Notes under the pieces: model-generated
Seen by the model: the letters and a program-made list of their open reading frames with translations, nothing else
Database searches by the model: none
What the model was told of the DNA's origin: nothing
Position numbers and translations under genes: made by a program
Assembly: GCA_020630675.1 (NCBI GenBank)
Contig: JAHDIR010000003.1
Span: forward strand, 1-64,000
DNA length: 64,000 nucleotides
Direction: 5' to 3'
Origin: Bdellovibrionales bacterium
GTDB lineage: Bacteria; Bdellovibrionota; Bdellovibrionia; Bdellovibrionales; UBA1609
In this document: positions 1 to 64,000 of the stretch, one piece after another
Position numbering within the stretch: position 1 is the first letter of the stretch
How the letters are laid out: every line of letters begins with the position of its first letter

Positions 1-90
1 TAAATGCAGGTGGGCACTTCAGAAGTAAATTAACTTTTTATCCAGAGATGCGGGTAAGATTGTAAACTTATAATTAAACAGGATGTATTT

Positions 91-627
91 ATGAAAGGAC
101 TTATATTCACTGAACTTTTATCTATGATGGAAACTACTTTTGGAGAAGATTTTACAGAAGAACTTATTGATGGGTTAGATCTACAATCGGGAGCCGCCTA
201 TACTTCCGTCGGAAACTATGATTACAACGAAGCCCTAACCATTGTTACTAAACTTTCTGAGAAGTCTGGAATGCCAGTCAACGCCTTAGTCAAAGCCTTT
301 GGTAAGCATTTACTCAAAGCTTTTTACAAATTTCATCCAGAATACTTCAATAAAACTTCAGCTTTAGATTTTTTAGGTTCCGTTGATAACTTTATTCACG
401 TTGAGGTCAAAAAACTAAACCCTGAAACTGAGCTTCCTAAACTAAATTTTAAAATTATTGATGATAAAGTCACTAAAATTGAGTACTCATCAACAAAACC
501 TTTTGCAGATCTTGCTGAAGGGCTCATTGAAGAAACTTTTGAGCACTATAACGAGAGCTTTACAATTAGCTCTGAGGGCGATGATCCTTTTCAAAGAACC
601 TTTGTATTAACTAGACAGGTGGCATGA
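91..627 (+). CDS. H-NOX (heme NO/O2-binding) domain protein
   Basis: Starts MKGLIF; contains 'SVDNFIHVEVKKLNPETELP' (proximal-His region) and 'YSSTK' at the YxSxR position; ATGA overlap with downstream kinase. Confidence 0.9.
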   Translation: MKGLIFTELLSMMETTFGEDFTEELIDGLDLQSGAAYTSVGNYDYNEALTIVTKLSEKSGMPVNALVKAFGKHLLKAFYKFHPEYFNKTSALDFLGSVDNFIHVEVKKLNPETELPKLNFKIIDDKVTKIEYSSTKPFADLAEGLIEETFEHYNESFTISSEGDDPFQRTFVLTRQVA

Positions 628-1967
628 CCAAAAATAAAAACCTCCTCTTAAAAATAGAACGAATTAAACGGGCTAAAAAAGAAGCTGAAGACCTTCTTGA
701 GGTCAAAAGTAGAGAACTATATATTCTCAACCGTTCATTAGAGGAACAGGTCCAGCAAAGAGTTAAAGAGTTAGAACAAGCAAAAAACGAAGCTATTGAT
801 TTAAAAAATCAAGCGATTGAGGCCAACAAAGCCAAATCAATATTTTTAGCTAAAATGAGCCATGAAATAAGAACTCCAATCAATGGTATTTTAGGCATGA
901 CTCAAATACTCAATGACACCCCCTTGAGTGAAGAACAAAAAAAACATCTGGACATCATTCTTAAATCTTCGCAATCTTTACTTTATCTTGTAAACGACAT
1001 ACTCGACTTCTCTAAAATAGAAGCCGGTCATACTTCAATTGAGAATATCCCTTTTGATGTCGAACTTTTATGTTTGGAAATTATAGATATTTTCAAGGCT
1101 AGTACTCAAAACTCAAACGTAAAGATTCAATTTGATATTAAAAATCAAAAAAAAGGTTTTAATATTATTAGTGATCCTGGAAAATTTAAACAAATACTCT
1201 TTAATTTGATTGGCAATGCTGTGAAGTTTACTAAGAAGGGCCATGTAAGTTTAGTGCTTAATTTTTTAAAAAATGAGTCCGTAGAGCTCGTGGTAAAGGA
1301 CTCTGGAATTGGAATTAGCCCTGAACGAATAAATAGCATATTTGATCAATTTGAACAGGCCGAAACATCCACTAATCGCGTTTACGGCGGATCTGGCCTA
1401 GGATTAGCCATCACAAAATCTTTGTCTGAAATGCTTGGTGGAAAAATTAATGTAAAAAGCGTACTTCACCAAGGGACTACTTTTACTGTGACAATTCCTG
1501 CGAAAATGACCAAAAAAGTTATTAAACATAAAAAAGATGAAATCACTAACGAAATTGATGTGAACGAAAAGTTTGGAACAGGAAAACATATTTTGTTAGT
1601 TGAAGACAATCCGATCAACCAAGTTGTGGCAAAAGCTATTTTGAGTCGCAACGGATTTGACATCACTGGTGTGGTCAACGGTGAACTTGCGGTGAAAGCC
1701 CTGCAAGAGAAATCTTTTGATTTGGTACTGATGGACTGCCAAATGCCTGTACTTGATGGCTTTGAAGCCACAAAGAAAATAAGGCAAGAATTAAATTTAT
1801 CGGAACTTCCAATTATTGCTCTCACCGCCGGAGCGATCGAAGGCACAGAGCAAAAATGCTTAGACACCGGCATGAACGCCTTTTTAACTAAACCCATAAT
1901 TGAGCAAGACTTATTAAAATGTCTTAAAAAATTTCTTAAAAAAAGCTCTTTCAAAAAAATTGCTTAG
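624..1967 (+). CDS. Hybrid histidine kinase (coiled coil-HisKA-HATPase-REC), no obvious sensor domain
   Basis: '[14 protein letters not shown]' H-box, 'GGSGLGLAITKSL' G-box, '[16 protein letters not shown]' REC; overlaps H-NOX stop. Confidence 0.93.
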   Translation: MTKNKNLLLKIERIKRAKKEAEDLLEVKSRELYILNRSLEEQVQQRVKELEQAKNEAIDLKNQAIEANKAKSIFLAKMSHEIRTPINGILGMTQILNDTPLSEEQKKHLDIILKSSQSLLYLVNDILDFSKIEAGHTSIENIPFDVELLCLEIIDIFKASTQNSNVKIQFDIKNQKKGFNIISDPGKFKQILFNLIGNAVKFTKKGHVSLVLNFLKNESVELVVKDSGIGISPERINSIFDQFEQAETSTNRVYGGSGLGLAITKSLSEMLGGKINVKSVLHQGTTFTVTIPAKMTKKVIKHKKDEITNEIDVNEKFGTGKHILLVEDNPINQVVAKAILSRNGFDITGVVNGELAVKALQEKSFDLVLMDCQMPVLDGFEATKKIRQELNLSELPIIALTAGAIEGTEQKCLDTGMNAFLTKPIIEQDLLKCLKKFLKKSSFKKIA

Positions 1968-1976
1968 TTACAAAAA

Positions 1977-2678
1977 TTAATAACTTGAGTAAGTTCTTTC
2001 GCTTCGCAAATAAAAGCGAATTTTTTCTTTGTCTTCTTCACCTATTCCGTCAAACTTAAGCTTTGTATAGTAATCTTTTCCTACCTTTAAAAAAGATGAA
2101 ACAACAAATTGTAAATGAGAAATTTCAATATGACTTAACAAGGACGAGTTAAGTTTAACAAACTGACTTTCCTCAAAATAAACTTGTGATTTTACGGTCA
2201 TGGTTTGCTCTCCAAGACTAACAATTTCAATTTGATTCTCAGTGACGGCAATGGCATGCCCCATATCAGCTCCACCATTTAATGGAACTTCTTCCCAATT
2301 TTCATTAACATCTTGAAATAAAGTTTTAATTTTATTTTTAAGTATATCTGGAGAAATGGGTTTAACAATAAACTCACTCACACCTAATTTTAAAACTCTC
2401 TTAATATCAAAAACACCACTTTTAGCACTAAGAACAATAACGGGAGTTTCTTTAAGACCGGCTTGAGCCTTGATTCTTGTTATCAAGTCAAATCCGCCCA
2501 TCTTAGGCATCATAAGGTCAACAACAAACAGGTCGTATTGCTTTTTTGACAATCGATCTAAGGCTTCAAAACCATCTTTAGCGGTTTCCACCTCTAAACC
2601 AGCACCTTCTAAGTGAAACTTTGCCAAAGTGAGATCGATACTACTATCATCTACTAAAAGTGTTCTTATTTTTTCCAT
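1977..2678 (-). CDS. Response regulator: REC plus C-terminal PilZ-like domain
   Basis: 'LLVDDSSIDLTLAKFHL', 'LFVVDLMMPKMGG', 'FIVKPIS'; start moved to ATG at 2678, which has a GGAGG SD upstream; C-terminus lacks the canonical RxxxR. Confidence 0.8.
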   Translation of the reverse strand: MEKIRTLLVDDSSIDLTLAKFHLEGAGLEVETAKDGFEALDRLSKKQYDLFVVDLMMPKMGGFDLITRIKAQAGLKETPVIVLSAKSGVFDIKRVLKLGVSEFIVKPISPDILKNKIKTLFQDVNENWEEVPLNGGADMGHAIAVTENQIEIVSLGEQTMTVKSQVYFEESQFVKLNSSLLSHIEISHLQFVVSSFLKVGKDYYTKLKFDGIGEEDKEKIRFYLRSERTYSSY

Positions 2679-2901
2679 GACTTCCTCCATGTACATACTA
2701 CTTTCAAGTCAATTTAATTAATATTAACAAAACCTAATCTGTTTATATAATTGTATAAATTTATTCCTAAATGACCATTCAAATATGAGAATTTTATTAT
2801 AATCTTCATTTGATACAAAAAAAAGGAAATTTAGCCCTAAACGTTTTATATTTTATGACGATATGACTTTAGTAGACTTGTAAACCTTAGGAGAGTTAAA
2901 G

Positions 2902-3261
2902 ATGAGTAGCGCGATAGATAAAGAAGCCTTGCAGCAGCTTAAAGAGCTTTCAGATACTGTGCCAGGAGATAACCTTCTTAAAAATTTAATAGATCTGTTT
3001 AATGTTGAAACACCAAAGCGTATTCAAGAGATTAAAAGAGCTTTCGAAGCGAAAGACTTTCCCAATTTAACACTTGCAGCTCACTCTCTTAAGTCAGGCT
3101 CTGCCTACTTAGGTGCCATGAAGCTATCTGAAATATCTAAAACCATTGAACACAGTTCTACAAACAATGAAATTCCGCCAGAAATGGATAAATTAATTGA
3201 AGGACTTGAGAAAGAATATACAGAAGCCAGTCAATACTTAAACACTCAGGTTGCCGCCTAG
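2902..3261 (+). CDS. Stand-alone Hpt phosphotransfer protein
   Basis: 'LAAHSLKSGSAYLGA' Hpt motif, 119 aa. Confidence 0.88.
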   Translation: MSSAIDKEALQQLKELSDTVPGDNLLKNLIDLFNVETPKRIQEIKRAFEAKDFPNLTLAAHSLKSGSAYLGAMKLSEISKTIEHSSTNNEIPPEMDKLIEGLEKEYTEASQYLNTQVAA

Positions 3262-3269
3262 GAGAAATT

Positions 3270-3965
3270 ATGAACATAGCCAACTATAGTATACTTGTTG
3301 TTGAGGACACTGCTGAGTATGAACTTTTAATAAAAGCCTCTATTGGAGAAAGCCCAAGATACAAGTATGCAAGAAATGTCAAAGAAGCCAAGGCACTTCT
3401 AGCAGAAAATAAATTTGATCTCGTCATATTAGATATAATCCTTCCCGATGGAAGTGGGTACGACATACTTATGCAACTCACTCAGAGTAACGGCTCTTTG
3501 CAAGTTCCAACAATTATTACCAGTGGTAAAGGTGAAACCTCCGATAAAGTGATGGGTTTTAAATCTGGAGCTTTAGACTATATTGTAAAGCCATTTAACC
3601 CTATCGAATTTAGGGCACGAATTGAAAATAAACTTAATTTTGTGTCACAAATTGGAAAATCGTCCAATATCACTTCTACAGGAAACTTACAGTTAGACGC
3701 TGCCTGCTTAAAAACTCTTATTGATAACAACGAAATTGATCTATCCCCTCTTGAGTTTAAGTTACTCAAATTTTTTACTGAATCTGTGGACCAGGTTTTT
3801 TCTAGAGATCAACTCTTAGGAAGAGTTTGGGGTGAAAACACATATGTATTAGACAGAACTGTCGATTCAACGATTGCTGGGTTAAGAAAAAAAACAGACT
3901 CCTGGAATTATAAAATTAGATCAGTGTATGGAATGGGGTACAAATTAGAAAAAAAAGCAGCATAA
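3270..3965 (+). CDS. OmpR/PhoB-type response regulator (REC + winged helix)
   Basis: REC with 'LVILDIILPDGSG' and 'YIVKPF'; C-terminal 'LLGRVWGENTYVLDRTVDSTIAGLRKK...VYGMGYKL'. Confidence 0.93.
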   Translation: MNIANYSILVVEDTAEYELLIKASIGESPRYKYARNVKEAKALLAENKFDLVILDIILPDGSGYDILMQLTQSNGSLQVPTIITSGKGETSDKVMGFKSGALDYIVKPFNPIEFRARIENKLNFVSQIGKSSNITSTGNLQLDAACLKTLIDNNEIDLSPLEFKLLKFFTESVDQVFSRDQLLGRVWGENTYVLDRTVDSTIAGLRKKTDSWNYKIRSVYGMGYKLEKKAA

Positions 3966-4064
3966 ACCCATTTACCAAATTAAATAATTAAAAAAAACAA
4001 ACCAATAAATGGACTACAGTTCAATGACTGTAGCTTCAACATACATAAAGAAATGAGGTAAATA

Positions 4065-5435
4065 GTGATTCCAGTAATAATGTCCGGCGGAAATGGAGAG
4101 AGACTTTGGCCCTTTTCAAGACAGAATATGCCCAAACAATTTGGTAGCTTTTTAAAAAAACCACTACTACAAAAGTCATTAGAACGTTTTAAAAGATACA
4201 GTCACTCCCCCATTGTTGTGACTGTTCAGTCTCAAAAAAATATCATCAAAAATATGGATTATATGAAGGGAATCGAGGCCCTGTACGAGCCTTGTGGAAA
4301 AAACACAGCACCGGCTATAGCACTACTATGTCGAAAGTTAGAACTTGAAGGACTGACTAATGAAGTGGTTGGAGTATTTTCAGCTGATCACCATATTAAA
4401 AATGAATTTAGCTTTCATAAGGCCGTTACTTGTGCTGAAGAACAAGCTAAAGCCGGTTCTTTAGTCACATTAGGTGTCGCCCCTGATCATCCGGCGACAG
4501 GGTTTGGATATATAGAACTATCAAAAAATGAACAGTACCAACCTCAGAAGGTCTTATCTTTTAAAGAAAAACCATCAAAAGAAGTGGCCGAAAAATATTT
4601 AGCGCAAGGAAATTATGTATGGAATGCCGGAATTTTTATTTTTAAAGTTTCCAGTATGATAGAGCTATTTAAGCAACATATGCCAGAACTTTGGCAGGCG
4701 TTTTCTAAGCTGGATCAAGAAATGAGTCAGTTAGAAGAAATCTACAACCAAGTTCAATCTGTTAGTATTGACTATGGAATTCTAGAGCATGTGACTAATT
4801 TGCATTGTGTCCCCTGTGACATTGGTTGGATGGATCTTGGTTCATGGGATGAGATTGCTAAACTAGACAAAGAAGAACTTATTGACTCAAGTTCGCATAT
4901 TGAAACGGTTCGTGCAGAGAATAACTTTGTTTTTTCACATAAAAAGAAAACGCATACTTTGATTGATGTTGAAAACTTAATTGTTGTAGATACAGAAGAT
5001 GCCCTTCTTATTGCTAAGAAAGGGAGCACCCAAAGTGTTAAGAATGTCGTTAACCAATTAAAAGAAAAGAAAAACGAAACAGCAACAAAACACCAAGGAG
5101 AATGCCGACCTTGGGGTAAATATGAATCTCTTTTAGAAGAAGACAATTTTAAACTCAAAAAAATAACTGTTCTTCCTGGGGAAAGACTTTCATATCAAGC
5201 ACACAACAAACGGAGTGAGCATTGGATTCTAGTCAGTGGTCAGGCTGAATTTACACTAGATGATCAGTCACGGGTATTAAATGCTGGCGAACACGCTCAT
5301 ATACCAAAAGAGTCAAAACATAGAATTAAAAATATAGGGACTGTGCCCCTTATTTTTGTTGAGGTTCAACTGGGCTCTTACTTTGGAGAAGATGATATTA
5401 TTAGATACAGCGATGATTACGGGAGAGCCGCATAA
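4065..5435 (+). CDS. manC: Mannose-1-phosphate guanylyltransferase / mannose-6-phosphate isomerase (bifunctional)
   Basis: 'PVIMSGGNGERLWPFSR', 'FKEKPSKEVAEKY', C-terminal cupin 'GECRPWGKYESL...LPGERLSYQAHNKRSEHWILVSG'; GTG start. Confidence 0.95.
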   Translation: MIPVIMSGGNGERLWPFSRQNMPKQFGSFLKKPLLQKSLERFKRYSHSPIVVTVQSQKNIIKNMDYMKGIEALYEPCGKNTAPAIALLCRKLELEGLTNEVVGVFSADHHIKNEFSFHKAVTCAEEQAKAGSLVTLGVAPDHPATGFGYIELSKNEQYQPQKVLSFKEKPSKEVAEKYLAQGNYVWNAGIFIFKVSSMIELFKQHMPELWQAFSKLDQEMSQLEEIYNQVQSVSIDYGILEHVTNLHCVPCDIGWMDLGSWDEIAKLDKEELIDSSSHIETVRAENNFVFSHKKKTHTLIDVENLIVVDTEDALLIAKKGSTQSVKNVVNQLKEKKNETATKHQGECRPWGKYESLLEEDNFKLKKITVLPGERLSYQAHNKRSEHWILVSGQAEFTLDDQSRVLNAGEHAHIPKESKHRIKNIGTVPLIFVEVQLGSYFGEDDIIRYSDDYGRAA

Positions 5436-5544
5436 ACCTGTTTTATATTGAGGCAATAAAAACAAATTTTTTAAGTATTTCCTTCAAAATTTATGAACGG
5501 AATACATTTAAGATAGGTTAATCGCCCAAACAAGGAATTTAGAT

Positions 5545-6309
5545 ATGAACATTAAAGAAAGCCCTATTGATACGATGAATTGTTTTGAAGAAATTAGAGA
5601 AGCTGCTGGAGACGACCCAAAACTTTTAAAAGAAATATTAGAAGTTTTTATAAAATCGTCCAGAAATGACCTCAACAGACTTTATAATGCTTTAAATGAT
5701 CGTGATGCCTCTGAATGTAGAAAGGTTTCACATAAGCTTAGATCGACTTATGGATATTTTAGTAAATCCGGTGTTCAAGAGGTTATGGCCTCTATTGAAG
5801 AAAACATGTCATCGGATAAAAATTTTCATAACATGGAGCTAGTTCTGTCACAACTCTACCCTTTATTAAAAAAAATTGATGAAGATGTCGATCACTTTTT
5901 GTATCACCAAGAAGTACAACTGAGTAAAAATATTTTAATTATCGAAGATGACGAGTTGATTGCTAAAGTTTTAAGATCAAAACTAGAAAACGAAAACTAT
6001 GCTGTTGATCATGCCGCAAATGGGCTGGATGGGTTAGACCTCATGACCCAACGAAAATACGAGGTTGTAATTACTGACGTTAATATGCCTTTTGTTTCAG
6101 GACTTGAAGTGGTCAACTTTGTGAAAAACAAACTTGTATACAACACAAAACTAGTAGTGGTTTCGGCGTCAAAAATAAACTCTGAAATTGAAAATGCTAT
6201 GGATATGAGTGTTGACCGGTTTTTATCAAAACCCTTAAACCCTAAGGATGTTTTTGAGCTAATTAATGAACTGACGGAAAACAATGAAACTTTAAAGAAG
6301 GCAGCATAA
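5545..6309 (+). CDS. Hpt-REC two-component protein
   Basis: N-terminal 'CRKVSHKLRSTYGYF' Hpt-like; C-terminal REC 'ILIIEDDELIAKVLRSKL', 'VVITDVNMPFVSG', 'FLSKPLN'. Confidence 0.85.
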   Translation: MNIKESPIDTMNCFEEIREAAGDDPKLLKEILEVFIKSSRNDLNRLYNALNDRDASECRKVSHKLRSTYGYFSKSGVQEVMASIEENMSSDKNFHNMELVLSQLYPLLKKIDEDVDHFLYHQEVQLSKNILIIEDDELIAKVLRSKLENENYAVDHAANGLDGLDLMTQRKYEVVITDVNMPFVSGLEVVNFVKNKLVYNTKLVVVSASKINSEIENAMDMSVDRFLSKPLNPKDVFELINELTENNETLKKAA

Positions 6310-6397
6310 GTAAATAAAACTTTTCTTTTATTGAGACAATAATAAGTGAGTTAACTAAACACATAAGTAATTCTAACAAGAAAGCAGGGATAAAAAC

Positions 6398-6556
6398 ATG
6401 ACAATCAAAAGTAATCAATCCTCATTGGATACCCTATTCCTGTACCCAACTAAAATTACCAAAAAATTACCATATTTATCTAGAATTAAGACCAATGTTT
6501 TAGCTTATCCTAATAGAGCAGAACAACTCAAACCAAGGAACGTTAGATATGAGTGA
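6398..6556 (+). CDS. Small ORF (52 aa), unknown; overlaps start of downstream GT gene
   Basis: ATG at 6398 reading MTIKSNQSSLDTLFLYPTKITKKL...NVRYE*, 8-nt overlap with 6549 ATG; weak SD. Confidence 0.35.
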   Translation: MTIKSNQSSLDTLFLYPTKITKKLPYLSRIKTNVLAYPNRAEQLKPRNVRYE

Positions 6557-7673
6557 TCAACAAAAAAGAATTGGAATCTCTTCTAAAAATACGGCTCAAC
6601 TTCTCAAAAGCCTAGAGACATCACTTAATATTTTTTATAAATTTGAAGAAGTTAAAGATGGTGTTGACTATGACCTTGTTATTATTGAAAGCCAAAACCC
6701 TTTTGAGGAGTTGATGTGGTTAAAAAACAGAAACCTCTTAAAAGAAAGAACTCCTTGCTTACTTATCAGTAACGATAAAGCTATTCATTCTAGACAGTTA
6801 TTGACTGAAACTCAGCATTCAGGAGCAATTTCTATATTAAGAAATTATTATGGTGACTATACTGGGGTGAATGATAAAATTCGAACAATTCTAAAACCAA
6901 ACCTACCTGTCAAAAAATCAAAATATTTATTTGTTATACCTATTTTTAATGAAGAAAACCGACTAAAGAATGTTTTCGATTTCTTAAATATTTTAATAAA
7001 AATTATTTCTACTCAAAACCTCGATGCTAGTATTCGTTTTGTAAATGATGGAAGTGATGATAATTCTCCTGAATTGATAAATAAACTTTTACCAAAAATT
7101 CAAAAAGAAATGGGAAATATTCCCATCGATCAATTTTTAGAACTTGAAAACTTAGTTGAAAATACAAAAAAAGCAGGTATTTACCAAGCCGGATTTAAGA
7201 ATAGTGATGCCAACTACTTTTTTATTTTAGATTCTGACAACTCATTTTTTGAAGAAGATATTGTTAAAGCCATAAGTATTATTGAAGACGGATATTATGA
7301 CGTTATCCAAGCAACCAAAGACTTAACCTCAGAAAACCGCCCCTTAATTCGTAGGGCTTTAAGTTTTTGCAAACGTCTTTGTACTTACTTCTTTTTACCC
7401 CCAGGAATTGTTGACTCACAAACTGGCTTTAAATTAATAAATGCCACAGTTGCCAAGCATTCCATGCCCTACATAAGAAATGAATATGGATTTGCGGCTG
7501 ACCTGCAACTGTTAAATATATGTAAACAAATGAAGTTTCGAGCCCTACAACTCCCCGTTAAATGCATAGACAGAGACGGATCACATGTTGACCCTATTGC
7601 TGACACCAAAAGATATATATCTTCATTACTAAAAATAGCTCTCAAAAAAGAGGTTTATCATGAGTTCAAATAA
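6549..7673 (+). CDS. Family 2 glycosyltransferase with N-terminal receiver-like (pseudo-REC) domain
   Basis: GT2: 'YLFVIPIFNEENRLKNVF', 'VNDGSDDNSPEL', 'FILDSDNSFFEEDI'; ~110 aa N-terminal alpha/beta region with REC-like alternation. Confidence 0.85.
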   Translation: MSDQQKRIGISSKNTAQLLKSLETSLNIFYKFEEVKDGVDYDLVIIESQNPFEELMWLKNRNLLKERTPCLLISNDKAIHSRQLLTETQHSGAISILRNYYGDYTGVNDKIRTILKPNLPVKKSKYLFVIPIFNEENRLKNVFDFLNILIKIISTQNLDASIRFVNDGSDDNSPELINKLLPKIQKEMGNIPIDQFLELENLVENTKKAGIYQAGFKNSDANYFFILDSDNSFFEEDIVKAISIIEDGYYDVIQATKDLTSENRPLIRRALSFCKRLCTYFFLPPGIVDSQTGFKLINATVAKHSMPYIRNEYGFAADLQLLNICKQMKFRALQLPVKCIDRDGSHVDPIADTKRYISSLLKIALKKEVYHEFK

Positions 7674-8070
7674 AAAAAAGGTGTTGTTCATAGATGATAA
7701 TCCAATGAGCATTGAAATATATAAAGCTAGCCTCAAAGGTTCATCTACCTTTGAGTGTATATTTTGTAATACTCCAGAAAAAGCTATGAAAGTTATTTGT
7801 GAACAAAAAATTAGTGGAATTATCACAGATCTTGTTATGCCAAATATTAACGGTATTGATTTACTCAACGCCATCAATGAACACCAAAATCAATGTTTTA
7901 AGATTTTAATTACTGGAAGCACTAGCCTTGATACGATAGTTCACATTGTTAATAAAGTGGGTATTGATCATATATTAATCAAGCCCATTCAAGTTGAGTT
8001 GAGTGAGTTAAAAAACATTATTAATAAATATATTGAGCTGCAAAGCCCGGAGGTTGCTATTGCGTCTTAA
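7660..8070 (+). CDS. Single-domain response regulator
   Basis: 'VLFIDDNPMSIEIYK', 'GIITDLVMPNINGIDLL', 'ILITGST', 'HILIKPIQ'. Confidence 0.9.
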   Translation: MSSNKKKVLFIDDNPMSIEIYKASLKGSSTFECIFCNTPEKAMKVICEQKISGIITDLVMPNINGIDLLNAINEHQNQCFKILITGSTSLDTIVHIVNKVGIDHILIKPIQVELSELKNIINKYIELQSPEVAIAS

Positions 8071-9850
8071 CCACCTTGTTTTACTTCTTGGATTATTCTA
8101 TTTTTTTGCATTAGAAGCTGGAGCTCAAAATTTATTTGCAGGCTCTTGTCATAAACAAAACATATCAAACATTAAAGATATCAGTAAAGTTGATAAGGTC
8201 GCGTATGCTCGTGAGCTATTTTTAGCTGGTGAATACCAAGCATCTATTGATATTCTGGAGTCTGTCATAGCATCTCAAGAATTTAATGAAAGTATTTATG
8301 GCTTAACCATTGCCGTTCACAATAGTGTAAAAAATAAAAAAAGAAGCATTGAGCTTTTAGAAGTGGTTATTAAAAATAAACCAGAGGCTCATTGGGCTAA
8401 ACTTGAACTATATAAACTGGGAAAAATTTCAAAAGAAGAAATCTTGAAATCAACTTGCCTGCTCGCAAGTAATAGCTCATCTCAATTGCTAGAGTGTGCA
8501 AAGCATGTGCTAAAAGAAGGCCCTGAGTTTGAAACTTTCTTAAAAACAGCCATTAAAAAATCTAAGAAAGAAACAGACCCCTATTCGCGCATTATTGCCA
8601 GTAAATCTTACGAACAATTAAATATGCCCAAAATATCTCTTAAAGTTTTAAATAAAATTAAAAAAGGTGCCAACCACTACGAATCTGCTCTTAGGGAAAA
8701 GGTACGTATTTATTCTGATTTAGGTGAATTTAATAGGGCCAATAAAGAGCTAAAAAAATTATTAGAATTTAACAATAAAAGCCCTGTGAATCATTTAATA
8801 GCTCTGGACCATTATAAAAAATATCAAATGCCACAAAAAGCACTCACTCACTTTTCTGCGGCCTCAAATTGTTTATCTTATAAATCACGAGACCTCATTC
8901 ACCGCACAGGTTATATATCTGAAGTTTTAGGGGCACCATTTTTTGAGAACCAAACAATTCAATTTTCATTTTCACGGTTCAGAAGTTATTTTCGACCTAA
9001 TGAACTTTTACAAAATAAGGTTAGAGGCCTCGACTTTAATTTATATGACTTTAACAATTCCCTCACTCGATTAAGCTGGAATAATAGCTTAAGTGAAAAA
9101 ACTTCCATTAGTACTGAAGTTGGAATGAACCAAAAAGGGACTGGACAAAATGAAATCGATTATTGGGTGAGTGCAGGCCTTAAAAGACGATCGGCCAGTG
9201 AGAACTATGTTTCTAACAGTGGAATTTCTGCAGCTTATATTCCAGTTTACCGAATAGCTGCTAAAAAATTCACCAGAAACTCTTATAAACTTTCTGGAAC
9301 CTACAATTTATTCCCTCACAAAAGTTCTACAAGTTATCATTTAGATGCCAGTTATGGTTTTGAACGTATTTTAAGAGATAATGCTTTCAATCAATACTCT
9401 GAGGTAACATTAGCTGTGAATAAAAAGTTTTGGAATGAAAAAGCAGGACTTAATGCTGGTTTAACAAACAAAAACGTATTTGGTGATGAAGTTGACACTC
9501 AATTTAGGTTTTTTGCAGGTGGAGAATACAATTTTGATTGTGGTATAAATATTAAATTATTTAATGAAGTTTTTTATATACCTGATGCTGGGGAATATAC
9601 GGTAAACACTACTATCAGCCAAATCACTCCCCTTACAGATACGTCAAGCCTAAAGCTTTCTGTATCTAACGAGCAAGATATTGTAAATCGTTATTTTCAA
9701 CAAATAAGTATGTCAGCTACTTTAGAAAAAAATATTTATCTTAATAATTTTAAAGCCAAAACTTCTATTGAGGCTATGCATATAACTGATAAAGGGCAAA
9801 TACAAGACGAAAACCTGTTCATAAATTTTAAAATTGGAGTTCCTTTTTGA
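8060..9850 (+). CDS. TPR-containing outer-membrane beta-barrel protein (putative EPS export)
   Basis: Signal peptide 'LRLNHLVLLLGLFYFFALEAGAQ', helical repeats, C-terminal beta-strands ending in F; likely TTG start at 8060 with 'ggagg' upstream rather than 8033. Confidence 0.72.
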   Translation: MRLNHLVLLLGLFYFFALEAGAQNLFAGSCHKQNISNIKDISKVDKVAYARELFLAGEYQASIDILESVIASQEFNESIYGLTIAVHNSVKNKKRSIELLEVVIKNKPEAHWAKLELYKLGKISKEEILKSTCLLASNSSSQLLECAKHVLKEGPEFETFLKTAIKKSKKETDPYSRIIASKSYEQLNMPKISLKVLNKIKKGANHYESALREKVRIYSDLGEFNRANKELKKLLEFNNKSPVNHLIALDHYKKYQMPQKALTHFSAASNCLSYKSRDLIHRTGYISEVLGAPFFENQTIQFSFSRFRSYFRPNELLQNKVRGLDFNLYDFNNSLTRLSWNNSLSEKTSISTEVGMNQKGTGQNEIDYWVSAGLKRRSASENYVSNSGISAAYIPVYRIAAKKFTRNSYKLSGTYNLFPHKSSTSYHLDASYGFERILRDNAFNQYSEVTLAVNKKFWNEKAGLNAGLTNKNVFGDEVDTQFRFFAGGEYNFDCGINIKLFNEVFYIPDAGEYTVNTTISQITPLTDTSSLKLSVSNEQDIVNRYFQQISMSATLEKNIYLNNFKAKTSIEAMHITDKGQIQDENLFINFKIGVPF

Positions 9851-11016
9851 AAAAAAGTAAACTCTTAATTCTTCTCGATATCCCTCTATTTTTACTGAAC
9901 TATGTTTACCTGATTATCTGTGCCAGACTATTAATAAAAGATGACTTCGGGCTTCTTAACAGCTATCTCGCCACGTTATCAATAGCTTTTGTCATTGGAG
10001 TTTCTCTACAAGTTAAGGCCGCCAACTCAAGCAAACCATTTGTTAGTAAAAAAAATATATTGTTTTTTTCTTTGCTGACAGGCCTTTTGCCCCTAATTAT
10101 TGCATTTATATTTTCCTTCTCTATGGTTCATACCTTACTCATATTAAGCGTTTGTTTTCTTCATCCCTTTTCTAGCCTTACTAGAGGCTTATTTATCAAA
10201 AATCAAAAATATCTATCTTATTATGCCAGTTTATATATTGAACTTGTTCCTAAGCTCCTGATGGTTATTTTATTTTTATGGCTCAGTATTAAAAAATTTG
10301 AATATGTTATTTTTTCTTTAATTGTTGGCCAGGCATTGGCTACTGTATACGGCTTAATTTTTACTAAAGTTAATTTTATTAAAAATAAAAAAAATAGTTT
10401 AAAAATGATTTTTCAGGCTAAAGAAATTATGATCAATCAACTCGCTTTTTTTCTTATCATTGGTATTGATATTTTTTTAGTCAATAAATATTTTACATCA
10501 CAAGCAGGAGAAATTTCTCTGGCTATCCGATTTAGCCAAGTACCATTACTTGTATTTTTCACATTTCTACAATTTGATATTCAAAAAATTTCTAAGCTAA
10601 AATCAATGGGACAAGTTGCGAAAGCCTACGCTCCTGTTATTTTAGGCCTTTTTGTTCCAACCTACCTTGGGCTGCAAATGCTGGGAACGTTTATAGTCAA
10701 TCTTTTTTTTGGAGAAGAGTATGCAACTAGCCTAACTTATACTCCCTTTTACTTAGTTTATTTTTCAATCATTGCTATAGCCTATGCTTACAGTTTTATG
10801 AAGTCACTACAAGGGAAATTCAAAGAGAGCCTAATAATGATTACTTTTTCTATTCTTCTTTTACCTCTTTATCATTACTTTCAAGACCAATTTATAGGCG
10901 CTCAAACTTATCAAGCTTACTTAGGATTGGTATTATTATTTTCTTTTATTTTGTATCATTTTTTCTCTCACTCCTCTAAACCAACTACGTTATCTAGCCC
11001 TCATCACTTGGAGTGA
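9847..11016 (+). CDS. Polysaccharide flippase-like multi-TM membrane protein
   Basis: ~12 hydrophobic helices, Wzx/PelG-like; TTG start overlapping the upstream TGA (TTGA). Confidence 0.7.
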   Translation: MKKSKLLILLDIPLFLLNYVYLIICARLLIKDDFGLLNSYLATLSIAFVIGVSLQVKAANSSKPFVSKKNILFFSLLTGLLPLIIAFIFSFSMVHTLLILSVCFLHPFSSLTRGLFIKNQKYLSYYASLYIELVPKLLMVILFLWLSIKKFEYVIFSLIVGQALATVYGLIFTKVNFIKNKKNSLKMIFQAKEIMINQLAFFLIIGIDIFLVNKYFTSQAGEISLAIRFSQVPLLVFFTFLQFDIQKISKLKSMGQVAKAYAPVILGLFVPTYLGLQMLGTFIVNLFFGEEYATSLTYTPFYLVYFSIIAIAYAYSFMKSLQGKFKESLIMITFSILLLPLYHYFQDQFIGAQTYQAYLGLVLLFSFILYHFFSHSSKPTTLSSPHHLE

Positions 11017-11114
11017 ATCATGTTTCAAAATAAGACAAAATTTTTAAGAAATGATCAAAATTTAGGTATTTTTAAGTAACTTTTAATTTGTAAACTTTAA
11101 CTACAGGGAAAACG

Positions 11115-12347
11115 ATGAAAAGCAAAATAACAAGAGTAGCTCGCTATATGAGTGGCAGTCGGCAGGAGAACAAGATGTTTACAAAAGTTAAAGCTAAAAA
11201 ACCTATTATTTTATTTCTTTCATGGAGAGATTTTGAGCACCCTCAATCAGGAGGAGCGGAAGTATTTACCACTGAAATGCTTAGGCGCTGTCAAGTGAGA
11301 AACTCTCATCGTATTATCCATTTTTCAACACTGACAAATGGCAATAAAATATTGTCACGTGACAATAAAACAATTTATATTAAAAAAGGGAACTGGATTA
11401 GTGTTCTCTTTTTTGCAATGATGTTTTACTTTAGCCACAGAAAACGTATTCAGTTTGTTGTAGATCAATGCAATACTCATAGATTTTTCATTCCTTTCTG
11501 GGTTCCTAAAAGAAAACAAATATTTTTTATTCATCAACTCACTAAAGAAATTTGGCAAATCAAACTTCCAGGGTTTATGGGTGCTATTGGTGAGTTTACA
11601 GAAAATATAATGTTAAAAATATATAGTAAAATGGCAACTATGACAGTTTCGCCAAGTACAAAAAAAGATTTAGAAGACTTAGGATTTAATGAAAATTTAG
11701 TTAAAATTATTCCTGAGGGAGTGGCTCATAAACCAGCTAGCTTTCCTCTCGAACAAAAACAAAATAAAAACTTGTTTTTATATGTAGGAAGGTATTCTGA
11801 ATATAAAGGCCTTCCTGATGCAACCAATGCTTTTGTTAAATACTTGAGTTACAACAAAGATGCTCAGTTTATGATTATTGGCTCAAAAAATGAAGACTAT
11901 ATTGAAAATGTACTTAAGCCTATTTGTGATCGACATGATATACAACTAGCTGATGAATTTAACCCTAATAACAAAAGAACTATCACACTTATGGGACGAG
12001 TTAGTGAAGAAGACAAACTTATGTATATGAAAAAAGCCATTGCTCTTATATACCCATCAAGAAGAGAAGGTTGGGGGCTTGGAGTTTCTGAAGCCGCCAT
12101 TCTTGGAACTCCTAGCATAGTTTATAATAGCCCCGGCCTTATAGATGCTGTCGATCAAGGACGTGCCGGCTACTTATGTAAAGAGAATACTTCTGAGGAG
12201 TTACTATCAAATATGCTTCTCGTCACAAATAATAATAAAAAATATAGTGAATTAAGAGAAATGGCTTACAAATACTCTATTCAATTTCGTTGGGAAAATA
12301 CAGCTTTAGCTTTTGATGAGTTTATTAAGGAGAAAAAATATGCATAA
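11115..12347 (+). CDS. Family 4 glycosyltransferase
   Basis: 'LSWRDFEHPQSGGAEVFTTEM', 'FLYVGRYSEYKGLPDA', 'IYPSRREGWGLGVSEAAILGTPSIVY'. Confidence 0.92.
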   Translation: MKSKITRVARYMSGSRQENKMFTKVKAKKPIILFLSWRDFEHPQSGGAEVFTTEMLRRCQVRNSHRIIHFSTLTNGNKILSRDNKTIYIKKGNWISVLFFAMMFYFSHRKRIQFVVDQCNTHRFFIPFWVPKRKQIFFIHQLTKEIWQIKLPGFMGAIGEFTENIMLKIYSKMATMTVSPSTKKDLEDLGFNENLVKIIPEGVAHKPASFPLEQKQNKNLFLYVGRYSEYKGLPDATNAFVKYLSYNKDAQFMIIGSKNEDYIENVLKPICDRHDIQLADEFNPNNKRTITLMGRVSEEDKLMYMKKAIALIYPSRREGWGLGVSEAAILGTPSIVYNSPGLIDAVDQGRAGYLCKENTSEELLSNMLLVTNNNKKYSELREMAYKYSIQFRWENTALAFDEFIKEKKYA

Positions 12348-13215
12348 TCAAACTGTTGGAATTTGTGTAACTACTTTTAATAATGAAAAAATAATTGTTG
12401 AAAATATTTTAACTATCTTAAAACAAGATACAACCACCCCTCTCAAAGTTTTTATTGTTGATGATGGATCGACAGATCGAACTGGTGAACTATTAACCGA
12501 ACTAGCTAAAGACTGGAGCAACCTTCATGTTGTACTTGCCGAACACAGAGAGCGAGGTGTTACTCGAAGTCATGCTATTAATTTAGCCATTGACGATAAA
12601 TGCGAATATATTTTATTTATAGATTCCGACATGAAACTTGAGTCTAATTTAGTTTCGGAATGTTTAAAAATGTTTAATTCTGAAAAGCTCAGTGCTTTAA
12701 TAATACCTGAAAGCCCTTATTCTGAGCATAAAAACTTTATGACCAAGGTTAAAATATTTGAACGCTCATTAATTAACGATGTCGGAGAGGAAATAGAAAA
12801 AAATTCGATCGAAGGAGCTCGCTTTTGGAAAACAAGTGAGTACTTAAGGTCTGGTGGCTTGAATAGTCAACAAATAGCCTTTGAAGAAACTCAACCAACT
12901 ATCAGAATTCTTGAAAAAGGTGGAGTCATAAAAAGAGCCGTGAAAACAAAATTATATCACGACGAAGGGCTTGTAACCTTGAAAAATATAATTGAAAAAA
13001 AGAATTACTATTTTTCTAAGATGAAGACAACTACTGAGACAGAAAAAGGTGGGCTCATGAAGGCCATACAGAGATGGTATTTTTTTCGACCCTATTTGTA
13101 TTCAAAACAAAATATTATTAAGTACTTGATGAACCCGGTTAAGTTTGCAGGACTAATGACTATGTATGTAGCTTTAACTTTAATCGCCGTGCGAGCAAGT
13201 GTATTATCTAAGTAG
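12340..13215 (+). CDS. Family 2 glycosyltransferase
   Basis: 'VGICVTTFNNEKIIVENI', 'VFIVDDGSTDRTGELL', 'YILFIDSDMKL'; ATG at 12340 with 'aaggag' upstream preferred over 12313. Confidence 0.9.
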   Translation: MHNQTVGICVTTFNNEKIIVENILTILKQDTTTPLKVFIVDDGSTDRTGELLTELAKDWSNLHVVLAEHRERGVTRSHAINLAIDDKCEYILFIDSDMKLESNLVSECLKMFNSEKLSALIIPESPYSEHKNFMTKVKIFERSLINDVGEEIEKNSIEGARFWKTSEYLRSGGLNSQQIAFEETQPTIRILEKGGVIKRAVKTKLYHDEGLVTLKNIIEKKNYYFSKMKTTTETEKGGLMKAIQRWYFFRPYLYSKQNIIKYLMNPVKFAGLMTMYVALTLIAVRASVLSK

Positions 13216-13233
13216 GAGAAACCTACTGCACAA

Positions 13234-16200
13234 ATGAAACTAAAGAAAGAAGTTAATCTCTACAGACTGATTCTCTCTTTAGTTATATTTATATTCTATA
13301 TACCATTTTTTAAACAAGGTATGATCGTTTTTAGCGACATTGCCGTTGGTACAGATACTCAACGTTATCTCGAAGAAATACTTGGCTTATGGAATAATCG
13401 CTTCAATACGACCACTCTACTAAATTTACCTCGCCTATTTATTGTATTACCAAGCTACCTGTTGTCTTTAGTTGCTGGTGCAGAATGGCTAACTAAAAGC
13501 TTTGTTATACTCATGACACTCATTGCTGGCTTTTCGCAGTTTCATTTTACTGAAAAAATACTCACTCGATATGTTCATTTAAAGCCAGAAAAAACAATTG
13601 TTTATATTTGCTCTTTGTTTGCCGGAATTTTTTATGCTCTTAACCCATGGTTTATTCTAAGAATTCAACACACCTATCTTCTTTGTGGTTACTCATTGTT
13701 TCCACTCATAATTCACTACTATTTAAAAATATTTAATAAAAAGTATGCCAACAACGAGAGTAGTTATAAAAACTATATTTTATTTGCTACACTTCTTTCT
13801 ATTGGTTCTGCAGCTATTCACTATTTCTTTTTCTGTATCATTAGCCTTTCTATTTTAATTTTTAGTGGTTTGGCAAAAAAGCTAAAAACAGGGTCTAAAA
13901 GTGCTATTCATCTGTTCTTTGTTGAATTAAAAAAATCTTTTTGGATGGGCTTTGCTTCTTTGTTTTCATGTTTTTACTGGCTAGGTCCCTATTTGTATGC
14001 AACAGCTACAGGAAAAATGACTAAACAAGCTAATATTAATGTCGAAGATACTTTGATGATGTTTTCTAAAGAAAGTAGCTTGTGGAATGTTGTTAGCCAA
14101 AAAAGCTATTGGTGGCCAATGTTTCCAAAAGATCAGTTTTGGGGCTACAACAACCTCGGCTGGGTCTTTTTACTAATTCTTATTGGCACTGGAGTAACCA
14201 AGTATTTTAAAAAAAATGACCTTATCAAATTATTTTCCATGATATCTTTTTTAGTTATTATTTTAGCTACAGGAACTTATTATTCTCAACTAGCCCCCAT
14301 TCATGAGTTTTTAGTTTTTAAAATTCCGGTGATTGGAAATATATTTAGAGACCCTAATAAAATTATTGGAATTTTGGTCTTTTTTTATGCCACTTTCATT
14401 AGCTTAGGGGCGGCTTACATTCTAAAATTTAGAATTTCTGTATTACGATATTTTATATCTATTGGATTCGTTGTTTCCATGATTATGGTTTTACAACCTT
14501 TCTATAGAAATTTTTTACTTAATTTTTACCTTCCCGTTGACGTCCCCCAAGAGGTTACAAATATTAATAATAATTTAAATCATGATATGGGTAAAGCTCT
14601 CTATCTTCCACAAGCTGAAGATAGAGTTAATAAGAGCACAAAAATTGCCAGTACAGTATGGAACCAAAATAACCTGGATAGAACTGTTGGGAAAAGTATC
14701 GGAGATGTTTATGTATATGCCTCCAGAAAAAATACAACCTTTCAATATGAGGGCAACCACCCTACAATTGGTTATCAATATTCTTACCTTCAAAGTTTAA
14801 TTGATGAAGGAAAAACTTTAAACGCACATAAAATTCCAAACAGTTTTTTTGCCAACCAGATGGTCTATCAAACAGGTTATACCTCTTATGCAGAAACTGA
14901 GCAGTTTAATTTAGACCTTATTGGGGCTCAAAACCACCTTGAACCAAAAACTAGTACTGATTACCTTAGCATTTACGATACTCCTGAGCCACCAAGAGTA
15001 GCCGACATAAATCATCAGTTAATTGCAACCCCTGGAGGGATTGATAAGCAAATTTTGTATAGTCATATCAAATCACCCTCATTATATAAAAATAATATTA
15101 TTTACACAGCTCAAGCTGAAAATTCACCAGATAATATATTTGGTTTAGACTTACTTTTTGATTATAAAAAATTTGATGACCTTTGGTTATCGTTTGTTGA
15201 AGATAAATTTCGCCTTCGCCCCTACTCTCATATTAACCGAGCACTTCCATTTCTAGGCTGGGCTAAAACTTCTATTTATAAAAGTGAGTGGAGCTGGTTT
15301 ATTAAGTCTCTCAATATAGAGCACAGAGATTTCTCTATTGGTCGAAATGGAGGGGTCATTGCCACTTTTGCTGACTCGCGATTAAAAGTAAAGTCTTACG
15401 ATTTAAAATCTATTCAAGGTGAATTTTATACTGATTTAGATGAACTCACTCAAAAGGAAAACCTGTTTCTGTATAACGAAGATAAATTTATTAAGCTTCA
15501 AATACACCCAAGAGTTAACGAAGAAGGTGCTTTAGTTTTAGGCACTATCAGTCCCGGAAAACCTACTAAAATTTGGCAAGTTGCAAAAACTCGAAACATA
15601 AAAGTCAAAGGGGCAAACCCTTATAGTATTTTAGTTGGCCTTTCTGGAAAAAATGCCTCTTCCGTTCATATTAAAATTCACTTTTTTGATAACGATCGAA
15701 ACGAAATTGGGGTGACTTACCTTTCTCGACCAGACAAGAGAGACAATTTTGATACCACTCGCTTTAAAACTTTTTTTGTTTCGCCAAGACATGCTAAAGA
15801 AATGAGTGTATCAATACTTTCCTCAAGAAGCCCTGATCGTCGTATTTATTGGTGGGTTCATCAATTTGATATTGACGATCTCTCAGAACATAACGAAAGT
15901 AATTTCGTAGAATTTTCTCACCGAGTGGAAAAAAACACGACTTACCAAGTTTATTCAAAAGTTTTCAAAAGCCCCAAAGGAGGGTCTATTAAATATAAAA
16001 TTGGAAATAGCTCTGTACAGTCTGTAGATACAACTAACGAACAAAAAGGAGTGTTTCAGTGGGTACACCTTGGAAAATATTTATTTAATAAAAGAGAAGT
16101 TAACATTAAAATTGAAAATTATAGCGGCTTTAATGCTCTGGGAGACATTATTTTTCTTCCTGAACAAGAAGCTTTGAGAATAAAAAAGAGAGTACTTACA

Positions 16201-17517
16201 AAAGTTAAAGATTCTCAAAGAAACACTACTTTTGAAGCTGAGCTTGATTTTAATAACACAAAACCCTTACAAAGCTACCGCAACTACCCCCACTTATCTG
16301 GGGGAAGAGGTATTTATATCGATAAAAAAGTCATACGTACGGATTTTGACACCGACCGAGATCGTCAACTAAAATTCACGGCTAGAGGATTCAACTTAAA
16401 CTTTAAAAACCTTCAGGGTGAAATTATTGATAAAAAAACTAACCAGGTGATCACTCGCTTAACGCCTGAAAAAGTCACAGCTCTTCCGTCTGACCCTATT
16501 TATTTTGTAGAAAAAGAAGAGGGAATTATGATCGAAGAGCTCCAAGCCCTCGAATACACCGTTCCGCTAAGAGATATGACGTTTAAAGCCACTTCCTTAC
16601 CGGCCGGAGAATACACTTTAACACTTAAAAACATCAACCCATTGCCAACGATGGCTAACACTCAATCTGTTCGCAAGCTTTACACAGCTATCAAGCCTTT
16701 TGATTACAAAGAAGATAAAGTCGTTCGAGAAAAAGAGTGTTGCCAATGTCAAACTGTAGACCCCTTGGTTCCAGAAAGTGACGCCATTGAAAAGAGGTGG
16801 ACTGTTTATAGTAAAAACACTTGTCAGTGGCATATTTTACAATCAAGAATCATAGATATTATTCCAGACAATGAATACTATGTTGAGTATGAGTTTAAAA
16901 ACTATAATAATATCAAACCTCACCAAAAAATAATTTTTTTAGATGATAACAAAAATGAGATTGGCAAAAAATATATTGCTCAAAATCAACTTTACCAAGA
17001 TGGCACTTGGATTTATAAAAATGATTTAGTGGCCCCACCAAAAGGAGCGACTAAAATGATGCTACTGTTTATGTTTAAGGGAGTTTACCTAGAAACCTCT
17101 AAAACCGCAGTCAAAAACTTAAGAATTATTAACCAAACCAAACTTCCACTTATTGATTATGTTCAAATGGATGAACAAAACTCCGAGGAAAAAACTACTA
17201 ATAAAACTATTGTGACATCATTATCAGAAAAAAACCTTATGAAAAAAGTCATTCCCCTACCAAGTAAACTGTCTAACAACGCTAGTTTAACACTGAATCA
17301 ACCTCTACACAGAGTTTGGAGCTTAAAAAACCACACCGACAAAAATTTTGTAACCAATGGCGTTTTTCACTCCACCCCCATTCCGGCCGGAGCAAAAAGT
17401 ATGAGTTTTCATATTCCCTTTGCACCATTCTACTGGGCAGGAATAGTTATTCATATTTTGTTTTTGCTCTTCTCTTTATTTTTTACTGTGTTCAAAAAAT
17501 CACCAATAAAAGAGTAA
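13234..17517 (+). CDS. Giant GT-C-like membrane protein with beta-sandwich ectodomain (AftD/DUF3367-like)
   Basis: 1427 aa: N-terminal multi-TM with 'YALNPWFILRIQHTYLLCGYSLFPLIIHY' and 'IFRDPNK', long soluble region, C-terminal TM. Confidence 0.6.
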   Translation: MKLKKEVNLYRLILSLVIFIFYIPFFKQGMIVFSDIAVGTDTQRYLEEILGLWNNRFNTTTLLNLPRLFIVLPSYLLSLVAGAEWLTKSFVILMTLIAGFSQFHFTEKILTRYVHLKPEKTIVYICSLFAGIFYALNPWFILRIQHTYLLCGYSLFPLIIHYYLKIFNKKYANNESSYKNYILFATLLSIGSAAIHYFFFCIISLSILIFSGLAKKLKTGSKSAIHLFFVELKKSFWMGFASLFSCFYWLGPYLYATATGKMTKQANINVEDTLMMFSKESSLWNVVSQKSYWWPMFPKDQFWGYNNLGWVFLLILIGTGVTKYFKKNDLIKLFSMISFLVIILATGTYYSQLAPIHEFLVFKIPVIGNIFRDPNKIIGILVFFYATFISLGAAYILKFRISVLRYFISIGFVVSMIMVLQPFYRNFLLNFYLPVDVPQEVTNINNNLNHDMGKALYLPQAEDRVNKSTKIASTVWNQNNLDRTVGKSIGDVYVYASRKNTTFQYEGNHPTIGYQYSYLQSLIDEGKTLNAHKIPNSFFANQMVYQTGYTSYAETEQFNLDLIGAQNHLEPKTSTDYLSIYDTPEPPRVADINHQLIATPGGIDKQILYSHIKSPSLYKNNIIYTAQAENSPDNIFGLDLLFDYKKFDDLWLSFVEDKFRLRPYSHINRALPFLGWAKTSIYKSEWSWFIKSLNIEHRDFSIGRNGGVIATFADSRLKVKSYDLKSIQGEFYTDLDELTQKENLFLYNEDKFIKLQIHPRVNEEGALVLGTISPGKPTKIWQVAKTRNIKVKGANPYSILVGLSGKNASSVHIKIHFFDNDRNEIGVTYLSRPDKRDNFDTTRFKTFFVSPRHAKEMSVSILSSRSPDRRIYWWVHQFDIDDLSEHNESNFVEFSHRVEKNTTYQVYSKVFKSPKGGSIKYKIGNSSVQSVDTTNEQKGVFQWVHLGKYLFNKREVNIKIENYSGFNALGDIIFLPEQEALRIKKRVLTKVKDSQRNTTFEAELDFNNTKPLQSYRNYPHLSGGRGIYIDKKVIRTDFDTDRDRQLKFTARGFNLNFKNLQGEIIDKKTNQVITRLTPEKVTALPSDPIYFVEKEEGIMIEELQALEYTVPLRDMTFKATSLPAGEYTLTLKNINPLPTMANTQSVRKLYTAIKPFDYKEDKVVREKECCQCQTVDPLVPESDAIEKRWTVYSKNTCQWHILQSRIIDIIPDNEYYVEYEFKNYNNIKPHQKIIFLDDNKNEIGKKYIAQNQLYQDGTWIYKNDLVAPPKGATKMMLLFMFKGVYLETSKTAVKNLRIINQTKLPLIDYVQMDEQNSEEKTTNKTIVTSLSEKNLMKKVIPLPSKLSNNASLTLNQPLHRVWSLKNHTDKNFVTNGVFHSTPIPAGAKSMSFHIPFAPFYWAGIVIHILFLLFSLFFTVFKKSPIKE

Positions 17518-17630
17518 ATATTCAAACCTATTTTATAAACCATTGAAATGACTAGTCTCATTCTGAGAATATGAGTTTTTATTCATAGATCAAACAAAGT
17601 CACCACACACTATTTGACTAGTATAAGTGT

Positions 17631-17738
17631 ATGAACAAGATCAAAGAAAATATTAGAAAGACTAGAGGCAAAGAATTACTAACCCGTTATGTTCGTACTA
17701 AGAACGTAAAACAAAAATTTAAAAGGAAGGGAAATTAA
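17631..17738 (+). CDS. Possible small basic ORF (35 aa)
   Basis: MNKIKENIRKTRGKELLTRYVRTKNVKQKFKRKGN*, ends just before the 17740 start; no clear SD. Confidence 0.2.
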   Translation: MNKIKENIRKTRGKELLTRYVRTKNVKQKFKRKGN

Positions 17739-17739
17739 G

Positions 17740-19713
17740 ATGAAAAGTTTATTATGGTTACAAATATGTATCTCGGCTATTTTTGTTTTAAGTTGTTCTC
17801 CTAGCCCAGACAATATGACGGAGAGTTCTCCAGATGGAGCTCCTAGCCTTGAGGAAGAGTTTAACTATCAAACCATTCAAGCTGTGAATGTCGTTGTTTA
17901 CTCAGATTATGCTGGTGTTGAGTTTACAGTTAAAGATGAAGTCAGTAAAAAGTTAGCAGTGATTAAAACAGACAATGCTGGTTTTGTTTCTTTAAAGATT
18001 TCGGTTCCTAGAACAAACGAAGGCTTATTTTTAGTGAGTAGCTATATAGGTATTCCCAATGAAATATATGTACCTATTGAAAATAATAAAGCAGAAATTA
18101 ATCTCATGCAAAGTGCTCAACTACCTAATAATGGTGCCTTGCAAAAAATGATGTTTAGTGAAAATAATAGTTTTTCATCTTATAATCAAAGCGATGGCTT
18201 TCCTGCTTTTGGCACTATGGGTAATTGGGACCGTTATGGTGTGCCTGAATACCTAACAAACCGTGAGCCAATCTCTAGCGATATTATCAAAACACTTAAC
18301 GAAATTTTACCTGAAAAACAACCTGTTCCTGATTATAGACCACAATACCTAATGGAAAATTTAGACACAGACTTACATTTATTAAAAGATGGTGAAGTGT
18401 TTATTACATTTGTTCATGAAGGTGCTGGCTACCGCAATACTTTAGGTTACTACACTTACAAAACCGCAGACGGACCTCCAAGCTCATTGAGCGACAGTGA
18501 AATTAAAATTGTATTTCCTAACGTAAGTTATAGATACAGTGGTGGTGGCTTAACCTCTGGAGACACAGTGAGCTTAGGAGAGCACACAGCCGGAACGTCT
18601 ATTGGTTGGGTTTTAAAATCGAATGCTTTCAGTACCCGATTTAAATCCGTATCTAATGGTTTTAATACTTTCTTTTCAGAAAACTCACTTAACAGAGATG
18701 AAGACCCACACAAACAACATTTCGTACAAATCAACTTAGGTGATTTGATTGTTATTGGTATTGAAGATTTACTAAGACCTGGTGGTGATAACGACTTTAA
18801 CGATGCTGTATTTACTGTAAGGTCAACTCCTGAAGATGCTATTGATCGCAGTGGTTTAGTTGTTGATACCGACCCAAATTACACTGAGCCAACCGCTGAT
18901 CCAGATGACATTGAACTTCAGGAAGCTCCTTTATTTGATATCTCAGGATACCAGTTTTTCCCAGGTAAGGACGAGTTTGGAACTTTAGCCTACGAAGATT
19001 TATGGCCTCACAAAGGTGACTATGACTTTAATGACTTAGTTGTAGATTATAACGTCATCGAAGCTTTAGATAAAGATAATAAAATTGTACAAATTCAATT
19101 ATCTCTAAGAATTGTTGGAATCTTAGCGAGTATGCATAACGGCTTTGGAGTTCAACTAGGAATTGCCCCTGAACTCGTGGCCTCAGTGTCTGGTGCTCGT
19201 CATACGAAAGGTTATACAAAAATTAACTCCAACGGAACAGAAAAAAGACAAGAGCGAGCTGTGATCATTGCTTTCGAAGATGCTCAAGAACATTACAATG
19301 CAGCCTCTCCGGACGACTCTGAGCTCATCGTAATTTCAATTAACTTAACTCGTGGAGTTTCTCGAACTGAACTTGGATTTGCCCCTTACAACCCATTTAT
19401 CATGAGTAATGGTGAAAGAGGTCGTGAGATTCACCTTCCTGGTTACCAGGCGACTAACCTTGTTCATATTCCTTACTTTGGTAGCGTCGATGATGATAGT
19501 GTTATTGGAACAAACTATATGTACAAAACTAACGATGATCTTCCTTGGGCCATTCATTTGCCGGAAAAATTCTCTTACCCTTATGACAGTGTAAGAATAA
19601 ACAGCGCCTACAAATTATTTGATGCTTGGGTGGCCAGTGATGGGTTTAGTCACTCAGATTGGTACACAGATAAAACTGGATATCGAATTAGCGACATGAT
19701 CAAGCGGAAATAG
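17740..19713 (+). CDS. LruC/DUF4114 domain lipoprotein
   Basis: Lipobox 'FVLSCSPS'; 'IGIEDLLRPGGDNDFNDAVFTV' and 'YEDLWPHKGDYDFNDLVVDYNV'. Confidence 0.82.
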   Translation: MKSLLWLQICISAIFVLSCSPSPDNMTESSPDGAPSLEEEFNYQTIQAVNVVVYSDYAGVEFTVKDEVSKKLAVIKTDNAGFVSLKISVPRTNEGLFLVSSYIGIPNEIYVPIENNKAEINLMQSAQLPNNGALQKMMFSENNSFSSYNQSDGFPAFGTMGNWDRYGVPEYLTNREPISSDIIKTLNEILPEKQPVPDYRPQYLMENLDTDLHLLKDGEVFITFVHEGAGYRNTLGYYTYKTADGPPSSLSDSEIKIVFPNVSYRYSGGGLTSGDTVSLGEHTAGTSIGWVLKSNAFSTRFKSVSNGFNTFFSENSLNRDEDPHKQHFVQINLGDLIVIGIEDLLRPGGDNDFNDAVFTVRSTPEDAIDRSGLVVDTDPNYTEPTADPDDIELQEAPLFDISGYQFFPGKDEFGTLAYEDLWPHKGDYDFNDLVVDYNVIEALDKDNKIVQIQLSLRIVGILASMHNGFGVQLGIAPELVASVSGARHTKGYTKINSNGTEKRQERAVIIAFEDAQEHYNAASPDDSELIVISINLTRGVSRTELGFAPYNPFIMSNGERGREIHLPGYQATNLVHIPYFGSVDDDSVIGTNYMYKTNDDLPWAIHLPEKFSYPYDSVRINSAYKLFDAWVASDGFSHSDWYTDKTGYRISDMIKRK

Positions 19714-19726
19714 CCCCTGTTGACAA

Positions 19727-19764
19727 AGCCCCTTCCTGAGTCGCCAGGAAGGGGCTTTTTTTTT
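19727..19764 (+). terminator. Rho-independent terminator
   Basis: AGCCCCTTCCTG-agtcgc-CAGGAAGGGGCT followed by a T-run; 12-bp perfect stem. Confidence 0.95.
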
Positions 19765-19958
19765 ATTCTCACTAATGACTTAAACAGAGATTATGATTTT
19801 ACAACAAGACATTTATCGAGAACCCTTAGAGTTTCGTCGAGGTTGATCTCAAAAATAGACATAATTATGGGGAACTCTTCATAATTGCAACCAGTTTTTG
19901 GTAACATTTAAACAACATATTATATGTAAGCCTGATTATTAATCAAAGAGGGAAAGCT

Positions 19959-21110
19959 ATGAAAAGTCAAATTAACTACTACAGCGAAGCCAATGGATGG
20001 AAATACTTGGAGCAAGAAAAAATAGACGCTAATATTGTACTTTACTTTATTTCTCCGGATGTAAAAGACGTTGATAAAGTACTTCAAGAAATCAAAAGCC
20101 AATACCCAAACGCGCAAACGGTGGGACTGACCACCGGCGGAGAAATCTTTAATGAAGAAGTTTCCCACTCGACGGTCTCAATTGCTGCGATTCAATTAGA
20201 AAACACTCCTTTTCAAATAGTCTCATTACCCATTTCAAATATAACTGAATCCGAAGAGATTGGAGAAAAACTTGGTCGTTTAATAAATAAAGACGATTTA
20301 AATAGTGTTATGTTATTTTCTGACGGCCTAAAAACCAACGGCACCGGCCTAATAAAAGGACTCACCTCAGTGCTAGGCCATGATGTTAAAATTACGGGAG
20401 GCTTAGCTGGTGACAACGAAAAATTTGAAAGAACAAAAGTGGGATTAAACAAAAGCCCTGAAGAAGGACAAACTGTTGCCATCGCTTATTACGGAAACCA
20501 TTTGGTTTATGGCCATGGTAGCGCTGGGGGCTGGGATAATTTTGGCCCACAAAGGCTCATTACCCGTGCTGAGGGCAATGTACTTTATACTCTAGATAAC
20601 AAACCAGCATTAGAACTTTACAAGCGCTACCTCACGGAAGAACAAGTCAAAGACCTCCCAGGAAGTGGTTTACTATACCCTTTATCCATACAATCTAGCG
20701 ACAGTTTAAAAAATGACACCGTACGTACCATTGTAGGTATTGATGAAAAAGAACAATCACTCATTTTTGCAGGAGATATCCCTCAAGGCCATATGGCTAG
20801 ACTTATGATGGGTAGCTTTGACCGATTAATTGATGGAGCCTCAACGGCAGCTGAACAAGCCTGCGCGCTGTCTGATAGTATTGAAGGTGACTCTTTAACC
20901 CTAATGATAAGTTGCATTGGACGTCGTCTCTTAATGGGACAGCAAATATCTGGTGAAGCTGAGGCTGTCTATGACACCCTAAAAAAAGGAAGTAAAGCCA
21001 TTGGTTTTTACTCTTACGGTGAAATTGCTCCCAACCCCTCTAACAACCTTTGCCAGTTGCAAAATCAAACAATGACGATCACTCACTTTGGTGAAAAAAA
21101 GGCTGCTTAA
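19959..21110 (+). CDS. FIST (FIST_N/FIST_C) protein, NosP-like
   Basis: '[14 protein letters not shown]', '[43 protein letters not shown]', '[10 protein letters not shown]', '[10 protein letters not shown]'; stop overlaps kinase start. Confidence 0.88.
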
Positions 21111-22870
21111 TGACTTCTACAAAAAAAGATATTGACTTACATAAAACACTACAGCGTCAAATACGTCGTTTAAATTTGCCAGACTCCCCGGAAGTGGAAA
21201 AATTACTTCAACTTGTAAACACGACTTACCAAGAAAATGATCGTAGCCGAAGGTTACTAGAAACATCTATGCAATTAATGTCAGATGAAGTTTTAGATTT
21301 AAATAACAAAATTAAAAATGAAGCCAATTTAAAAATTGAAAAAGCAGAACGTAGATCTAGTTTAGCATTAGAGGCCAACAGTGATTTTTTATGGGATTGG
21401 TCCTTAAAAGATAAATCTGTTTATATTAATAATGTTCTTAAAGAGCGTTTAGGTTTTAAAAATAACCAGTTATCAGATAGAAGAAGCCAATGGATTCATA
21501 CCATATACAAAGAAGATCAAGAAAAAATATTTTTAGCTATGCAAAGCTATATTAAAAAAGAAACGCCAACTTTTACTGTAGAGCACCGACTTGTTAATTC
21601 TGACGGCTCAATTATGTGGGCTTTAAACCGCGGACAGGTTGTTGAGTGGGGAGATAAAGGTCAGCCACTAAGAATGATCGGGACATTAATAGATATTACG
21701 CAAAATAAAAAAAATGAACTTGAATTAATTGAGTCTAAGAAATTAGCCGAAAAAGCTAACCAAGCCAAGTCTGAGTTTTTAGCAAATATGAGTCACGAAA
21801 TACGAACTCCCATGAATGGAATTATTGGTATGACTCAAATTTTTGATAGCTCTCAACTCGATTCAAAACAAAAAGAGCATTTAGCTGCTATAAAAAAATC
21901 ATCAGAAATATTGTTAGGCTTAATTAATAATATTCTTGATTTATCAAAAATTGAAGCTGGCTGTATGGATATTGAAAATATTGATTTTGACCTCATTGAG
22001 ACTTGCACTGATGTGACTAAAATTTTAAGAGCCAACGCTGAGAAAAAAGGAGTCACTATTGACTTTAATTATGATGATAATATGCCTTCCTATATAAATG
22101 GTGATGATGGTCGCTTAAAGCAAATTTTATTTAACATTATTGGTAACTCCATTAAATTTACTGAGAAAGGTAAAATTACATTTGATTTGACGAAATCAAA
22201 AAATAACTACCAATTTAAAATATCCGACACGGGAATAGGAATAAAACCTGAACGACTTAAGCATATTTTTAATAAGTTTGAACAGGAAGACAGCTCTACC
22301 AATAGAAAATTTGGAGGAACAGGTCTAGGCCTTTCTATCACTAAAAAAATTATTGAACTTTTAGAAGGCACCATTGAAGTAACGAGTAAAGTTGGTCAAG
22401 GAACTTGCTTTCAGTTTACCCTCCCCTTAAAAGAAGCCAAAGCTCAAAAAGAAAAAGCAGAAGTAATAATTAAGCATGAAGACTTTAACCTTTCCGGCAA
22501 ACATATTCTTTTAGTCGAAGACAATTTCATCAACAGCACTGTTGTCACTGCTTTATTGAAAAGAAACAATATCAAAGTGACCGTCGCAGGCAATGGACAA
22601 GAGGCTCTTGATACAATTAATGAAATTCCATTTGATTTAGTACTGATGGACTGTCAAATGCCAATAATGGACGGCTATGAAGCCACACAAGAAATACGCG
22701 CTACAGAGAACAACGAAGCTATTAGTAAAGTTCCCATTATTGCTCTGACAGCAAGTGCTATTAAAGGCGATCGTGAAAAGTGCTTTAACATTGGAATGAA
22801 CGATTACTTAACTAAACCTATCAAAGAAAACGATCTCATTGTGTGCATTAATAAATGGATTCATAATTAA
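21110..22870 (+). CDS. PAS-containing hybrid histidine kinase
   Basis: PAS '[24 protein letters not shown]...[13 protein letters not shown]'; '[14 protein letters not shown]'; REC '[16 protein letters not shown]'. Confidence 0.95.
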
Positions 22871-22934
22871 CTGAATTTTTGTTAATATTTTGATGAACAA
22901 AGAACCCTATCTGTAGACTTATTATCAATATCAT

Positions 22935-24503
22935 CTAGCTTGCGATTTTAGTCAGGTTATCTTTAAGGTCATCAAATGAAATTGGTTTTGTTAAAAAGCC
23001 ATCCATTCCAAAGCTGAAGCACTTTTCCATGGTTGATTTAAAGGCATTTGCTGTTAAAGCAAATATAGGACCCGCATGAAGACCACGAGATCGAATTTCT
23101 TTTGTGGCATCAAAACCGTCCATTTCAGGCATTTGGCAGTCCATAAGAATAATATCATAAGTGTTTTTTGAAGCCATTTCTACAGCGATTTTTCCATTGC
23201 CAGCAATTTCAAATGTACAACCAATTTTATTTAACATGGAGCCTGCTACTTTTTGATTAATCAAATTGTCTTCAACCAATAATATTTTGAGGTGATCTAC
23301 AGGTTTTAAAATTTTAAACTGCTTTTGAATAGTATTTTTAAATATACTCACTGTTTTAGCTTCTTTTGCTTCGACCAAAGGGATTGTTAGTCGAAAGGTA
23401 GAGCCCTTTGTTTCTACACTTTCCACGACAAGCTGCCCTTTCATGACTTCAGCAAACTTTCGACTTATGGTTAAACCTAACCCAGTCCCCCCATACTTTC
23501 TCGCATCTGATACATCGGCCTGAGTAAAGCTTTCGAAAACTTGTGACAGTTTATCTTTTGGAATTCCTATGCCAGTATCTTCTACTTCAAATATTACTTG
23601 CTGCGCCAACGTATCTACCTTCGTTCTTAAGGTGACGGAGCCTCGGGGTGTAAATTTTAGAGCATTTCCAATTAAGTTAATTATAATTTGCTTCACTTTT
23701 TGTAAATCGGCCGACAGGTATTTAGGCAGCTCATCACTAAGGCTTAAATTTAGTTCAAGTCCACGCTTTTGAGCCTGTGCTAAAAACATACTTTGAATTT
23801 CCAACAAAACTTCTCTAGGATCAAAACTTGTAATATCTAGTTCTAATTTCCCTGATTCAATTTTTGATATCTCTAAAATTTCATTGATAATTGTTAATAA
23901 GTATTTTCCAGAATGTTGAATAATTTCTAATTTTTCATTGGCAACACTTTCGTGCTTGGACTGTAACAGTAAGTCTACCGTTCCTAAGATTCCATTTAAC
24001 GGAGTTCTTATTTCATGAGACATATTTGCAATGAATTGACTTTTTGCTAAGTTGGCGTTTTTTGCTTCTTCCATTGAGTTTTGAAAGGCAATATTTTGAT
24101 CACAAGAAAATAGGCTTATAGATATTTTTTTTTGCACTGGCCTCATCATTTTAACAAAACGATCATTTAAAAAAACATTGCTTTTCCTAACGATAAAAAC
24201 CCCTTGATCCCTCACATTAAAAACATGTATAAAACTATTTTGATACTTTTCCTGATAATGATCTTTGACTTTAAGAAGATCTACAAGCTTATCTTTTTTT
24301 TCATTATAAAATTGAGATATAATTTCATTTTTTTTCGGATAAGAAAATTCGCACTCATTTTTATTATTAAAAAATAATATAGAGGTTCCATTTACTTTTT
24401 TGCAAACAACAGTTAGGCATTTGCGTAGCATTTCAATACGCTCTAAGCTCAACCCTATTGACATTGAAATGTCATAAAGAACTTCTATATCATTTTGATT
24501 CAA
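22935..24503 (-). CDS. Hybrid histidine kinase with GAF-like N-terminus
   Basis: '[14 protein letters not shown]', '[13 protein letters not shown]', REC '[16 protein letters not shown]'. Confidence 0.94.
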
Positions 24504-25630
24504 GCGGCTTTTCCTATTTTTCCAACAACACAGGTTTTATTAAAAAATTCTAAATAACTATTTCCATTGTTGGCAATTTCTCCTAAGCACAAAGCCCCTG
24601 CCAGGACAGATTGGTCGGCTTTAATCGCTTGAAGTTCATTTTTAAAGTTGTCTCCTAAAAACAAGGCTCTTGAAATACAATCCATCACCAAAACAGGATT
24701 TGATTTATTTCCAGTCACTAAAGACATGGCATTTTGTGTCGCTGTAGATGCCGCATTTATGAGAGACAGCTCTGAACCCATAAGAATATTTACATATTCA
24801 TTTTCTGGGACATCCCCCACGCAAACCAAAGATTGGTCTTCTAGTAAAATAGGGTCTCTCACCACAACTTCAGAGTCTAAGCGATTGATTCCAAACGGAA
24901 AAGCCTTCGCCACTTCAAAGAAATTTTCTGAACTTATTTTTTGACCCGATTTTTTTTCCACAATTTTTTTGTAAACATCAAAGGCAGGCTCCCAATCTAA
25001 AGAAATAATTTTATTTTTTTCAGATTCTGTGACACGAAAGGGGCCAGCAACTTTTTCCCAGCCGTGCGACACCCCCACCCCTACTTCTTGAGTGGTCTCT
25101 ACTAAAAGAGCACAATCTTGAAATATTCCTTCATTGGTAATAATACATGGTGAAGGTTTAAAGGACAGTGAGCCAGCCCCTCCTCCCATATAATTATAGT
25201 CTGATCCAAGGTTGCTATAAACGGCTTCTATAAATGGTCCAATCTCAGAAGACAACCCATCAACATAAACAAATATAGACTTTGTTTTAGATAGTGATTT
25301 CTCAATTTTTTGAAGCTTAGAATCGAGGTCTCCGACAGACTTTGATAAGTCGTCTACTCTATGAGTCGTTGTCTCAAATGGCAACCCGATAACAAGAGTA
25401 CCTGTTTCTAAAGTTTGATCATTCATCACTAAACGCGGAAAAAAACCACCAAATAAGTTTTTATCAAAACTTTTTAAGTGAGAGCTTAAATCTTCTTTGA
25501 GGTGAGAGCTTTCATCAGCTACCATCAGTAAAATAGACTTCACCTCTTCTTTATCATTTAAAGTTTTTATATTTTTAAGTAAGACATTGAGGTCGCCTTG
25601 AGTTTCGGCTAAAACAAATTCATTAGACAT
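24500..25630 (-). CDS. FIST-domain protein, divergent NosP-like paralogue
   Basis: '[41 protein letters not shown]', '[12 protein letters not shown]', '[12 protein letters not shown]'; ATGA overlap with kinase. Confidence 0.85.
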
Positions 25631-25834
25631 TAATTCTCCTAAGTTAGACTATGTGCTTTTATCGGGATTAACTTAGAAAAACTGATGGCTAGATTTTGAA
25701 ATTTTTCTCATATTTTTGACTCATAACGATTTTATGACAAAACTCAAGACCTTTGGTTAGTCGAGCAAAAGAGAGTACCAAGGCTTTTAAACCTCTTTTC
25801 TTAATAAGTATTTAAAACTGGTTTTTTCGTTTAC

Positions 25835-27112
25835 TTATGGAGAGCAATTAAGCCCAGTATTATCTGTAGACCCCAAAGAGTAATTAAACTGATCAAAATA
25901 AACGTACTGATCATAAGGAGAAGGAATTCCTCCACCGTAATAAACATCTAACCAAATACGATACACTTCACGAAAGGCTTCATTATTTGTAAAATTAAAA
26001 TTTGTTCGACTATAGACTTTTCTTCCTTCAAACCAAGCTTCTAAAACACCATCATTTTTTCCGGGTGTATTCATTTTTATATGCTGCTTGATCATATACC
26101 AACGATTATTGGTGGACCTAACAGCTTGGCGAAAAGAGCCTGTTGGAGACCACCACTCAGGGTCTCCATATATAGAGTTAGCGTGAGCCCCAGTATGATA
26201 AATATAATTTCCCAAAGGAATAGTCTTTTGTTCAGGTTCGTACTTACCAAAAGTCATTCGAGCAGACCAAGCATTACTCCCTGTACTTGGGTTGCCACCT
26301 TGCCCACCATTTGTTGGAGAAGAATGACCAGAAAACCCGGGTAATTTACCCGATTGCGAAATGGCGGTCCAATTATAACCAAAGCGCAAACAAAAACTCA
26401 TCCAAGCTTCTTGTGTTTTTGCAGGTAGCCTAAAATAAGACCCTGTGCCGTAATGGTCACCTTGTTTAAGCTTAACGCGAATGGAGTCCTTGTCGCCGGG
26501 CTGACTGGGCTGAAAGCCTCTATCACCACTATGGTCACCAAAGCTGACATTTTGGTCTCTATTGACTGTCCATTGATTGTTTTGAATCATTTGCCCACGA
26601 CTGGTGACTGGAGGTGGTTCAGGAGTTGGTGTTTCTGGTTTTACTTCAGCTAAAGTTTCAAAACTTTTGACATCAGAATTAATGGTCTCGCCCGCCTGAT
26701 TGGTCACCGTTACATTATAGAAATAAGTTGTTTTTGGTTCTAAATTCAAGACCGTCTGTGAGTGACTCGAAAAGCGAAAACTCTCTTCTTTTTCTAGCCT
26801 TGGTATAAGGCTTGTCGCTGTAGGGCCAATATTAATATGAGCTTTTGAGTTTTCATTGGTCACCCAAGCAATTTGTACTGAACGAATACTCTCTTCATGA
26901 TCAGGTTCAGTTGTAAAAGCAAAGCCACTTTTCATAGATGGAGGGCCTGTTTCTCCAGGGGTGTCATTACTAGGTTCGTCCAAAGGAAGTTGTGAAGGCA
27001 ACTCTAAAGAGCCTGAATCTGTATCGGTCCATTCACTAGAAAATTCGCCACCACAGTTTTGAAATAAAACAACCGTGACAAAAAGTGAAAGTATATAAGA
27101 TAGTAACTTCAT
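25835..27112 (-). CDS. Lipoprotein: FN3-like domain + PL14-like polysaccharide lyase domain
   Basis: Lipobox 'VVLFQNCGG'; 'SGKLPGFSGHSSPTNGGQGG...WSARMTFGKYEP...YIYHTGAH...WYMIKQHIKMNTPGKNDGVLEAWFEG'. Confidence 0.65.
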   Translation of the reverse strand: MKLLSYILSLFVTVVLFQNCGGEFSSEWTDTDSGSLELPSQLPLDEPSNDTPGETGPPSMKSGFAFTTEPDHEESIRSVQIAWVTNENSKAHINIGPTATSLIPRLEKEESFRFSSHSQTVLNLEPKTTYFYNVTVTNQAGETINSDVKSFETLAEVKPETPTPEPPPVTSRGQMIQNNQWTVNRDQNVSFGDHSGDRGFQPSQPGDKDSIRVKLKQGDHYGTGSYFRLPAKTQEAWMSFCLRFGYNWTAISQSGKLPGFSGHSSPTNGGQGGNPSTGSNAWSARMTFGKYEPEQKTIPLGNYIYHTGAHANSIYGDPEWWSPTGSFRQAVRSTNNRWYMIKQHIKMNTPGKNDGVLEAWFEGRKVYSRTNFNFTNNEAFREVYRIWLDVYYGGGIPSPYDQYVYFDQFNYSLGSTDNTGLNCSP

Positions 27113-27127
27113 AACCCCTACCCCCGT

Positions 27128-27150
27128 ATAAAAACATTAAATGTTTTTAT
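27128..27150. promoter_or_regulatory. Perfect 11-1-11 palindrome in 5' leader of the PL14-like gene
   Basis: ATAAAAACATT-a-AATGTTTTTAT. Confidence 0.5.
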
Positions 27151-27345
27151 TACCTATATATGATAACTCCTCGAAAGTTAGGGGTATAGCATTTTAATTG
27201 TCTATCTCGATATAAAACCATATTTGCATCAATTTGATACAACTTGATCTCACCAAAGACTCATCGCACTGGCGGCGATCATTTTGAATTGATCATTGTT
27301 AGGTATCTGCGGTAGTTTGGGTCAAGGCCAACAAAGGATTATCTT

Positions 27346-27513
27346 ATGGAAATGCTACTCATTTTAGGACTTAGTTGTTTTATGATTTTCTGTGTGATTG
27401 TCTACTTTGTCATACTTATCTTTTGGCCAGAATGGATAGGCATTTCTGGAAAAAAAACGAGAGATGAAAACAATCGAAAGCGAGCTGAGTCTGAACAAAA
27501 TCAAAACAGTTAG
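27346..27513 (+). CDS. Small single-TM membrane protein (55 aa)
   Basis: MEMLLILGLSCFMIFCVIVYFVILIFWPEWIGISGKKTRDENNRKRAESEQNQNS*, 'aaagga' SD upstream; below the ORF-track size cut-off. Confidence 0.6.
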   Translation: MEMLLILGLSCFMIFCVIVYFVILIFWPEWIGISGKKTRDENNRKRAESEQNQNS

Positions 27514-27517
27514 TCGT

Positions 27518-28042
27518 TTATAAAACCCACATTTTACTGGCTTTTTTTAGAAGTCCCGTCCAATCTTTAATGGAGTTTACTTTCTTGCTCACAAACTTGG
27601 TCAATAGGCCTTTGCTAGATGCATTTAAGTCAATGAGGGCATTTAACTTATCCAAGTTTACGTTACTTTCTAAAAGCTCTTCTGATGAGTAAGCACTTAA
27701 AAGCTTCATGTTTGACTCAGCTTGAGACAAAAGAGTGAGCTCTCTTTCGCGAAGTATTTTTCTTACAACCTGAGCCACATCATCTACTGCCAAATAGGTT
27801 TGAGCGCCAAAGGTGACTTTTATATCTGCAGAAATGAGTCCGTATTCAATAAGCTCATTAATTGCTGTACTAACTAAACTTTTAGAGACACCCAACTGCT
27901 CGATAATTTCTGGGGTGGAAATAGATCGATCTGAAAGGTAAATAAGTGCCCATACACGACCATGTATGCTTCTAAACCCCCAATACTCAATAAACTTGCC
28001 TACAGACTCAGCCACTTCGGTTAAAAGCTTAGCTTTGGGCAT
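27518..28042 (-). CDS. GbsR/MarR-type winged-helix transcriptional regulator
   Basis: 'YWGFRSIHGRVWALIYLSDRSISTPEIIEQLGVSKSLVSTAINELIEYGLI'; AGGAGG SD before ATG at 28042. Confidence 0.88.
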   Translation of the reverse strand: MPKAKLLTEVAESVGKFIEYWGFRSIHGRVWALIYLSDRSISTPEIIEQLGVSKSLVSTAINELIEYGLISADIKVTFGAQTYLAVDDVAQVVRKILRERELTLLSQAESNMKLLSAYSSEELLESNVNLDKLNALIDLNASSKGLLTKFVSKKVNSIKDWTGLLKKASKMWVL

Positions 28043-28072
28043 AATGAACCTCCTTTTAACATTCTCACTTCT

Positions 28073-28094
28073 TTGTTCATACAACTATGAACAA
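28073..28094. promoter_or_regulatory. Operator-like palindrome O1
   Basis: TTGTTCATA-caac-TATGAACAA, perfect 9-4-9 inverted repeat. Confidence 0.75.
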
Positions 28095-28140
28095 AATAGA
28101 TAAAGATGAGATATTTGTCAATTGTAGTTGATTTTTTAAA

Positions 28141-28162
28141 TCGTACATACTATTATGAACAA
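28141..28162. promoter_or_regulatory. Operator-like palindrome O2
   Basis: TCGTACATA-ctat-TATGAACAA; same 9-4-9 architecture, identical right arm. Confidence 0.65.
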
Positions 28163-28178
28163 TATAGGAGGTTTTACT

Positions 28179-28562
28179 ATGAGTGCCAAGCTAAAAGTTT
28201 ACTACGATGGAGCCTGCCACCTGTGTTCCCGAGAAATTGATGTGTACCGAAAAAAAGACTCGAGTCACAAATTAGAACTCATTGATATTTCTCTCGATAG
28301 CTTTAATGCCCAAAAAGAGGGGCTCGACCCTGAAGAAGTAAACAAAGCTTTTCATACCAAAACACCCGACGGAAAAGTCTTAAGTGGAGTGGACGCCTTT
28401 CTTGCTATTTGGGAGGAAATCAAAATTTTTCCAGCTCTATCAGCTCTTGCCAAAAATAAATTTTCACGGAAGTTTATGGACCTTGGTTATATCACATTTG
28501 CAAAAATTCGCCCACTACTTCCAAAACGTAAAAATTGTGATGCTGGAAACTGTAATATTTAA
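28179..28562 (+). CDS. DCC-family (DUF393) thiol-disulfide oxidoreductase-like protein
   Basis: 'LKVYYDGACHLCSREIDVYRKKD', 'TPDGKVLSGVDAFLAIWEEI'; AGGAGG before ATG at 28179. Confidence 0.88.
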   Translation: MSAKLKVYYDGACHLCSREIDVYRKKDSSHKLELIDISLDSFNAQKEGLDPEEVNKAFHTKTPDGKVLSGVDAFLAIWEEIKIFPALSALAKNKFSRKFMDLGYITFAKIRPLLPKRKNCDAGNCNI

Positions 28563-28996
28563 TGATCACTTTTCTTATTTTCATTCATATCACCTGTTGT
28601 TTCTTAATGACTGGAGTCATTTGGTGCATACAACTGGTTCACTACCCTAGTTTTCACTGGATCAACCCTCGTAAATTTACTTCTTTTGTTCAATTTCATG
28701 GTCAGCGTATTTCCATAATTGTTATGCCTTTAATGATTCTTGAGCTTTTTACCGCTGGCCTTTTTTTATTTACAATTAAAAGTATTCCCTATGTTTACTT
28801 AGGTTTGAACTTAACAAGTGTATTACTTATTTGGCTATCGACTTTTTTTCTAAGTGTGCCTTGCCACCATAGGCTAGGCCAAGCTTACGACAAAGCGACC
28901 ATTGATCGGCTTATACAAACCAATTGGCCCCGAACAATTATTTGGACGTTACGGAGCTTTGCTATTATTGGCTATATTTGTAAAATTGGCTTCTAA
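28562..28996 (+). CDS. Four-TM integral membrane protein, unknown
   Basis: TAATG overlap with upstream gene; hydrophobic helices; 3' end overlaps the convergent 28949 gene. Confidence 0.65.
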   Translation: MITFLIFIHITCCFLMTGVIWCIQLVHYPSFHWINPRKFTSFVQFHGQRISIIVMPLMILELFTAGLFLFTIKSIPYVYLGLNLTSVLLIWLSTFFLSVPCHHRLGQAYDKATIDRLIQTNWPRTIIWTLRSFAIIGYICKIGF

Positions 28997-29791
28997 AGCC
29001 TGTGATGATTTAAAAGGCAAAGAAAGCAGTGACCATAGCTTTTGTTGATTTTTATCTCGGTAGTAAACCTGCCCAATCAAAGATTGAGGCTTTGAAAATT
29101 GTGAAAGGTAAGTTGAAAACAAACGGTCCCAAAGAGATAAATTAAAGCCAAAGTTCTTATCTGACTCTTCTTGCTTTACTGAGTGATGAATTATATGCAT
29201 TTGAGGCGTTACAAGCACCCAGCGCAATAAGCGCTCAATTCTTGCAGGAATATGCAGGTTAGAGTGGTTAAACATCGCCATTAAACTTAAAGTGACTTCA
29301 AAAATAACGACGGCTTCGGCTGGAACTCCCAAAATAAAAAAACAAACGAGCTTATAAAAAATCGAAACTAAAATTTCTATGGGGTGAAACCGCAGTGAGC
29401 TGGTAACATCAAGGTCAATGTCGGTATGATGCACCCTATGCACTCGCCAAAGCCATTGCACTTTATGAAATAAAATATGCTGAAAATAAATAAGAAAATC
29501 TAAAGCCAACAAAGCGATTATAACTTTTAAGATCAATGAAAAGTTAAATAGATTTAAAATACCAAAACTACGCTCAGTGATAACGTCAGCATAGAAGGCT
29601 AAGCCCGAGGGAACTAGCACTCGAATTAACAAGTTTGCAATAATAATTAAGCCAAAGTTAGCTGGCCAACGCGATTTACGAGACAACTGACGACTTCTAA
29701 AAGAAGCTAAAAACTCAAGCCCTGCAAACAAGAAAAGAGCTGTCAAAAAAAATATTAATCGAATCACGCTATCAGGCACAAAAGATTCCAA
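28949..29791 (-). CDS. Sterol desaturase / fatty acid hydroxylase family protein
   Basis: His motifs 'HILFH', 'HRVHHTD', 'HIIHHS'. Confidence 0.88.
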   Translation of the reverse strand: MESFVPDSVIRLIFFLTALFLFAGLEFLASFRSRQLSRKSRWPANFGLIIIANLLIRVLVPSGLAFYADVITERSFGILNLFNFSLILKVIIALLALDFLIYFQHILFHKVQWLWRVHRVHHTDIDLDVTSSLRFHPIEILVSIFYKLVCFFILGVPAEAVVIFEVTLSLMAMFNHSNLHIPARIERLLRWVLVTPQMHIIHHSVKQEESDKNFGFNLSLWDRLFSTYLSQFSKPQSLIGQVYYRDKNQQKLWSLLSLPFKSSQALEANFTNIANNSKAP

Positions 29792-29797
29792 AAAAAC

Positions 29798-31135
29798 TTA
29801 AAATTGATATCCAACAAAAGCCCCTAGGTGATTTATCAATACCAATTGCTCACCTGTGACTTTATTTACACCAGAAAATAAAGAGTAGTCAAAACTTTGA
29901 AAACTTGATCCCCAAAAAACCCCAGCTTGTAAACCTGAAGAAAAACTGTAATTCAATAGAGCTTGAGCATCAAAAAATAAACTACTATCTAACGTAAAAT
30001 TATTTGAATCTTCATCAACAGTAAATGGATGAACATAACTCATATTTAACTCAGCTCGCCATTTTTCATTAATAAAAGTTCTGTAACCAACCCCTAAGCG
30101 TCCTAAAAGTGCTTGGTTAGAAAAGTTCCTTAAGTTGGGAGAAGCCAATTGAGCTTCTATGATTGGTGAAGCCGAGTGCTGAATACCCCAACGCAAATGC
30201 CACTGATTTCTTTTCTTAGTATTCCAATGTGTTCCAAGAGTATAAACGCCCTCTAAAGAGGCCTTATGTAAAGTATAATTTTTGTCTTGAATATTTTCAT
30301 CACTTTCAAATTCACTCTCCCCATAACTGCCGTTTAAAACAAGACCTAGCTTAGAAGATATAAAGCCTCCCATTTGAAAAAAATAGGACGGTCCTGAAAA
30401 AGCACTGTGCTTCACTTCAGAACTATTAAAAATTTCCTGAGTATAACCCATATGAGTGACAGAAAGCCCTCCCCGAACCCAAAAAGAGTCCCAGAGAAGC
30501 CTTTCAAACGGAGATCTTTGTAAAGACTCTTTGGCTTCACCCGAAGGCTCGCCAGTTTTCTCATCGGATGTCAACGGTACTAATTCAGGCTCATCAACAG
30601 GGTCTGGTGTGCTTAACTCAGAAGACATATCCTCTTTTGCGTACAAACAAACCATATTATTTTCTTGTTCACTAAAGGGAGGCTCGACTTCAAAACGCTG
30701 GGGTGAGACTCCTGGGGCCTGAATAAAAAGCCTATTTCTTAATGAATAGTTGGTCAGTAACTGTTCGTCTTTTAAAGCTACAACTCGCCAAAAATAACGA
30801 GCATTAGGGTAAATCATTACATCAAGAGCATTCACCGGCACTTTAAAATAGCGACGCCCACAACCATACACTCGAATAATTTCGACCTCATAATGGCTAG
30901 CTCCATCTATGGGGCTCCAAACCAACTTTAAGGGGTAAGTCACTCTCTCTTCGCTACTTTCAAAATTTTCATTGTTTAAGTTTTTAGGGGGAGAGAAAAA
31001 ATTATCAGAAGAAGATACCACAGATGAAGGGCTTCTTAAGCTATGATCTTGTACACCTCGAGAGGCTTGAGCGAAGGAGAAAATCAGAAGGCTTATTACA
31101 ATTAAAATTATTTTAAATAAATTTGTTTTCATCAT
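29798..31135 (-). CDS. Exported FN3-like/outer-membrane beta-barrel protein, unknown
   Basis: Signal peptide, 'LVWSPIDGASHYEVEIIRV', C-terminal amphipathic strands ending F. Confidence 0.6.
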   Translation of the reverse strand: MMKTNLFKIILIVISLLIFSFAQASRGVQDHSLRSPSSVVSSSDNFFSPPKNLNNENFESSEERVTYPLKLVWSPIDGASHYEVEIIRVYGCGRRYFKVPVNALDVMIYPNARYFWRVVALKDEQLLTNYSLRNRLFIQAPGVSPQRFEVEPPFSEQENNMVCLYAKEDMSSELSTPDPVDEPELVPLTSDEKTGEPSGEAKESLQRSPFERLLWDSFWVRGGLSVTHMGYTQEIFNSSEVKHSAFSGPSYFFQMGGFISSKLGLVLNGSYGESEFESDENIQDKNYTLHKASLEGVYTLGTHWNTKKRNQWHLRWGIQHSASPIIEAQLASPNLRNFSNQALLGRLGVGYRTFINEKWRAELNMSYVHPFTVDEDSNNFTLDSSLFFDAQALLNYSFSSGLQAGVFWGSSFQSFDYSLFSGVNKVTGEQLVLINHLGAFVGYQF

Positions 31136-31436
31136 TTATTGCCTATACCTTTTAAATAACTATAGTTTATATTTATCATATCGAACAAATAAGTATTCGG
31201 TAAGACAGGCAAGGACCTTGGTAGAGGTCTGCCAAAAACCTTGAGTTCTGAGATGCAAAATAAAACTGTAAAATGGGCAACGAAGGCTTATTTTACCTGG
31301 CAAGCCATGACAACCGGCTTCAATTTTATGTTTTATCCTTATTTTTAAGCAAATTTGAGCAATAGTTAAAAAAAATTCTTGCTGTGCCGGCTGCGAGCTG
31401 TGACCATGTTTTTTTACTTTTTCAAGAAGGCTTTGT

Positions 31437-32048
31437 ATGACTCATCATCGATTGAAAAACACCACCTATGGCGTGATTGAAACAATATGCGGCTGCATGT
31501 ATAGCGGCAAAACAGAAGAGCTTATTCGTCAAATTAAGCGTTGTGAATTTGCTAAACAAAAGTACCAAGTTTTTAAACCGCAAATTGATAAAAGGTATTC
31601 AGAAACTGAAGTGAGCTCACATAACCAAGATCGTATTCCCTCTATTGTTATTAACGAACCCAACGAAGTTTATCAGCACTTAAAACATAACACTCGGGTG
31701 GTTGGAATTGATGAAGCTCAATTTTTTGAAAAAGGAATTGTTGATGTCATCACAAAACTTGCAAACCATGGGCGCCGAGTTTTAGTGGCTGGTCTAGACA
31801 CTGATTGGCAAGGCTTACCCTTCGGCTCTATGCCAGAGATTCTTGCCGTCAGTGACATCATTCACAAACAATATGCCGTCTGTATGGTTTGTGGCGATGC
31901 GGCCACTCGCACTCAACGTCTTGTTAATAGCCAAGAGGATATACTCGTTGGGTCTTTTAATATTTATGAGGCCCGTTGCAGGGAGCACTTTGACCCTCAA
32001 CTTAGCCTTCGACGTAAGTTCGAAGACCAACAAGAACTCAATTTATAA
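31437..32048 (+). CDS. tdk: Thymidine kinase
   Basis: 'CGCMYSGKTEELIRQI', 'VVGIDEAQFF', 'VLVAGLDTDWQGLPFG'. Confidence 0.95.
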   Translation: MTHHRLKNTTYGVIETICGCMYSGKTEELIRQIKRCEFAKQKYQVFKPQIDKRYSETEVSSHNQDRIPSIVINEPNEVYQHLKHNTRVVGIDEAQFFEKGIVDVITKLANHGRRVLVAGLDTDWQGLPFGSMPEILAVSDIIHKQYAVCMVCGDAATRTQRLVNSQEDILVGSFNIYEARCREHFDPQLSLRRKFEDQQELNL

Positions 32049-34823
32049 AAGTTCATCTTGTAAAGTAATATCGACCTGATTGAGGTCGCAAGATGTAATG
32101 GCATCATTTGAGCGAATAAAGGCTTTAAACCTAAACTCCCCTGTCCCGCCTCCCCAAGTTGGGAAAAAGGTTCCTATGTTGGCTTGAACCACAGAGGCAC
32201 TATTGTAATGAGGAGCTGGTGGCCCAGGAGGATCTTGTGTGGCTACAACCCAACCTCCATTATAATAATACCAAGTCACACCATCATCATTGGAAAGTCG
32301 GTAGTTGTACTCACAATTAGGAGCCGATCCCACCTCATCAAAATTTATAATTCCAATGGGCCCATCATAGCTAAAGGCTAGAGTGTTTTCTATTTCAGCT
32401 GTTCCAGCATAGAGATTTCCAGAGCCCACTTGCAGAGAGTGAAGCTCAGGAACGCAAGTTTGCCCCGCACAACTTAAATTTTTATCTGAAGACTCCATTA
32501 AAACTCGAAATTGAAAATATTGATTACTAATTAAAGACAAACCTGAAACAGAAAAATCTGTAAAATCTAAACTTGGACTTTCCCTTTGTACTAGACCCAC
32601 CCCTTGAGCCGATGCACTAATGGTGTCGTTATTGACAAGCTCACTAAAACTAGTCACACCACTTCCTGTAGGACCTAACCAAACAGCCTTATTGGCATCT
32701 GAAAAATCGATATTATTAGCAATGGTGTCGTTATCACAATCGTTTGGATCAACTCCTGCTAATGTATGGCACTGACAACCAATATCAGCACAAGTTTTCA
32801 CCTGAATTTTCACTCGATTTGCTGCTCGCTTATAAAGCTGTAATATTTGAGTTGGGTGCAATGACTTTCTCCAAACAGCCAATTCATCAATTGCTCCTGA
32901 AAAAGAATTGGACGCCACATCATTTACTCTTAAACGATAAGAGGCGGCATAAGTACCTGCAGCTGTATTGATAGCCGTATCGTTACTCACTCCATCGACG
33001 TATAGCTCTAAATTTCCCAAGTTATCTTGTCGAAATAAAATATGATGAAATTCTCCGTCATTTAAAGGCTGAGTTGATGTCACCGTTGGGGTGTTGACTC
33101 CATCTGACTGAGTTACAAATATTTTACCAGCGTCAGCAACTAAGGCGGTTTGATTGTGTACACCTATCGTGGTTGAAAGAGAAATACCATCGCCATCTAA
33201 TATTATAGTGTTCGTCGTTCCCGTTGTGACCAACTGATCCTTATCAAGCTTGACCCATAAAGAGATCGTTTTGTTGCCAACAAAAGTAGGACTGGCAGCA
33301 AAAGTATTCACTTCAATGCGTGCTCCTGTGCCAGCAAAACGACGAGCCTCATAATGAACACCAGGCTCTGAGCTTATAGTCCCGCCCACAGCAGTGCCGT
33401 GATTAGGAGAAGGAGGGGCCCCGACAGCACCGCCTCCAGAGTGATCAATCACTTCACTGGCCACCCCAGTATAGTCTCCACTACCATTAAACTTAAAATA
33501 TAAAATAAGGTTACTTAGTAAATTATTTCCTGACAACACCCCACTGTTGCCAACCAACTTTGGATAAATTGGGTTTAAAGAGTCTCCGGTGCTTTCACTA
33601 TCTGCTAGTCCGTTATTATCGATATCAGAACTCAGCTCCTTCATAAAAGGAAGACTGGTTATCCACGCCAAGGACGGCCAAACAATACTAGCCCCGGCAT
33701 CAAAAACACTCGAAGTATAAACACCTGAATAACTTTGTTTTTGTAAGTGATAAATGTCACTAACTTCTGCTTCTGACAAAGCCACTTTCCAAATGGCAAC
33801 ATCATCTAAATTTCCACCCATCTCAGAAGTTAAAGCACTACAACCCACTCCGTCAGCTCGTGCTCCTAAATAAATAGGTTCTGTACCATTAAATATAACT
33901 CCTGTTGAAGCCTGAGAGCTATCTAACTGACCATTAATAAATACCTTTGACGTTGCCCCGTCATAAGTCGCCATCAAATGAAACCACTCACCTTCTCTTA
34001 AAAGTTGGTTGGTGGTAACAATAGGAGTGAAAGACGTACCGTCCGTGGAGTATGTAAATGTAACCTGATCTGTTGCAATTTTTGAAAGTGCAAAAGATGC
34101 ATTTTCCCAAGAAGTTCCGTTAAAGCAGGCTTTTGAAAGAACTCTTTGTAGCCCAGCAATATCATCAAAGCGAACCCAGGCCGATAAAGTTAAACCTGAA
34201 GATAGATCGACATCTAAACTATCGTCATCAGCAATAGTAACGGCATCTCCAGCCTTATCAAAAACAACACTCTGTGAGCCGGCTTTGTAAATAATAGAAT
34301 CCAATGCGCTATCGCCTAAAGCAGCCCCATTATTGCCCTCAAGCGATGAGTCACTAAAGCCTCCCTCAAATGACCAGTAGCCCACTAGTTCTGTAAATTG
34401 AGGAGTTGTTAATGCGTTTAAATTATTTGTTGGTGTTCCTAGCCCATCTACGTCTAACTGTAAATACCCTAAGGGACTAGAGGCTACAAACTCAGTACCA
34501 GCATAAGACCCATTATTGAAACTTGATAAATCATTAGTGACATAATTAATAGTTTTTAGCTTTACCACACCATTATCTATTTCGAGAAAATCACTATTAA
34601 AACCGTATTCAGAGGGAATATCAAAATTCCATATTTTGCGATCACCGTTACTAGGCAAAGTGATTTCTCCACGATTAGAAGGTTCAAACCCTCCCCCACA
34701 CGATGACACCGCAATAGTAAAAAGAGATATCAAAAAAATTTTATTAAAAATACTAATTAACATTCCTTTCCATAATCGTTGGTTCTTACATAATAGAAGA
34801 TTTTCGAAGCCAGACCTATACAA
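32043..34823 (-). CDS. Large LamG-domain lipoprotein
   Basis: Lipobox 'TIAVSSCGGG'; two LamG-like segments ('LVGYWSFEGGFSDSSLEGNNGA', 'LILYFKFNGSGDY'); true start may be ATG at 34763. Confidence 0.8.
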   Translation of the reverse strand: MYRSGFENLLLCKNQRLWKGMLISIFNKIFLISLFTIAVSSCGGGFEPSNRGEITLPSNGDRKIWNFDIPSEYGFNSDFLEIDNGVVKLKTINYVTNDLSSFNNGSYAGTEFVASSPLGYLQLDVDGLGTPTNNLNALTTPQFTELVGYWSFEGGFSDSSLEGNNGAALGDSALDSIIYKAGSQSVVFDKAGDAVTIADDDSLDVDLSSGLTLSAWVRFDDIAGLQRVLSKACFNGTSWENASFALSKIATDQVTFTYSTDGTSFTPIVTTNQLLREGEWFHLMATYDGATSKVFINGQLDSSQASTGVIFNGTEPIYLGARADGVGCSALTSEMGGNLDDVAIWKVALSEAEVSDIYHLQKQSYSGVYTSSVFDAGASIVWPSLAWITSLPFMKELSSDIDNNGLADSESTGDSLNPIYPKLVGNSGVLSGNNLLSNLILYFKFNGSGDYTGVASEVIDHSGGGAVGAPPSPNHGTAVGGTISSEPGVHYEARRFAGTGARIEVNTFAASPTFVGNKTISLWVKLDKDQLVTTGTTNTIILDGDGISLSTTIGVHNQTALVADAGKIFVTQSDGVNTPTVTSTQPLNDGEFHHILFRQDNLGNLELYVDGVSNDTAINTAAGTYAASYRLRVNDVASNSFSGAIDELAVWRKSLHPTQILQLYKRAANRVKIQVKTCADIGCQCHTLAGVDPNDCDNDTIANNIDFSDANKAVWLGPTGSGVTSFSELVNNDTISASAQGVGLVQRESPSLDFTDFSVSGLSLISNQYFQFRVLMESSDKNLSCAGQTCVPELHSLQVGSGNLYAGTAEIENTLAFSYDGPIGIINFDEVGSAPNCEYNYRLSNDDGVTWYYYNGGWVVATQDPPGPPAPHYNSASVVQANIGTFFPTWGGGTGEFRFKAFIRSNDAITSCDLNQVDITLQDELL

Positions 34824-35025
34824 TTGGGCAAAACTTATATGAAAGGCTGTCTTTATGAGTATAGTTTTTGAATATACTAAACCTTGGTTTGGTCATAATA
34901 AAAAAAGTATCTGGACAATCCTCGAGGATAGAATAAAATGTTTAAACATCTGACTTTAAGGGAGCTTAACTATTTTACAGCCTATATTTATTTTAGTTCT
35001 TATTTTTCAATCTGCCACTACTGCT

Positions 35026-35355
35026 TTGGCTAGTAAAATAACTCTTAAAAATTCTGAAGTAAAAAAAGTGGTTCTAAAAAATAGAGAAGACCTTAACTCT
35101 TGTTATCAAGACTATGTTTCAAGGGGCTTTAATGCACAAGGCCGAGTGATTTTTAAATGGAATATTCACCCTAGCGGAAAAGTAAGTCATATAAAACCCG
35201 TGCGCTCTATAGACTCTCACTTAGATCGTTGCTTGGTAAAAAAAATACGTCAATGGAATTTTCCAAAAACAGGTAACGATCAAATTGCAGAAGTTCGCTT
35301 CCCTTTTGTTTTTAAGAATCAAATTAAAAGAAAAAAAGCTAAAGAGGCCCTTTAG
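35026..35355 (+). CDS. AgmX/TonB-C-like periplasmic protein
   Basis: 'CYQDYVSRGFNAQGRVIFKWNIHPSGKVSHIKPVRS...LDRCLVKKIRQWNFPK'; signal peptide lies upstream in frame (see findings). Confidence 0.65.
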   Translation: MASKITLKNSEVKKVVLKNREDLNSCYQDYVSRGFNAQGRVIFKWNIHPSGKVSHIKPVRSIDSHLDRCLVKKIRQWNFPKTGNDQIAEVRFPFVFKNQIKRKKAKEAL

Positions 35356-35368
35356 CTTTTAAAATTTT
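35334..35368. terminator. Bidirectional terminator overlapping a stop codon
   Basis: AAAAGCTAAAG-aggcc-CTTTAGCTTTT, perfect 11-bp stem; T-rich on both strands; TAG at 35353 lies inside the stem. Confidence 0.75.
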
Positions 35369-35384
35369 TAAATAAAAATGAATT

Positions 35385-37304
35385 TTAGCTTTTTTGTAAT
35401 TTTAGGCCGCGAGTCCACTCTCTAATTTGTTCATTCACAGCTTCTTGCAAATCTTTAAATTGAACACCATAGGATTTTTCTGACTGCTGCCACACAACAA
35501 GCCCGGCCACTTCTATTTCATCCTTACCACAAGGGCTTTGTATTTTCATTTTCACTTCGTGACCCTGCTCTAAAGCCTCAGACGATTCCATCTTAACTCC
35601 ACCGAGAGAAAGACTACTAATAGAGCCTTCCACCGTCTGGCCATTAACATTCACTGACACTTTAGAGTCAATTTCATAACGATCATGTTTTCGCCTTTGA
35701 ACTTGATAGCGATGTTGTCTTTTATTTTTTGACTTCATAAGCCCGGCAAGTAAAGCAGGGGCTGAAAAAACTAAAACGATAAAAAGAACAGACCATGGAA
35801 CACCTGGCTGATTCTGATTTTGCTTGTGTACGGGCTCGTCATATAAGTTTTTGACAACACCACAACCACCGCCTCCGGAAGATGACGATAAGCTTCTTTG
35901 ACCACCGTAAACATAAGCTGGCTGAGTGGTTTCTATCACTGCTGTTTTAGAAAAGTTAACAGCATCCGTTGCATTTAAACGGCTGTCTGTTAGCAATTTA
36001 CTTTGCAACTGAGACACATAATCCGCTTCACCAAAAAGTATCGTTTTAATTTGGTAAGGTAACATCGTCGGGGCTTCAATTAACATCATAGCTGCCGTTC
36101 CCGAAACTAAAGGAGTCGCCATACTCGTCCCAGAAGATGTTCCATAGCCACAACTGCCTGTGCAAGGAACTGTGCTTAAGATAAACACACCAGGACTTCC
36201 TAAGTCGACAGAAGCCTGTCCAAAGTTAGAAAAGGAAGCTAAAAAGTCAGTGTCCGTTGTCGCAGCCACTGACATTACGTGAGGAACATCATAACTAGCA
36301 GGATACATCGGAACGCTGTCATTATTTGAACCTGCATTTCCCGAGGCCGCCGTAAAAACAACATTATTAGCATAACTGTAAGCTATTGCCTCAAGAAGAG
36401 ATTCACTGTAGCCAGCCCCTCCCCAAGAATTATTTATAACGTCGGCACCGTTATTAACAGCATAGTAGATAGCAGAAATAGCATCGGATGTTTTTCCAGC
36501 TCCCGTGTCGTCCAAAAACTTTAAAGGCATAATTTCCATGGCTGACTCTTCATAAGGAGCGCTAAAAATATCCATACCTGCGCTAAGAACAATGCCAGAC
36601 ACATGAGTTCCATGACCTTCATCGTCGTACATGCTGCCATTATTCACAACAAAGTTCCAACCGTTGACATCATCTATATAACCGTTGCCATCATCATCGA
36701 CTCCATTTCCAGCAATTTCTCCAGAGTTAGACCACAAGGCATTACTATCAACAAAAACATCGTGATTTATGTCAAGGCCGGTATCAATCACCGCAACAAT
36801 GGGTTTGCCCGAAGAAAATGCTGAAACTTTTTGATGAGTGTTATTTAAGGACGGTTGCCCTTGAGCTCTTACGGGGACACCCACTTGAGAGAGGGCGTTG
36901 GCATTGACATCATTTTTTTTATATTGAAAGACTTCACTTTTTGAAACAGGTTGAATACTGTTTCCTTCAATGGTGGCTTTATTCACAATATAGTTGGGCT
37001 CAACAAACTTTACATTTGGGTCCGACTGTAGTTCACTGATGGCATTCTCTACAGAATCTTGTTCATTTATTTTGTAATGATAAACCTTCATGCCGGTAAA
37101 GGCTTGCTTAAGCTGCATACCATTTTCTTCAGAAGCTTTGTTTAGAAAACCTTGCGCCGACTGTGCATCGACATGATTGTGCATCTTCACAATCACCTCT
37201 CCAGGCACATAATCCAAGGCCCATATATAGGGGGAGCACAAGAGCGAAACCACGTACAATAAAATAACTTTTCTGATCACAAACAAAACCTTTTTTAGAT
37301 ACAA
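35385..37304 (-). CDS. Subtilisin-like S8 protease with Gly/Cys linker, TM helix and cytoplasmic PilZ domain
   Basis: Triad motifs 'VIDTGLD', 'GHGTHVSG', 'GTSMATP'; linker 'SSSSGGGGCG'; TM 'WSVLFIVLVFSAPALLAGL'; PilZ 'RKHDRYEI...ISSLSLGG'. Confidence 0.88.
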   Translation of the reverse strand: MYLKKVLFVIRKVILLYVVSLLCSPYIWALDYVPGEVIVKMHNHVDAQSAQGFLNKASEENGMQLKQAFTGMKVYHYKINEQDSVENAISELQSDPNVKFVEPNYIVNKATIEGNSIQPVSKSEVFQYKKNDVNANALSQVGVPVRAQGQPSLNNTHQKVSAFSSGKPIVAVIDTGLDINHDVFVDSNALWSNSGEIAGNGVDDDGNGYIDDVNGWNFVVNNGSMYDDEGHGTHVSGIVLSAGMDIFSAPYEESAMEIMPLKFLDDTGAGKTSDAISAIYYAVNNGADVINNSWGGAGYSESLLEAIAYSYANNVVFTAASGNAGSNNDSVPMYPASYDVPHVMSVAATTDTDFLASFSNFGQASVDLGSPGVFILSTVPCTGSCGYGTSSGTSMATPLVSGTAAMMLIEAPTMLPYQIKTILFGEADYVSQLQSKLLTDSRLNATDAVNFSKTAVIETTQPAYVYGGQRSLSSSSGGGGCGVVKNLYDEPVHKQNQNQPGVPWSVLFIVLVFSAPALLAGLMKSKNKRQHRYQVQRRKHDRYEIDSKVSVNVNGQTVEGSISSLSLGGVKMESSEALEQGHEVKMKIQSPCGKDEIEVAGLVVWQQSEKSYGVQFKDLQEAVNEQIREWTRGLKLQKS

Positions 37305-37472
37305 GGTTTTATCGGACCTAGGTCTAAAAACTTAAGCCTAAAGTCGACAAACTTTTTATCAAAAATGGATCAAAAAAAGACAACCACTGACAAGGCGGGC
37401 TCATAGTGCTTTTAATTAATTATGAACAAATTTTAGAGAGCTATTGTCTCAAAAAAAAACAGGCCAAAGACC

Positions 37473-37502
37473 AAAAAAAAAAGCCTCTAAAAGTTAAGAG
37501 GC
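37473..37502 (-). terminator. Rho-independent terminator of the ppiD-like gene
   Basis: On minus strand GCCTCT-taactttt-AGAGGC followed by T-run. Confidence 0.8.
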
Positions 37503-37536
37503 CTTTGTAGTAGTGAGTATAGAATTAATAATAGAA

Positions 37537-39051
37537 TTACTGGTAACGGCTAGGATCAATATTTCTTTTAATTCTTGCTGATTTAGATTTATTATCGACC
37601 CAAGATTGAACCGCATCGCCAGAGCGGTACTGAGAAAGTCGTTCCATAAGGCCCTGATCACTCTTGCTATCAGCTGAGGCCACTTTTTCAAAATTCATCT
37701 CTTTAAGCTTAACAATATAGTACTTGCCATCTGTTTCTACCATTTTAGACTCATTCACTTTTAAATCTGAAAGGGTTTGCCAAAACTTCTCGGTGGACCC
37801 AAGCTTAGGAATGGCCGACTGCTCAACACTGAAAGCTCCTGTGTTTTGCCACTTTAGCCCGTATCTTTTTTTCACATCTTCAAGAGCAGTATTATTAAAG
37901 CCTTCTTCTTTAGAAGAAAGGCTGGCTAGGTCTTTTTCTACTTTTTTATTAATAATCAGCTTTTTAGCAATTTGACCTTTAACCTTGTCCAATGGCTCTG
38001 TGCCCCCCGACTTTTTATCCATAACCTTGATAATATGATAACCAAAGTTTGTTTTAACCGGGTCAGATAATTTACCTACAGGTAGGGAAAAAACAGCTTC
38101 TTTAAACGGAGGAACAAAGCTTACGTCTTCATCGACCTCACCAAGGTCTCCTCCTTTGACCTTACTGCCTGTGTCTTCACTGTATTTTTTAGCCATTTCA
38201 GCAAAGTTAGTCTCAGTGATTTCAGACCTAACCTTCAAGGTTTTATCAAGAGCCTCTTTGTAATCAGCCTCACTTTGAGACTTTGTTTTGATTAAGATAT
38301 GACTAACTTTTACTTTATCTTTTGATGTAAACTCGGCGGAATTGCTATCATAATACTGCTTTATCTCTTCAGCATTTTTGCCAGCAAATTCGTTCTGCTC
38401 ACTAGCAGACACTTGAATCGCTTTTTTTAAAGCCTGTCGAGAAACCTCTAAGAAGTCGACATTTAATTTTTGAGATTTAGCATAGTTTTCTAACTCAACA
38501 TCTTCAGAGGTTACTTTTAAAGAGTCGGCAAACACCTTTCTGAAGCGATCAAAGGCTATGCTTCCACGTATGCTGTCTTCAAACTCTGCCGTGCTAATTT
38601 TATTAGCTGTCAAAAGCTGCTGATACCTTGAAGTCTGAAAGCGGCCATTTTCTTGAAACGTAGGCATAGAAGAGATCTGGTCTCTAATTTCGGCGCTAGA
38701 AACTGAAATGCCCGACTTCACAGCCAATTGTTTAGCTAATTCTAATTGCACCATCTGCTCTAAAACTCTCTGAGCCAAACCACGAGTGTATTGCTTACGC
38801 AAGGCATCAGGGAGGTTTTTTGCCTGATCGAGAATATTCTGCTCTTGATTTCTATAGGCTCTTGAAAATTCTTTATAAGTGATAATTTTGTCATTAACAA
38901 CGGCAGCGACCCCACCAGCGGCTCCTCCACCTAAAGGGCCTGAGCCTGAGCCCATGAAAATAAATGTAGAAATAATAATGGCGAACAAAAAGACATAAAA
39001 GTACTTTTTAAATGATCGGGTTTTCGTTGGCTTACGCACTTTATCTAACAT
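37537..39051 (-). CDS. ppiD: Membrane-anchored SurA_N/parvulin peptidyl-prolyl isomerase (PpiD-like)
   Basis: N-terminal TM, 'VAAVVNDKIITYKEFSRAYR', parvulin 'VKVSHILIKTKSQSEADYKEAL...GGDLGEV...FGYHIIKVMDKK'. Confidence 0.88.
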   Translation of the reverse strand: MLDKVRKPTKTRSFKKYFYVFLFAIIISTFIFMGSGSGPLGGGAAGGVAAVVNDKIITYKEFSRAYRNQEQNILDQAKNLPDALRKQYTRGLAQRVLEQMVQLELAKQLAVKSGISVSSAEIRDQISSMPTFQENGRFQTSRYQQLLTANKISTAEFEDSIRGSIAFDRFRKVFADSLKVTSEDVELENYAKSQKLNVDFLEVSRQALKKAIQVSASEQNEFAGKNAEEIKQYYDSNSAEFTSKDKVKVSHILIKTKSQSEADYKEALDKTLKVRSEITETNFAEMAKKYSEDTGSKVKGGDLGEVDEDVSFVPPFKEAVFSLPVGKLSDPVKTNFGYHIIKVMDKKSGGTEPLDKVKGQIAKKLIINKKVEKDLASLSSKEEGFNNTALEDVKKRYGLKWQNTGAFSVEQSAIPKLGSTEKFWQTLSDLKVNESKMVETDGKYYIVKLKEMNFEKVASADSKSDQGLMERLSQYRSGDAVQSWVDNKSKSARIKRNIDPSRYQ

Positions 39052-39220
39052 TTTAACTCCAATTTAAACACTTAGGTTGAAATTATACCCTCTCTATTTT
39101 TAGTTTTTTTTTCAAGGAGTTTTTATTGATAAAGTTTAAAATCTCATTAATATAAGGGACCTCATATTCAGCTCCACCAGGAACTAAGACGTATTTTTTG
39201 ACACCGCTTGCGAGGACAAC

Positions 39221-40186
39221 TTGTCTGTTTTAAATTTTGATTATAAAAAAGCCTTGATTCTTTTTTTTCTCGTAGGCTTACCCGTTATATCCGCGAACAT
39301 AACGCACGATAGTCACGATACACATTGGGCACTAGCCCCCTTTTCTTTAATTAGCCAAGGTATCCAGCGTTCTTATTTTACTCTCAGCTCTGGGGTGCGA
39401 GGAACAACCAGAACATATTTAAACCTCGTAGGAATAAAAAAGAAGAATCGTCTTTTAGAGGAAAAAAATGATGAACTTCGAGCACAACTTGGAGCGTTAA
39501 CTGAGCTTAAACTCGAAAACCAACGCCTTAACTCACTTTTAGACTTTCAAAAAAACTCCAATATGGATCTTTTAGCGGCAAAAGTGATCGCCAGTGGTAC
39601 TTTACCCGACCACAGTGCCCTAGTGATCGATAAGGGCTACGAACATGGTATCCAAAAAAATATGGCCGCTATCACTCCCGGTGGTGTGGTTGGTTATGTG
39701 ATTGAAAGCCTCCCTAAAACGTCCAAAATCTTATTGATCACCGATCGCTATATGGTGGTGGATGCGTTAATTCAAAGATCAAGATCTCGAGGTATTTTAG
39801 AGGGCTACTCTAAGCACCTCGGTCACCTGAGTCATATCGATAGCAGCACCGATGTTCTTATCGGAGACCTCATCGTTACCAGTGGTCTTCAAAAAGTCTT
39901 CCCTAAGGGCTTTCCTGTCGGACAAGTTATCAGCGTAAAAGATGGGCCGCAAAAAATTAACAAAGAAATTCTGGTGAAACCAGCCATTGACCCTTACAAA
40001 ACGGAAGAACTTTTTATTATTTTAAACCCTCAAAATGAAAGTTTTGAACCTAAACCAGATGAAATGGAGACCGCCCTCCCCCTAACAGATGCCCAGCCCA
40101 ACAATAGCGAAAGTGACTCACCCTCAAGCGGTGAAAGCTCTCCACTTAAAGACAATCTCAATCAGGAATCCTCCCCCAAGCAATGA
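39221..40186 (+). CDS. mreC: Rod shape-determining protein MreC
   Basis: 'KNRLLEEKNDELRAQLGAL', 'LVIDKGYEHGIQKNMAAITPGGVVGYV'; TTG start. Confidence 0.92.
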   Translation: MSVLNFDYKKALILFFLVGLPVISANITHDSHDTHWALAPFSLISQGIQRSYFTLSSGVRGTTRTYLNLVGIKKKNRLLEEKNDELRAQLGALTELKLENQRLNSLLDFQKNSNMDLLAAKVIASGTLPDHSALVIDKGYEHGIQKNMAAITPGGVVGYVIESLPKTSKILLITDRYMVVDALIQRSRSRGILEGYSKHLGHLSHIDSSTDVLIGDLIVTSGLQKVFPKGFPVGQVISVKDGPQKINKEILVKPAIDPYKTEELFIILNPQNESFEPKPDEMETALPLTDAQPNNSESDSPSSGESSPLKDNLNQESSPKQ

Positions 40187-40722
40187 AGAAGTTAACTCTT
40201 TTTATGGGTCACACCCTACTTTTTTACTTCGTCTTATTACTTTTGATGTCTTTTCAAAGCTCTATATGGCTTCAATTTTTTTCTCAGTCACCGGCCCCCT
40301 CTTTATGGATTACCTTTCTTGTTTATGGCGCCTTTTACCGAAGCTTAGGCGAAACAATTTTACTCACCTATCTTACAAGTTTTGTGGCCTCTGTTTTTTT
40401 AAATATGCCTTTGGGCCTACTTCTTCTTTGCAACAGCCTTTGTATGCTGAGTCTTCTTACTTTTAAATCAAGGTTTATGGTTACAAACCCCAGTTTTTTA
40501 GCTCTTCTCACTTTACTAACCAATCTTTTATTTCCTCTTGCTCACTATTTGGCTTCTCAATTTTTTGAAACTAACCCTATTCATCGTTTTGAATTTTTCT
40601 CATGGCTGATCAGCTCTCTCATTACAGCTTTAATTTCCGTGGCTCTATTTCAATTTTATATGTGGCTAGATAAAGTCACGGCTAAAGCTTGGCCCACCGA
40701 AGTGGGAGGTTCTGCTCAATGA
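40183..40722 (+). CDS. mreD: MreD-like membrane protein
   Basis: ATGA overlap with mreC; multi-TM; position between mreC and PBP2. Confidence 0.8.
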   Translation: MKKLTLFMGHTLLFYFVLLLLMSFQSSIWLQFFSQSPAPSLWITFLVYGAFYRSLGETILLTYLTSFVASVFLNMPLGLLLLCNSLCMLSLLTFKSRFMVTNPSFLALLTLLTNLLFPLAHYLASQFFETNPIHRFEFFSWLISSLITALISVALFQFYMWLDKVTAKAWPTEVGGSAQ

Positions 40723-42674
40723 GCCAATACGTCAGCAACAGTCAAACAGAAACCAAAGAGTTCTCTCGAAGATATTTGTTTTTTTATGTCGTTGTAACTT
40801 TAGCAATGGGTTTATTATTTGCTAGGCTTTGGCACTTACAAATTATTTCAGGTGAGGAGCTCAAAAACTTTTCGGACAAAAACAGCTTAAAGAAAACAAC
40901 CACGGCTTCTCCCCGTGGGCTCATTCTCGACCGCGAAAACCGTGTGATTGTCGATAACTTGCCCGGGTTTATGGCCACTATCTCACCCCAGTACACAACG
41001 AACCTTCAAGAACTTGCCGAGGCCATACACCCCATCATTAAACTTGAACCCAAAGACATTGTAAAAAAAGTCAATCAAAGCCGACGCCGAAACGGCCCCT
41101 TTTTACCAGTGAGTATAAAAAAGAATTTAAATATGGAAGAAGTGTTTCGCCTTAAACGCCTTCGCATCGATTATCCTGGGCTAGATATTCAAGAAACCAT
41201 TGTCCGCAGCTATAAGCTCTCTGAAAACGGTGCTCAGTTATTTGGTTTTGTCAGACAAATCTCAAAAAAAGAAATAAAAAAATTTAAAAAAAAGCATAAA
41301 AATATTCTATTTGAACCTGGAGATATTATTGGTAAAGCCGGTATTGAGTTAACCTGGGAAACCACTCTCAAAGGACTCAACGGCGCCGACTTTATTGAAG
41401 TTGATGCCAAGGGCCGAAAAACTTATAAAACCAATTCGAAGTTTTTAAACATTGAGCCCAAGCCAGCCATACCTGGAAAGTCTCTTGTTTTAACTATTGA
41501 TAAAGATATTCAAGAAGCTGCCCTCAAAGCTTTTAGCCGTGATGACTACGTTGGGGATCGCGTTGGCAGTATAGTTGTTATGAAAAGTAATGGTGAAATT
41601 TTAGCTTGGGTGAGCACTCCCTCTTATGATGCTAATAATTTTTCAACGGGAATATCCTCAAAACTTTGGAGCCAGTTGGTTAATGATCCCAAAAAACCTT
41701 TGGTTAACAAAGTCGTGCAAGATCATTATTCGCCGGGCTCTACTTTTAAACCCATTGTGGCCTTAGCTGCACTTCAAGAAAAAATTGTAAACCCATGGAC
41801 CAAGGTTTACTCACCGGGAAGTTACACTCTTGGGCGCGGCACCTATCATGACTCACATCGTGAAGGGCACGGTCATATAAATATTACTGAAGCCATTGAA
41901 CGCTCCAGCAATGTGTTTTTCTATAAAGCCGGCCACACTCTTGGTATTGATCGCATTCATCGTTATGCCAAACTTTTTGATTTAGGTGTTAAAACCGACT
42001 TAAATATTGGTTACGAAGTGTCAGGGCTTATCCCTTCTAAAGCCTGGAAGAAAAAAGCTTTAGGAGAAATTTGGACTCCTGGTGAAACCGTTGTCAACGC
42101 TATCGGGCAAGGCTATGTTTTAACGACGGCTTTGCAAATGGCCAAAGCTTATAATGCCATCGCTCAGAATGGAGTTGTATACCAACCTTTTATTGTAAAA
42201 AAGGTGATTGATCAAAATGACCAAGTGATTTCTGAATTTGAACCGAAAATTATTAGAGATATCACTGTTCCCGATGAGGAGTCAGGCGCCTATATAAAAA
42301 AAGAATACTTTAAGACCGTTCAAAAGGGCATGAAAAATGTTTTTCAAGGCGATCATGGCACGGCCAAATGGTATAAAATTAAAGGGGTCGAAATGGCTGG
42401 AAAAACAGGAACGACGCAAGTTCGAAAATTTTCCTCCAAAAATATTTACAAAAAATGTAAAGAACGCCCTTATAAATTTCGACACCATGGTTGGTTTGTA
42501 GGCTACGCCCCTTACAAAAATCCTGAAATCACTATTGCCGTTTTAGCCGAGCATAGTTGTTCGGGAGCTCTTGGTGGTGCTGGCACCTTTAAAGATATTG
42601 TCAATGCTTACCTTAAAAAGTACCGACCAGACCTTTTTGCAAAGTCTCAAGGCAAAAAAAAGGGAGGAACCTAA
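40719..42674 (+). CDS. mrdA: Penicillin-binding protein 2
   Basis: 'SPRGLILDRENRVIVDN', 'YSPGSTFKPIVALAAL', 'SSN', 'AGKTGTTQV'; start at 40719 overlapping mreD stop. Confidence 0.94.
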   Translation: MSQYVSNSQTETKEFSRRYLFFYVVVTLAMGLLFARLWHLQIISGEELKNFSDKNSLKKTTTASPRGLILDRENRVIVDNLPGFMATISPQYTTNLQELAEAIHPIIKLEPKDIVKKVNQSRRRNGPFLPVSIKKNLNMEEVFRLKRLRIDYPGLDIQETIVRSYKLSENGAQLFGFVRQISKKEIKKFKKKHKNILFEPGDIIGKAGIELTWETTLKGLNGADFIEVDAKGRKTYKTNSKFLNIEPKPAIPGKSLVLTIDKDIQEAALKAFSRDDYVGDRVGSIVVMKSNGEILAWVSTPSYDANNFSTGISSKLWSQLVNDPKKPLVNKVVQDHYSPGSTFKPIVALAALQEKIVNPWTKVYSPGSYTLGRGTYHDSHREGHGHINITEAIERSSNVFFYKAGHTLGIDRIHRYAKLFDLGVKTDLNIGYEVSGLIPSKAWKKKALGEIWTPGETVVNAIGQGYVLTTALQMAKAYNAIAQNGVVYQPFIVKKVIDQNDQVISEFEPKIIRDITVPDEESGAYIKKEYFKTVQKGMKNVFQGDHGTAKWYKIKGVEMAGKTGTTQVRKFSSKNIYKKCKERPYKFRHHGWFVGYAPYKNPEITIAVLAEHSCSGALGGAGTFKDIVNAYLKKYRPDLFAKSQGKKKGGT

Positions 42675-42677
42675 ACT

Positions 42678-43799
42678 ATGCAAAACTACTCTTCCTTACA
42701 AAATTCAAAACGATTTTCTCGCTTTAATTTTAAGTTTGCCTTTATCATCTTTGCTTTACTTTTTATTGGTTTAATTAATTTGTTTAGTGCCACTCATGGC
42801 GTCAGCTTAGGTCATAACACCCGCTTGTTCTGGCTTCAGCTTATTTGGATGTCGGCTGGCTGGATTTTGTTTCTTATTGTCACTTTTATTGATTACGACC
42901 TCTTTAAGCGACTGGCTTATGCCTTTTACGGTTTTAATATTATTGCTCTTATTATGGTCATGCTTGTGGGCAAGACAGTACTGGGGGCACAACGTTGGCT
43001 TGATTTAGGTTTTTTTCGTTGGCAACCTTCTGAAACCGCTAAAATATCTGTGGCTTTAGTGCTGGCTAAAATTTTTAGTGAAAAATCTTACCCAAATGGC
43101 ATGGGAGTTAAAGACCTCCTATGGCCAGGAGTTATCACCCTTATTCCTTTTATCTTAACCGTTCGTCAGCCCGACCTGGGAACTTCTCTTTTAATTATTG
43201 GCATTGCCGTCAGCATGGTTTTATTTATTAAAGTAAAGTGGAGTATTATTATTGTTTTATTGCTTGGAGGTGTTTTAGCCACTCCCCTAGTTTGGAACTT
43301 TGGCTTAAAAAAATACCAACAAGATCGGGTAATGATTTTTTTAAACCCTGGACGAGACCCTCGAGGTCGTGGCTACAACAGCATTCAGTCCAAAGTGGCC
43401 GTTGGTAGCGGTCGACTTTTAGGCAAAGGCTTTCGGAAAGGCACTCAATCTCAGCTAGAGTTTATTCCTGAAAGACATTCCGATTTTATATACAGTGTTC
43501 TCAGTGAAGAACATGGCTTTATCGGTAGCGTTTTTACTTTGGGTTTATTTTGTATTTTATTTTTTACTTCATTACGTATTAGCTATGAAGCTCGTGATAA
43601 ATTTGGAGCTTTAGTCACCATAGGAATACTTTCTTTTATCTTTTTTCACACATTTATTAATGTAGGAATGGTCACAGGCATTCTACCCATTGTAGGAATG
43701 CCCTTACCTTTACTTTCTTATGGGGGCTCAAGCCTTTTGACAGTTATGTTAGGCTTAGGAATTATTTCCTCAGTGTCTTACAATAAATATTTGTTTTAG
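42678..43799 (+). CDS. rodA: Peptidoglycan glycosyltransferase RodA
   Basis: 'GAQRWLDLGFFRWQPSETAKI', 'IPERHSDFIYSVLSEEHGFIG', 'GMPLPLLSYGGSSLL'. Confidence 0.95.
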   Translation: MQNYSSLQNSKRFSRFNFKFAFIIFALLFIGLINLFSATHGVSLGHNTRLFWLQLIWMSAGWILFLIVTFIDYDLFKRLAYAFYGFNIIALIMVMLVGKTVLGAQRWLDLGFFRWQPSETAKISVALVLAKIFSEKSYPNGMGVKDLLWPGVITLIPFILTVRQPDLGTSLLIIGIAVSMVLFIKVKWSIIIVLLLGGVLATPLVWNFGLKKYQQDRVMIFLNPGRDPRGRGYNSIQSKVAVGSGRLLGKGFRKGTQSQLEFIPERHSDFIYSVLSEEHGFIGSVFTLGLFCILFFTSLRISYEARDKFGALVTIGILSFIFFHTFINVGMVTGILPIVGMPLPLLSYGGSSLLTVMLGLGIISSVSYNKYLF

Positions 43800-43815
43800 T
43801 TGAACTAACGTTGTT

Positions 43816-43851
43816 ACAAAGCATTCTTTTTTTCTAAAAAAAATGCTTTGT
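43816..43851. terminator. Bidirectional terminator between convergent genes
   Basis: ACAAAGCATT...AATGCTTTGT with T/A-rich loop. Confidence 0.65.
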
Positions 43852-43877
43852 TTAAATGGGCTTAGTTAAAAAAATGC

Positions 43878-45230
43878 CTATTGAATACGCCCACAAACAA
43901 ACCAAGAGTCTCTATTACCAAGATCAATTTGGGTCATATATCGATAATTTGGGCATTCAAAAGTTTTATCGGCGTCGCCATAAGTGATTGGTATTCTTGC
44001 CCCTTCCTCGAGAATCACTTTATTAGAAGCTAGAGCGGGCTTTGCACAAACAGCATCAATTCGCCTAGACACATTTTTATCTCTTAGAGAGATTCCTTCT
44101 AGGAGTTTAGTTTTAACATCTGAGGTTAAAGGGTTACAATGGGCAGTTCCATAGCCTCCGTTAGAAATAATAACCCCCACTTCAGACAAATTAAGCCAAG
44201 TTATATTGGCATTTGCTTGTTCCTGAACCAAAGAACACACCAATTGCTTGACGCCGTAAACTCGCCTTGGGGCATACCTATTACAATCATTACTTTCACC
44301 TGATATACATTGCCCCTTACTATCAGTGACTGTTTTTATATACCCTGTGACAATTCCACTCACTACATAAGGAAAATCACAGGTGTAATTTGCTGCCGTA
44401 CTATTGGTTAAGTTGATATTATTGGATGGTCTTTGACCATAAGTTTGAATATATTTTTTAGTCACTACATTAACATTAGGTCCATAGCCTTTATGGTTGT
44501 TATCTAAAGAGTTCACACCGACAGCTCGGTAAGTCACATTATAAGGGCTATGAGAGGCAGTGATGTTTAAGTCTGGTCCGGATTTATGATAAGACCAGCT
44601 ACTTCCTAGAACAGCCTTTTTTTCCCAATGAATATTTATATGTGGAATGCTCGAACTTGTTCTCACCGTATCTCTTTGGGCAACATAAAGTATACTCTTA
44701 CCTCCGTCTTGAAAAGTTCTGTTCATCTCTAGGTTTTCACCTATATTTTGAAGGTATATTCCACCAGAGCCAGTTCCTCCTCCACCTGAACCGTCATTTA
44801 ACACATCACGAATAGTCACAGGAATAGTTTTGGTGATGGAATCTTTTCCATCAGAAACTGTCATAGTAAATACATCCGAAGATAGAGAAGGAGGAATCAA
44901 ATAGGCACTAAAAGTAGAAATTTCTTGTGTGCCTTTTTTTAGAGAATAGGTGTAGTTTCCTGTTCCTCCAGTAGGGTCAACGGCCACTCGAATGGAGTCA
45001 GAAGTGGTTGCCTCAGAAGGAAAAACACTCACAGTGAAATCTAAACTGGAATTGGATGTTCCCGTCGAAGGCTGTGAAATAGAGCCTGAGTTGTCGCTAT
45101 TATTATTGTTATTGTTGGAACTCACTAAGTCTGGGTCTAAAGGTTGAGCACAGTTTTGAAAACCAACACCCACCAAAAAAACACACAATAATATAGATGA
45201 TATGATAAGACTTTTTTTATCTTGAAACAT
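43878..45230 (-). CDS. Lipoprotein, unknown (Ig/PKD-like repeat region)
   Basis: Lipobox region 'VFLVGVGFQNCAQPLDPDL'; Asn/Ser linker. Confidence 0.6.
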   Translation of the reverse strand: MFQDKKSLIISSILLCVFLVGVGFQNCAQPLDPDLVSSNNNNNNSDNSGSISQPSTGTSNSSLDFTVSVFPSEATTSDSIRVAVDPTGGTGNYTYSLKKGTQEISTFSAYLIPPSLSSDVFTMTVSDGKDSITKTIPVTIRDVLNDGSGGGGTGSGGIYLQNIGENLEMNRTFQDGGKSILYVAQRDTVRTSSSIPHINIHWEKKAVLGSSWSYHKSGPDLNITASHSPYNVTYRAVGVNSLDNNHKGYGPNVNVVTKKYIQTYGQRPSNNINLTNSTAANYTCDFPYVVSGIVTGYIKTVTDSKGQCISGESNDCNRYAPRRVYGVKQLVCSLVQEQANANITWLNLSEVGVIISNGGYGTAHCNPLTSDVKTKLLEGISLRDKNVSRRIDAVCAKPALASNKVILEEGARIPITYGDADKTFECPNYRYMTQIDLGNRDSWFVCGRIQ

Positions 45231-45368
45231 TTATTCCCCCATAAATTCCCGAACTTCAGTGTAACAATTATCGGCAATTTGTGTACTTTTTGTTAACAAC
45301 TGTCTCATTTAGAGACGACAAATCTTTAACACTGTACAAAAAAAAGGAATTTTTCTGGGGCCTTGAAT

Positions 45369-45403
45369 AAAACCGTCTAAGGCCAACAGAAACAAAGACG
45401 GCT
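45369..45403 (-). terminator. Probable terminator of trxA
   Basis: Minus strand CCGTCT...AGACGG followed by TTTTATT. Confidence 0.5.
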
Positions 45404-45411
45404 TCAAAAAT

Positions 45412-45729
45412 TTACATATGTTTTTCTAAAATAGCTTTAATATTTTCTACAGGCTGATTGCCCACCACTTGATCGACCTGCTCACCACCCTTAAAAAGAA
45501 TCATGGTAGGAATACCACGCACTCCATATTTGGCAGGAGCTTCAGGGCTTTCATCTACATTTACTTTTACAATTTTTACTCCACTCATTTCTTCACTTAG
45601 CTCTTCTAGTTTTGGTCCCAAGGCACGACAAGGTCCGCACCACTCGGCCCAAAAATCAACGAGCACTGGTTTATCTGACTTAAGAACTTCTGACTCAAAA
45701 TTATTATCACTGACTGGTTGAGTTGCCAT
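45412..45729 (-). CDS. trxA: Thioredoxin
   Basis: '[21 protein letters not shown]', '[16 protein letters not shown]'. Confidence 0.97.
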
Positions 45730-45904
45730 GGTTTACTCCCTTTTTATAAAAATTAGACAATAAGTAACTTTCTATTTAAAGCTATGACTTGGACTTATCA
45801 AGACAAATTCGCTTTACAACAGCAAGATCACCCTTCCCAATGAGAATAGGAGTATTTTTAGAATTTAGCAAATAGAATAGAGCTATCTTAAGATAGCCTG
45901 AGGT

Positions 45905-46534
45905 TTAGCCCGCCTGATTTTTAAGCAAGGCTTCTAAAAACTGATCTCTGGCTGTTTTTTCCGAACTTTGTTTTTGTTGGGATAGCTCTTTTTTAAATTT
46001 TCCTACTTTTTGCGAGTCAAAAGCGGGCTCACAGTCTCCTGGGTCAAAGCCCTTAAGGCTGTCTTTATAATCGCGACTTTTAAACTTTTCCCCTAACAAA
46101 GAAACAGATTTTGGCTTTTTTGCTTGAGAAGCCCCTCCTTCATCACGAAGATATTTGTTTAAAACTTCCTGAGGATTAAAACCTCTTGTTTCGAGCAAAT
46201 AACTCAATAAATCGTAAATTTCGAAACTCTCCGAAAAAACACGGTTGATTTTGTTTTTCATGACTTGGGCTGAATCAATTTTTTGTCCTTCTTTTTTTAA
46301 AAGAATCACGGAGGGAGCTTTTGCCAAATGATTCAGCTTACCGGCCAAATTATACATGGCTTCTGAGTCAGGATAAGCCTGAAGAATTACAAAATCTGTA
46401 TTAAAATCAATAGCCTGACTCACAACCTGTAAAGGGTGCTGATGGCTGTCGACATCAATTCCCAATTTTTTCATATGGGTGACGGTATCCACTAGCTTTT
46501 CATAATTATCGAGGTACAAAAGAACTTTAAACAT
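45905..46534 (-). CDS. Receiver-like (pseudo-REC) protein, unknown
   Basis: 'FKVLLYLDNYEKLVDTVTHMKKLGIDV...TDFVILQAYPDSEAMY' REC-like alternation without canonical acidic pocket. Confidence 0.5.
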   Translation of the reverse strand: MFKVLLYLDNYEKLVDTVTHMKKLGIDVDSHQHPLQVVSQAIDFNTDFVILQAYPDSEAMYNLAGKLNHLAKAPSVILLKKEGQKIDSAQVMKNKINRVFSESFEIYDLLSYLLETRGFNPQEVLNKYLRDEGGASQAKKPKSVSLLGEKFKSRDYKDSLKGFDPGDCEPAFDSQKVGKFKKELSQQKQSSEKTARDQFLEALLKNQAG

Positions 46535-46704
46535 GCCTTGTAGTTTACCGAGGAATCATAAAGGAGTCTATTTTTGCTCCTCGCCCCTCTACTTTTGGGG
46601 GGCAATTTTCAGGCTTAAGTCCTTTGAGCCTGGGCTTGAGCCGCACTCCAAATTAATAAAATTACGAGTAGTCCAGAGAATATTGTTTATGCTAGGCTGA
46701 GACT

Positions 46705-47808
46705 ATGTTTCCTTCCAAAAAAGCTTTTTCCTATTTGCTAATAGATCTCGTGACCAACCTCTTTTTTGGTATGATCATCTTTTTATTTTTGATTATAATG
46801 ATTCAGTCCTTTTCCTTATCTGAAGACATCATTGGTTTTGGTGCCGATACTCTTAGCCTTCTCAAGATCATTGGCTGTATATCTTTAAGCTTTCTCCCTA
46901 TTATTATTCCTATGAGTTTTTTATTTTCTCTTTTAGTGACTTATTCTCGACTAAATATGGAATCAGAACTCATTGCCTTTCGCTCTTTGGGCATTAGTAC
47001 ACGACAACTTTTTTTACCGGCTTTTATTTTATCATTAGGCTGCAGTTTTCTATCGGCTCAGCTCTCTTTTTACATTGCACCTTGGGGACAAAAAAAACTA
47101 GCGGGTATTTTTAGTGAATTGGCACAATCAAAAATTAAATTTAACTTAAAAGCTGGTGTTTTTTCTACAGATATTAAAGGGGTTATGGTTTACGTTGACT
47201 CTATTGATAAAAATAAAACTGAGCTTGAGCGCCTGTTTATATTTAATGAACTCGACGAAAAAAACCCTGTCGCGATCATGGCCCACAAAGGTCACTTAAA
47301 AACTAAAAAAGATAACAAAGGAGCTTACGGCTTTTTAAAACTCACCGACGGTAGCGTCTATAAAACTAACGAAGACTCTCACACAAAGCTTTCTTTCAGC
47401 GAAAACCTTATCAACATTTACGACCCCATCAAAACTGGCTCCATAAAAAGCACACCTATGCTTATGGATATTGCTCAAATCAAAAGCCTTCTCAGTACTG
47501 TAAAAAAAGGAAGTAAAAAATTTATTCGAGCTCAAATTGAGTTTCATAAAAGATGGGCTTTAAGCTTAGCCAGTATTTTATTTTCATTTATTGGTTTTGG
47601 CATTGCAACTCTCGCCCAAAAACGCCAGTCTAAGTCTAATGGTTTTGTTAATTGTGTGGCTTTGATTGTTATTTATTGGCTCTTATTTGTAAGCTCTGAA
47701 AGTCTTGCCAAGTCTGGTAAAATTCCAGTACTAGTTTCGCTATGGTTTGCCAATGTTCTTTATTTATTCGCCGGCCTTTATTTATTTAGAAAATCTTCCC
47801 GAATTTAA
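46705..47808 (+). CDS. LptF/LptG (YjgP/YjgQ) family permease
   Basis: 'YLLIDLVTNLFFGMIIFLFLI', 'LPIIIPMSFLFSLLVTYSRLNMESELIAFRSLGIS', C-terminal TM block. Confidence 0.9.
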   Translation: MFPSKKAFSYLLIDLVTNLFFGMIIFLFLIIMIQSFSLSEDIIGFGADTLSLLKIIGCISLSFLPIIIPMSFLFSLLVTYSRLNMESELIAFRSLGISTRQLFLPAFILSLGCSFLSAQLSFYIAPWGQKKLAGIFSELAQSKIKFNLKAGVFSTDIKGVMVYVDSIDKNKTELERLFIFNELDEKNPVAIMAHKGHLKTKKDNKGAYGFLKLTDGSVYKTNEDSHTKLSFSENLINIYDPIKTGSIKSTPMLMDIAQIKSLLSTVKKGSKKFIRAQIEFHKRWALSLASILFSFIGFGIATLAQKRQSKSNGFVNCVALIVIYWLLFVSSESLAKSGKIPVLVSLWFANVLYLFAGLYLFRKSSRI

Positions 47809-48701
47809 AAACCTAGAATACCTGGGTGCTGACCTTGTCGAAAATTTTGGCTGTGTTCAACTTGAAAAACCATATCTTCTTTTGACCTCACCATGGGAGC
47901 CCCAGAATCAATTAAATCTAACCCTCCCATACAAGAGGTATGAGGAGGCTGTGGTAAAGCAATAATTGTTCGACCATATTTTGCTGCCAAGTTGGAGGTC
48001 ATCATCGTGCCACTTCTTCGTCTTGCTTCAACAACAAATACAATGTCTGACAATAAAACTAAGATTCGATTGCGGTAAAAAAAGTTCGATTTAAATAAAG
48101 GATAATTGGGAGGAAAGGGAGTTAAAACACAGCCACCTTCTTCTTCAATTTGATGTAACATAGGCTCGAGATTATGCGGGTAACACTGGTTTATGCCGCT
48201 AGGTAAAAAACAAGTGGTGGTGACACCTGATAGTAACGACATCTGATGAGCCTTTTGATCTATGCCATAAGCCCCTCCACTCATAATATTTATATCTTTT
48301 CCATTTTTTTTCATAAATTTTAAGCTTTGAAGAAAGGGCCCCTCTAACCAATCCAATGAGTTACGATTCGGCTTGCGACTACCAACAACACTTAAGTTGA
48401 TGGCTTGAAAATTCAAACGTCCTCTTAACATTATAGGGCAAGGGTGTTTAATATTTTGTGTAAGAGCTAAAGGAAAGCTTGGGTCCAAACAACAAAGTAA
48501 ATTCACTCCCCTTTTTAAAGAGGATTCAATATCGTCACACAGTCGATAAAGATCTGTTAAACTCTCAGGTTTTAGAAATAGCTTTTTTAATTTTTTGTCA
48601 GAAAAACGAATGTTATCAAACTTTAAATGTCTTAGCTCAGAAAGAGTAAACCGAGGCTCAATCCAGTTTAAAATAGAAATGTATTGCAATAAAGTATCCA
48701 T
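47805..48701 (-). CDS. dprA: DNA processing protein DprA
   Basis: 'VVGSRKPNRNSLDW', 'IMSGGAYGIDQKAHQMSL', 'FFYRNRILVLLSDIVFVVEARRRSGTMMTSNLAAKYGR'. Confidence 0.9.
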   Translation of the reverse strand: MDTLLQYISILNWIEPRFTLSELRHLKFDNIRFSDKKLKKLFLKPESLTDLYRLCDDIESSLKRGVNLLCCLDPSFPLALTQNIKHPCPIMLRGRLNFQAINLSVVGSRKPNRNSLDWLEGPFLQSLKFMKKNGKDINIMSGGAYGIDQKAHQMSLLSGVTTTCFLPSGINQCYPHNLEPMLHQIEEEGGCVLTPFPPNYPLFKSNFFYRNRILVLLSDIVFVVEARRRSGTMMTSNLAAKYGRTIIALPQPPHTSCMGGLDLIDSGAPMVRSKEDMVFQVEHSQNFRQGQHPGILGF

Positions 48702-48785
48702 GCCAAAAGACTGTGCAATAGGCTCGCCTTTAATTTAGACACCGGTAAGGCCCTTCAGACTTGAAGGTGTTCAAAGCTCGGAAGT

Positions 48786-50888
48786 TTAGAACTGCTCCGA
48801 ATCTATATCACCTTCTGAAAAGTCGTTTTCATCGTCAAAGTCAATGTCTTCATCTAGTTCTGCAGAAGACTTATCGTCAAAATTAAAGTCATCATCAGAT
48901 GACCCCACTTCATCGGTCCAATTCCCATTTTCATCAGATGAAATGGGGTCCTCAGCTTTGAGTTGGTCGCTGAAGCTATCAAAATCACCAAACTCAGACT
49001 CACTGCTTTGATCATCACCATTTTTTTGATTTGATACTGAACCTAGTCCTAATTGGGGCTCACCTAAATAATCTCCTACCATGACGACTCCAACAGAATC
49101 CGTAATAAGTAAAGTGGCCACATGCTCAGAAACGTCAACGATTTTACCAGTTCCCACTTTAGAGATTTTACTTAAGAGTTTTGTTTGAGCTCTTCGTAAT
49201 TTTCTATTGGCAATAATAGCCACAGAATCCCCTTCCACAAAACCATCAACACTTCCTTTATTAATAAAGGCAAACATTCCTTGCCCCAGCACTCTTGCTT
49301 TTTTTGTACCAGAGCCTCCTGTAATTTGAGCCGAAGTAAAATTAAAATCTTGAGTCGACTGAGAAGTCACTTTCTGTAAATCTTGATTTAATAAAAGTCC
49401 GCCCTTTTGTAAGGGGTCAAAAGCTGACTCTACATAGGCTCTATAAAGTCTGACACCATCTTTTCTCTGAGCGTACTTTTTGTCAGAGATTTCAGAGCGC
49501 AACTGAACAACACCTTGAACTTTATAAACATGACCAAAAGGGCCCTTTACAGCAACTCCCTCTAATTTAGGCTTTTGCACCCCCTCATCACTTACGACTA
49601 AGAATGTTCCTTCAGAAGAAGACGACTTTAACTCGACATAAACATATTGTCCGGTGGTCGCAAGTTTTTCCCCAGCCTCGGCTTCAATGATTTTTCCAAC
49701 TCCAAGCATTTTCTTATCTCTAACAAAAGACGAAACCGTCACTTCTAAAGGACGAAGGCTTTCTCCGTTTCTTGCTTCAGAATCAAACGACCCATTTTTT
49801 CCATCCCCATAATATCCCCATGCAGGTAAACTTCCAGGTAAGCTCTTAATCACCGGCTGAATATTTAAGCGCGTGGGTGGTATTTTGACTGGCTCGTTAC
49901 TGGCCACTAAATTTTCATTTATACCATCCACATCAGAAGACGATTTTCCATCTTGAGCGAGAAGAGTTCCCGAGGCAGAGCTTTGAGAAGAGTCGCTCAC
50001 AGTAAAGGATGGAGGTGAGTTTAAATCTCCCAAATTAAATAGTATGGAGTAACCTTCACTGATTCTATGAGGGTTGGTAATTTTACTATTCACAGACCAA
50101 ATTTTGGGCCAATAATGACCGTCGCCAAAAAAAGTGGTGCTTATATCCCAAAGGGTGTCGGCTTTTTGCACTTCATAAACTTCACTTTTACGATCACCGG
50201 TTAAACTTCTCCACTCACTTTCTGCTACAGGGTATTTATAAAAATCTTCATAAATTTTAAACAAACGGTTTTCATAATCTCTATCGTAGTTATCTGAACT
50301 CACTACATCCAAAGCAACTGTACCTGGCGGTACGTAAGGCTCAACACTTTCTACCACCTCAGATGGAGTCTCTGGTTCAGGTTCAATAACAGCATCCAAG
50401 TCGCTTTCACCTTCACTAACAACCTGATCACTCTCTTCGTCAAAGGCATCAAAGTTATCATCGTCTGATGAATCGCCGGCGACATCTTCATTAAACTCAG
50501 CCTCAAAGTCACCTTCACCATCAAAGTCATCTTCACTGGCGACATTTTCTTCAAAACCATTTTCTTCTGATGTGTTGGTCACATTATCTTCATCAGAAAA
50601 ACTACCAAAATCATCGTCGTCGCCCTCGCCCTCTTCGGCACTGGCAAAATCTTCAGAACTTTCCTCATCGTCCTGAGCACTTTCAAAGTCTTCATCAGCA
50701 CTTTCAAAATCTCCGGCGTCTTCCTCAAAGTCCTCATCACCTTCAAAGTCTTCAACCTCATACTCTTGTGCCCAAGATTGGTTCAAGGCAAAGCCACTTT
50801 TTATATTTTTGATTTGAATAGAGTTAAGAGAAAATATGAATATTAAAAAGACGAAACATCTTGTTGCTATAATCATGCCGTAGAACAT
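48786..50888 (-). CDS. Exported LysM-domain protein with highly acidic N- and C-terminal regions
   Basis: LysM 'YEVQKADTLWDISTTFFGDGHYWPKIWSVNSKITNPHRISEGYSILF'; long D/E/F/S-rich segments. Confidence 0.82.
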   Translation of the reverse strand: MFYGMIIATRCFVFLIFIFSLNSIQIKNIKSGFALNQSWAQEYEVEDFEGDEDFEEDAGDFESADEDFESAQDDEESSEDFASAEEGEGDDDDFGSFSDEDNVTNTSEENGFEENVASEDDFDGEGDFEAEFNEDVAGDSSDDDNFDAFDEESDQVVSEGESDLDAVIEPEPETPSEVVESVEPYVPPGTVALDVVSSDNYDRDYENRLFKIYEDFYKYPVAESEWRSLTGDRKSEVYEVQKADTLWDISTTFFGDGHYWPKIWSVNSKITNPHRISEGYSILFNLGDLNSPPSFTVSDSSQSSASGTLLAQDGKSSSDVDGINENLVASNEPVKIPPTRLNIQPVIKSLPGSLPAWGYYGDGKNGSFDSEARNGESLRPLEVTVSSFVRDKKMLGVGKIIEAEAGEKLATTGQYVYVELKSSSSEGTFLVVSDEGVQKPKLEGVAVKGPFGHVYKVQGVVQLRSEISDKKYAQRKDGVRLYRAYVESAFDPLQKGGLLLNQDLQKVTSQSTQDFNFTSAQITGGSGTKKARVLGQGMFAFINKGSVDGFVEGDSVAIIANRKLRRAQTKLLSKISKVGTGKIVDVSEHVATLLITDSVGVVMVGDYLGEPQLGLGSVSNQKNGDDQSSESEFGDFDSFSDQLKAEDPISSDENGNWTDEVGSSDDDFNFDDKSSAELDEDIDFDDENDFSEGDIDSEQF

Positions 50889-50942
50889 CCTTGTTCAATT
50901 TTAATCACTTCAATTTTTTAAGTTTCCAATGAAGGAAAGTCT

Positions 50943-51545
50943 TTACTTTACAATTCCTTTGAGCTCTTGAATGGCTTTGTCAGCCACACCAGACTTTGAG
51001 TACTTAGACACTACTTTTTCAAAGGACAGTTTTGCTTGCTTGTGAAGCCCTAACTTTTTGTAAACTAAGCCTTTGGCATAAATAGCATAAGGGGCTTTAT
51101 CTTGGCGGGCATAGCTCTTTTCTACTTTATCAAAGTATTTAATCGATTTAACATAGTCTTTTCCTTTCAGTTTCAAAGAACCCATCATATAGTAAATGTT
51201 GTCGTTAAACTTACTCTTCGGATACTTTTTGATGAAAGACTTTGCGCTTATTCTTAAACTATTTTCATCATTTTTTTTATAAATTTTAAGTAACTCTGTG
51301 TAAGCTTGTTTTTCAGACATTTTAGAAAGGTCTACACGAGCTCTTTGTGCGAGGCTTTTTCTTTTCTTTAAGCCTTGTAAAATTTCATTTTTGGCCTTTA
51401 AACTTTCAACCTGCCGTTCTTTCACTTTTAGCTGTGAACTCAAGGCTCTCATTTTTCTATGAGTTAATTGTTGCTCAGAGTTTCCAGAGTTAGCACACCC
51501 AACAAGAAATAATCCACTTAAAACTAAACTGATCCATTGAAACAA
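50943..51545 (-). CDS. TPR lipoprotein (CpoB/YbgF- or BamD-like)
   Basis: Lipobox 'LFLVGCANS'; coiled coil then repeats 'AISAKSFIKKYPKSKFNDNIYYMMG'-like. Confidence 0.75.
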   Translation of the reverse strand: MFQWISLVLSGLFLVGCANSGNSEQQLTHRKMRALSSQLKVKERQVESLKAKNEILQGLKKRKSLAQRARVDLSKMSEKQAYTELLKIYKKNDENSLRISAKSFIKKYPKSKFNDNIYYMMGSLKLKGKDYVKSIKYFDKVEKSYARQDKAPYAIYAKGLVYKKLGLHKQAKLSFEKVVSKYSKSGVADKAIQELKGIVK

Positions 51546-52035
51546 AGCTATCTCCTTTTTTTTACTCTCTATTAATAGGTTATCTAACTTTTTGAACTTT
51601 GCAAAGTCAGGCTAATAAATTCACCCGCCTTGGAAAATTGTGCACAGCATAATTTCGTGGTGACTAAATTTTACCTGATAATAAATTCAAAATCCCTATA
51701 TAAAAGGCCTTTGGCAGCTAAATAGCTTCTCATACACTGAGTTATCCACAGCCAATGTGGACTACCGTCTAGCCAATACATCCAACTAAAGTCCAGGCTT
51801 GCTTTCCAGCTCATTGATCACTTTTTAATCATTATTAAGCCCTTGTTATTAATAAACTTTGAACTTTTTATAGGAAAAATTCTTCGAATTATTAAATTTT
51901 CTTAAATACAGGCCTCGGCCTATTTTTTGATCTTCATATATTCGTTCTATGCCCCAGTTACGAACATTCCTGGAGTTATCTAGGCTTATGTATCATTAGC
52001 CTTGTGAGCTTCTCTTATGCATTGATAGCTGCCAT

Positions 52036-52917
52036 ATGACTTTCAAAATTTTAATTCTAATTTGTGTAGTTCAACTCGGCTTGAAGAAAAATTTAACAAA
52101 TTATTTTTTAAAACCTTCTCACTCTCTTCATTCTTTGTGTTTAAAAGTGGCCGACAAAAATTTATTCTATAAAACTGAAATAAAAGCTCTAATTTGTGGT
52201 CAAAAAATTTCTCAACCAAAAGTAAAAAACCTACTTTCTCACATTGGCGTTTTACATATGTTTGTTGTTTCGGGCGCTCATATTCAATTTTATCGTAGAG
52301 TCATTGCACTCTTTTTCCCCACACGTTGGCTATTCACTATTCAGTCTTTATTTTTAGCTTTGTACTCGACAGTTTGCCTGTTCTCGGCTCCATTGGTAAG
52401 AGCCAGTGTTGATTATTTATTCGAACACGCCGTTTGCGTTCATAAACTTAACTGGGGCAAAGAACAAAGAATTTTTATCTCTGGTATTTGTTGTTTAATT
52501 GTAAACCCATATTATTTTCAAGGCCTATCTTTAGGGTTAAGCTGGGTGGCTGCTCTTTGCTTGTGCCAAAAAAGTCAAACCACCAAAGTGTTTTTACTAT
52601 TTATAGCTCTTTACCCTTTGTTGCTCTATTTTTATGTCCCTCACCCCTTAAGCGCAGTGAGTGGTTTTTTCTTAGCAAGCATAACCTCATTTGTTTTACT
52701 TCCAATAAATGTTCTTTGTTTTTTAGTTCCCTTTTTCAATCCTGTTCTTAAATTTTTTTATGATGCCTTCTATTTTTTAGCGACACACATCAATGATTCA
52801 CTGCCCAAATATAATACGGAAAGCAATAACCTCCCTGTTATTTTTATTTGGGTTTATGTTTTATTGTTAAATTTAATTCTTATTTTTCACCAAAAGAAGA
52901 AGCCACAATGTCATTAA
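52036..52917 (+). CDS. ComEC/Rec2-type competence membrane domain (stand-alone)
   Basis: 'LLSHIGVLHMFVVSGAHIQFYRRVI', 'SAPLVRASVDYLF', 'GLSLGLSWVAALCLC'. Confidence 0.8.
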   Translation: MTFKILILICVVQLGLKKNLTNYFLKPSHSLHSLCLKVADKNLFYKTEIKALICGQKISQPKVKNLLSHIGVLHMFVVSGAHIQFYRRVIALFFPTRWLFTIQSLFLALYSTVCLFSAPLVRASVDYLFEHAVCVHKLNWGKEQRIFISGICCLIVNPYYFQGLSLGLSWVAALCLCQKSQTTKVFLLFIALYPLLLYFYVPHPLSAVSGFFLASITSFVLLPINVLCFLVPFFNPVLKFFYDAFYFLATHINDSLPKYNTESNNLPVIFIWVYVLLLNLILIFHQKKKPQCH

Positions 52918-53651
52918 AATTTTTGTACACCTTACTCATATTTGAAGGTCTCTTTATTATATCGCCACAAAAAATAAGCCAAGACCCTCATCATAGGCTC
53001 ATTGTCTGGGATGTTGGACAAGGGCAATGGATCACCTATCAAAAGCACAACCTATGCTTTCACTTTGACACCGGAGGAGAATACTTTTTTATAAAAAAAA
53101 TTAGAAACGCCTGCTCTGGACATAAAAATTTTTTTTACTTCACTCATGCCGACCGTGATCATATTAATTTTTTACCTAAGATCATCAAAAAAATTCAACC
53201 ATCGTATTTAGTGAACCCTCCAAAAAAAGCATTAAAGAAGTGGAAGTTACCCAAAAAATATTTACGAATAATTGCGTCTCACCCAGAGGTGGTTAAAACA
53301 CTGTACAACCCAAAATCAAACCCAAGCCTCAGTTCAAATCAAAACAGCAAGGTTTACCTCGTGAATAAAACTATTCTTATTTCAGGAGATAGTGAAAAGA
53401 AAAACGAAAAAATTTGGAGCCAGCACCCTCTTTTAAGTTCTGTGAATTTTTATATATTGGGACACCACGGAAGTAACACAAGCACATCTCAAGAACTTCT
53501 TGATCGATTGCCAAATCTAAAAATAGCCATAGCTTCGGCAAGAAAATCTCGCTATGGGCACCCTCATGGTCTGGTTAAAATTAGGCTTTATAAAAACAAA
53601 ACCCCAGTGCTTTCCACAAACAACTGGGGTCATATCATTTTTGAACTGTAA
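52908..53651 (+). CDS. ComEC C-terminal-type metallo-beta-lactamase protein (stand-alone)
   Basis: 'LIVWDVGQGQWITY', 'FTHADRDHINFL', 'ISGDSEKK', 'LGHHGSNTSTS', 'ARKSRYGHPH'; ATG at 52908 overlaps upstream stop. Confidence 0.85.
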   Translation: MSLKFLYTLLIFEGLFIISPQKISQDPHHRLIVWDVGQGQWITYQKHNLCFHFDTGGEYFFIKKIRNACSGHKNFFYFTHADRDHINFLPKIIKKIQPSYLVNPPKKALKKWKLPKKYLRIIASHPEVVKTLYNPKSNPSLSSNQNSKVYLVNKTILISGDSEKKNEKIWSQHPLLSSVNFYILGHHGSNTSTSQELLDRLPNLKIAIASARKSRYGHPHGLVKIRLYKNKTPVLSTNNWGHIIFEL

Positions 53652-53666
53652 TCAGTTATTTAAAAT

Positions 53667-54773
53667 TTAAACTTGAAAAGGCTTGTACTCCATATCTAGA
53701 TCCCTTGCTACAGGTTCGTAAGCAACATAACCACCATATACATTTAAGCCTTTGTATAAGCTTGGGTATTTTGAAATGGCCTCTTCTATACCCATGGCGG
53801 CAATCATAGAGCCATATTTAAATGTGGCATTTGTTAAAGCGTAAGTAGAAGTTCTCGCCACAACCCCTGGCATATTCGGAACACAATAATGAATAACGCC
53901 ATCAATATCAAAGGTTGGCTCTTTATGGCTTGTTGGTTTACAGGTTTCAATACAACCACCTTGATCAACGGCCACATCCACCACAACACTTCCTTTTGAC
54001 ATACTACGAATCATTTTTTCAGAAACAAGCGTTGGTGCTTTTTGTCCTGTCAAAAGTACGGCCCCTACTAGCAGGTCGGATTGAGCCACTTGCTCTTCAA
54101 TATTTTGTGAGTTTGAGTAAAGGGTTTTAATTTGTCCTGAAAAAATATGATCTAGGTATTCTAATCGCGCTCGGTTAACATCTAAGATGGTGACGTCAGC
54201 ACCTAAACCGACGGCCATTTTTGCGGCATTAACACCAACAATTCCACCGCCTATAACGGCCACTTTAGCTTTATGAACCCCCGTTACTCCGCCCAAAAGT
54301 ATTCCTTTTCCGCCTTTATCTTTTTGCAAATAAAAAGCTCCAACTTGCGTGGCCATTCGACCAGCGACTTCACTCATCGGTGTTAAAAGGGGAAGACTTC
54401 CATCTGGTGCCTGAATGGTTTCATAAGCAATGGCTTTCACTTTTCTTTCACATAAAACTTTCGTTAGCTTTGGCTCAGCAGCAAGGTGTAGATAAGTGTA
54501 AAGAATTTGATTTTCTTTCATTAAATCATATTCATCAGGAAGAGGCTCTTTCACTTTTATAATCATATCTGATTTTGAGTATATGTCTTTGGCTGTTGGT
54601 AACATCTCGGCCCCGGCCTTTATGTAATCCTGATCAGAAATTTGGCAGCCTAAACCTGCTGACTCTTGAACAAAAACTTTATGACCCTCAGCCACAAGCT
54701 GTTTGACACCCGCTTCAGTTAAACCTACACGACTTTCGCTAATTTTAATTTCTTTTGGTACGCCAATAATCAT
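53667..54773 (-). CDS. ald: Alanine dehydrogenase
   Basis: 'MIIGVPKEIKISESRVGLTEAGVKQLV', 'VAVIGGGIVGVNAAKMAVGLGADVTILD', 'PNMPGVVARTSTYALTNAT'. Confidence 0.96.
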   Translation of the reverse strand: MIIGVPKEIKISESRVGLTEAGVKQLVAEGHKVFVQESAGLGCQISDQDYIKAGAEMLPTAKDIYSKSDMIIKVKEPLPDEYDLMKENQILYTYLHLAAEPKLTKVLCERKVKAIAYETIQAPDGSLPLLTPMSEVAGRMATQVGAFYLQKDKGGKGILLGGVTGVHKAKVAVIGGGIVGVNAAKMAVGLGADVTILDVNRARLEYLDHIFSGQIKTLYSNSQNIEEQVAQSDLLVGAVLLTGQKAPTLVSEKMIRSMSKGSVVVDVAVDQGGCIETCKPTSHKEPTFDIDGVIHYCVPNMPGVVARTSTYALTNATFKYGSMIAAMGIEEAISKYPSLYKGLNVYGGYVAYEPVARDLDMEYKPFQV

Positions 54774-55022
54774 TTTGATCTCCTCTCAAGCCCCAACATT
54801 CTTGTAAAAACTTAATTTCTTGAACTTTTATGAAAAGTTCTGAGGATTGTCCAGGCAAATTGTTTGATTTTAACAACAGGTTTTTCTATGTATTTTACAA
54901 ATGTCTGCTTCTGCCCTTGGATTTTCAAATTTCAAAATGTAGCCTAGCTCTAACGCGCATAGTTTTGATCTGAGTGTCAGTCTCTTCTTTTTCGCAACCC
55001 ATTAAAAAGGACTTTAACTTTT

Positions 55023-55892
55023 ATGTTTTTACAAAGAACCCTTCGAAAAAAAGTAGAAGTCAAAGGCGTAGGAATACACACTGGCAAACCAACCACTTTG
55101 ACTTTTTGCCCAGCCCCCGCCTCTTCTGGAATTCACTTTGTACGAACAGACCTACCTGGCCGCCCTCACGTTCGAAGCTTAGCAGAAAATGTAAAGGCCA
55201 CTCAAATGGCCACGACCCTCGGTCATGGCAGTGATTTATATATTTCTACTGTTGAACACTGCCTCTCGGCAGTGACAGCTTACCGAATTGACAACTTACT
55301 AATTGAAGTGGACGGTCCTGAAGTACCAATTGTAGACGGCAGCGCAGACCCTTTTCTTCAGGCCATTCTTCAAGCAGGATTTATCGACCTCGACACTCCC
55401 CGACGCTATGCTTACGTCAATGAACATATTCAACTCGGAGAAGGTGAAAAATATGCTTATATCGCCCCTTATAATGGGCTTCGTATATCTTGTACCATTG
55501 ACTTTCCACACCCAAGCATTGGGTTACAACAGTTTGATGTAGATATAGACGAAATAACTTTTAAAAATGAAATTTCAAAAGCTCGAACTTTTGGCTTTAT
55601 GAAAGATGTAGAAATGCTGCAAAAACAAGGTCTGGCTTTAGGCGGAAGTTTAGACAATGCAATTATTTTAGACGATGAAAAAATCATTAACCCTAATGGG
55701 CTTCGCTTTAAAGATGAGTTTGTTCGACACAAAATTTTAGACGCTCTTGGTGACCTAGCTACAATGGGCTTTCCAGTCATGGGCCACATTGTACTTTACA
55801 AAGCCGGACATGACGTTATGAATAAGTTAGTAAAAAAACTTTTATCGCAACCGGAAAGCTACAAATTAAAAGAGCTCGCTCATGGCGTTTAG
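55023..55892 (+). CDS. lpxC: UDP-3-O-acyl-N-acetylglucosamine deacetylase
   Basis: 'QRTLRKKVEVKGVGIHTGKPTTL', 'STVEHCLSAV', 'VDGPEVPIVDGSA', 'RHKILDALGDL'. Confidence 0.97.
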   Translation: MFLQRTLRKKVEVKGVGIHTGKPTTLTFCPAPASSGIHFVRTDLPGRPHVRSLAENVKATQMATTLGHGSDLYISTVEHCLSAVTAYRIDNLLIEVDGPEVPIVDGSADPFLQAILQAGFIDLDTPRRYAYVNEHIQLGEGEKYAYIAPYNGLRISCTIDFPHPSIGLQQFDVDIDEITFKNEISKARTFGFMKDVEMLQKQGLALGGSLDNAIILDDEKIINPNGLRFKDEFVRHKILDALGDLATMGFPVMGHIVLYKAGHDVMNKLVKKLLSQPESYKLKELAHGV

Positions 55893-55894
55893 CC

Positions 55895-56884
55895 CTACAG
55901 TCCTAAGTGATCTCTAGCACTCTGTGAGATAATTCTGCCTCGAGGTGTTTTTTGCAAAAAACCTTCTTGTAATAAATAAGGTTCGTAAACCTCTTCAATA
56001 GTGCCTGACTCTTCACTTAAACTCGCAGCTAAAGTATCTATCCCTACAGGGCCGCCAGAAAACTTTTCCCCAATGGTCATTAAAATTTTTCGATCCATTT
56101 GATCTAAGCCTAAACGGTCAACCTCTAAAGCATTCAAAGCATAATCTGTGATTTCTAAATCAATAACGCCAGAACCTTTTACTTCGGCATAGTCTCTCAC
56201 ACGACGTAAAAGGCGATTGGCAATTCGAGGAGTTCCACGACTACGACGAGCAATTTCCTCTGCTCCCTCTTCGTTCATTTCAATTTTTAAAAGGTGTGCC
56301 GAACGCATTAAGATTTTCTTTAAGGAGTCTCTATCATAAAAAGAAAGGCGTTCAATGATACCAAAGCGATCACGAAAGGGTGGCTTTAACAAACCGGCAC
56401 GAGTGGTCGCTCCGACTAAGGTGAATGGGGCCAGCTGAAAACGCATAGAGCGAGCGCCAATTCCCTCGCCTGTGATTAAATCGATATAAAAATCTTCCAT
56501 GGCACTGTATAAATACTCTTCGACATCTTTGGTGAGTCTATGTATTTCATCAATAAATAGAACAGACCTTGGCTTTAAACTTGTTAATATCGCCGCCAAG
56601 TCACCTTTTTTATTTAAAGCCGGCCCAGAGGAAGATTTAAAGTCGACCTTTAATTCATGAGCTAAAATATGGGAGAGAGTTGTTTTGCCAAGCCCTGGGG
56701 GGCCACAAAACAAACAGTGGTCTAAAGGCTCTTCTCGCTTAGAAGCGGCTTCAACAAATACATTTAACTTATTTTTTAAATTGCTCTGCCCTGGAAAATC
56801 AGCAAAAACTTTAGGGCGCAAACTTTTTTCAAATTGTGGCTCCTGCCCATCTTGGGTGGGAGATGGCTCAATAATTCGCTCCAT
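55895..56884 (-). CDS. ruvB: Holliday junction helicase RuvB
   Basis: '[19 protein letters not shown]', '[21 protein letters not shown]', 'LFIDEIHRL', '[10 protein letters not shown]'. Confidence 0.98.
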
Positions 56885-56897
56885 GGGGTCTCCTTAT

Positions 56898-57464
56898 TTA
56901 CTGACTTAACTCAGCAAGGGCGGCACGAACCCCCTCTTGCACAGAAACATCTTCTTCTAATTTTTCTACGGCAAATTCAACATCTGCCATTCTAAAACCT
57001 AAGTTCACAAGTGCCGAGATGATATCTTTTTTTGTTGAAAAGTCTTGGCTAGTGCTTTCCTGAAAACTTAACTTTCCTTTGAGGCTAAGAACAATTTGTT
57101 CTGCTGTTTTCTTACCAACTTTAGGAAGTTTCATTAAGCCTTTTGCATCACCTTGATCGATCAGCTGAATAATTTTAGATAAAGGCATAGCTGATAAAAC
57201 ACCTATAGCCAACTTAGGACCAATGCCATTAACTTTAATTAGAGACAAAAACAGTTGTTTTTCTGCCAAAGTGGAAAAACCAAATAAAATTAAACTGTCT
57301 TCACGAACGTGAGTATGAACCCACAAAGAGGCGCTGGCTTTTCCAGCAATATCACCTTTAGAGTTTTCAGAGCACAGTAAGCTGTAACCAACACCACGAA
57401 CATCAATGATAATTTCATTTTGTTCCTCTAAAATGATTGGCTTGCCACGTAAATGTCCTATCAT
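56898..57464 (-). CDS. ruvA: Holliday junction protein RuvA
   Basis: 'MIGHLRGKPI', 'VNGIGPKLAIGVLS', 'LPKVGKKTAEQIVLSLKGKL'. Confidence 0.96.
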   Translation of the reverse strand: MIGHLRGKPIILEEQNEIIIDVRGVGYSLLCSENSKGDIAGKASASLWVHTHVREDSLILFGFSTLAEKQLFLSLIKVNGIGPKLAIGVLSAMPLSKIIQLIDQGDAKGLMKLPKVGKKTAEQIVLSLKGKLSFQESTSQDFSTKKDIISALVNLGFRMADVEFAVEKLEEDVSVQEGVRAALAELSQ

Positions 57465-57476
57465 AAGCCCCTCTCC

Positions 57477-57980
57477 TTATATTCTTAAGCCTGATAAATC
57501 GATGCCCCTTTGTTCACGGTCACTAAAACCATGACATAAGCTCAAAGCTAGAGCATCGGATTCGTCTAATTTGGTAATATTTACTTTTAGTAGCTGATTA
57601 ACAAAGTTTTGCACAGACTCTTTGCTACTACTCCCCGAGCCAGTCACTACTTTTTTAGCATATTTTGCAGCATATTCAAAAACCTGAACACCGTGTCTTG
57701 CTGAAGTACATAGACAGACTCCGCGTATATGACCTAATTTAAAGGCACTATCGACATTCTTACCGTAAAATATTTTTTCTACAGATGTCGCTGAAATGGG
57801 AAATTGACGATATATTCTGTCGAGTTCTTGACTTAAAGTATATAACTTCTGGCTAAAAGATGCTTTTACTGGCAAAGCAAACACTTCACTGTGAATATAA
57901 GTGAAATCACTTCCCTCTTTTTTTATAATTCCCACGCCTGTGTATTTACTGCCGGGATCTATTCCTAAAATTATGCTCAA
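57477..57980 (-). CDS. ruvC: Holliday junction endonuclease RuvC
   Basis: 'MSIILGIDPGSKYTGVGII', 'VEKIFYGKNVDSAFKLGHIRGV', 'DESDALALSLCH'. Confidence 0.96.
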   Translation of the reverse strand: MSIILGIDPGSKYTGVGIIKKEGSDFTYIHSEVFALPVKASFSQKLYTLSQELDRIYRQFPISATSVEKIFYGKNVDSAFKLGHIRGVCLCTSARHGVQVFEYAAKYAKKVVTGSGSSSKESVQNFVNQLLKVNITKLDESDALALSLCHGFSDREQRGIDLSGLRI

Positions 57981-58028
57981 GTTAAACTACCTGTTGAATA
58001 GGGCAAAAAGCCATGAGACTATATTATC

Positions 58029-58790
58029 ATGGATCAAGCAACTGCTGAAATCATAGAAAAATATCAAATTGAATTTCAAAAAAATCCACGCTCTAAAGTT
58101 TTTGCTCCTTTGGCAGAATCTTATCGTAAAGCAAACCTCACTCAGCAGGCCTTAGCGGTGGCTAAGTCAGGTGTACAACAAAACCCTAAGTTTTCTGGTG
58201 GACGCGTTGTGTTGGGCAAAATCTATGAAGACATGGGTCAAAATGACAAAGCGCTCAATGAGTATAAAATGGCCTCAGAAATTGACCCTAGCAATATATT
58301 AGCTCACAAGCTTCTCGCTCATCGCTATTTAGGTGACAAAGAAGTAAAAAAAGCTCTTTCTTCTTTTAAAATGGTGTTATTTCTAAAACCCAACGATAAA
58401 GCCTCTCTAGAAAAAGTTAAAAAACTAGAAAGTTTTACCGCCGAAGACTTTGAAGCAGATAGTTTTCAAGTTCAAAAAATCAATTCTGTCCAAAACACCT
58501 CTGAGAATAGAAGTGAAAAAGCTTTAGATCGAGCCCTTTCTTTGGCTGATGCCTTTTTAGTGAGAGGAGAGTTTGAAAAATCATTCGAAGCCTTAACTAA
58601 AGCCAGACAACATTTTGGCGAAAAAACAGAGATTTTAAAACGACTCAAGCTCATTGATGCAAATATTGAAACTCCGTCCCACCCCTCCAAAGATAGTCAT
58701 ACTCCCGCACCTGGCCTCGGTGTTCGTCAGTCTGAACATGTTGAATACCTAAAAGGGCTGATTCACCAAATTCACAAAAGAAGGCGCTAA
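58029..58790 (+). CDS. TPR protein
   Basis: 'SKVFAPLAESYRKANLTQQALAVAKSGVQQNPKFSGGRVVLGKIYEDMGQNDKALNEYKMASEIDP'. Confidence 0.85.
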   Translation: MDQATAEIIEKYQIEFQKNPRSKVFAPLAESYRKANLTQQALAVAKSGVQQNPKFSGGRVVLGKIYEDMGQNDKALNEYKMASEIDPSNILAHKLLAHRYLGDKEVKKALSSFKMVLFLKPNDKASLEKVKKLESFTAEDFEADSFQVQKINSVQNTSENRSEKALDRALSLADAFLVRGEFEKSFEALTKARQHFGEKTEILKRLKLIDANIETPSHPSKDSHTPAPGLGVRQSEHVEYLKGLIHQIHKRRR

Positions 58791-58887
58791 AACTAACGGT
58801 TCCCAATTCTGACCAAGCTAGACAAATTGATCTAAATCATTGTAAGGTACATTTTTATAATAAATTGACTCAGCTTAAGGAATCACT

Positions 58888-59451
58888 ATGCACTCTACGG
58901 CAGACTTTAAAAGAGGTTTAAAAATTCTTATCGACAACGAGCCTTACAACATCGTTGACTTTCAACATCATAAGCCTGGCAAAGGTAATTCTGTCACAAG
59001 AACCAAACTCAAACATTTAATCACTGGCGGCAACCTAGAGAAAACCTTTAAGTCTGGTGAAAAATTTCCTATTCCCGATGTTGAATATAACGAAATGAAA
59101 TTCCTTTATAGCGACGAAGATGGCTTTCATTTCATGAACCCAGAAAACTTCGAGCAAATTAATATGAATAACGAAATTGTCGGAGATGCTAAAAATTTCA
59201 TCATAGAAGATCTTGATGTTAAAGTTTGTTTTTTTAATGGTCGAGCTGTTGGCATCGAACTTCCAAAAACAGTGAACCTTTCTGTGGCCCAAACTGACCC
59301 TGGACTTAAGGGTAATACTGTTTCCAACACCACCAAGCCGGCCACGCTACAAACAGGCCTTGTGGTCAATGTTCCTCTTCACATTAACGAAGGCGATCTT
59401 TTAAAAATTAACACCGAAGAGTCCTGCTATATTGAACGAGTAAATTCCTAA
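58888..59451 (+). CDS. efp: Elongation factor P
   Basis: 'TADFKRGLKILIDNEPYNIVDFQHHKPGKGNSVTRTKLKHL', C-terminal 'GLVVNVPLHINEGDLLKINTEESCYIERV'. Confidence 0.96.
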   Translation: MHSTADFKRGLKILIDNEPYNIVDFQHHKPGKGNSVTRTKLKHLITGGNLEKTFKSGEKFPIPDVEYNEMKFLYSDEDGFHFMNPENFEQINMNNEIVGDAKNFIIEDLDVKVCFFNGRAVGIELPKTVNLSVAQTDPGLKGNTVSNTTKPATLQTGLVVNVPLHINEGDLLKINTEESCYIERVNS

Positions 59452-59612
59452 TACTAAAAGAGTTTAGACACAGCACTAAGCCCAGTCCAACTTCATTGGA
59501 ATCTTTAAAAGTTCTGCTATGTAGCCAATATTTATGATAGTATTGGGTTTTGTACACCTGTTCGCAGCCTTTGTAATATGATGAAAATGACAAGGTTGTT
59601 GGGAGCTCATCG

Positions 59613-60665
59613 TTGCCTAAACAATATGAAATTGAACTTTCTTTTCTTCTGAGCGAAGGAGCCACTACGGCTGAAGTTATTCAAGAATCTTTAGCTAAAC
59701 TGCATGAAGGCCAACTTTCCAAAGCTGACAAAAAAGATATTTTGTTATTTGCCCTTAACGCTGGACACAAAAAAGAAGTCATTAAAACTCTAAGAGAGTG
59801 GCCTGATAAAGAGTCCTACTTTCCATGGGATTTATTTTTTACAACCCTGGTAAAATGTAATGAGCCGTTATCTGACCAAGAGTTCACAGACCTTTTTAAG
59901 TTCATAGAGCAGCAAAAAGCATCTTTTTTTATTGGGCCTAGCTTTCCTGATATTAACCCTCAGTTTGACGACAAGCTTAAGGCCTCCATAGAACAAAGCG
60001 CCTATCAAAGTAAAAAGAAAATTAGGTTACTTTGGGAAAAACTCAACTTTGTTAAAGAAAGAGGACTTCTCGAAGAAGAAAAAGGTATTATTCAAAAAAT
60101 TGATTTATTTGATGGCGACAATCCTAAACTCCCTAAAGCAAAAACCTCCCTAGAAAAGCGTTTGGCTGAGAGCTTAGTTTTACAACAAACGGAACCATTT
60201 ATCAAAGTTTCCCCTACTGATATCAATGGCTATAAAACAAAGTTAAGCCCCATTGAAATTGATTTTTGCCGAAACTTAAGCGATTACAGTGAGTCCATTA
60301 AGTCACCGGGAGATCGATTTTTCTTTGATTTGGCTATTTTATTTCATCAAATAGAAGCTTATGGATTTGCCTTAAACGCTATTCAAAAAGCTCCTGAGTG
60401 CCTAGAAAAAAAGTGGTTGGAATTAGAGTTTTTATTTTTAACCACTCGTCATTTTGAATGCATTGAACTTGCTGAGCAGTTGATGAATGAGTTTCCAGAG
60501 TCTCCAGATGTTAACTTTGCCTGTCTTTACCAAAAGTCATTATGCCAATGGGCCATTGGCACTCATGAAGAAGCCATAGAAATTATGAAAGCCATCGTGA
60601 ACACGCGCCCCAATTACCGCTCTTCCTACCAAATTCTTCACTCATGGATGGAGAGCCAGCGTTGA
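59613..60665 (+). CDS. TPR-like helical protein, unknown
   Basis: TTG-start ORF, helical repeats in C-terminal half; TTGA overlap with downstream gene. Confidence 0.6.
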   Translation: MPKQYEIELSFLLSEGATTAEVIQESLAKLHEGQLSKADKKDILLFALNAGHKKEVIKTLREWPDKESYFPWDLFFTTLVKCNEPLSDQEFTDLFKFIEQQKASFFIGPSFPDINPQFDDKLKASIEQSAYQSKKKIRLLWEKLNFVKERGLLEEEKGIIQKIDLFDGDNPKLPKAKTSLEKRLAESLVLQQTEPFIKVSPTDINGYKTKLSPIEIDFCRNLSDYSESIKSPGDRFFFDLAILFHQIEAYGFALNAIQKAPECLEKKWLELEFLFLTTRHFECIELAEQLMNEFPESPDVNFACLYQKSLCQWAIGTHEEAIEIMKAIVNTRPNYRSSYQILHSWMESQR

Positions 60666-63340
60666 GTCGACTGGCCTTTGTATTTTTAACCACTTTTTTG
60701 GCCCTGGCCAGCGGAGGCCTTGGCTTTGCCACAAAATACTATGGCCCTCGCATTAAACCTTTCTTAGCCAATGAAATAAAAAAGCAGTCCAAAGAATTTG
60801 TTCATTTAGGTTTAGAGCCCGAAAACTTTGACTTCGGCTGGGCGCCCTTAAGACTTGATATTAAAAAAATTGATGTGACGCCCATAAAAAAAACCAAACA
60901 ATTTTTATCTCCCTTCACTGTTAATAATGCTTCGATTCGTCTCAGCTTACTTGAGCTGTTTAAGGGAAACCTTAAAATTTCTAATATTATTATTTCAGAC
61001 TCTAATCTAAACATCATTGTTAAAAAGTTTAGTGAAAACAAAAAGAAAAGCACTTTTTCTAGCTTTCGTTTTTTAGAAAAAGTACCTGTTGAAAATCTCA
61101 CGTTAAAAGGTGTAAATTTACTTTTAAAACTCACTCCTCTTAAAATATCAATGAAGGCTGAAAACATTCAGCTGGCCGTAGAAAACTTAAACAACGCCCT
61201 TATTGCTGAAATTGATAGTGAAAAGATAACTCTAAAAAACAGTGATGACCCTCGACTTTTTCCTTTTCGACTAGAAGGACGGTTTCTTTTAGAGGATCAT
61301 CGTTTAATTATTTCTAAGCTGGTTGCTGATCACACAGAAGACACTCACCTTACAATAGCTGGTCAAATTCAAGGGCCGTGGATTCAAAAAAAGGTCAATA
61401 AGTTTAATATCAACACTAAAGGGCAAGTTAATGCTCAGGAGGTTTCTGGTATAATCAAGGCCTTTGTGTCCAAGCAAAAGTTACCTAAAACCACAGGCTT
61501 AATTGCCTTTGATGTCAATTACAGTGAAAGTAAAATTAATCTTTCTCAACCCAAATTTAAAATTAAAACCTCTGACCTTTACATTGAAAATTATGAAGTT
61601 GGTCAATTAAGAGCCCAAGCATTTATAGAAAACAAGAAACTTATCGTAGATACACTTGATGTAAAAAATAGTTATACAAAATTAGGCTTTAAAGAAAGTC
61701 AGCTAAGTTTTGATAAAAACCTTAACTTTTCAGCGGAGGCAAAGATTGACCAATTTCAACTCAACAAACTTCTTGATATGTTAGGTAAAGCTCGTCGACG
61801 CAATCAATCTAAAAAAACTAGTAAATTTAAGTTAAGCGCTGTGAACTTATCCACCCAAGGGCAGACCTCTTGTAAAGGCTCGTTAAAACCTAAAATCAAC
61901 ATTCTTTGTGATGCCAAAACTAATAATACAAAATTTCAATTAACAAAGGAAAAATCAGAACCTCTTATTTCAGTAAAAAATGCTCAAGCTCAAGCTCAAC
62001 TTGTGATTACCAACAAAGACATCTCTTATGATGGTGATGTCAAAATCAATAACTCCATGGGAACAGCCAAAGGAAAAGTAACTTACGCCAATGGTTTCTA
62101 TCTTGATTTTGATGGCGAAATTAATGACTTTGCCAAAGACCTCGACCGTCTTCTTGGTTTAGATCTAGAGGGCAATGCGGTGCTTTCTGGCACTGTTAAA
62201 GGAAACTCTAAAACCGCAACGATAGACAGCTTAGTGAGTTGTCGGCAGTGCTCTTTAAAAAAGTGGATGGTCGGTGATTTTGAGTCAACCGTAAGTTATA
62301 AAAAGGGCTTAATTTCCTTTAATGAGATAAAAGGTTATATAGGAAAAAGTGCTCACCAATCTGAAATTTCTATAAATATCCCGGAGAACTCAATCGTTGT
62401 TGATACCGTTTTACCAAAAGTAGAGCTCAAAGATATTCAAATGGCCATTCAAGAAAACGTTAAGCTTCCTTTTACAATAGACTCTACTGGCCGAGCCCAA
62501 ATAAAACTATGGGGCCCTCTCAAACTAAAAGAGCTAAGTTTTGATTTAGTATCCAACTTTTCCTATGGGTTTATAAATAAAGAAAGCTTTGATGAAGCCA
62601 TCATCAATCTAAAGTGCGTTTCTGGTGCTATAAGAACTCAAAAAGTTTCCTTTAAAAAAGCCGATAGCCAACTGAATATTTATGGTCAACTTAAGCGTAC
62701 AGGAGAGCTAGATATAAAAGGTAAAATTGACTCTTTTCAGCTGAAAAACTCAGAGTACTTTAATTCTTTAAAAACTGAAATTGACGGACAAGTAAATTTA
62801 AATGCCAACTTAACTGGCTTTTTTAGCGAACCCATATTGAGTATTAATGGTTTTTTAATCGACTCCAACCTCGAAGGAAACAAAAGTAAAAACTCCCAAT
62901 TTGAACTAGATATTGATAAAACTAGATTAAAAGCAAATATTAACTTAAACAAAGGCCAGTTATCTTCAAAGGTCATATACCCCTTCCAAAATGGAGATAT
63001 CTATATTACGGGAGTTGCCAAAAACTGGAATTTCAGTCACCTTCTTGTTGGCTTATTTCCTCATTTCAAAAAGTTTAACTTATATACCAACTTTAATGGA
63101 AACACGAATATAGTTATTCCTGAAAAAAATTTTGATAAGATAGAAGGTAACCTTAGTATTAGTAGCTTTTTTATTTTCAGAGGAAACTATTCCGTCTACC
63201 TTGGAAAGCCCTTAGACCTTAATTTTAAAAATGGACAACTCAGAGACTTTTCCGTAGGTTTTAAAGGGCAAAGAACTGAAAATATCCTCACAAAACTCGT
63301 CGTTAGCCAATATGAACTTGAGTGCAAAAGGTCGGTTTGA
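60662..63340 (+). CDS. TamB/AsmA-like inner-membrane/periplasmic protein, N-terminal frame
   Basis: N-terminal TM then repeating beta-rich segments; reading frame apparently interrupted near 63254-63262. Confidence 0.75.
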   Translation: MSRLAFVFLTTFLALASGGLGFATKYYGPRIKPFLANEIKKQSKEFVHLGLEPENFDFGWAPLRLDIKKIDVTPIKKTKQFLSPFTVNNASIRLSLLELFKGNLKISNIIISDSNLNIIVKKFSENKKKSTFSSFRFLEKVPVENLTLKGVNLLLKLTPLKISMKAENIQLAVENLNNALIAEIDSEKITLKNSDDPRLFPFRLEGRFLLEDHRLIISKLVADHTEDTHLTIAGQIQGPWIQKKVNKFNINTKGQVNAQEVSGIIKAFVSKQKLPKTTGLIAFDVNYSESKINLSQPKFKIKTSDLYIENYEVGQLRAQAFIENKKLIVDTLDVKNSYTKLGFKESQLSFDKNLNFSAEAKIDQFQLNKLLDMLGKARRRNQSKKTSKFKLSAVNLSTQGQTSCKGSLKPKINILCDAKTNNTKFQLTKEKSEPLISVKNAQAQAQLVITNKDISYDGDVKINNSMGTAKGKVTYANGFYLDFDGEINDFAKDLDRLLGLDLEGNAVLSGTVKGNSKTATIDSLVSCRQCSLKKWMVGDFESTVSYKKGLISFNEIKGYIGKSAHQSEISINIPENSIVVDTVLPKVELKDIQMAIQENVKLPFTIDSTGRAQIKLWGPLKLKELSFDLVSNFSYGFINKESFDEAIINLKCVSGAIRTQKVSFKKADSQLNIYGQLKRTGELDIKGKIDSFQLKNSEYFNSLKTEIDGQVNLNANLTGFFSEPILSINGFLIDSNLEGNKSKNSQFELDIDKTRLKANINLNKGQLSSKVIYPFQNGDIYITGVAKNWNFSHLLVGLFPHFKKFNLYTNFNGNTNIVIPEKNFDKIEGNLSISSFFIFRGNYSVYLGKPLDLNFKNGQLRDFSVGFKGQRTENILTKLVVSQYELECKRSV

Positions 63341-64000
63341 CCTTGGGGTTGGTTTAATCTTTTCTTCTTTTGTTGAAGAGTTTCGTGGTGACACCTCGGT
63401 TTCTCTTGGCTTCAAAGGCCCAATAACTAACCTTAGTGTTTTTGGCAGTGCTTATATACAAAACTCCACATTAAAAATATTTGATGTTCGCCAACCCATT
63501 CAAAACATAGATTCAGAGCTCACCATTAAAAACCAATCCATTATTATTAATAATTTAGTCGGTAAATTTGGTGGCGGACAAATCAATGCCAGTGGTAGTG
63601 TTGATTTCACCAATAAAATCCCTGCCCTTGACCTTTCTGGCCAAGTACAAGGAACTGAGTTTAAATCTATTGATAATGTGAGTTTATTTATTGACGGAAA
63701 TGTTCAACTTAAAGGAAAGCAGTTGCCCTACCTTCTCAGTGCTGATGCTTATATAACCAAAGGAAGCATTAAAAAGTCGATTCAACTGGATAGTAAAAAA
63801 TCAAGTAAATTTAAGCTCAGTGATTACGCGCCTCAAGATATCATAGCCACCAAAGAAAAAGCTCTTCAGCTAGATATTAAGGCTAAAATTGATCAAGACA
63901 TCCCTATGGAGCTGGTCACCTCGCAGTTTGAATTTACCACCCAACTCAATGGTGAAATTAACATCACTAACACTCCCCAAAAACCTCTTTTAACCGGACG
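63258..64000 (+). CDS. TamB/AsmA-like protein, C-terminal frame (continues past window end)
   Basis: Open in +1 frame to window end: 'VLKGKELKISSQNSSLANMNLSAKGRFDLGVGLIFSSFVEEFRGDTSVSLGFKGPITNLSVFGSAYIQNSTLKIFDVRQPIQNIDSELTIKNQSIIINNLVGKFGGGQINASGSVDF...'; absent from ORF track because it has no stop. Confidence 0.8.

Follow-up and report, generated by a model that had tools for sequence, protein, structure and literature searches.

The genome of a member of the Bdellovibrionales encodes, at the start of one of its contigs, what we read with a probability of roughly 60% as a multi-kinase phosphorelay gated by gas or redox state and governing a surface polysaccharide that contains mannose. In general terms, the surface polymer is probably under gas-sensing control. 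The window analysed comprises the first 64,000 nucleotides of the contig, and the genes in question occupy positions 91-27112.

Gene content of the cluster

A gene-by-gene check with Pfam recovered all genes named in the preliminary description in their places (Table 1). In all three sensor/kinase pairs the genes overlap or abut (624/627, 21110/21110 and 24500/24503), and the phospho-acceptor His and Asp sites are intact throughout, as checked in the sequence. Two further genes, for the secreted DUF4114/DUF4842 protein and the 1427-aa membrane protein, were absent from the earlier gene list.

Table 1. Features identified at positions 91-27112 of the window.
Feature	Position	Strand	Evidence
H-NOX (HNOB)	91..627	+	Pfam, E 4e-35
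HK1, HisKA-HATPase-REC hybrid kinase, H-NOX-coupled	624..1967	+	Pfam
REC + degenerate PilZ-fold protein	1977..2696	-	Pfam for REC; model for PilZ fold
FliA (sigma-28)-like promoter element, 5' of Hpt-OmpR	2838..2864	+	TAAACGTT-N11-GACGATAT
Stand-alone Hpt	2902..3261	+	Pfam, E 4e-13; site HSLKS, His61
OmpR-family response regulator	3270..3965	+	Pfam (Trans_reg_C)
ManC, GDP-mannose pyrophosphorylase / phosphomannose isomerase	4065..5435	+	Pfam
Hpt-REC fusion	5545..6309	+	Pfam
GT2 glycosyltransferase, ~125-aa unassigned N-terminal extension	6549..7673	+	Pfam
Single REC domain	7660..8070	+	Pfam
TPR-like protein, candidate exporter	8033..9850	+	weak TPR match below Pfam cut-off; barrel by eye
Flippase-like protein (Polysacc_synt)	9847..11016	+	Pfam, below curated cut-off
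GT4 glycosyltransferase	11115..12347	+	Pfam
GT2 glycosyltransferase, second	12313..13215	+	Pfam
1427-aa membrane protein, possible GT-C-type polymer enzyme	13234..17517	+	by eye
Secreted DUF4114/DUF4842 protein	17740..19713	+	Pfam
FIST1 (FIST_N + FIST_C)	19959..21110	+	Pfam
HK2, PAS-HisKA-HATPase-REC, FIST1-coupled	21110..22870	+	Pfam
HK3, HisKA-HATPase-REC, FIST2-coupled	22935..24503	-	Pfam
FIST2 (FIST N + C), divergent	24500..25630	-	Pfam
PL14-like polysaccharide lyase, exported	25835..27112	-	Pfam

Phosphotransfer and sensor genes are concentrated in 25.5 kb of the 3.1 Mb genome, which hold two of its four Hpt matches (P 4e-4), three of its five HK-REC hybrids (P 5e-6), seven of its 38 REC matches (P 3e-8) and both of its FIST genes (P 7e-5), although these binomial values assume random gene placement and thus overstate the case. 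The other two Hpt matches each occur together with their own kinase domains, and the proposed role of the local Hpts as shared hubs is plausible given only four matches genome-wide. No GGDEF, EAL or HD-GYP domain was found with Pfam among the proteins encoded at 91-27112; the GGDEF matches of the genome lie on other contigs.

Conservation in related genomes

In G157, a genome of the same genus, the homologues lie on one strand as a single run of 15 ORFs with gaps of -14 to +116 nt, in the order GT2-REC-TPR/barrel-flippase-GT4-GT2-(membrane GT)-ManC-FIST1-HK2-H-NOX-HK1-Hpt-REC, adjoined by the REC-PilZ gene and a divergent Hpt-OmpR pair. The synteny on which the earlier account of a combined sensor and exopolysaccharide (EPS) locus depends is therefore not absent from all relatives. 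Because the genes form a single same-strand run in G157, the linkage of the polysaccharide genes to the sensor-kinase/Hpt genes goes beyond proximity, and judged by gene arrangement the cluster is no chance neighbourhood. The G157 homologue of the TPR-like protein holds the same place, and the contig that carries the cluster also carries a DUF4114/DUF4842 homologue and a PL14 gene. Gene order differs between the window genome and G157. Homologues of both ManC and the 1427-aa membrane protein (membrane GT) are encoded in G157 and G291, and neither was found in G162, a further genome of the same genus.

The conserved core is a smaller module consisting of the Hpt, the OmpR regulator, the REC-PilZ protein, H-NOX and the hybrid kinase. 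This module persists in G162, and all or some of it recurs in other genera (G053, G168, G191 and G124); in G053 and G168 it is present without FIST. Its flanking genes include those for a GDP-mannose 4,6-dehydratase and a GT4 enzyme in G168, a PGA_cap gene in G162 and a gene for a DUF4114 protein in G191. As the module is kept in G162 and the search there recovered neither ManC nor the membrane GT, EPS made at the locus cannot be the only output of the sensor module.

Sensor proteins

The HNOB match of the H-NOX protein spans model positions 1-162 of 163 (E 4e-35). The proximal heme His is present (I102-H103 of the IHVEV motif, aligned with relatives), and the heme-propionate motif YxSxR reads YSSTK, with Lys in place of Arg; Lys is also found in G162, and Arg in G157. 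The H-NOX and HK1 genes share 4 bp; HK1 has an N-terminal part of about 70 aa without a known sensor match in Pfam, followed by the sites SHEIR (from 79) and LMDCQMP (from 369).

The preliminary description had counted both FIST proteins, together with H-NOX, as three heme/NO inputs. This count is doubtful, as FIST1 and FIST2 both lack a near-invariant C-terminal His: the His of the family motif LHNQT is replaced by Gln368 in FIST1 (codon CAA) and by Phe363 in FIST2, whose G157 orthologue also has Phe. The same His, which serves here as a proxy and is not necessarily a heme ligand, is kept in 26 of 30 FIST proteins of the phylum and in all four plasmid-borne outgroup proteins checked. FIST2 is about 21% identical to FIST1. 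A sequence search of the PDB gave no significant relative of FIST1; its identity to a Legionella anisa FIST protein is 42%. The presence of two FIST-kinase pairs at the locus is peculiar to the window genome: FIST2-HK3 lies on another contig in G157, and G162 gave FIST1-type matches only. A search of 35 named H-NOX loci, together with the wide H-NOX loci from the phylum draw, showed a FIST gene near H-NOX in G157 alone, so that within the set searched this pairing looks like a feature of the genus.

Phosphotransfer and output proteins

The OmpR gene starts 8 bp after the Hpt gene and encodes a regulator with 72% identity to that of G162 and 67% to that of G157. In G157 and G162 the Hpt-REC fusion is represented by a pair of neighbouring genes. 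The single REC gene overlaps the first GT2 gene by 14 bp, an overlap kept in G157. A receiver-like N-terminal domain on that GT2 enzyme (6549..7673) was seen by eye and discarded for want of Pfam support.

The reading of the protein at 1977..2696 as REC-PilZ stands with regard to the fold. Pfam gave no PilZ match in the window protein and scores in three of seven orthologues (best E 0.003); the C-terminal part was modelled with a mean pLDDT of 86, and PilZ proteins take all eight top places among its PDB matches (best E 0.005). It was modelled alone because the PDB search with the whole model was swamped by receiver domains. A link to c-di-GMP is not borne out, as the [DN]xSxxG motif is absent from all seven proteins, RxxxR occurs only near the C-terminal end, and the locus lacks a c-di-GMP enzyme. 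In related genomes the REC-PilZ gene adjoins H-NOX or Hpt-OmpR.

A FliA-like element precedes the Hpt gene in the window genome, G157 and G162 (at -64, -54 and -58), with 3, 1 and 3 mismatches of 12 to the Escherichia coli consensus TAAAG-N15-CCGATAA; a spacing of 15 is the best in two of these orthologous promoters and tied best in the third. The window copy fits moderately, with about 6% of shuffled upstream regions equalling its 3/12 mismatches. FliA and flagellins are present, and some flagellin promoters of the genus are of the same class. FliA has been proposed as the master regulator of the attack phase in Bdellovibrio bacteriovorus (PMC3627812). The element upstream of Hpt-OmpR in the three relatives suggests a motile-to-sessile switch. 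A shared OmpR operator was rejected, as the intergenic regions contain no common k-mer beyond shuffles; AAATATGAG, found upstream of Hpt and FIST2, was likewise rejected, since it occurs at chance level in the window when one mismatch is allowed.

Proposed mechanism and alternative explanations

In the proposed relay, H-NOX, NO-bound or free, would set the activity of HK1, and FIST1 would set that of HK2 upon binding its ligand, be it heme/NO or another. Phosphate from the receiver domains of the kinases would travel via the stand-alone Hpt and the Hpt-REC protein to the OmpR regulator whose gene accompanies that of the Hpt, and to REC-PilZ and the stand-alone REC; these two may act on EPS synthesis or export by protein contact and not via c-di-GMP. 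We infer all ligand, phosphotransfer and output steps, their sign and the FliA dependence. The relay is supported by the G157 run, the recurrence of the module, the clustering of Hpts and hybrid kinases and the polymer-gene flanks, and also by the Hpt-REC fusion, whose parts are encoded by separate genes in sister genomes, the proximal His of H-NOX and the FliA-like element. The H-NOX/HahK-SypF-syp pathway of Vibrio fischeri offers a precedent by analogy (PMC8738867). Against the relay stand the loss of both FIST His residues, the YxSxK motif of H-NOX, the lack of conservation of FIST2-HK3 at the locus, the sensor module of G162, a genome that yielded neither ManC nor the membrane GT, and the moderate fit of the FliA element in the window. 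In a more specific and still speculative form, which we consider rather unlikely as a whole, a FliA-transcribed, H-NOX-led relay of the Bdellovibrionales (Hpt, OmpR and c-di-GMP-independent REC-PilZ) would directly control the co-encoded exopolysaccharide machine, with NO and a second, non-heme FIST cue switching between swimming and surface-attached life.

Alternatively, the sensor and EPS genes might be neighbours for no other reason than that surface-polysaccharide loci are rearrangement-prone, gene-collecting islands, and the H-NOX relay might control motility, predation or metabolism via OmpR. The persistence of the relay in G162, the differing gene order of the window genome and G157 and the movement of FIST2-HK3 into or out of the locus fit such an island. 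However, the apparent operon of G157 holds both sensors, the kinases, Hpt and REC together with the EPS enzymes, the REC/GT2 overlap is found in both genomes and polymer genes also flank the module in G168; we regard this explanation as unlikely. It is also conceivable, if somewhat unlikely, that two insulated pathways without a shared Hpt are present, namely the ancestral module H-NOX-HK1-Hpt-OmpR and, in the EPS operon, FIST1-HK2-(Hpt-REC)-REC. The FIST-free modules of G053 and G168 agree with insulation, as does the failure to find FIST in the vicinity of H-NOX at the other loci covered by the search, but the second Hpt and REC of G157 and G162 adjoin H-NOX/HK1 and not FIST-HK2, which ties both Hpts to H-NOX.

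A reading only a little short of even odds is that the FIST proteins sense another small ligand and not heme or NO, leaving H-NOX as the sole NO input and the FIST kinases to report a second cue. It is compatible with the relay model and competes with the three-input reading of the preliminary description. The replacement of a His so widely kept in the phylum and outgroup speaks for it; yet that residue may not be the heme ligand of NosP, the FIST1 orthologues of G157 and G162 retain it, and the genus of the Legionella anisa relative of FIST1 has an established NosP (PMC11237717). A FIST gene next to a kinase gene should have its conserved residues checked before it is labelled a heme/NO sensor.

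Comparison with known systems

In the Shewanella HnoX/HnoK/HnoB/HnoC/HnoD network an H-NOX-controlled kinase feeds several receiver proteins, as is proposed here; the present cluster differs in having no phosphodiesterase/HD-GYP effector, its putative outputs being OmpR, REC and a REC-PilZ protein without a c-di-GMP motif. SypG is an NtrC-type regulator, whereas the output regulator here is of the OmpR type. The HahK-SypF-syp pathway of V. fischeri is otherwise alike in its H-NOX gene beside a kinase, its Hpt-domain phosphorelay and its exopolysaccharide output (PMC8738867), but here the Hpt and output genes share the locus and a FIST-kinase pair is added. More than one class of NO receptor per organism also influences biofilm in V. 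cholerae (H-NOX and NosP/VpsS) and Legionella pneumophila (Hnox1, Hnox2 and NosP) (PMC8738867, PMC11237717). The Legionella receptors are encoded at separate loci, in contrast to the single cluster described here, and the outputs run via c-di-GMP or quorum sensing, whereas this cluster lacks c-di-GMP enzymes. As in NosP/NahK (NosP-NosK-NosR), a FIST_N + FIST_C gene adjoins and is coupled to a kinase gene (PMC12570481), but both FIST proteins of the window lack the near-invariant His and no GGDEF, EAL or HD-GYP response regulator lies alongside. FIST genes within five genes of hnox have already been recorded in H-NOX group 1 neighbourhoods (PMC8738867, Figure 6), for which an EPS gene set and an Hpt-OmpR pair were not described. 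No H-NOX study in the order of predatory bacteria was found in the literature searched. If the relay model is correct, two classes of gas sensor, their phosphotransfer proteins and a polysaccharide machine would be physically linked with unusual directness in this bacterial order, and the cluster would provide a compact system for studying how several kinases share Hpts and whether NO acts on biofilm without c-di-GMP.

Gene content and conservation of the locus

The locus lies in a genome of 3.1 Mb (36.6% G+C, completeness 99.9%), on contig C60, whose bases 1-64000 make up the window; its H-NOX gene starts 91 bp from the contig end. A gene-by-gene domain check of the window proteins bore out the gene list of the preliminary description, in which sensor, kinase and phosphorelay genes are interleaved with exopolysaccharide (EPS) genes. 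Conservation was assessed with ORF maps and with tblastn searches in which the window proteins served as queries against long segments of related genomes. The synteny of H-NOX, FIST and manC for which that description proposed a neighbourhood search is present in the same-genus genome G157 (Bdellovibrionales bacterium MAG-22 RZ_994) as one same-strand run. There, REC-PilZ (a receiver with a PilZ-fold domain) and Hpt-OmpR (a stand-alone Hpt gene and an OmpR-family regulator gene) are divergently oriented, and the run begins 224 nt further on, in the order GT2, REC, TPR/barrel, flippase, GT4, GT2, membrane GT (possibly GT-C-type; two ORFs), ManC, FIST1, its hybrid kinase HK2, H-NOX, its hybrid kinase HK1, Hpt and REC, on a single strand throughout and with intergenic gaps of -14 to +116 nt. 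The 14-bp overlap of the REC and GT2 genes also recurs in G157, and homologues of PL14 and DUF4842 lie about 7-11 kb past OmpR.

The same-genus genome G162 (uncultured Bdellovibrionales L4_Bin_Bin_62_1) groups Hpt, REC, H-NOX, HK1, REC-PilZ, Hpt and OmpR together, the OmpR gene being adjoined by a PGA_cap capsule gene; FIST1-HK2 is located on small contigs, and a homologue search of this genome gave no match to ManC or the membrane GT. Homologues of both proteins were identified on small contigs of the incomplete genome G291. Two small G162 contigs (L071 on C26, L072 on C187) carry near-identical FIST1-HK2 copies, which represent either a duplication or assembly strain variants.

Outside the genus, G053 and G168 encode Hpt, OmpR, REC-PilZ, H-NOX and a kinase near one another, without FIST. 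H-NOX is adjoined by OmpR, REC-PilZ and Hpt in G191, and by OmpR and REC-PilZ in G124. Genes for two GDP-mannose 4,6-dehydratases, for epimerases and for a GT4 enzyme flank the G168 module, and a DUF4114 protein flanks that of G191. The whole module was not seen at H-NOX loci of other families in the phylum, where a draw of 291 genomes contained H-NOX in 36 and FIST in 49.

Features recorded alongside the locus
Genome	Location	Strand	Feature
Studied genome	window 6549-6932		N-terminal extension of GT2 enzyme, about 125 aa, receiver-like by eye; no family match
Studied genome	window 35385-37304	-	Exported subtilase (S8), transmembrane-like segment, C-terminal PilZ domain (Pfam E 7e-18, RKHDR at 538)
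Studied genome	L151:2-3349 (C59)		1116-aa fusion, GAF-HK-REC-guanylate/adenylate cyclase
G124	L083:9937-10473		H-NOX whose proximal Ile-His is replaced by Leu-Gln; OmpR and REC-PilZ genes alongside

H-NOX and FIST sensors

In the alignment, the window H-NOX retains the proximal His; its YxSxR motif reads YSSTK, with Lys likewise in G162. Judging by its substitutions, the usual mode of heme ligation is probably not available to the H-NOX of G124. The His of the C-terminal FIST motif LHNQT is present in 26 of 30 aligned phylum sequences. Window FIST1 (codon CAA) and one further phylum sequence have Gln in its place, and window FIST2 and its G157 orthologue have Phe; the FIST1 orthologues of G157 and G162 retain the His. 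As this His may or may not be the heme ligand, its loss only makes heme binding by the window FIST proteins less likely. FIST2 and its kinase HK3 sit on a different contig from the cluster in G157, and both FIST matches of G162 are FIST1-type; on present data, the double FIST arrangement next to EPS genes is thus particular to the window genome.

Phosphorelay and output

Two of the four Hpt matches in the genome are at the locus; the others are in an HK/REC cluster on contig C104 and within a 480-aa protein that also carries a HATPase domain. Five HK-REC hybrids, counted as domain co-occurrence within one open frame, comprise three at the locus and others on C73 and C59. All acceptor sites of the relay proteins are intact. 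The window Hpt-REC fusion corresponds to a pair of adjacent, unfused genes in both G157 and G162, which hints that the Hpt and REC domains are functional partners.

A domain search of the locus proteins found no GGDEF, EAL or HD-GYP protein, all four GGDEF matches of the genome lying outside. The C-terminal domain of REC-PilZ is modelled as a PilZ fold (PilZ proteins account for each of the eight best structure matches, at E 0.005 to 0.06), and the [DN]xSxxG motif is absent from all seven REC-PilZ orthologues. With neither these enzymes nor that motif present, the mechanism that we infer for the locus most simply has an output that does not depend on c-di-GMP. The subtilase-PilZ protein is a candidate for a membrane protease whose activity c-di-GMP adjusts.

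A candidate FliA-like promoter

The E. coli FliA consensus is TAAAG-N15-CCGATAA. An element of the type TAAA-N17-CGATAA precedes Hpt-OmpR at -64 in the window, -54 in G157 and -58 in G162, with 3, 1 and 3 mismatches, respectively, to the 12 positions of the unmodified consensus; when upstream regions were shuffled 20,000 times, at most three mismatches arose in 5.7% of cases and at most one in 0.04%. Exact sites of the relaxed pattern, which was partly shaped by these same upstream sequences, number 16 genus-wide versus 3 for a reversed control. FliA is present, and elements of the same class occur in some flagellin promoters of the genus. The exact pattern is also found just 5' of another Hpt gene each in G162 (L165, C256) and G291 (L155, C130), hinting that an Hpt-FliA link may be broader than this locus. 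Attack-phase promoters of B. bacteriovorus read TTAAG-N16-CCGATA, with a spacing that, as printed, exceeds that of the present sites by one base (PMC3627812).

Comparison with known systems

In V. fischeri, an H-NOX kinase signals via an Hpt to EPS, and FIST near hnox already features in a published neighbourhood network (PMC8738867). Furthermore, multi-receptor NO networks have been described in Legionella and V. cholerae (PMC8738867, PMC11237717). Within the literature and genomes searched, the physical joining of the sensors to a set of EPS genes appears to be new, and so do the Hpt-OmpR/REC-PilZ module and the FliA-like promoter of this module.
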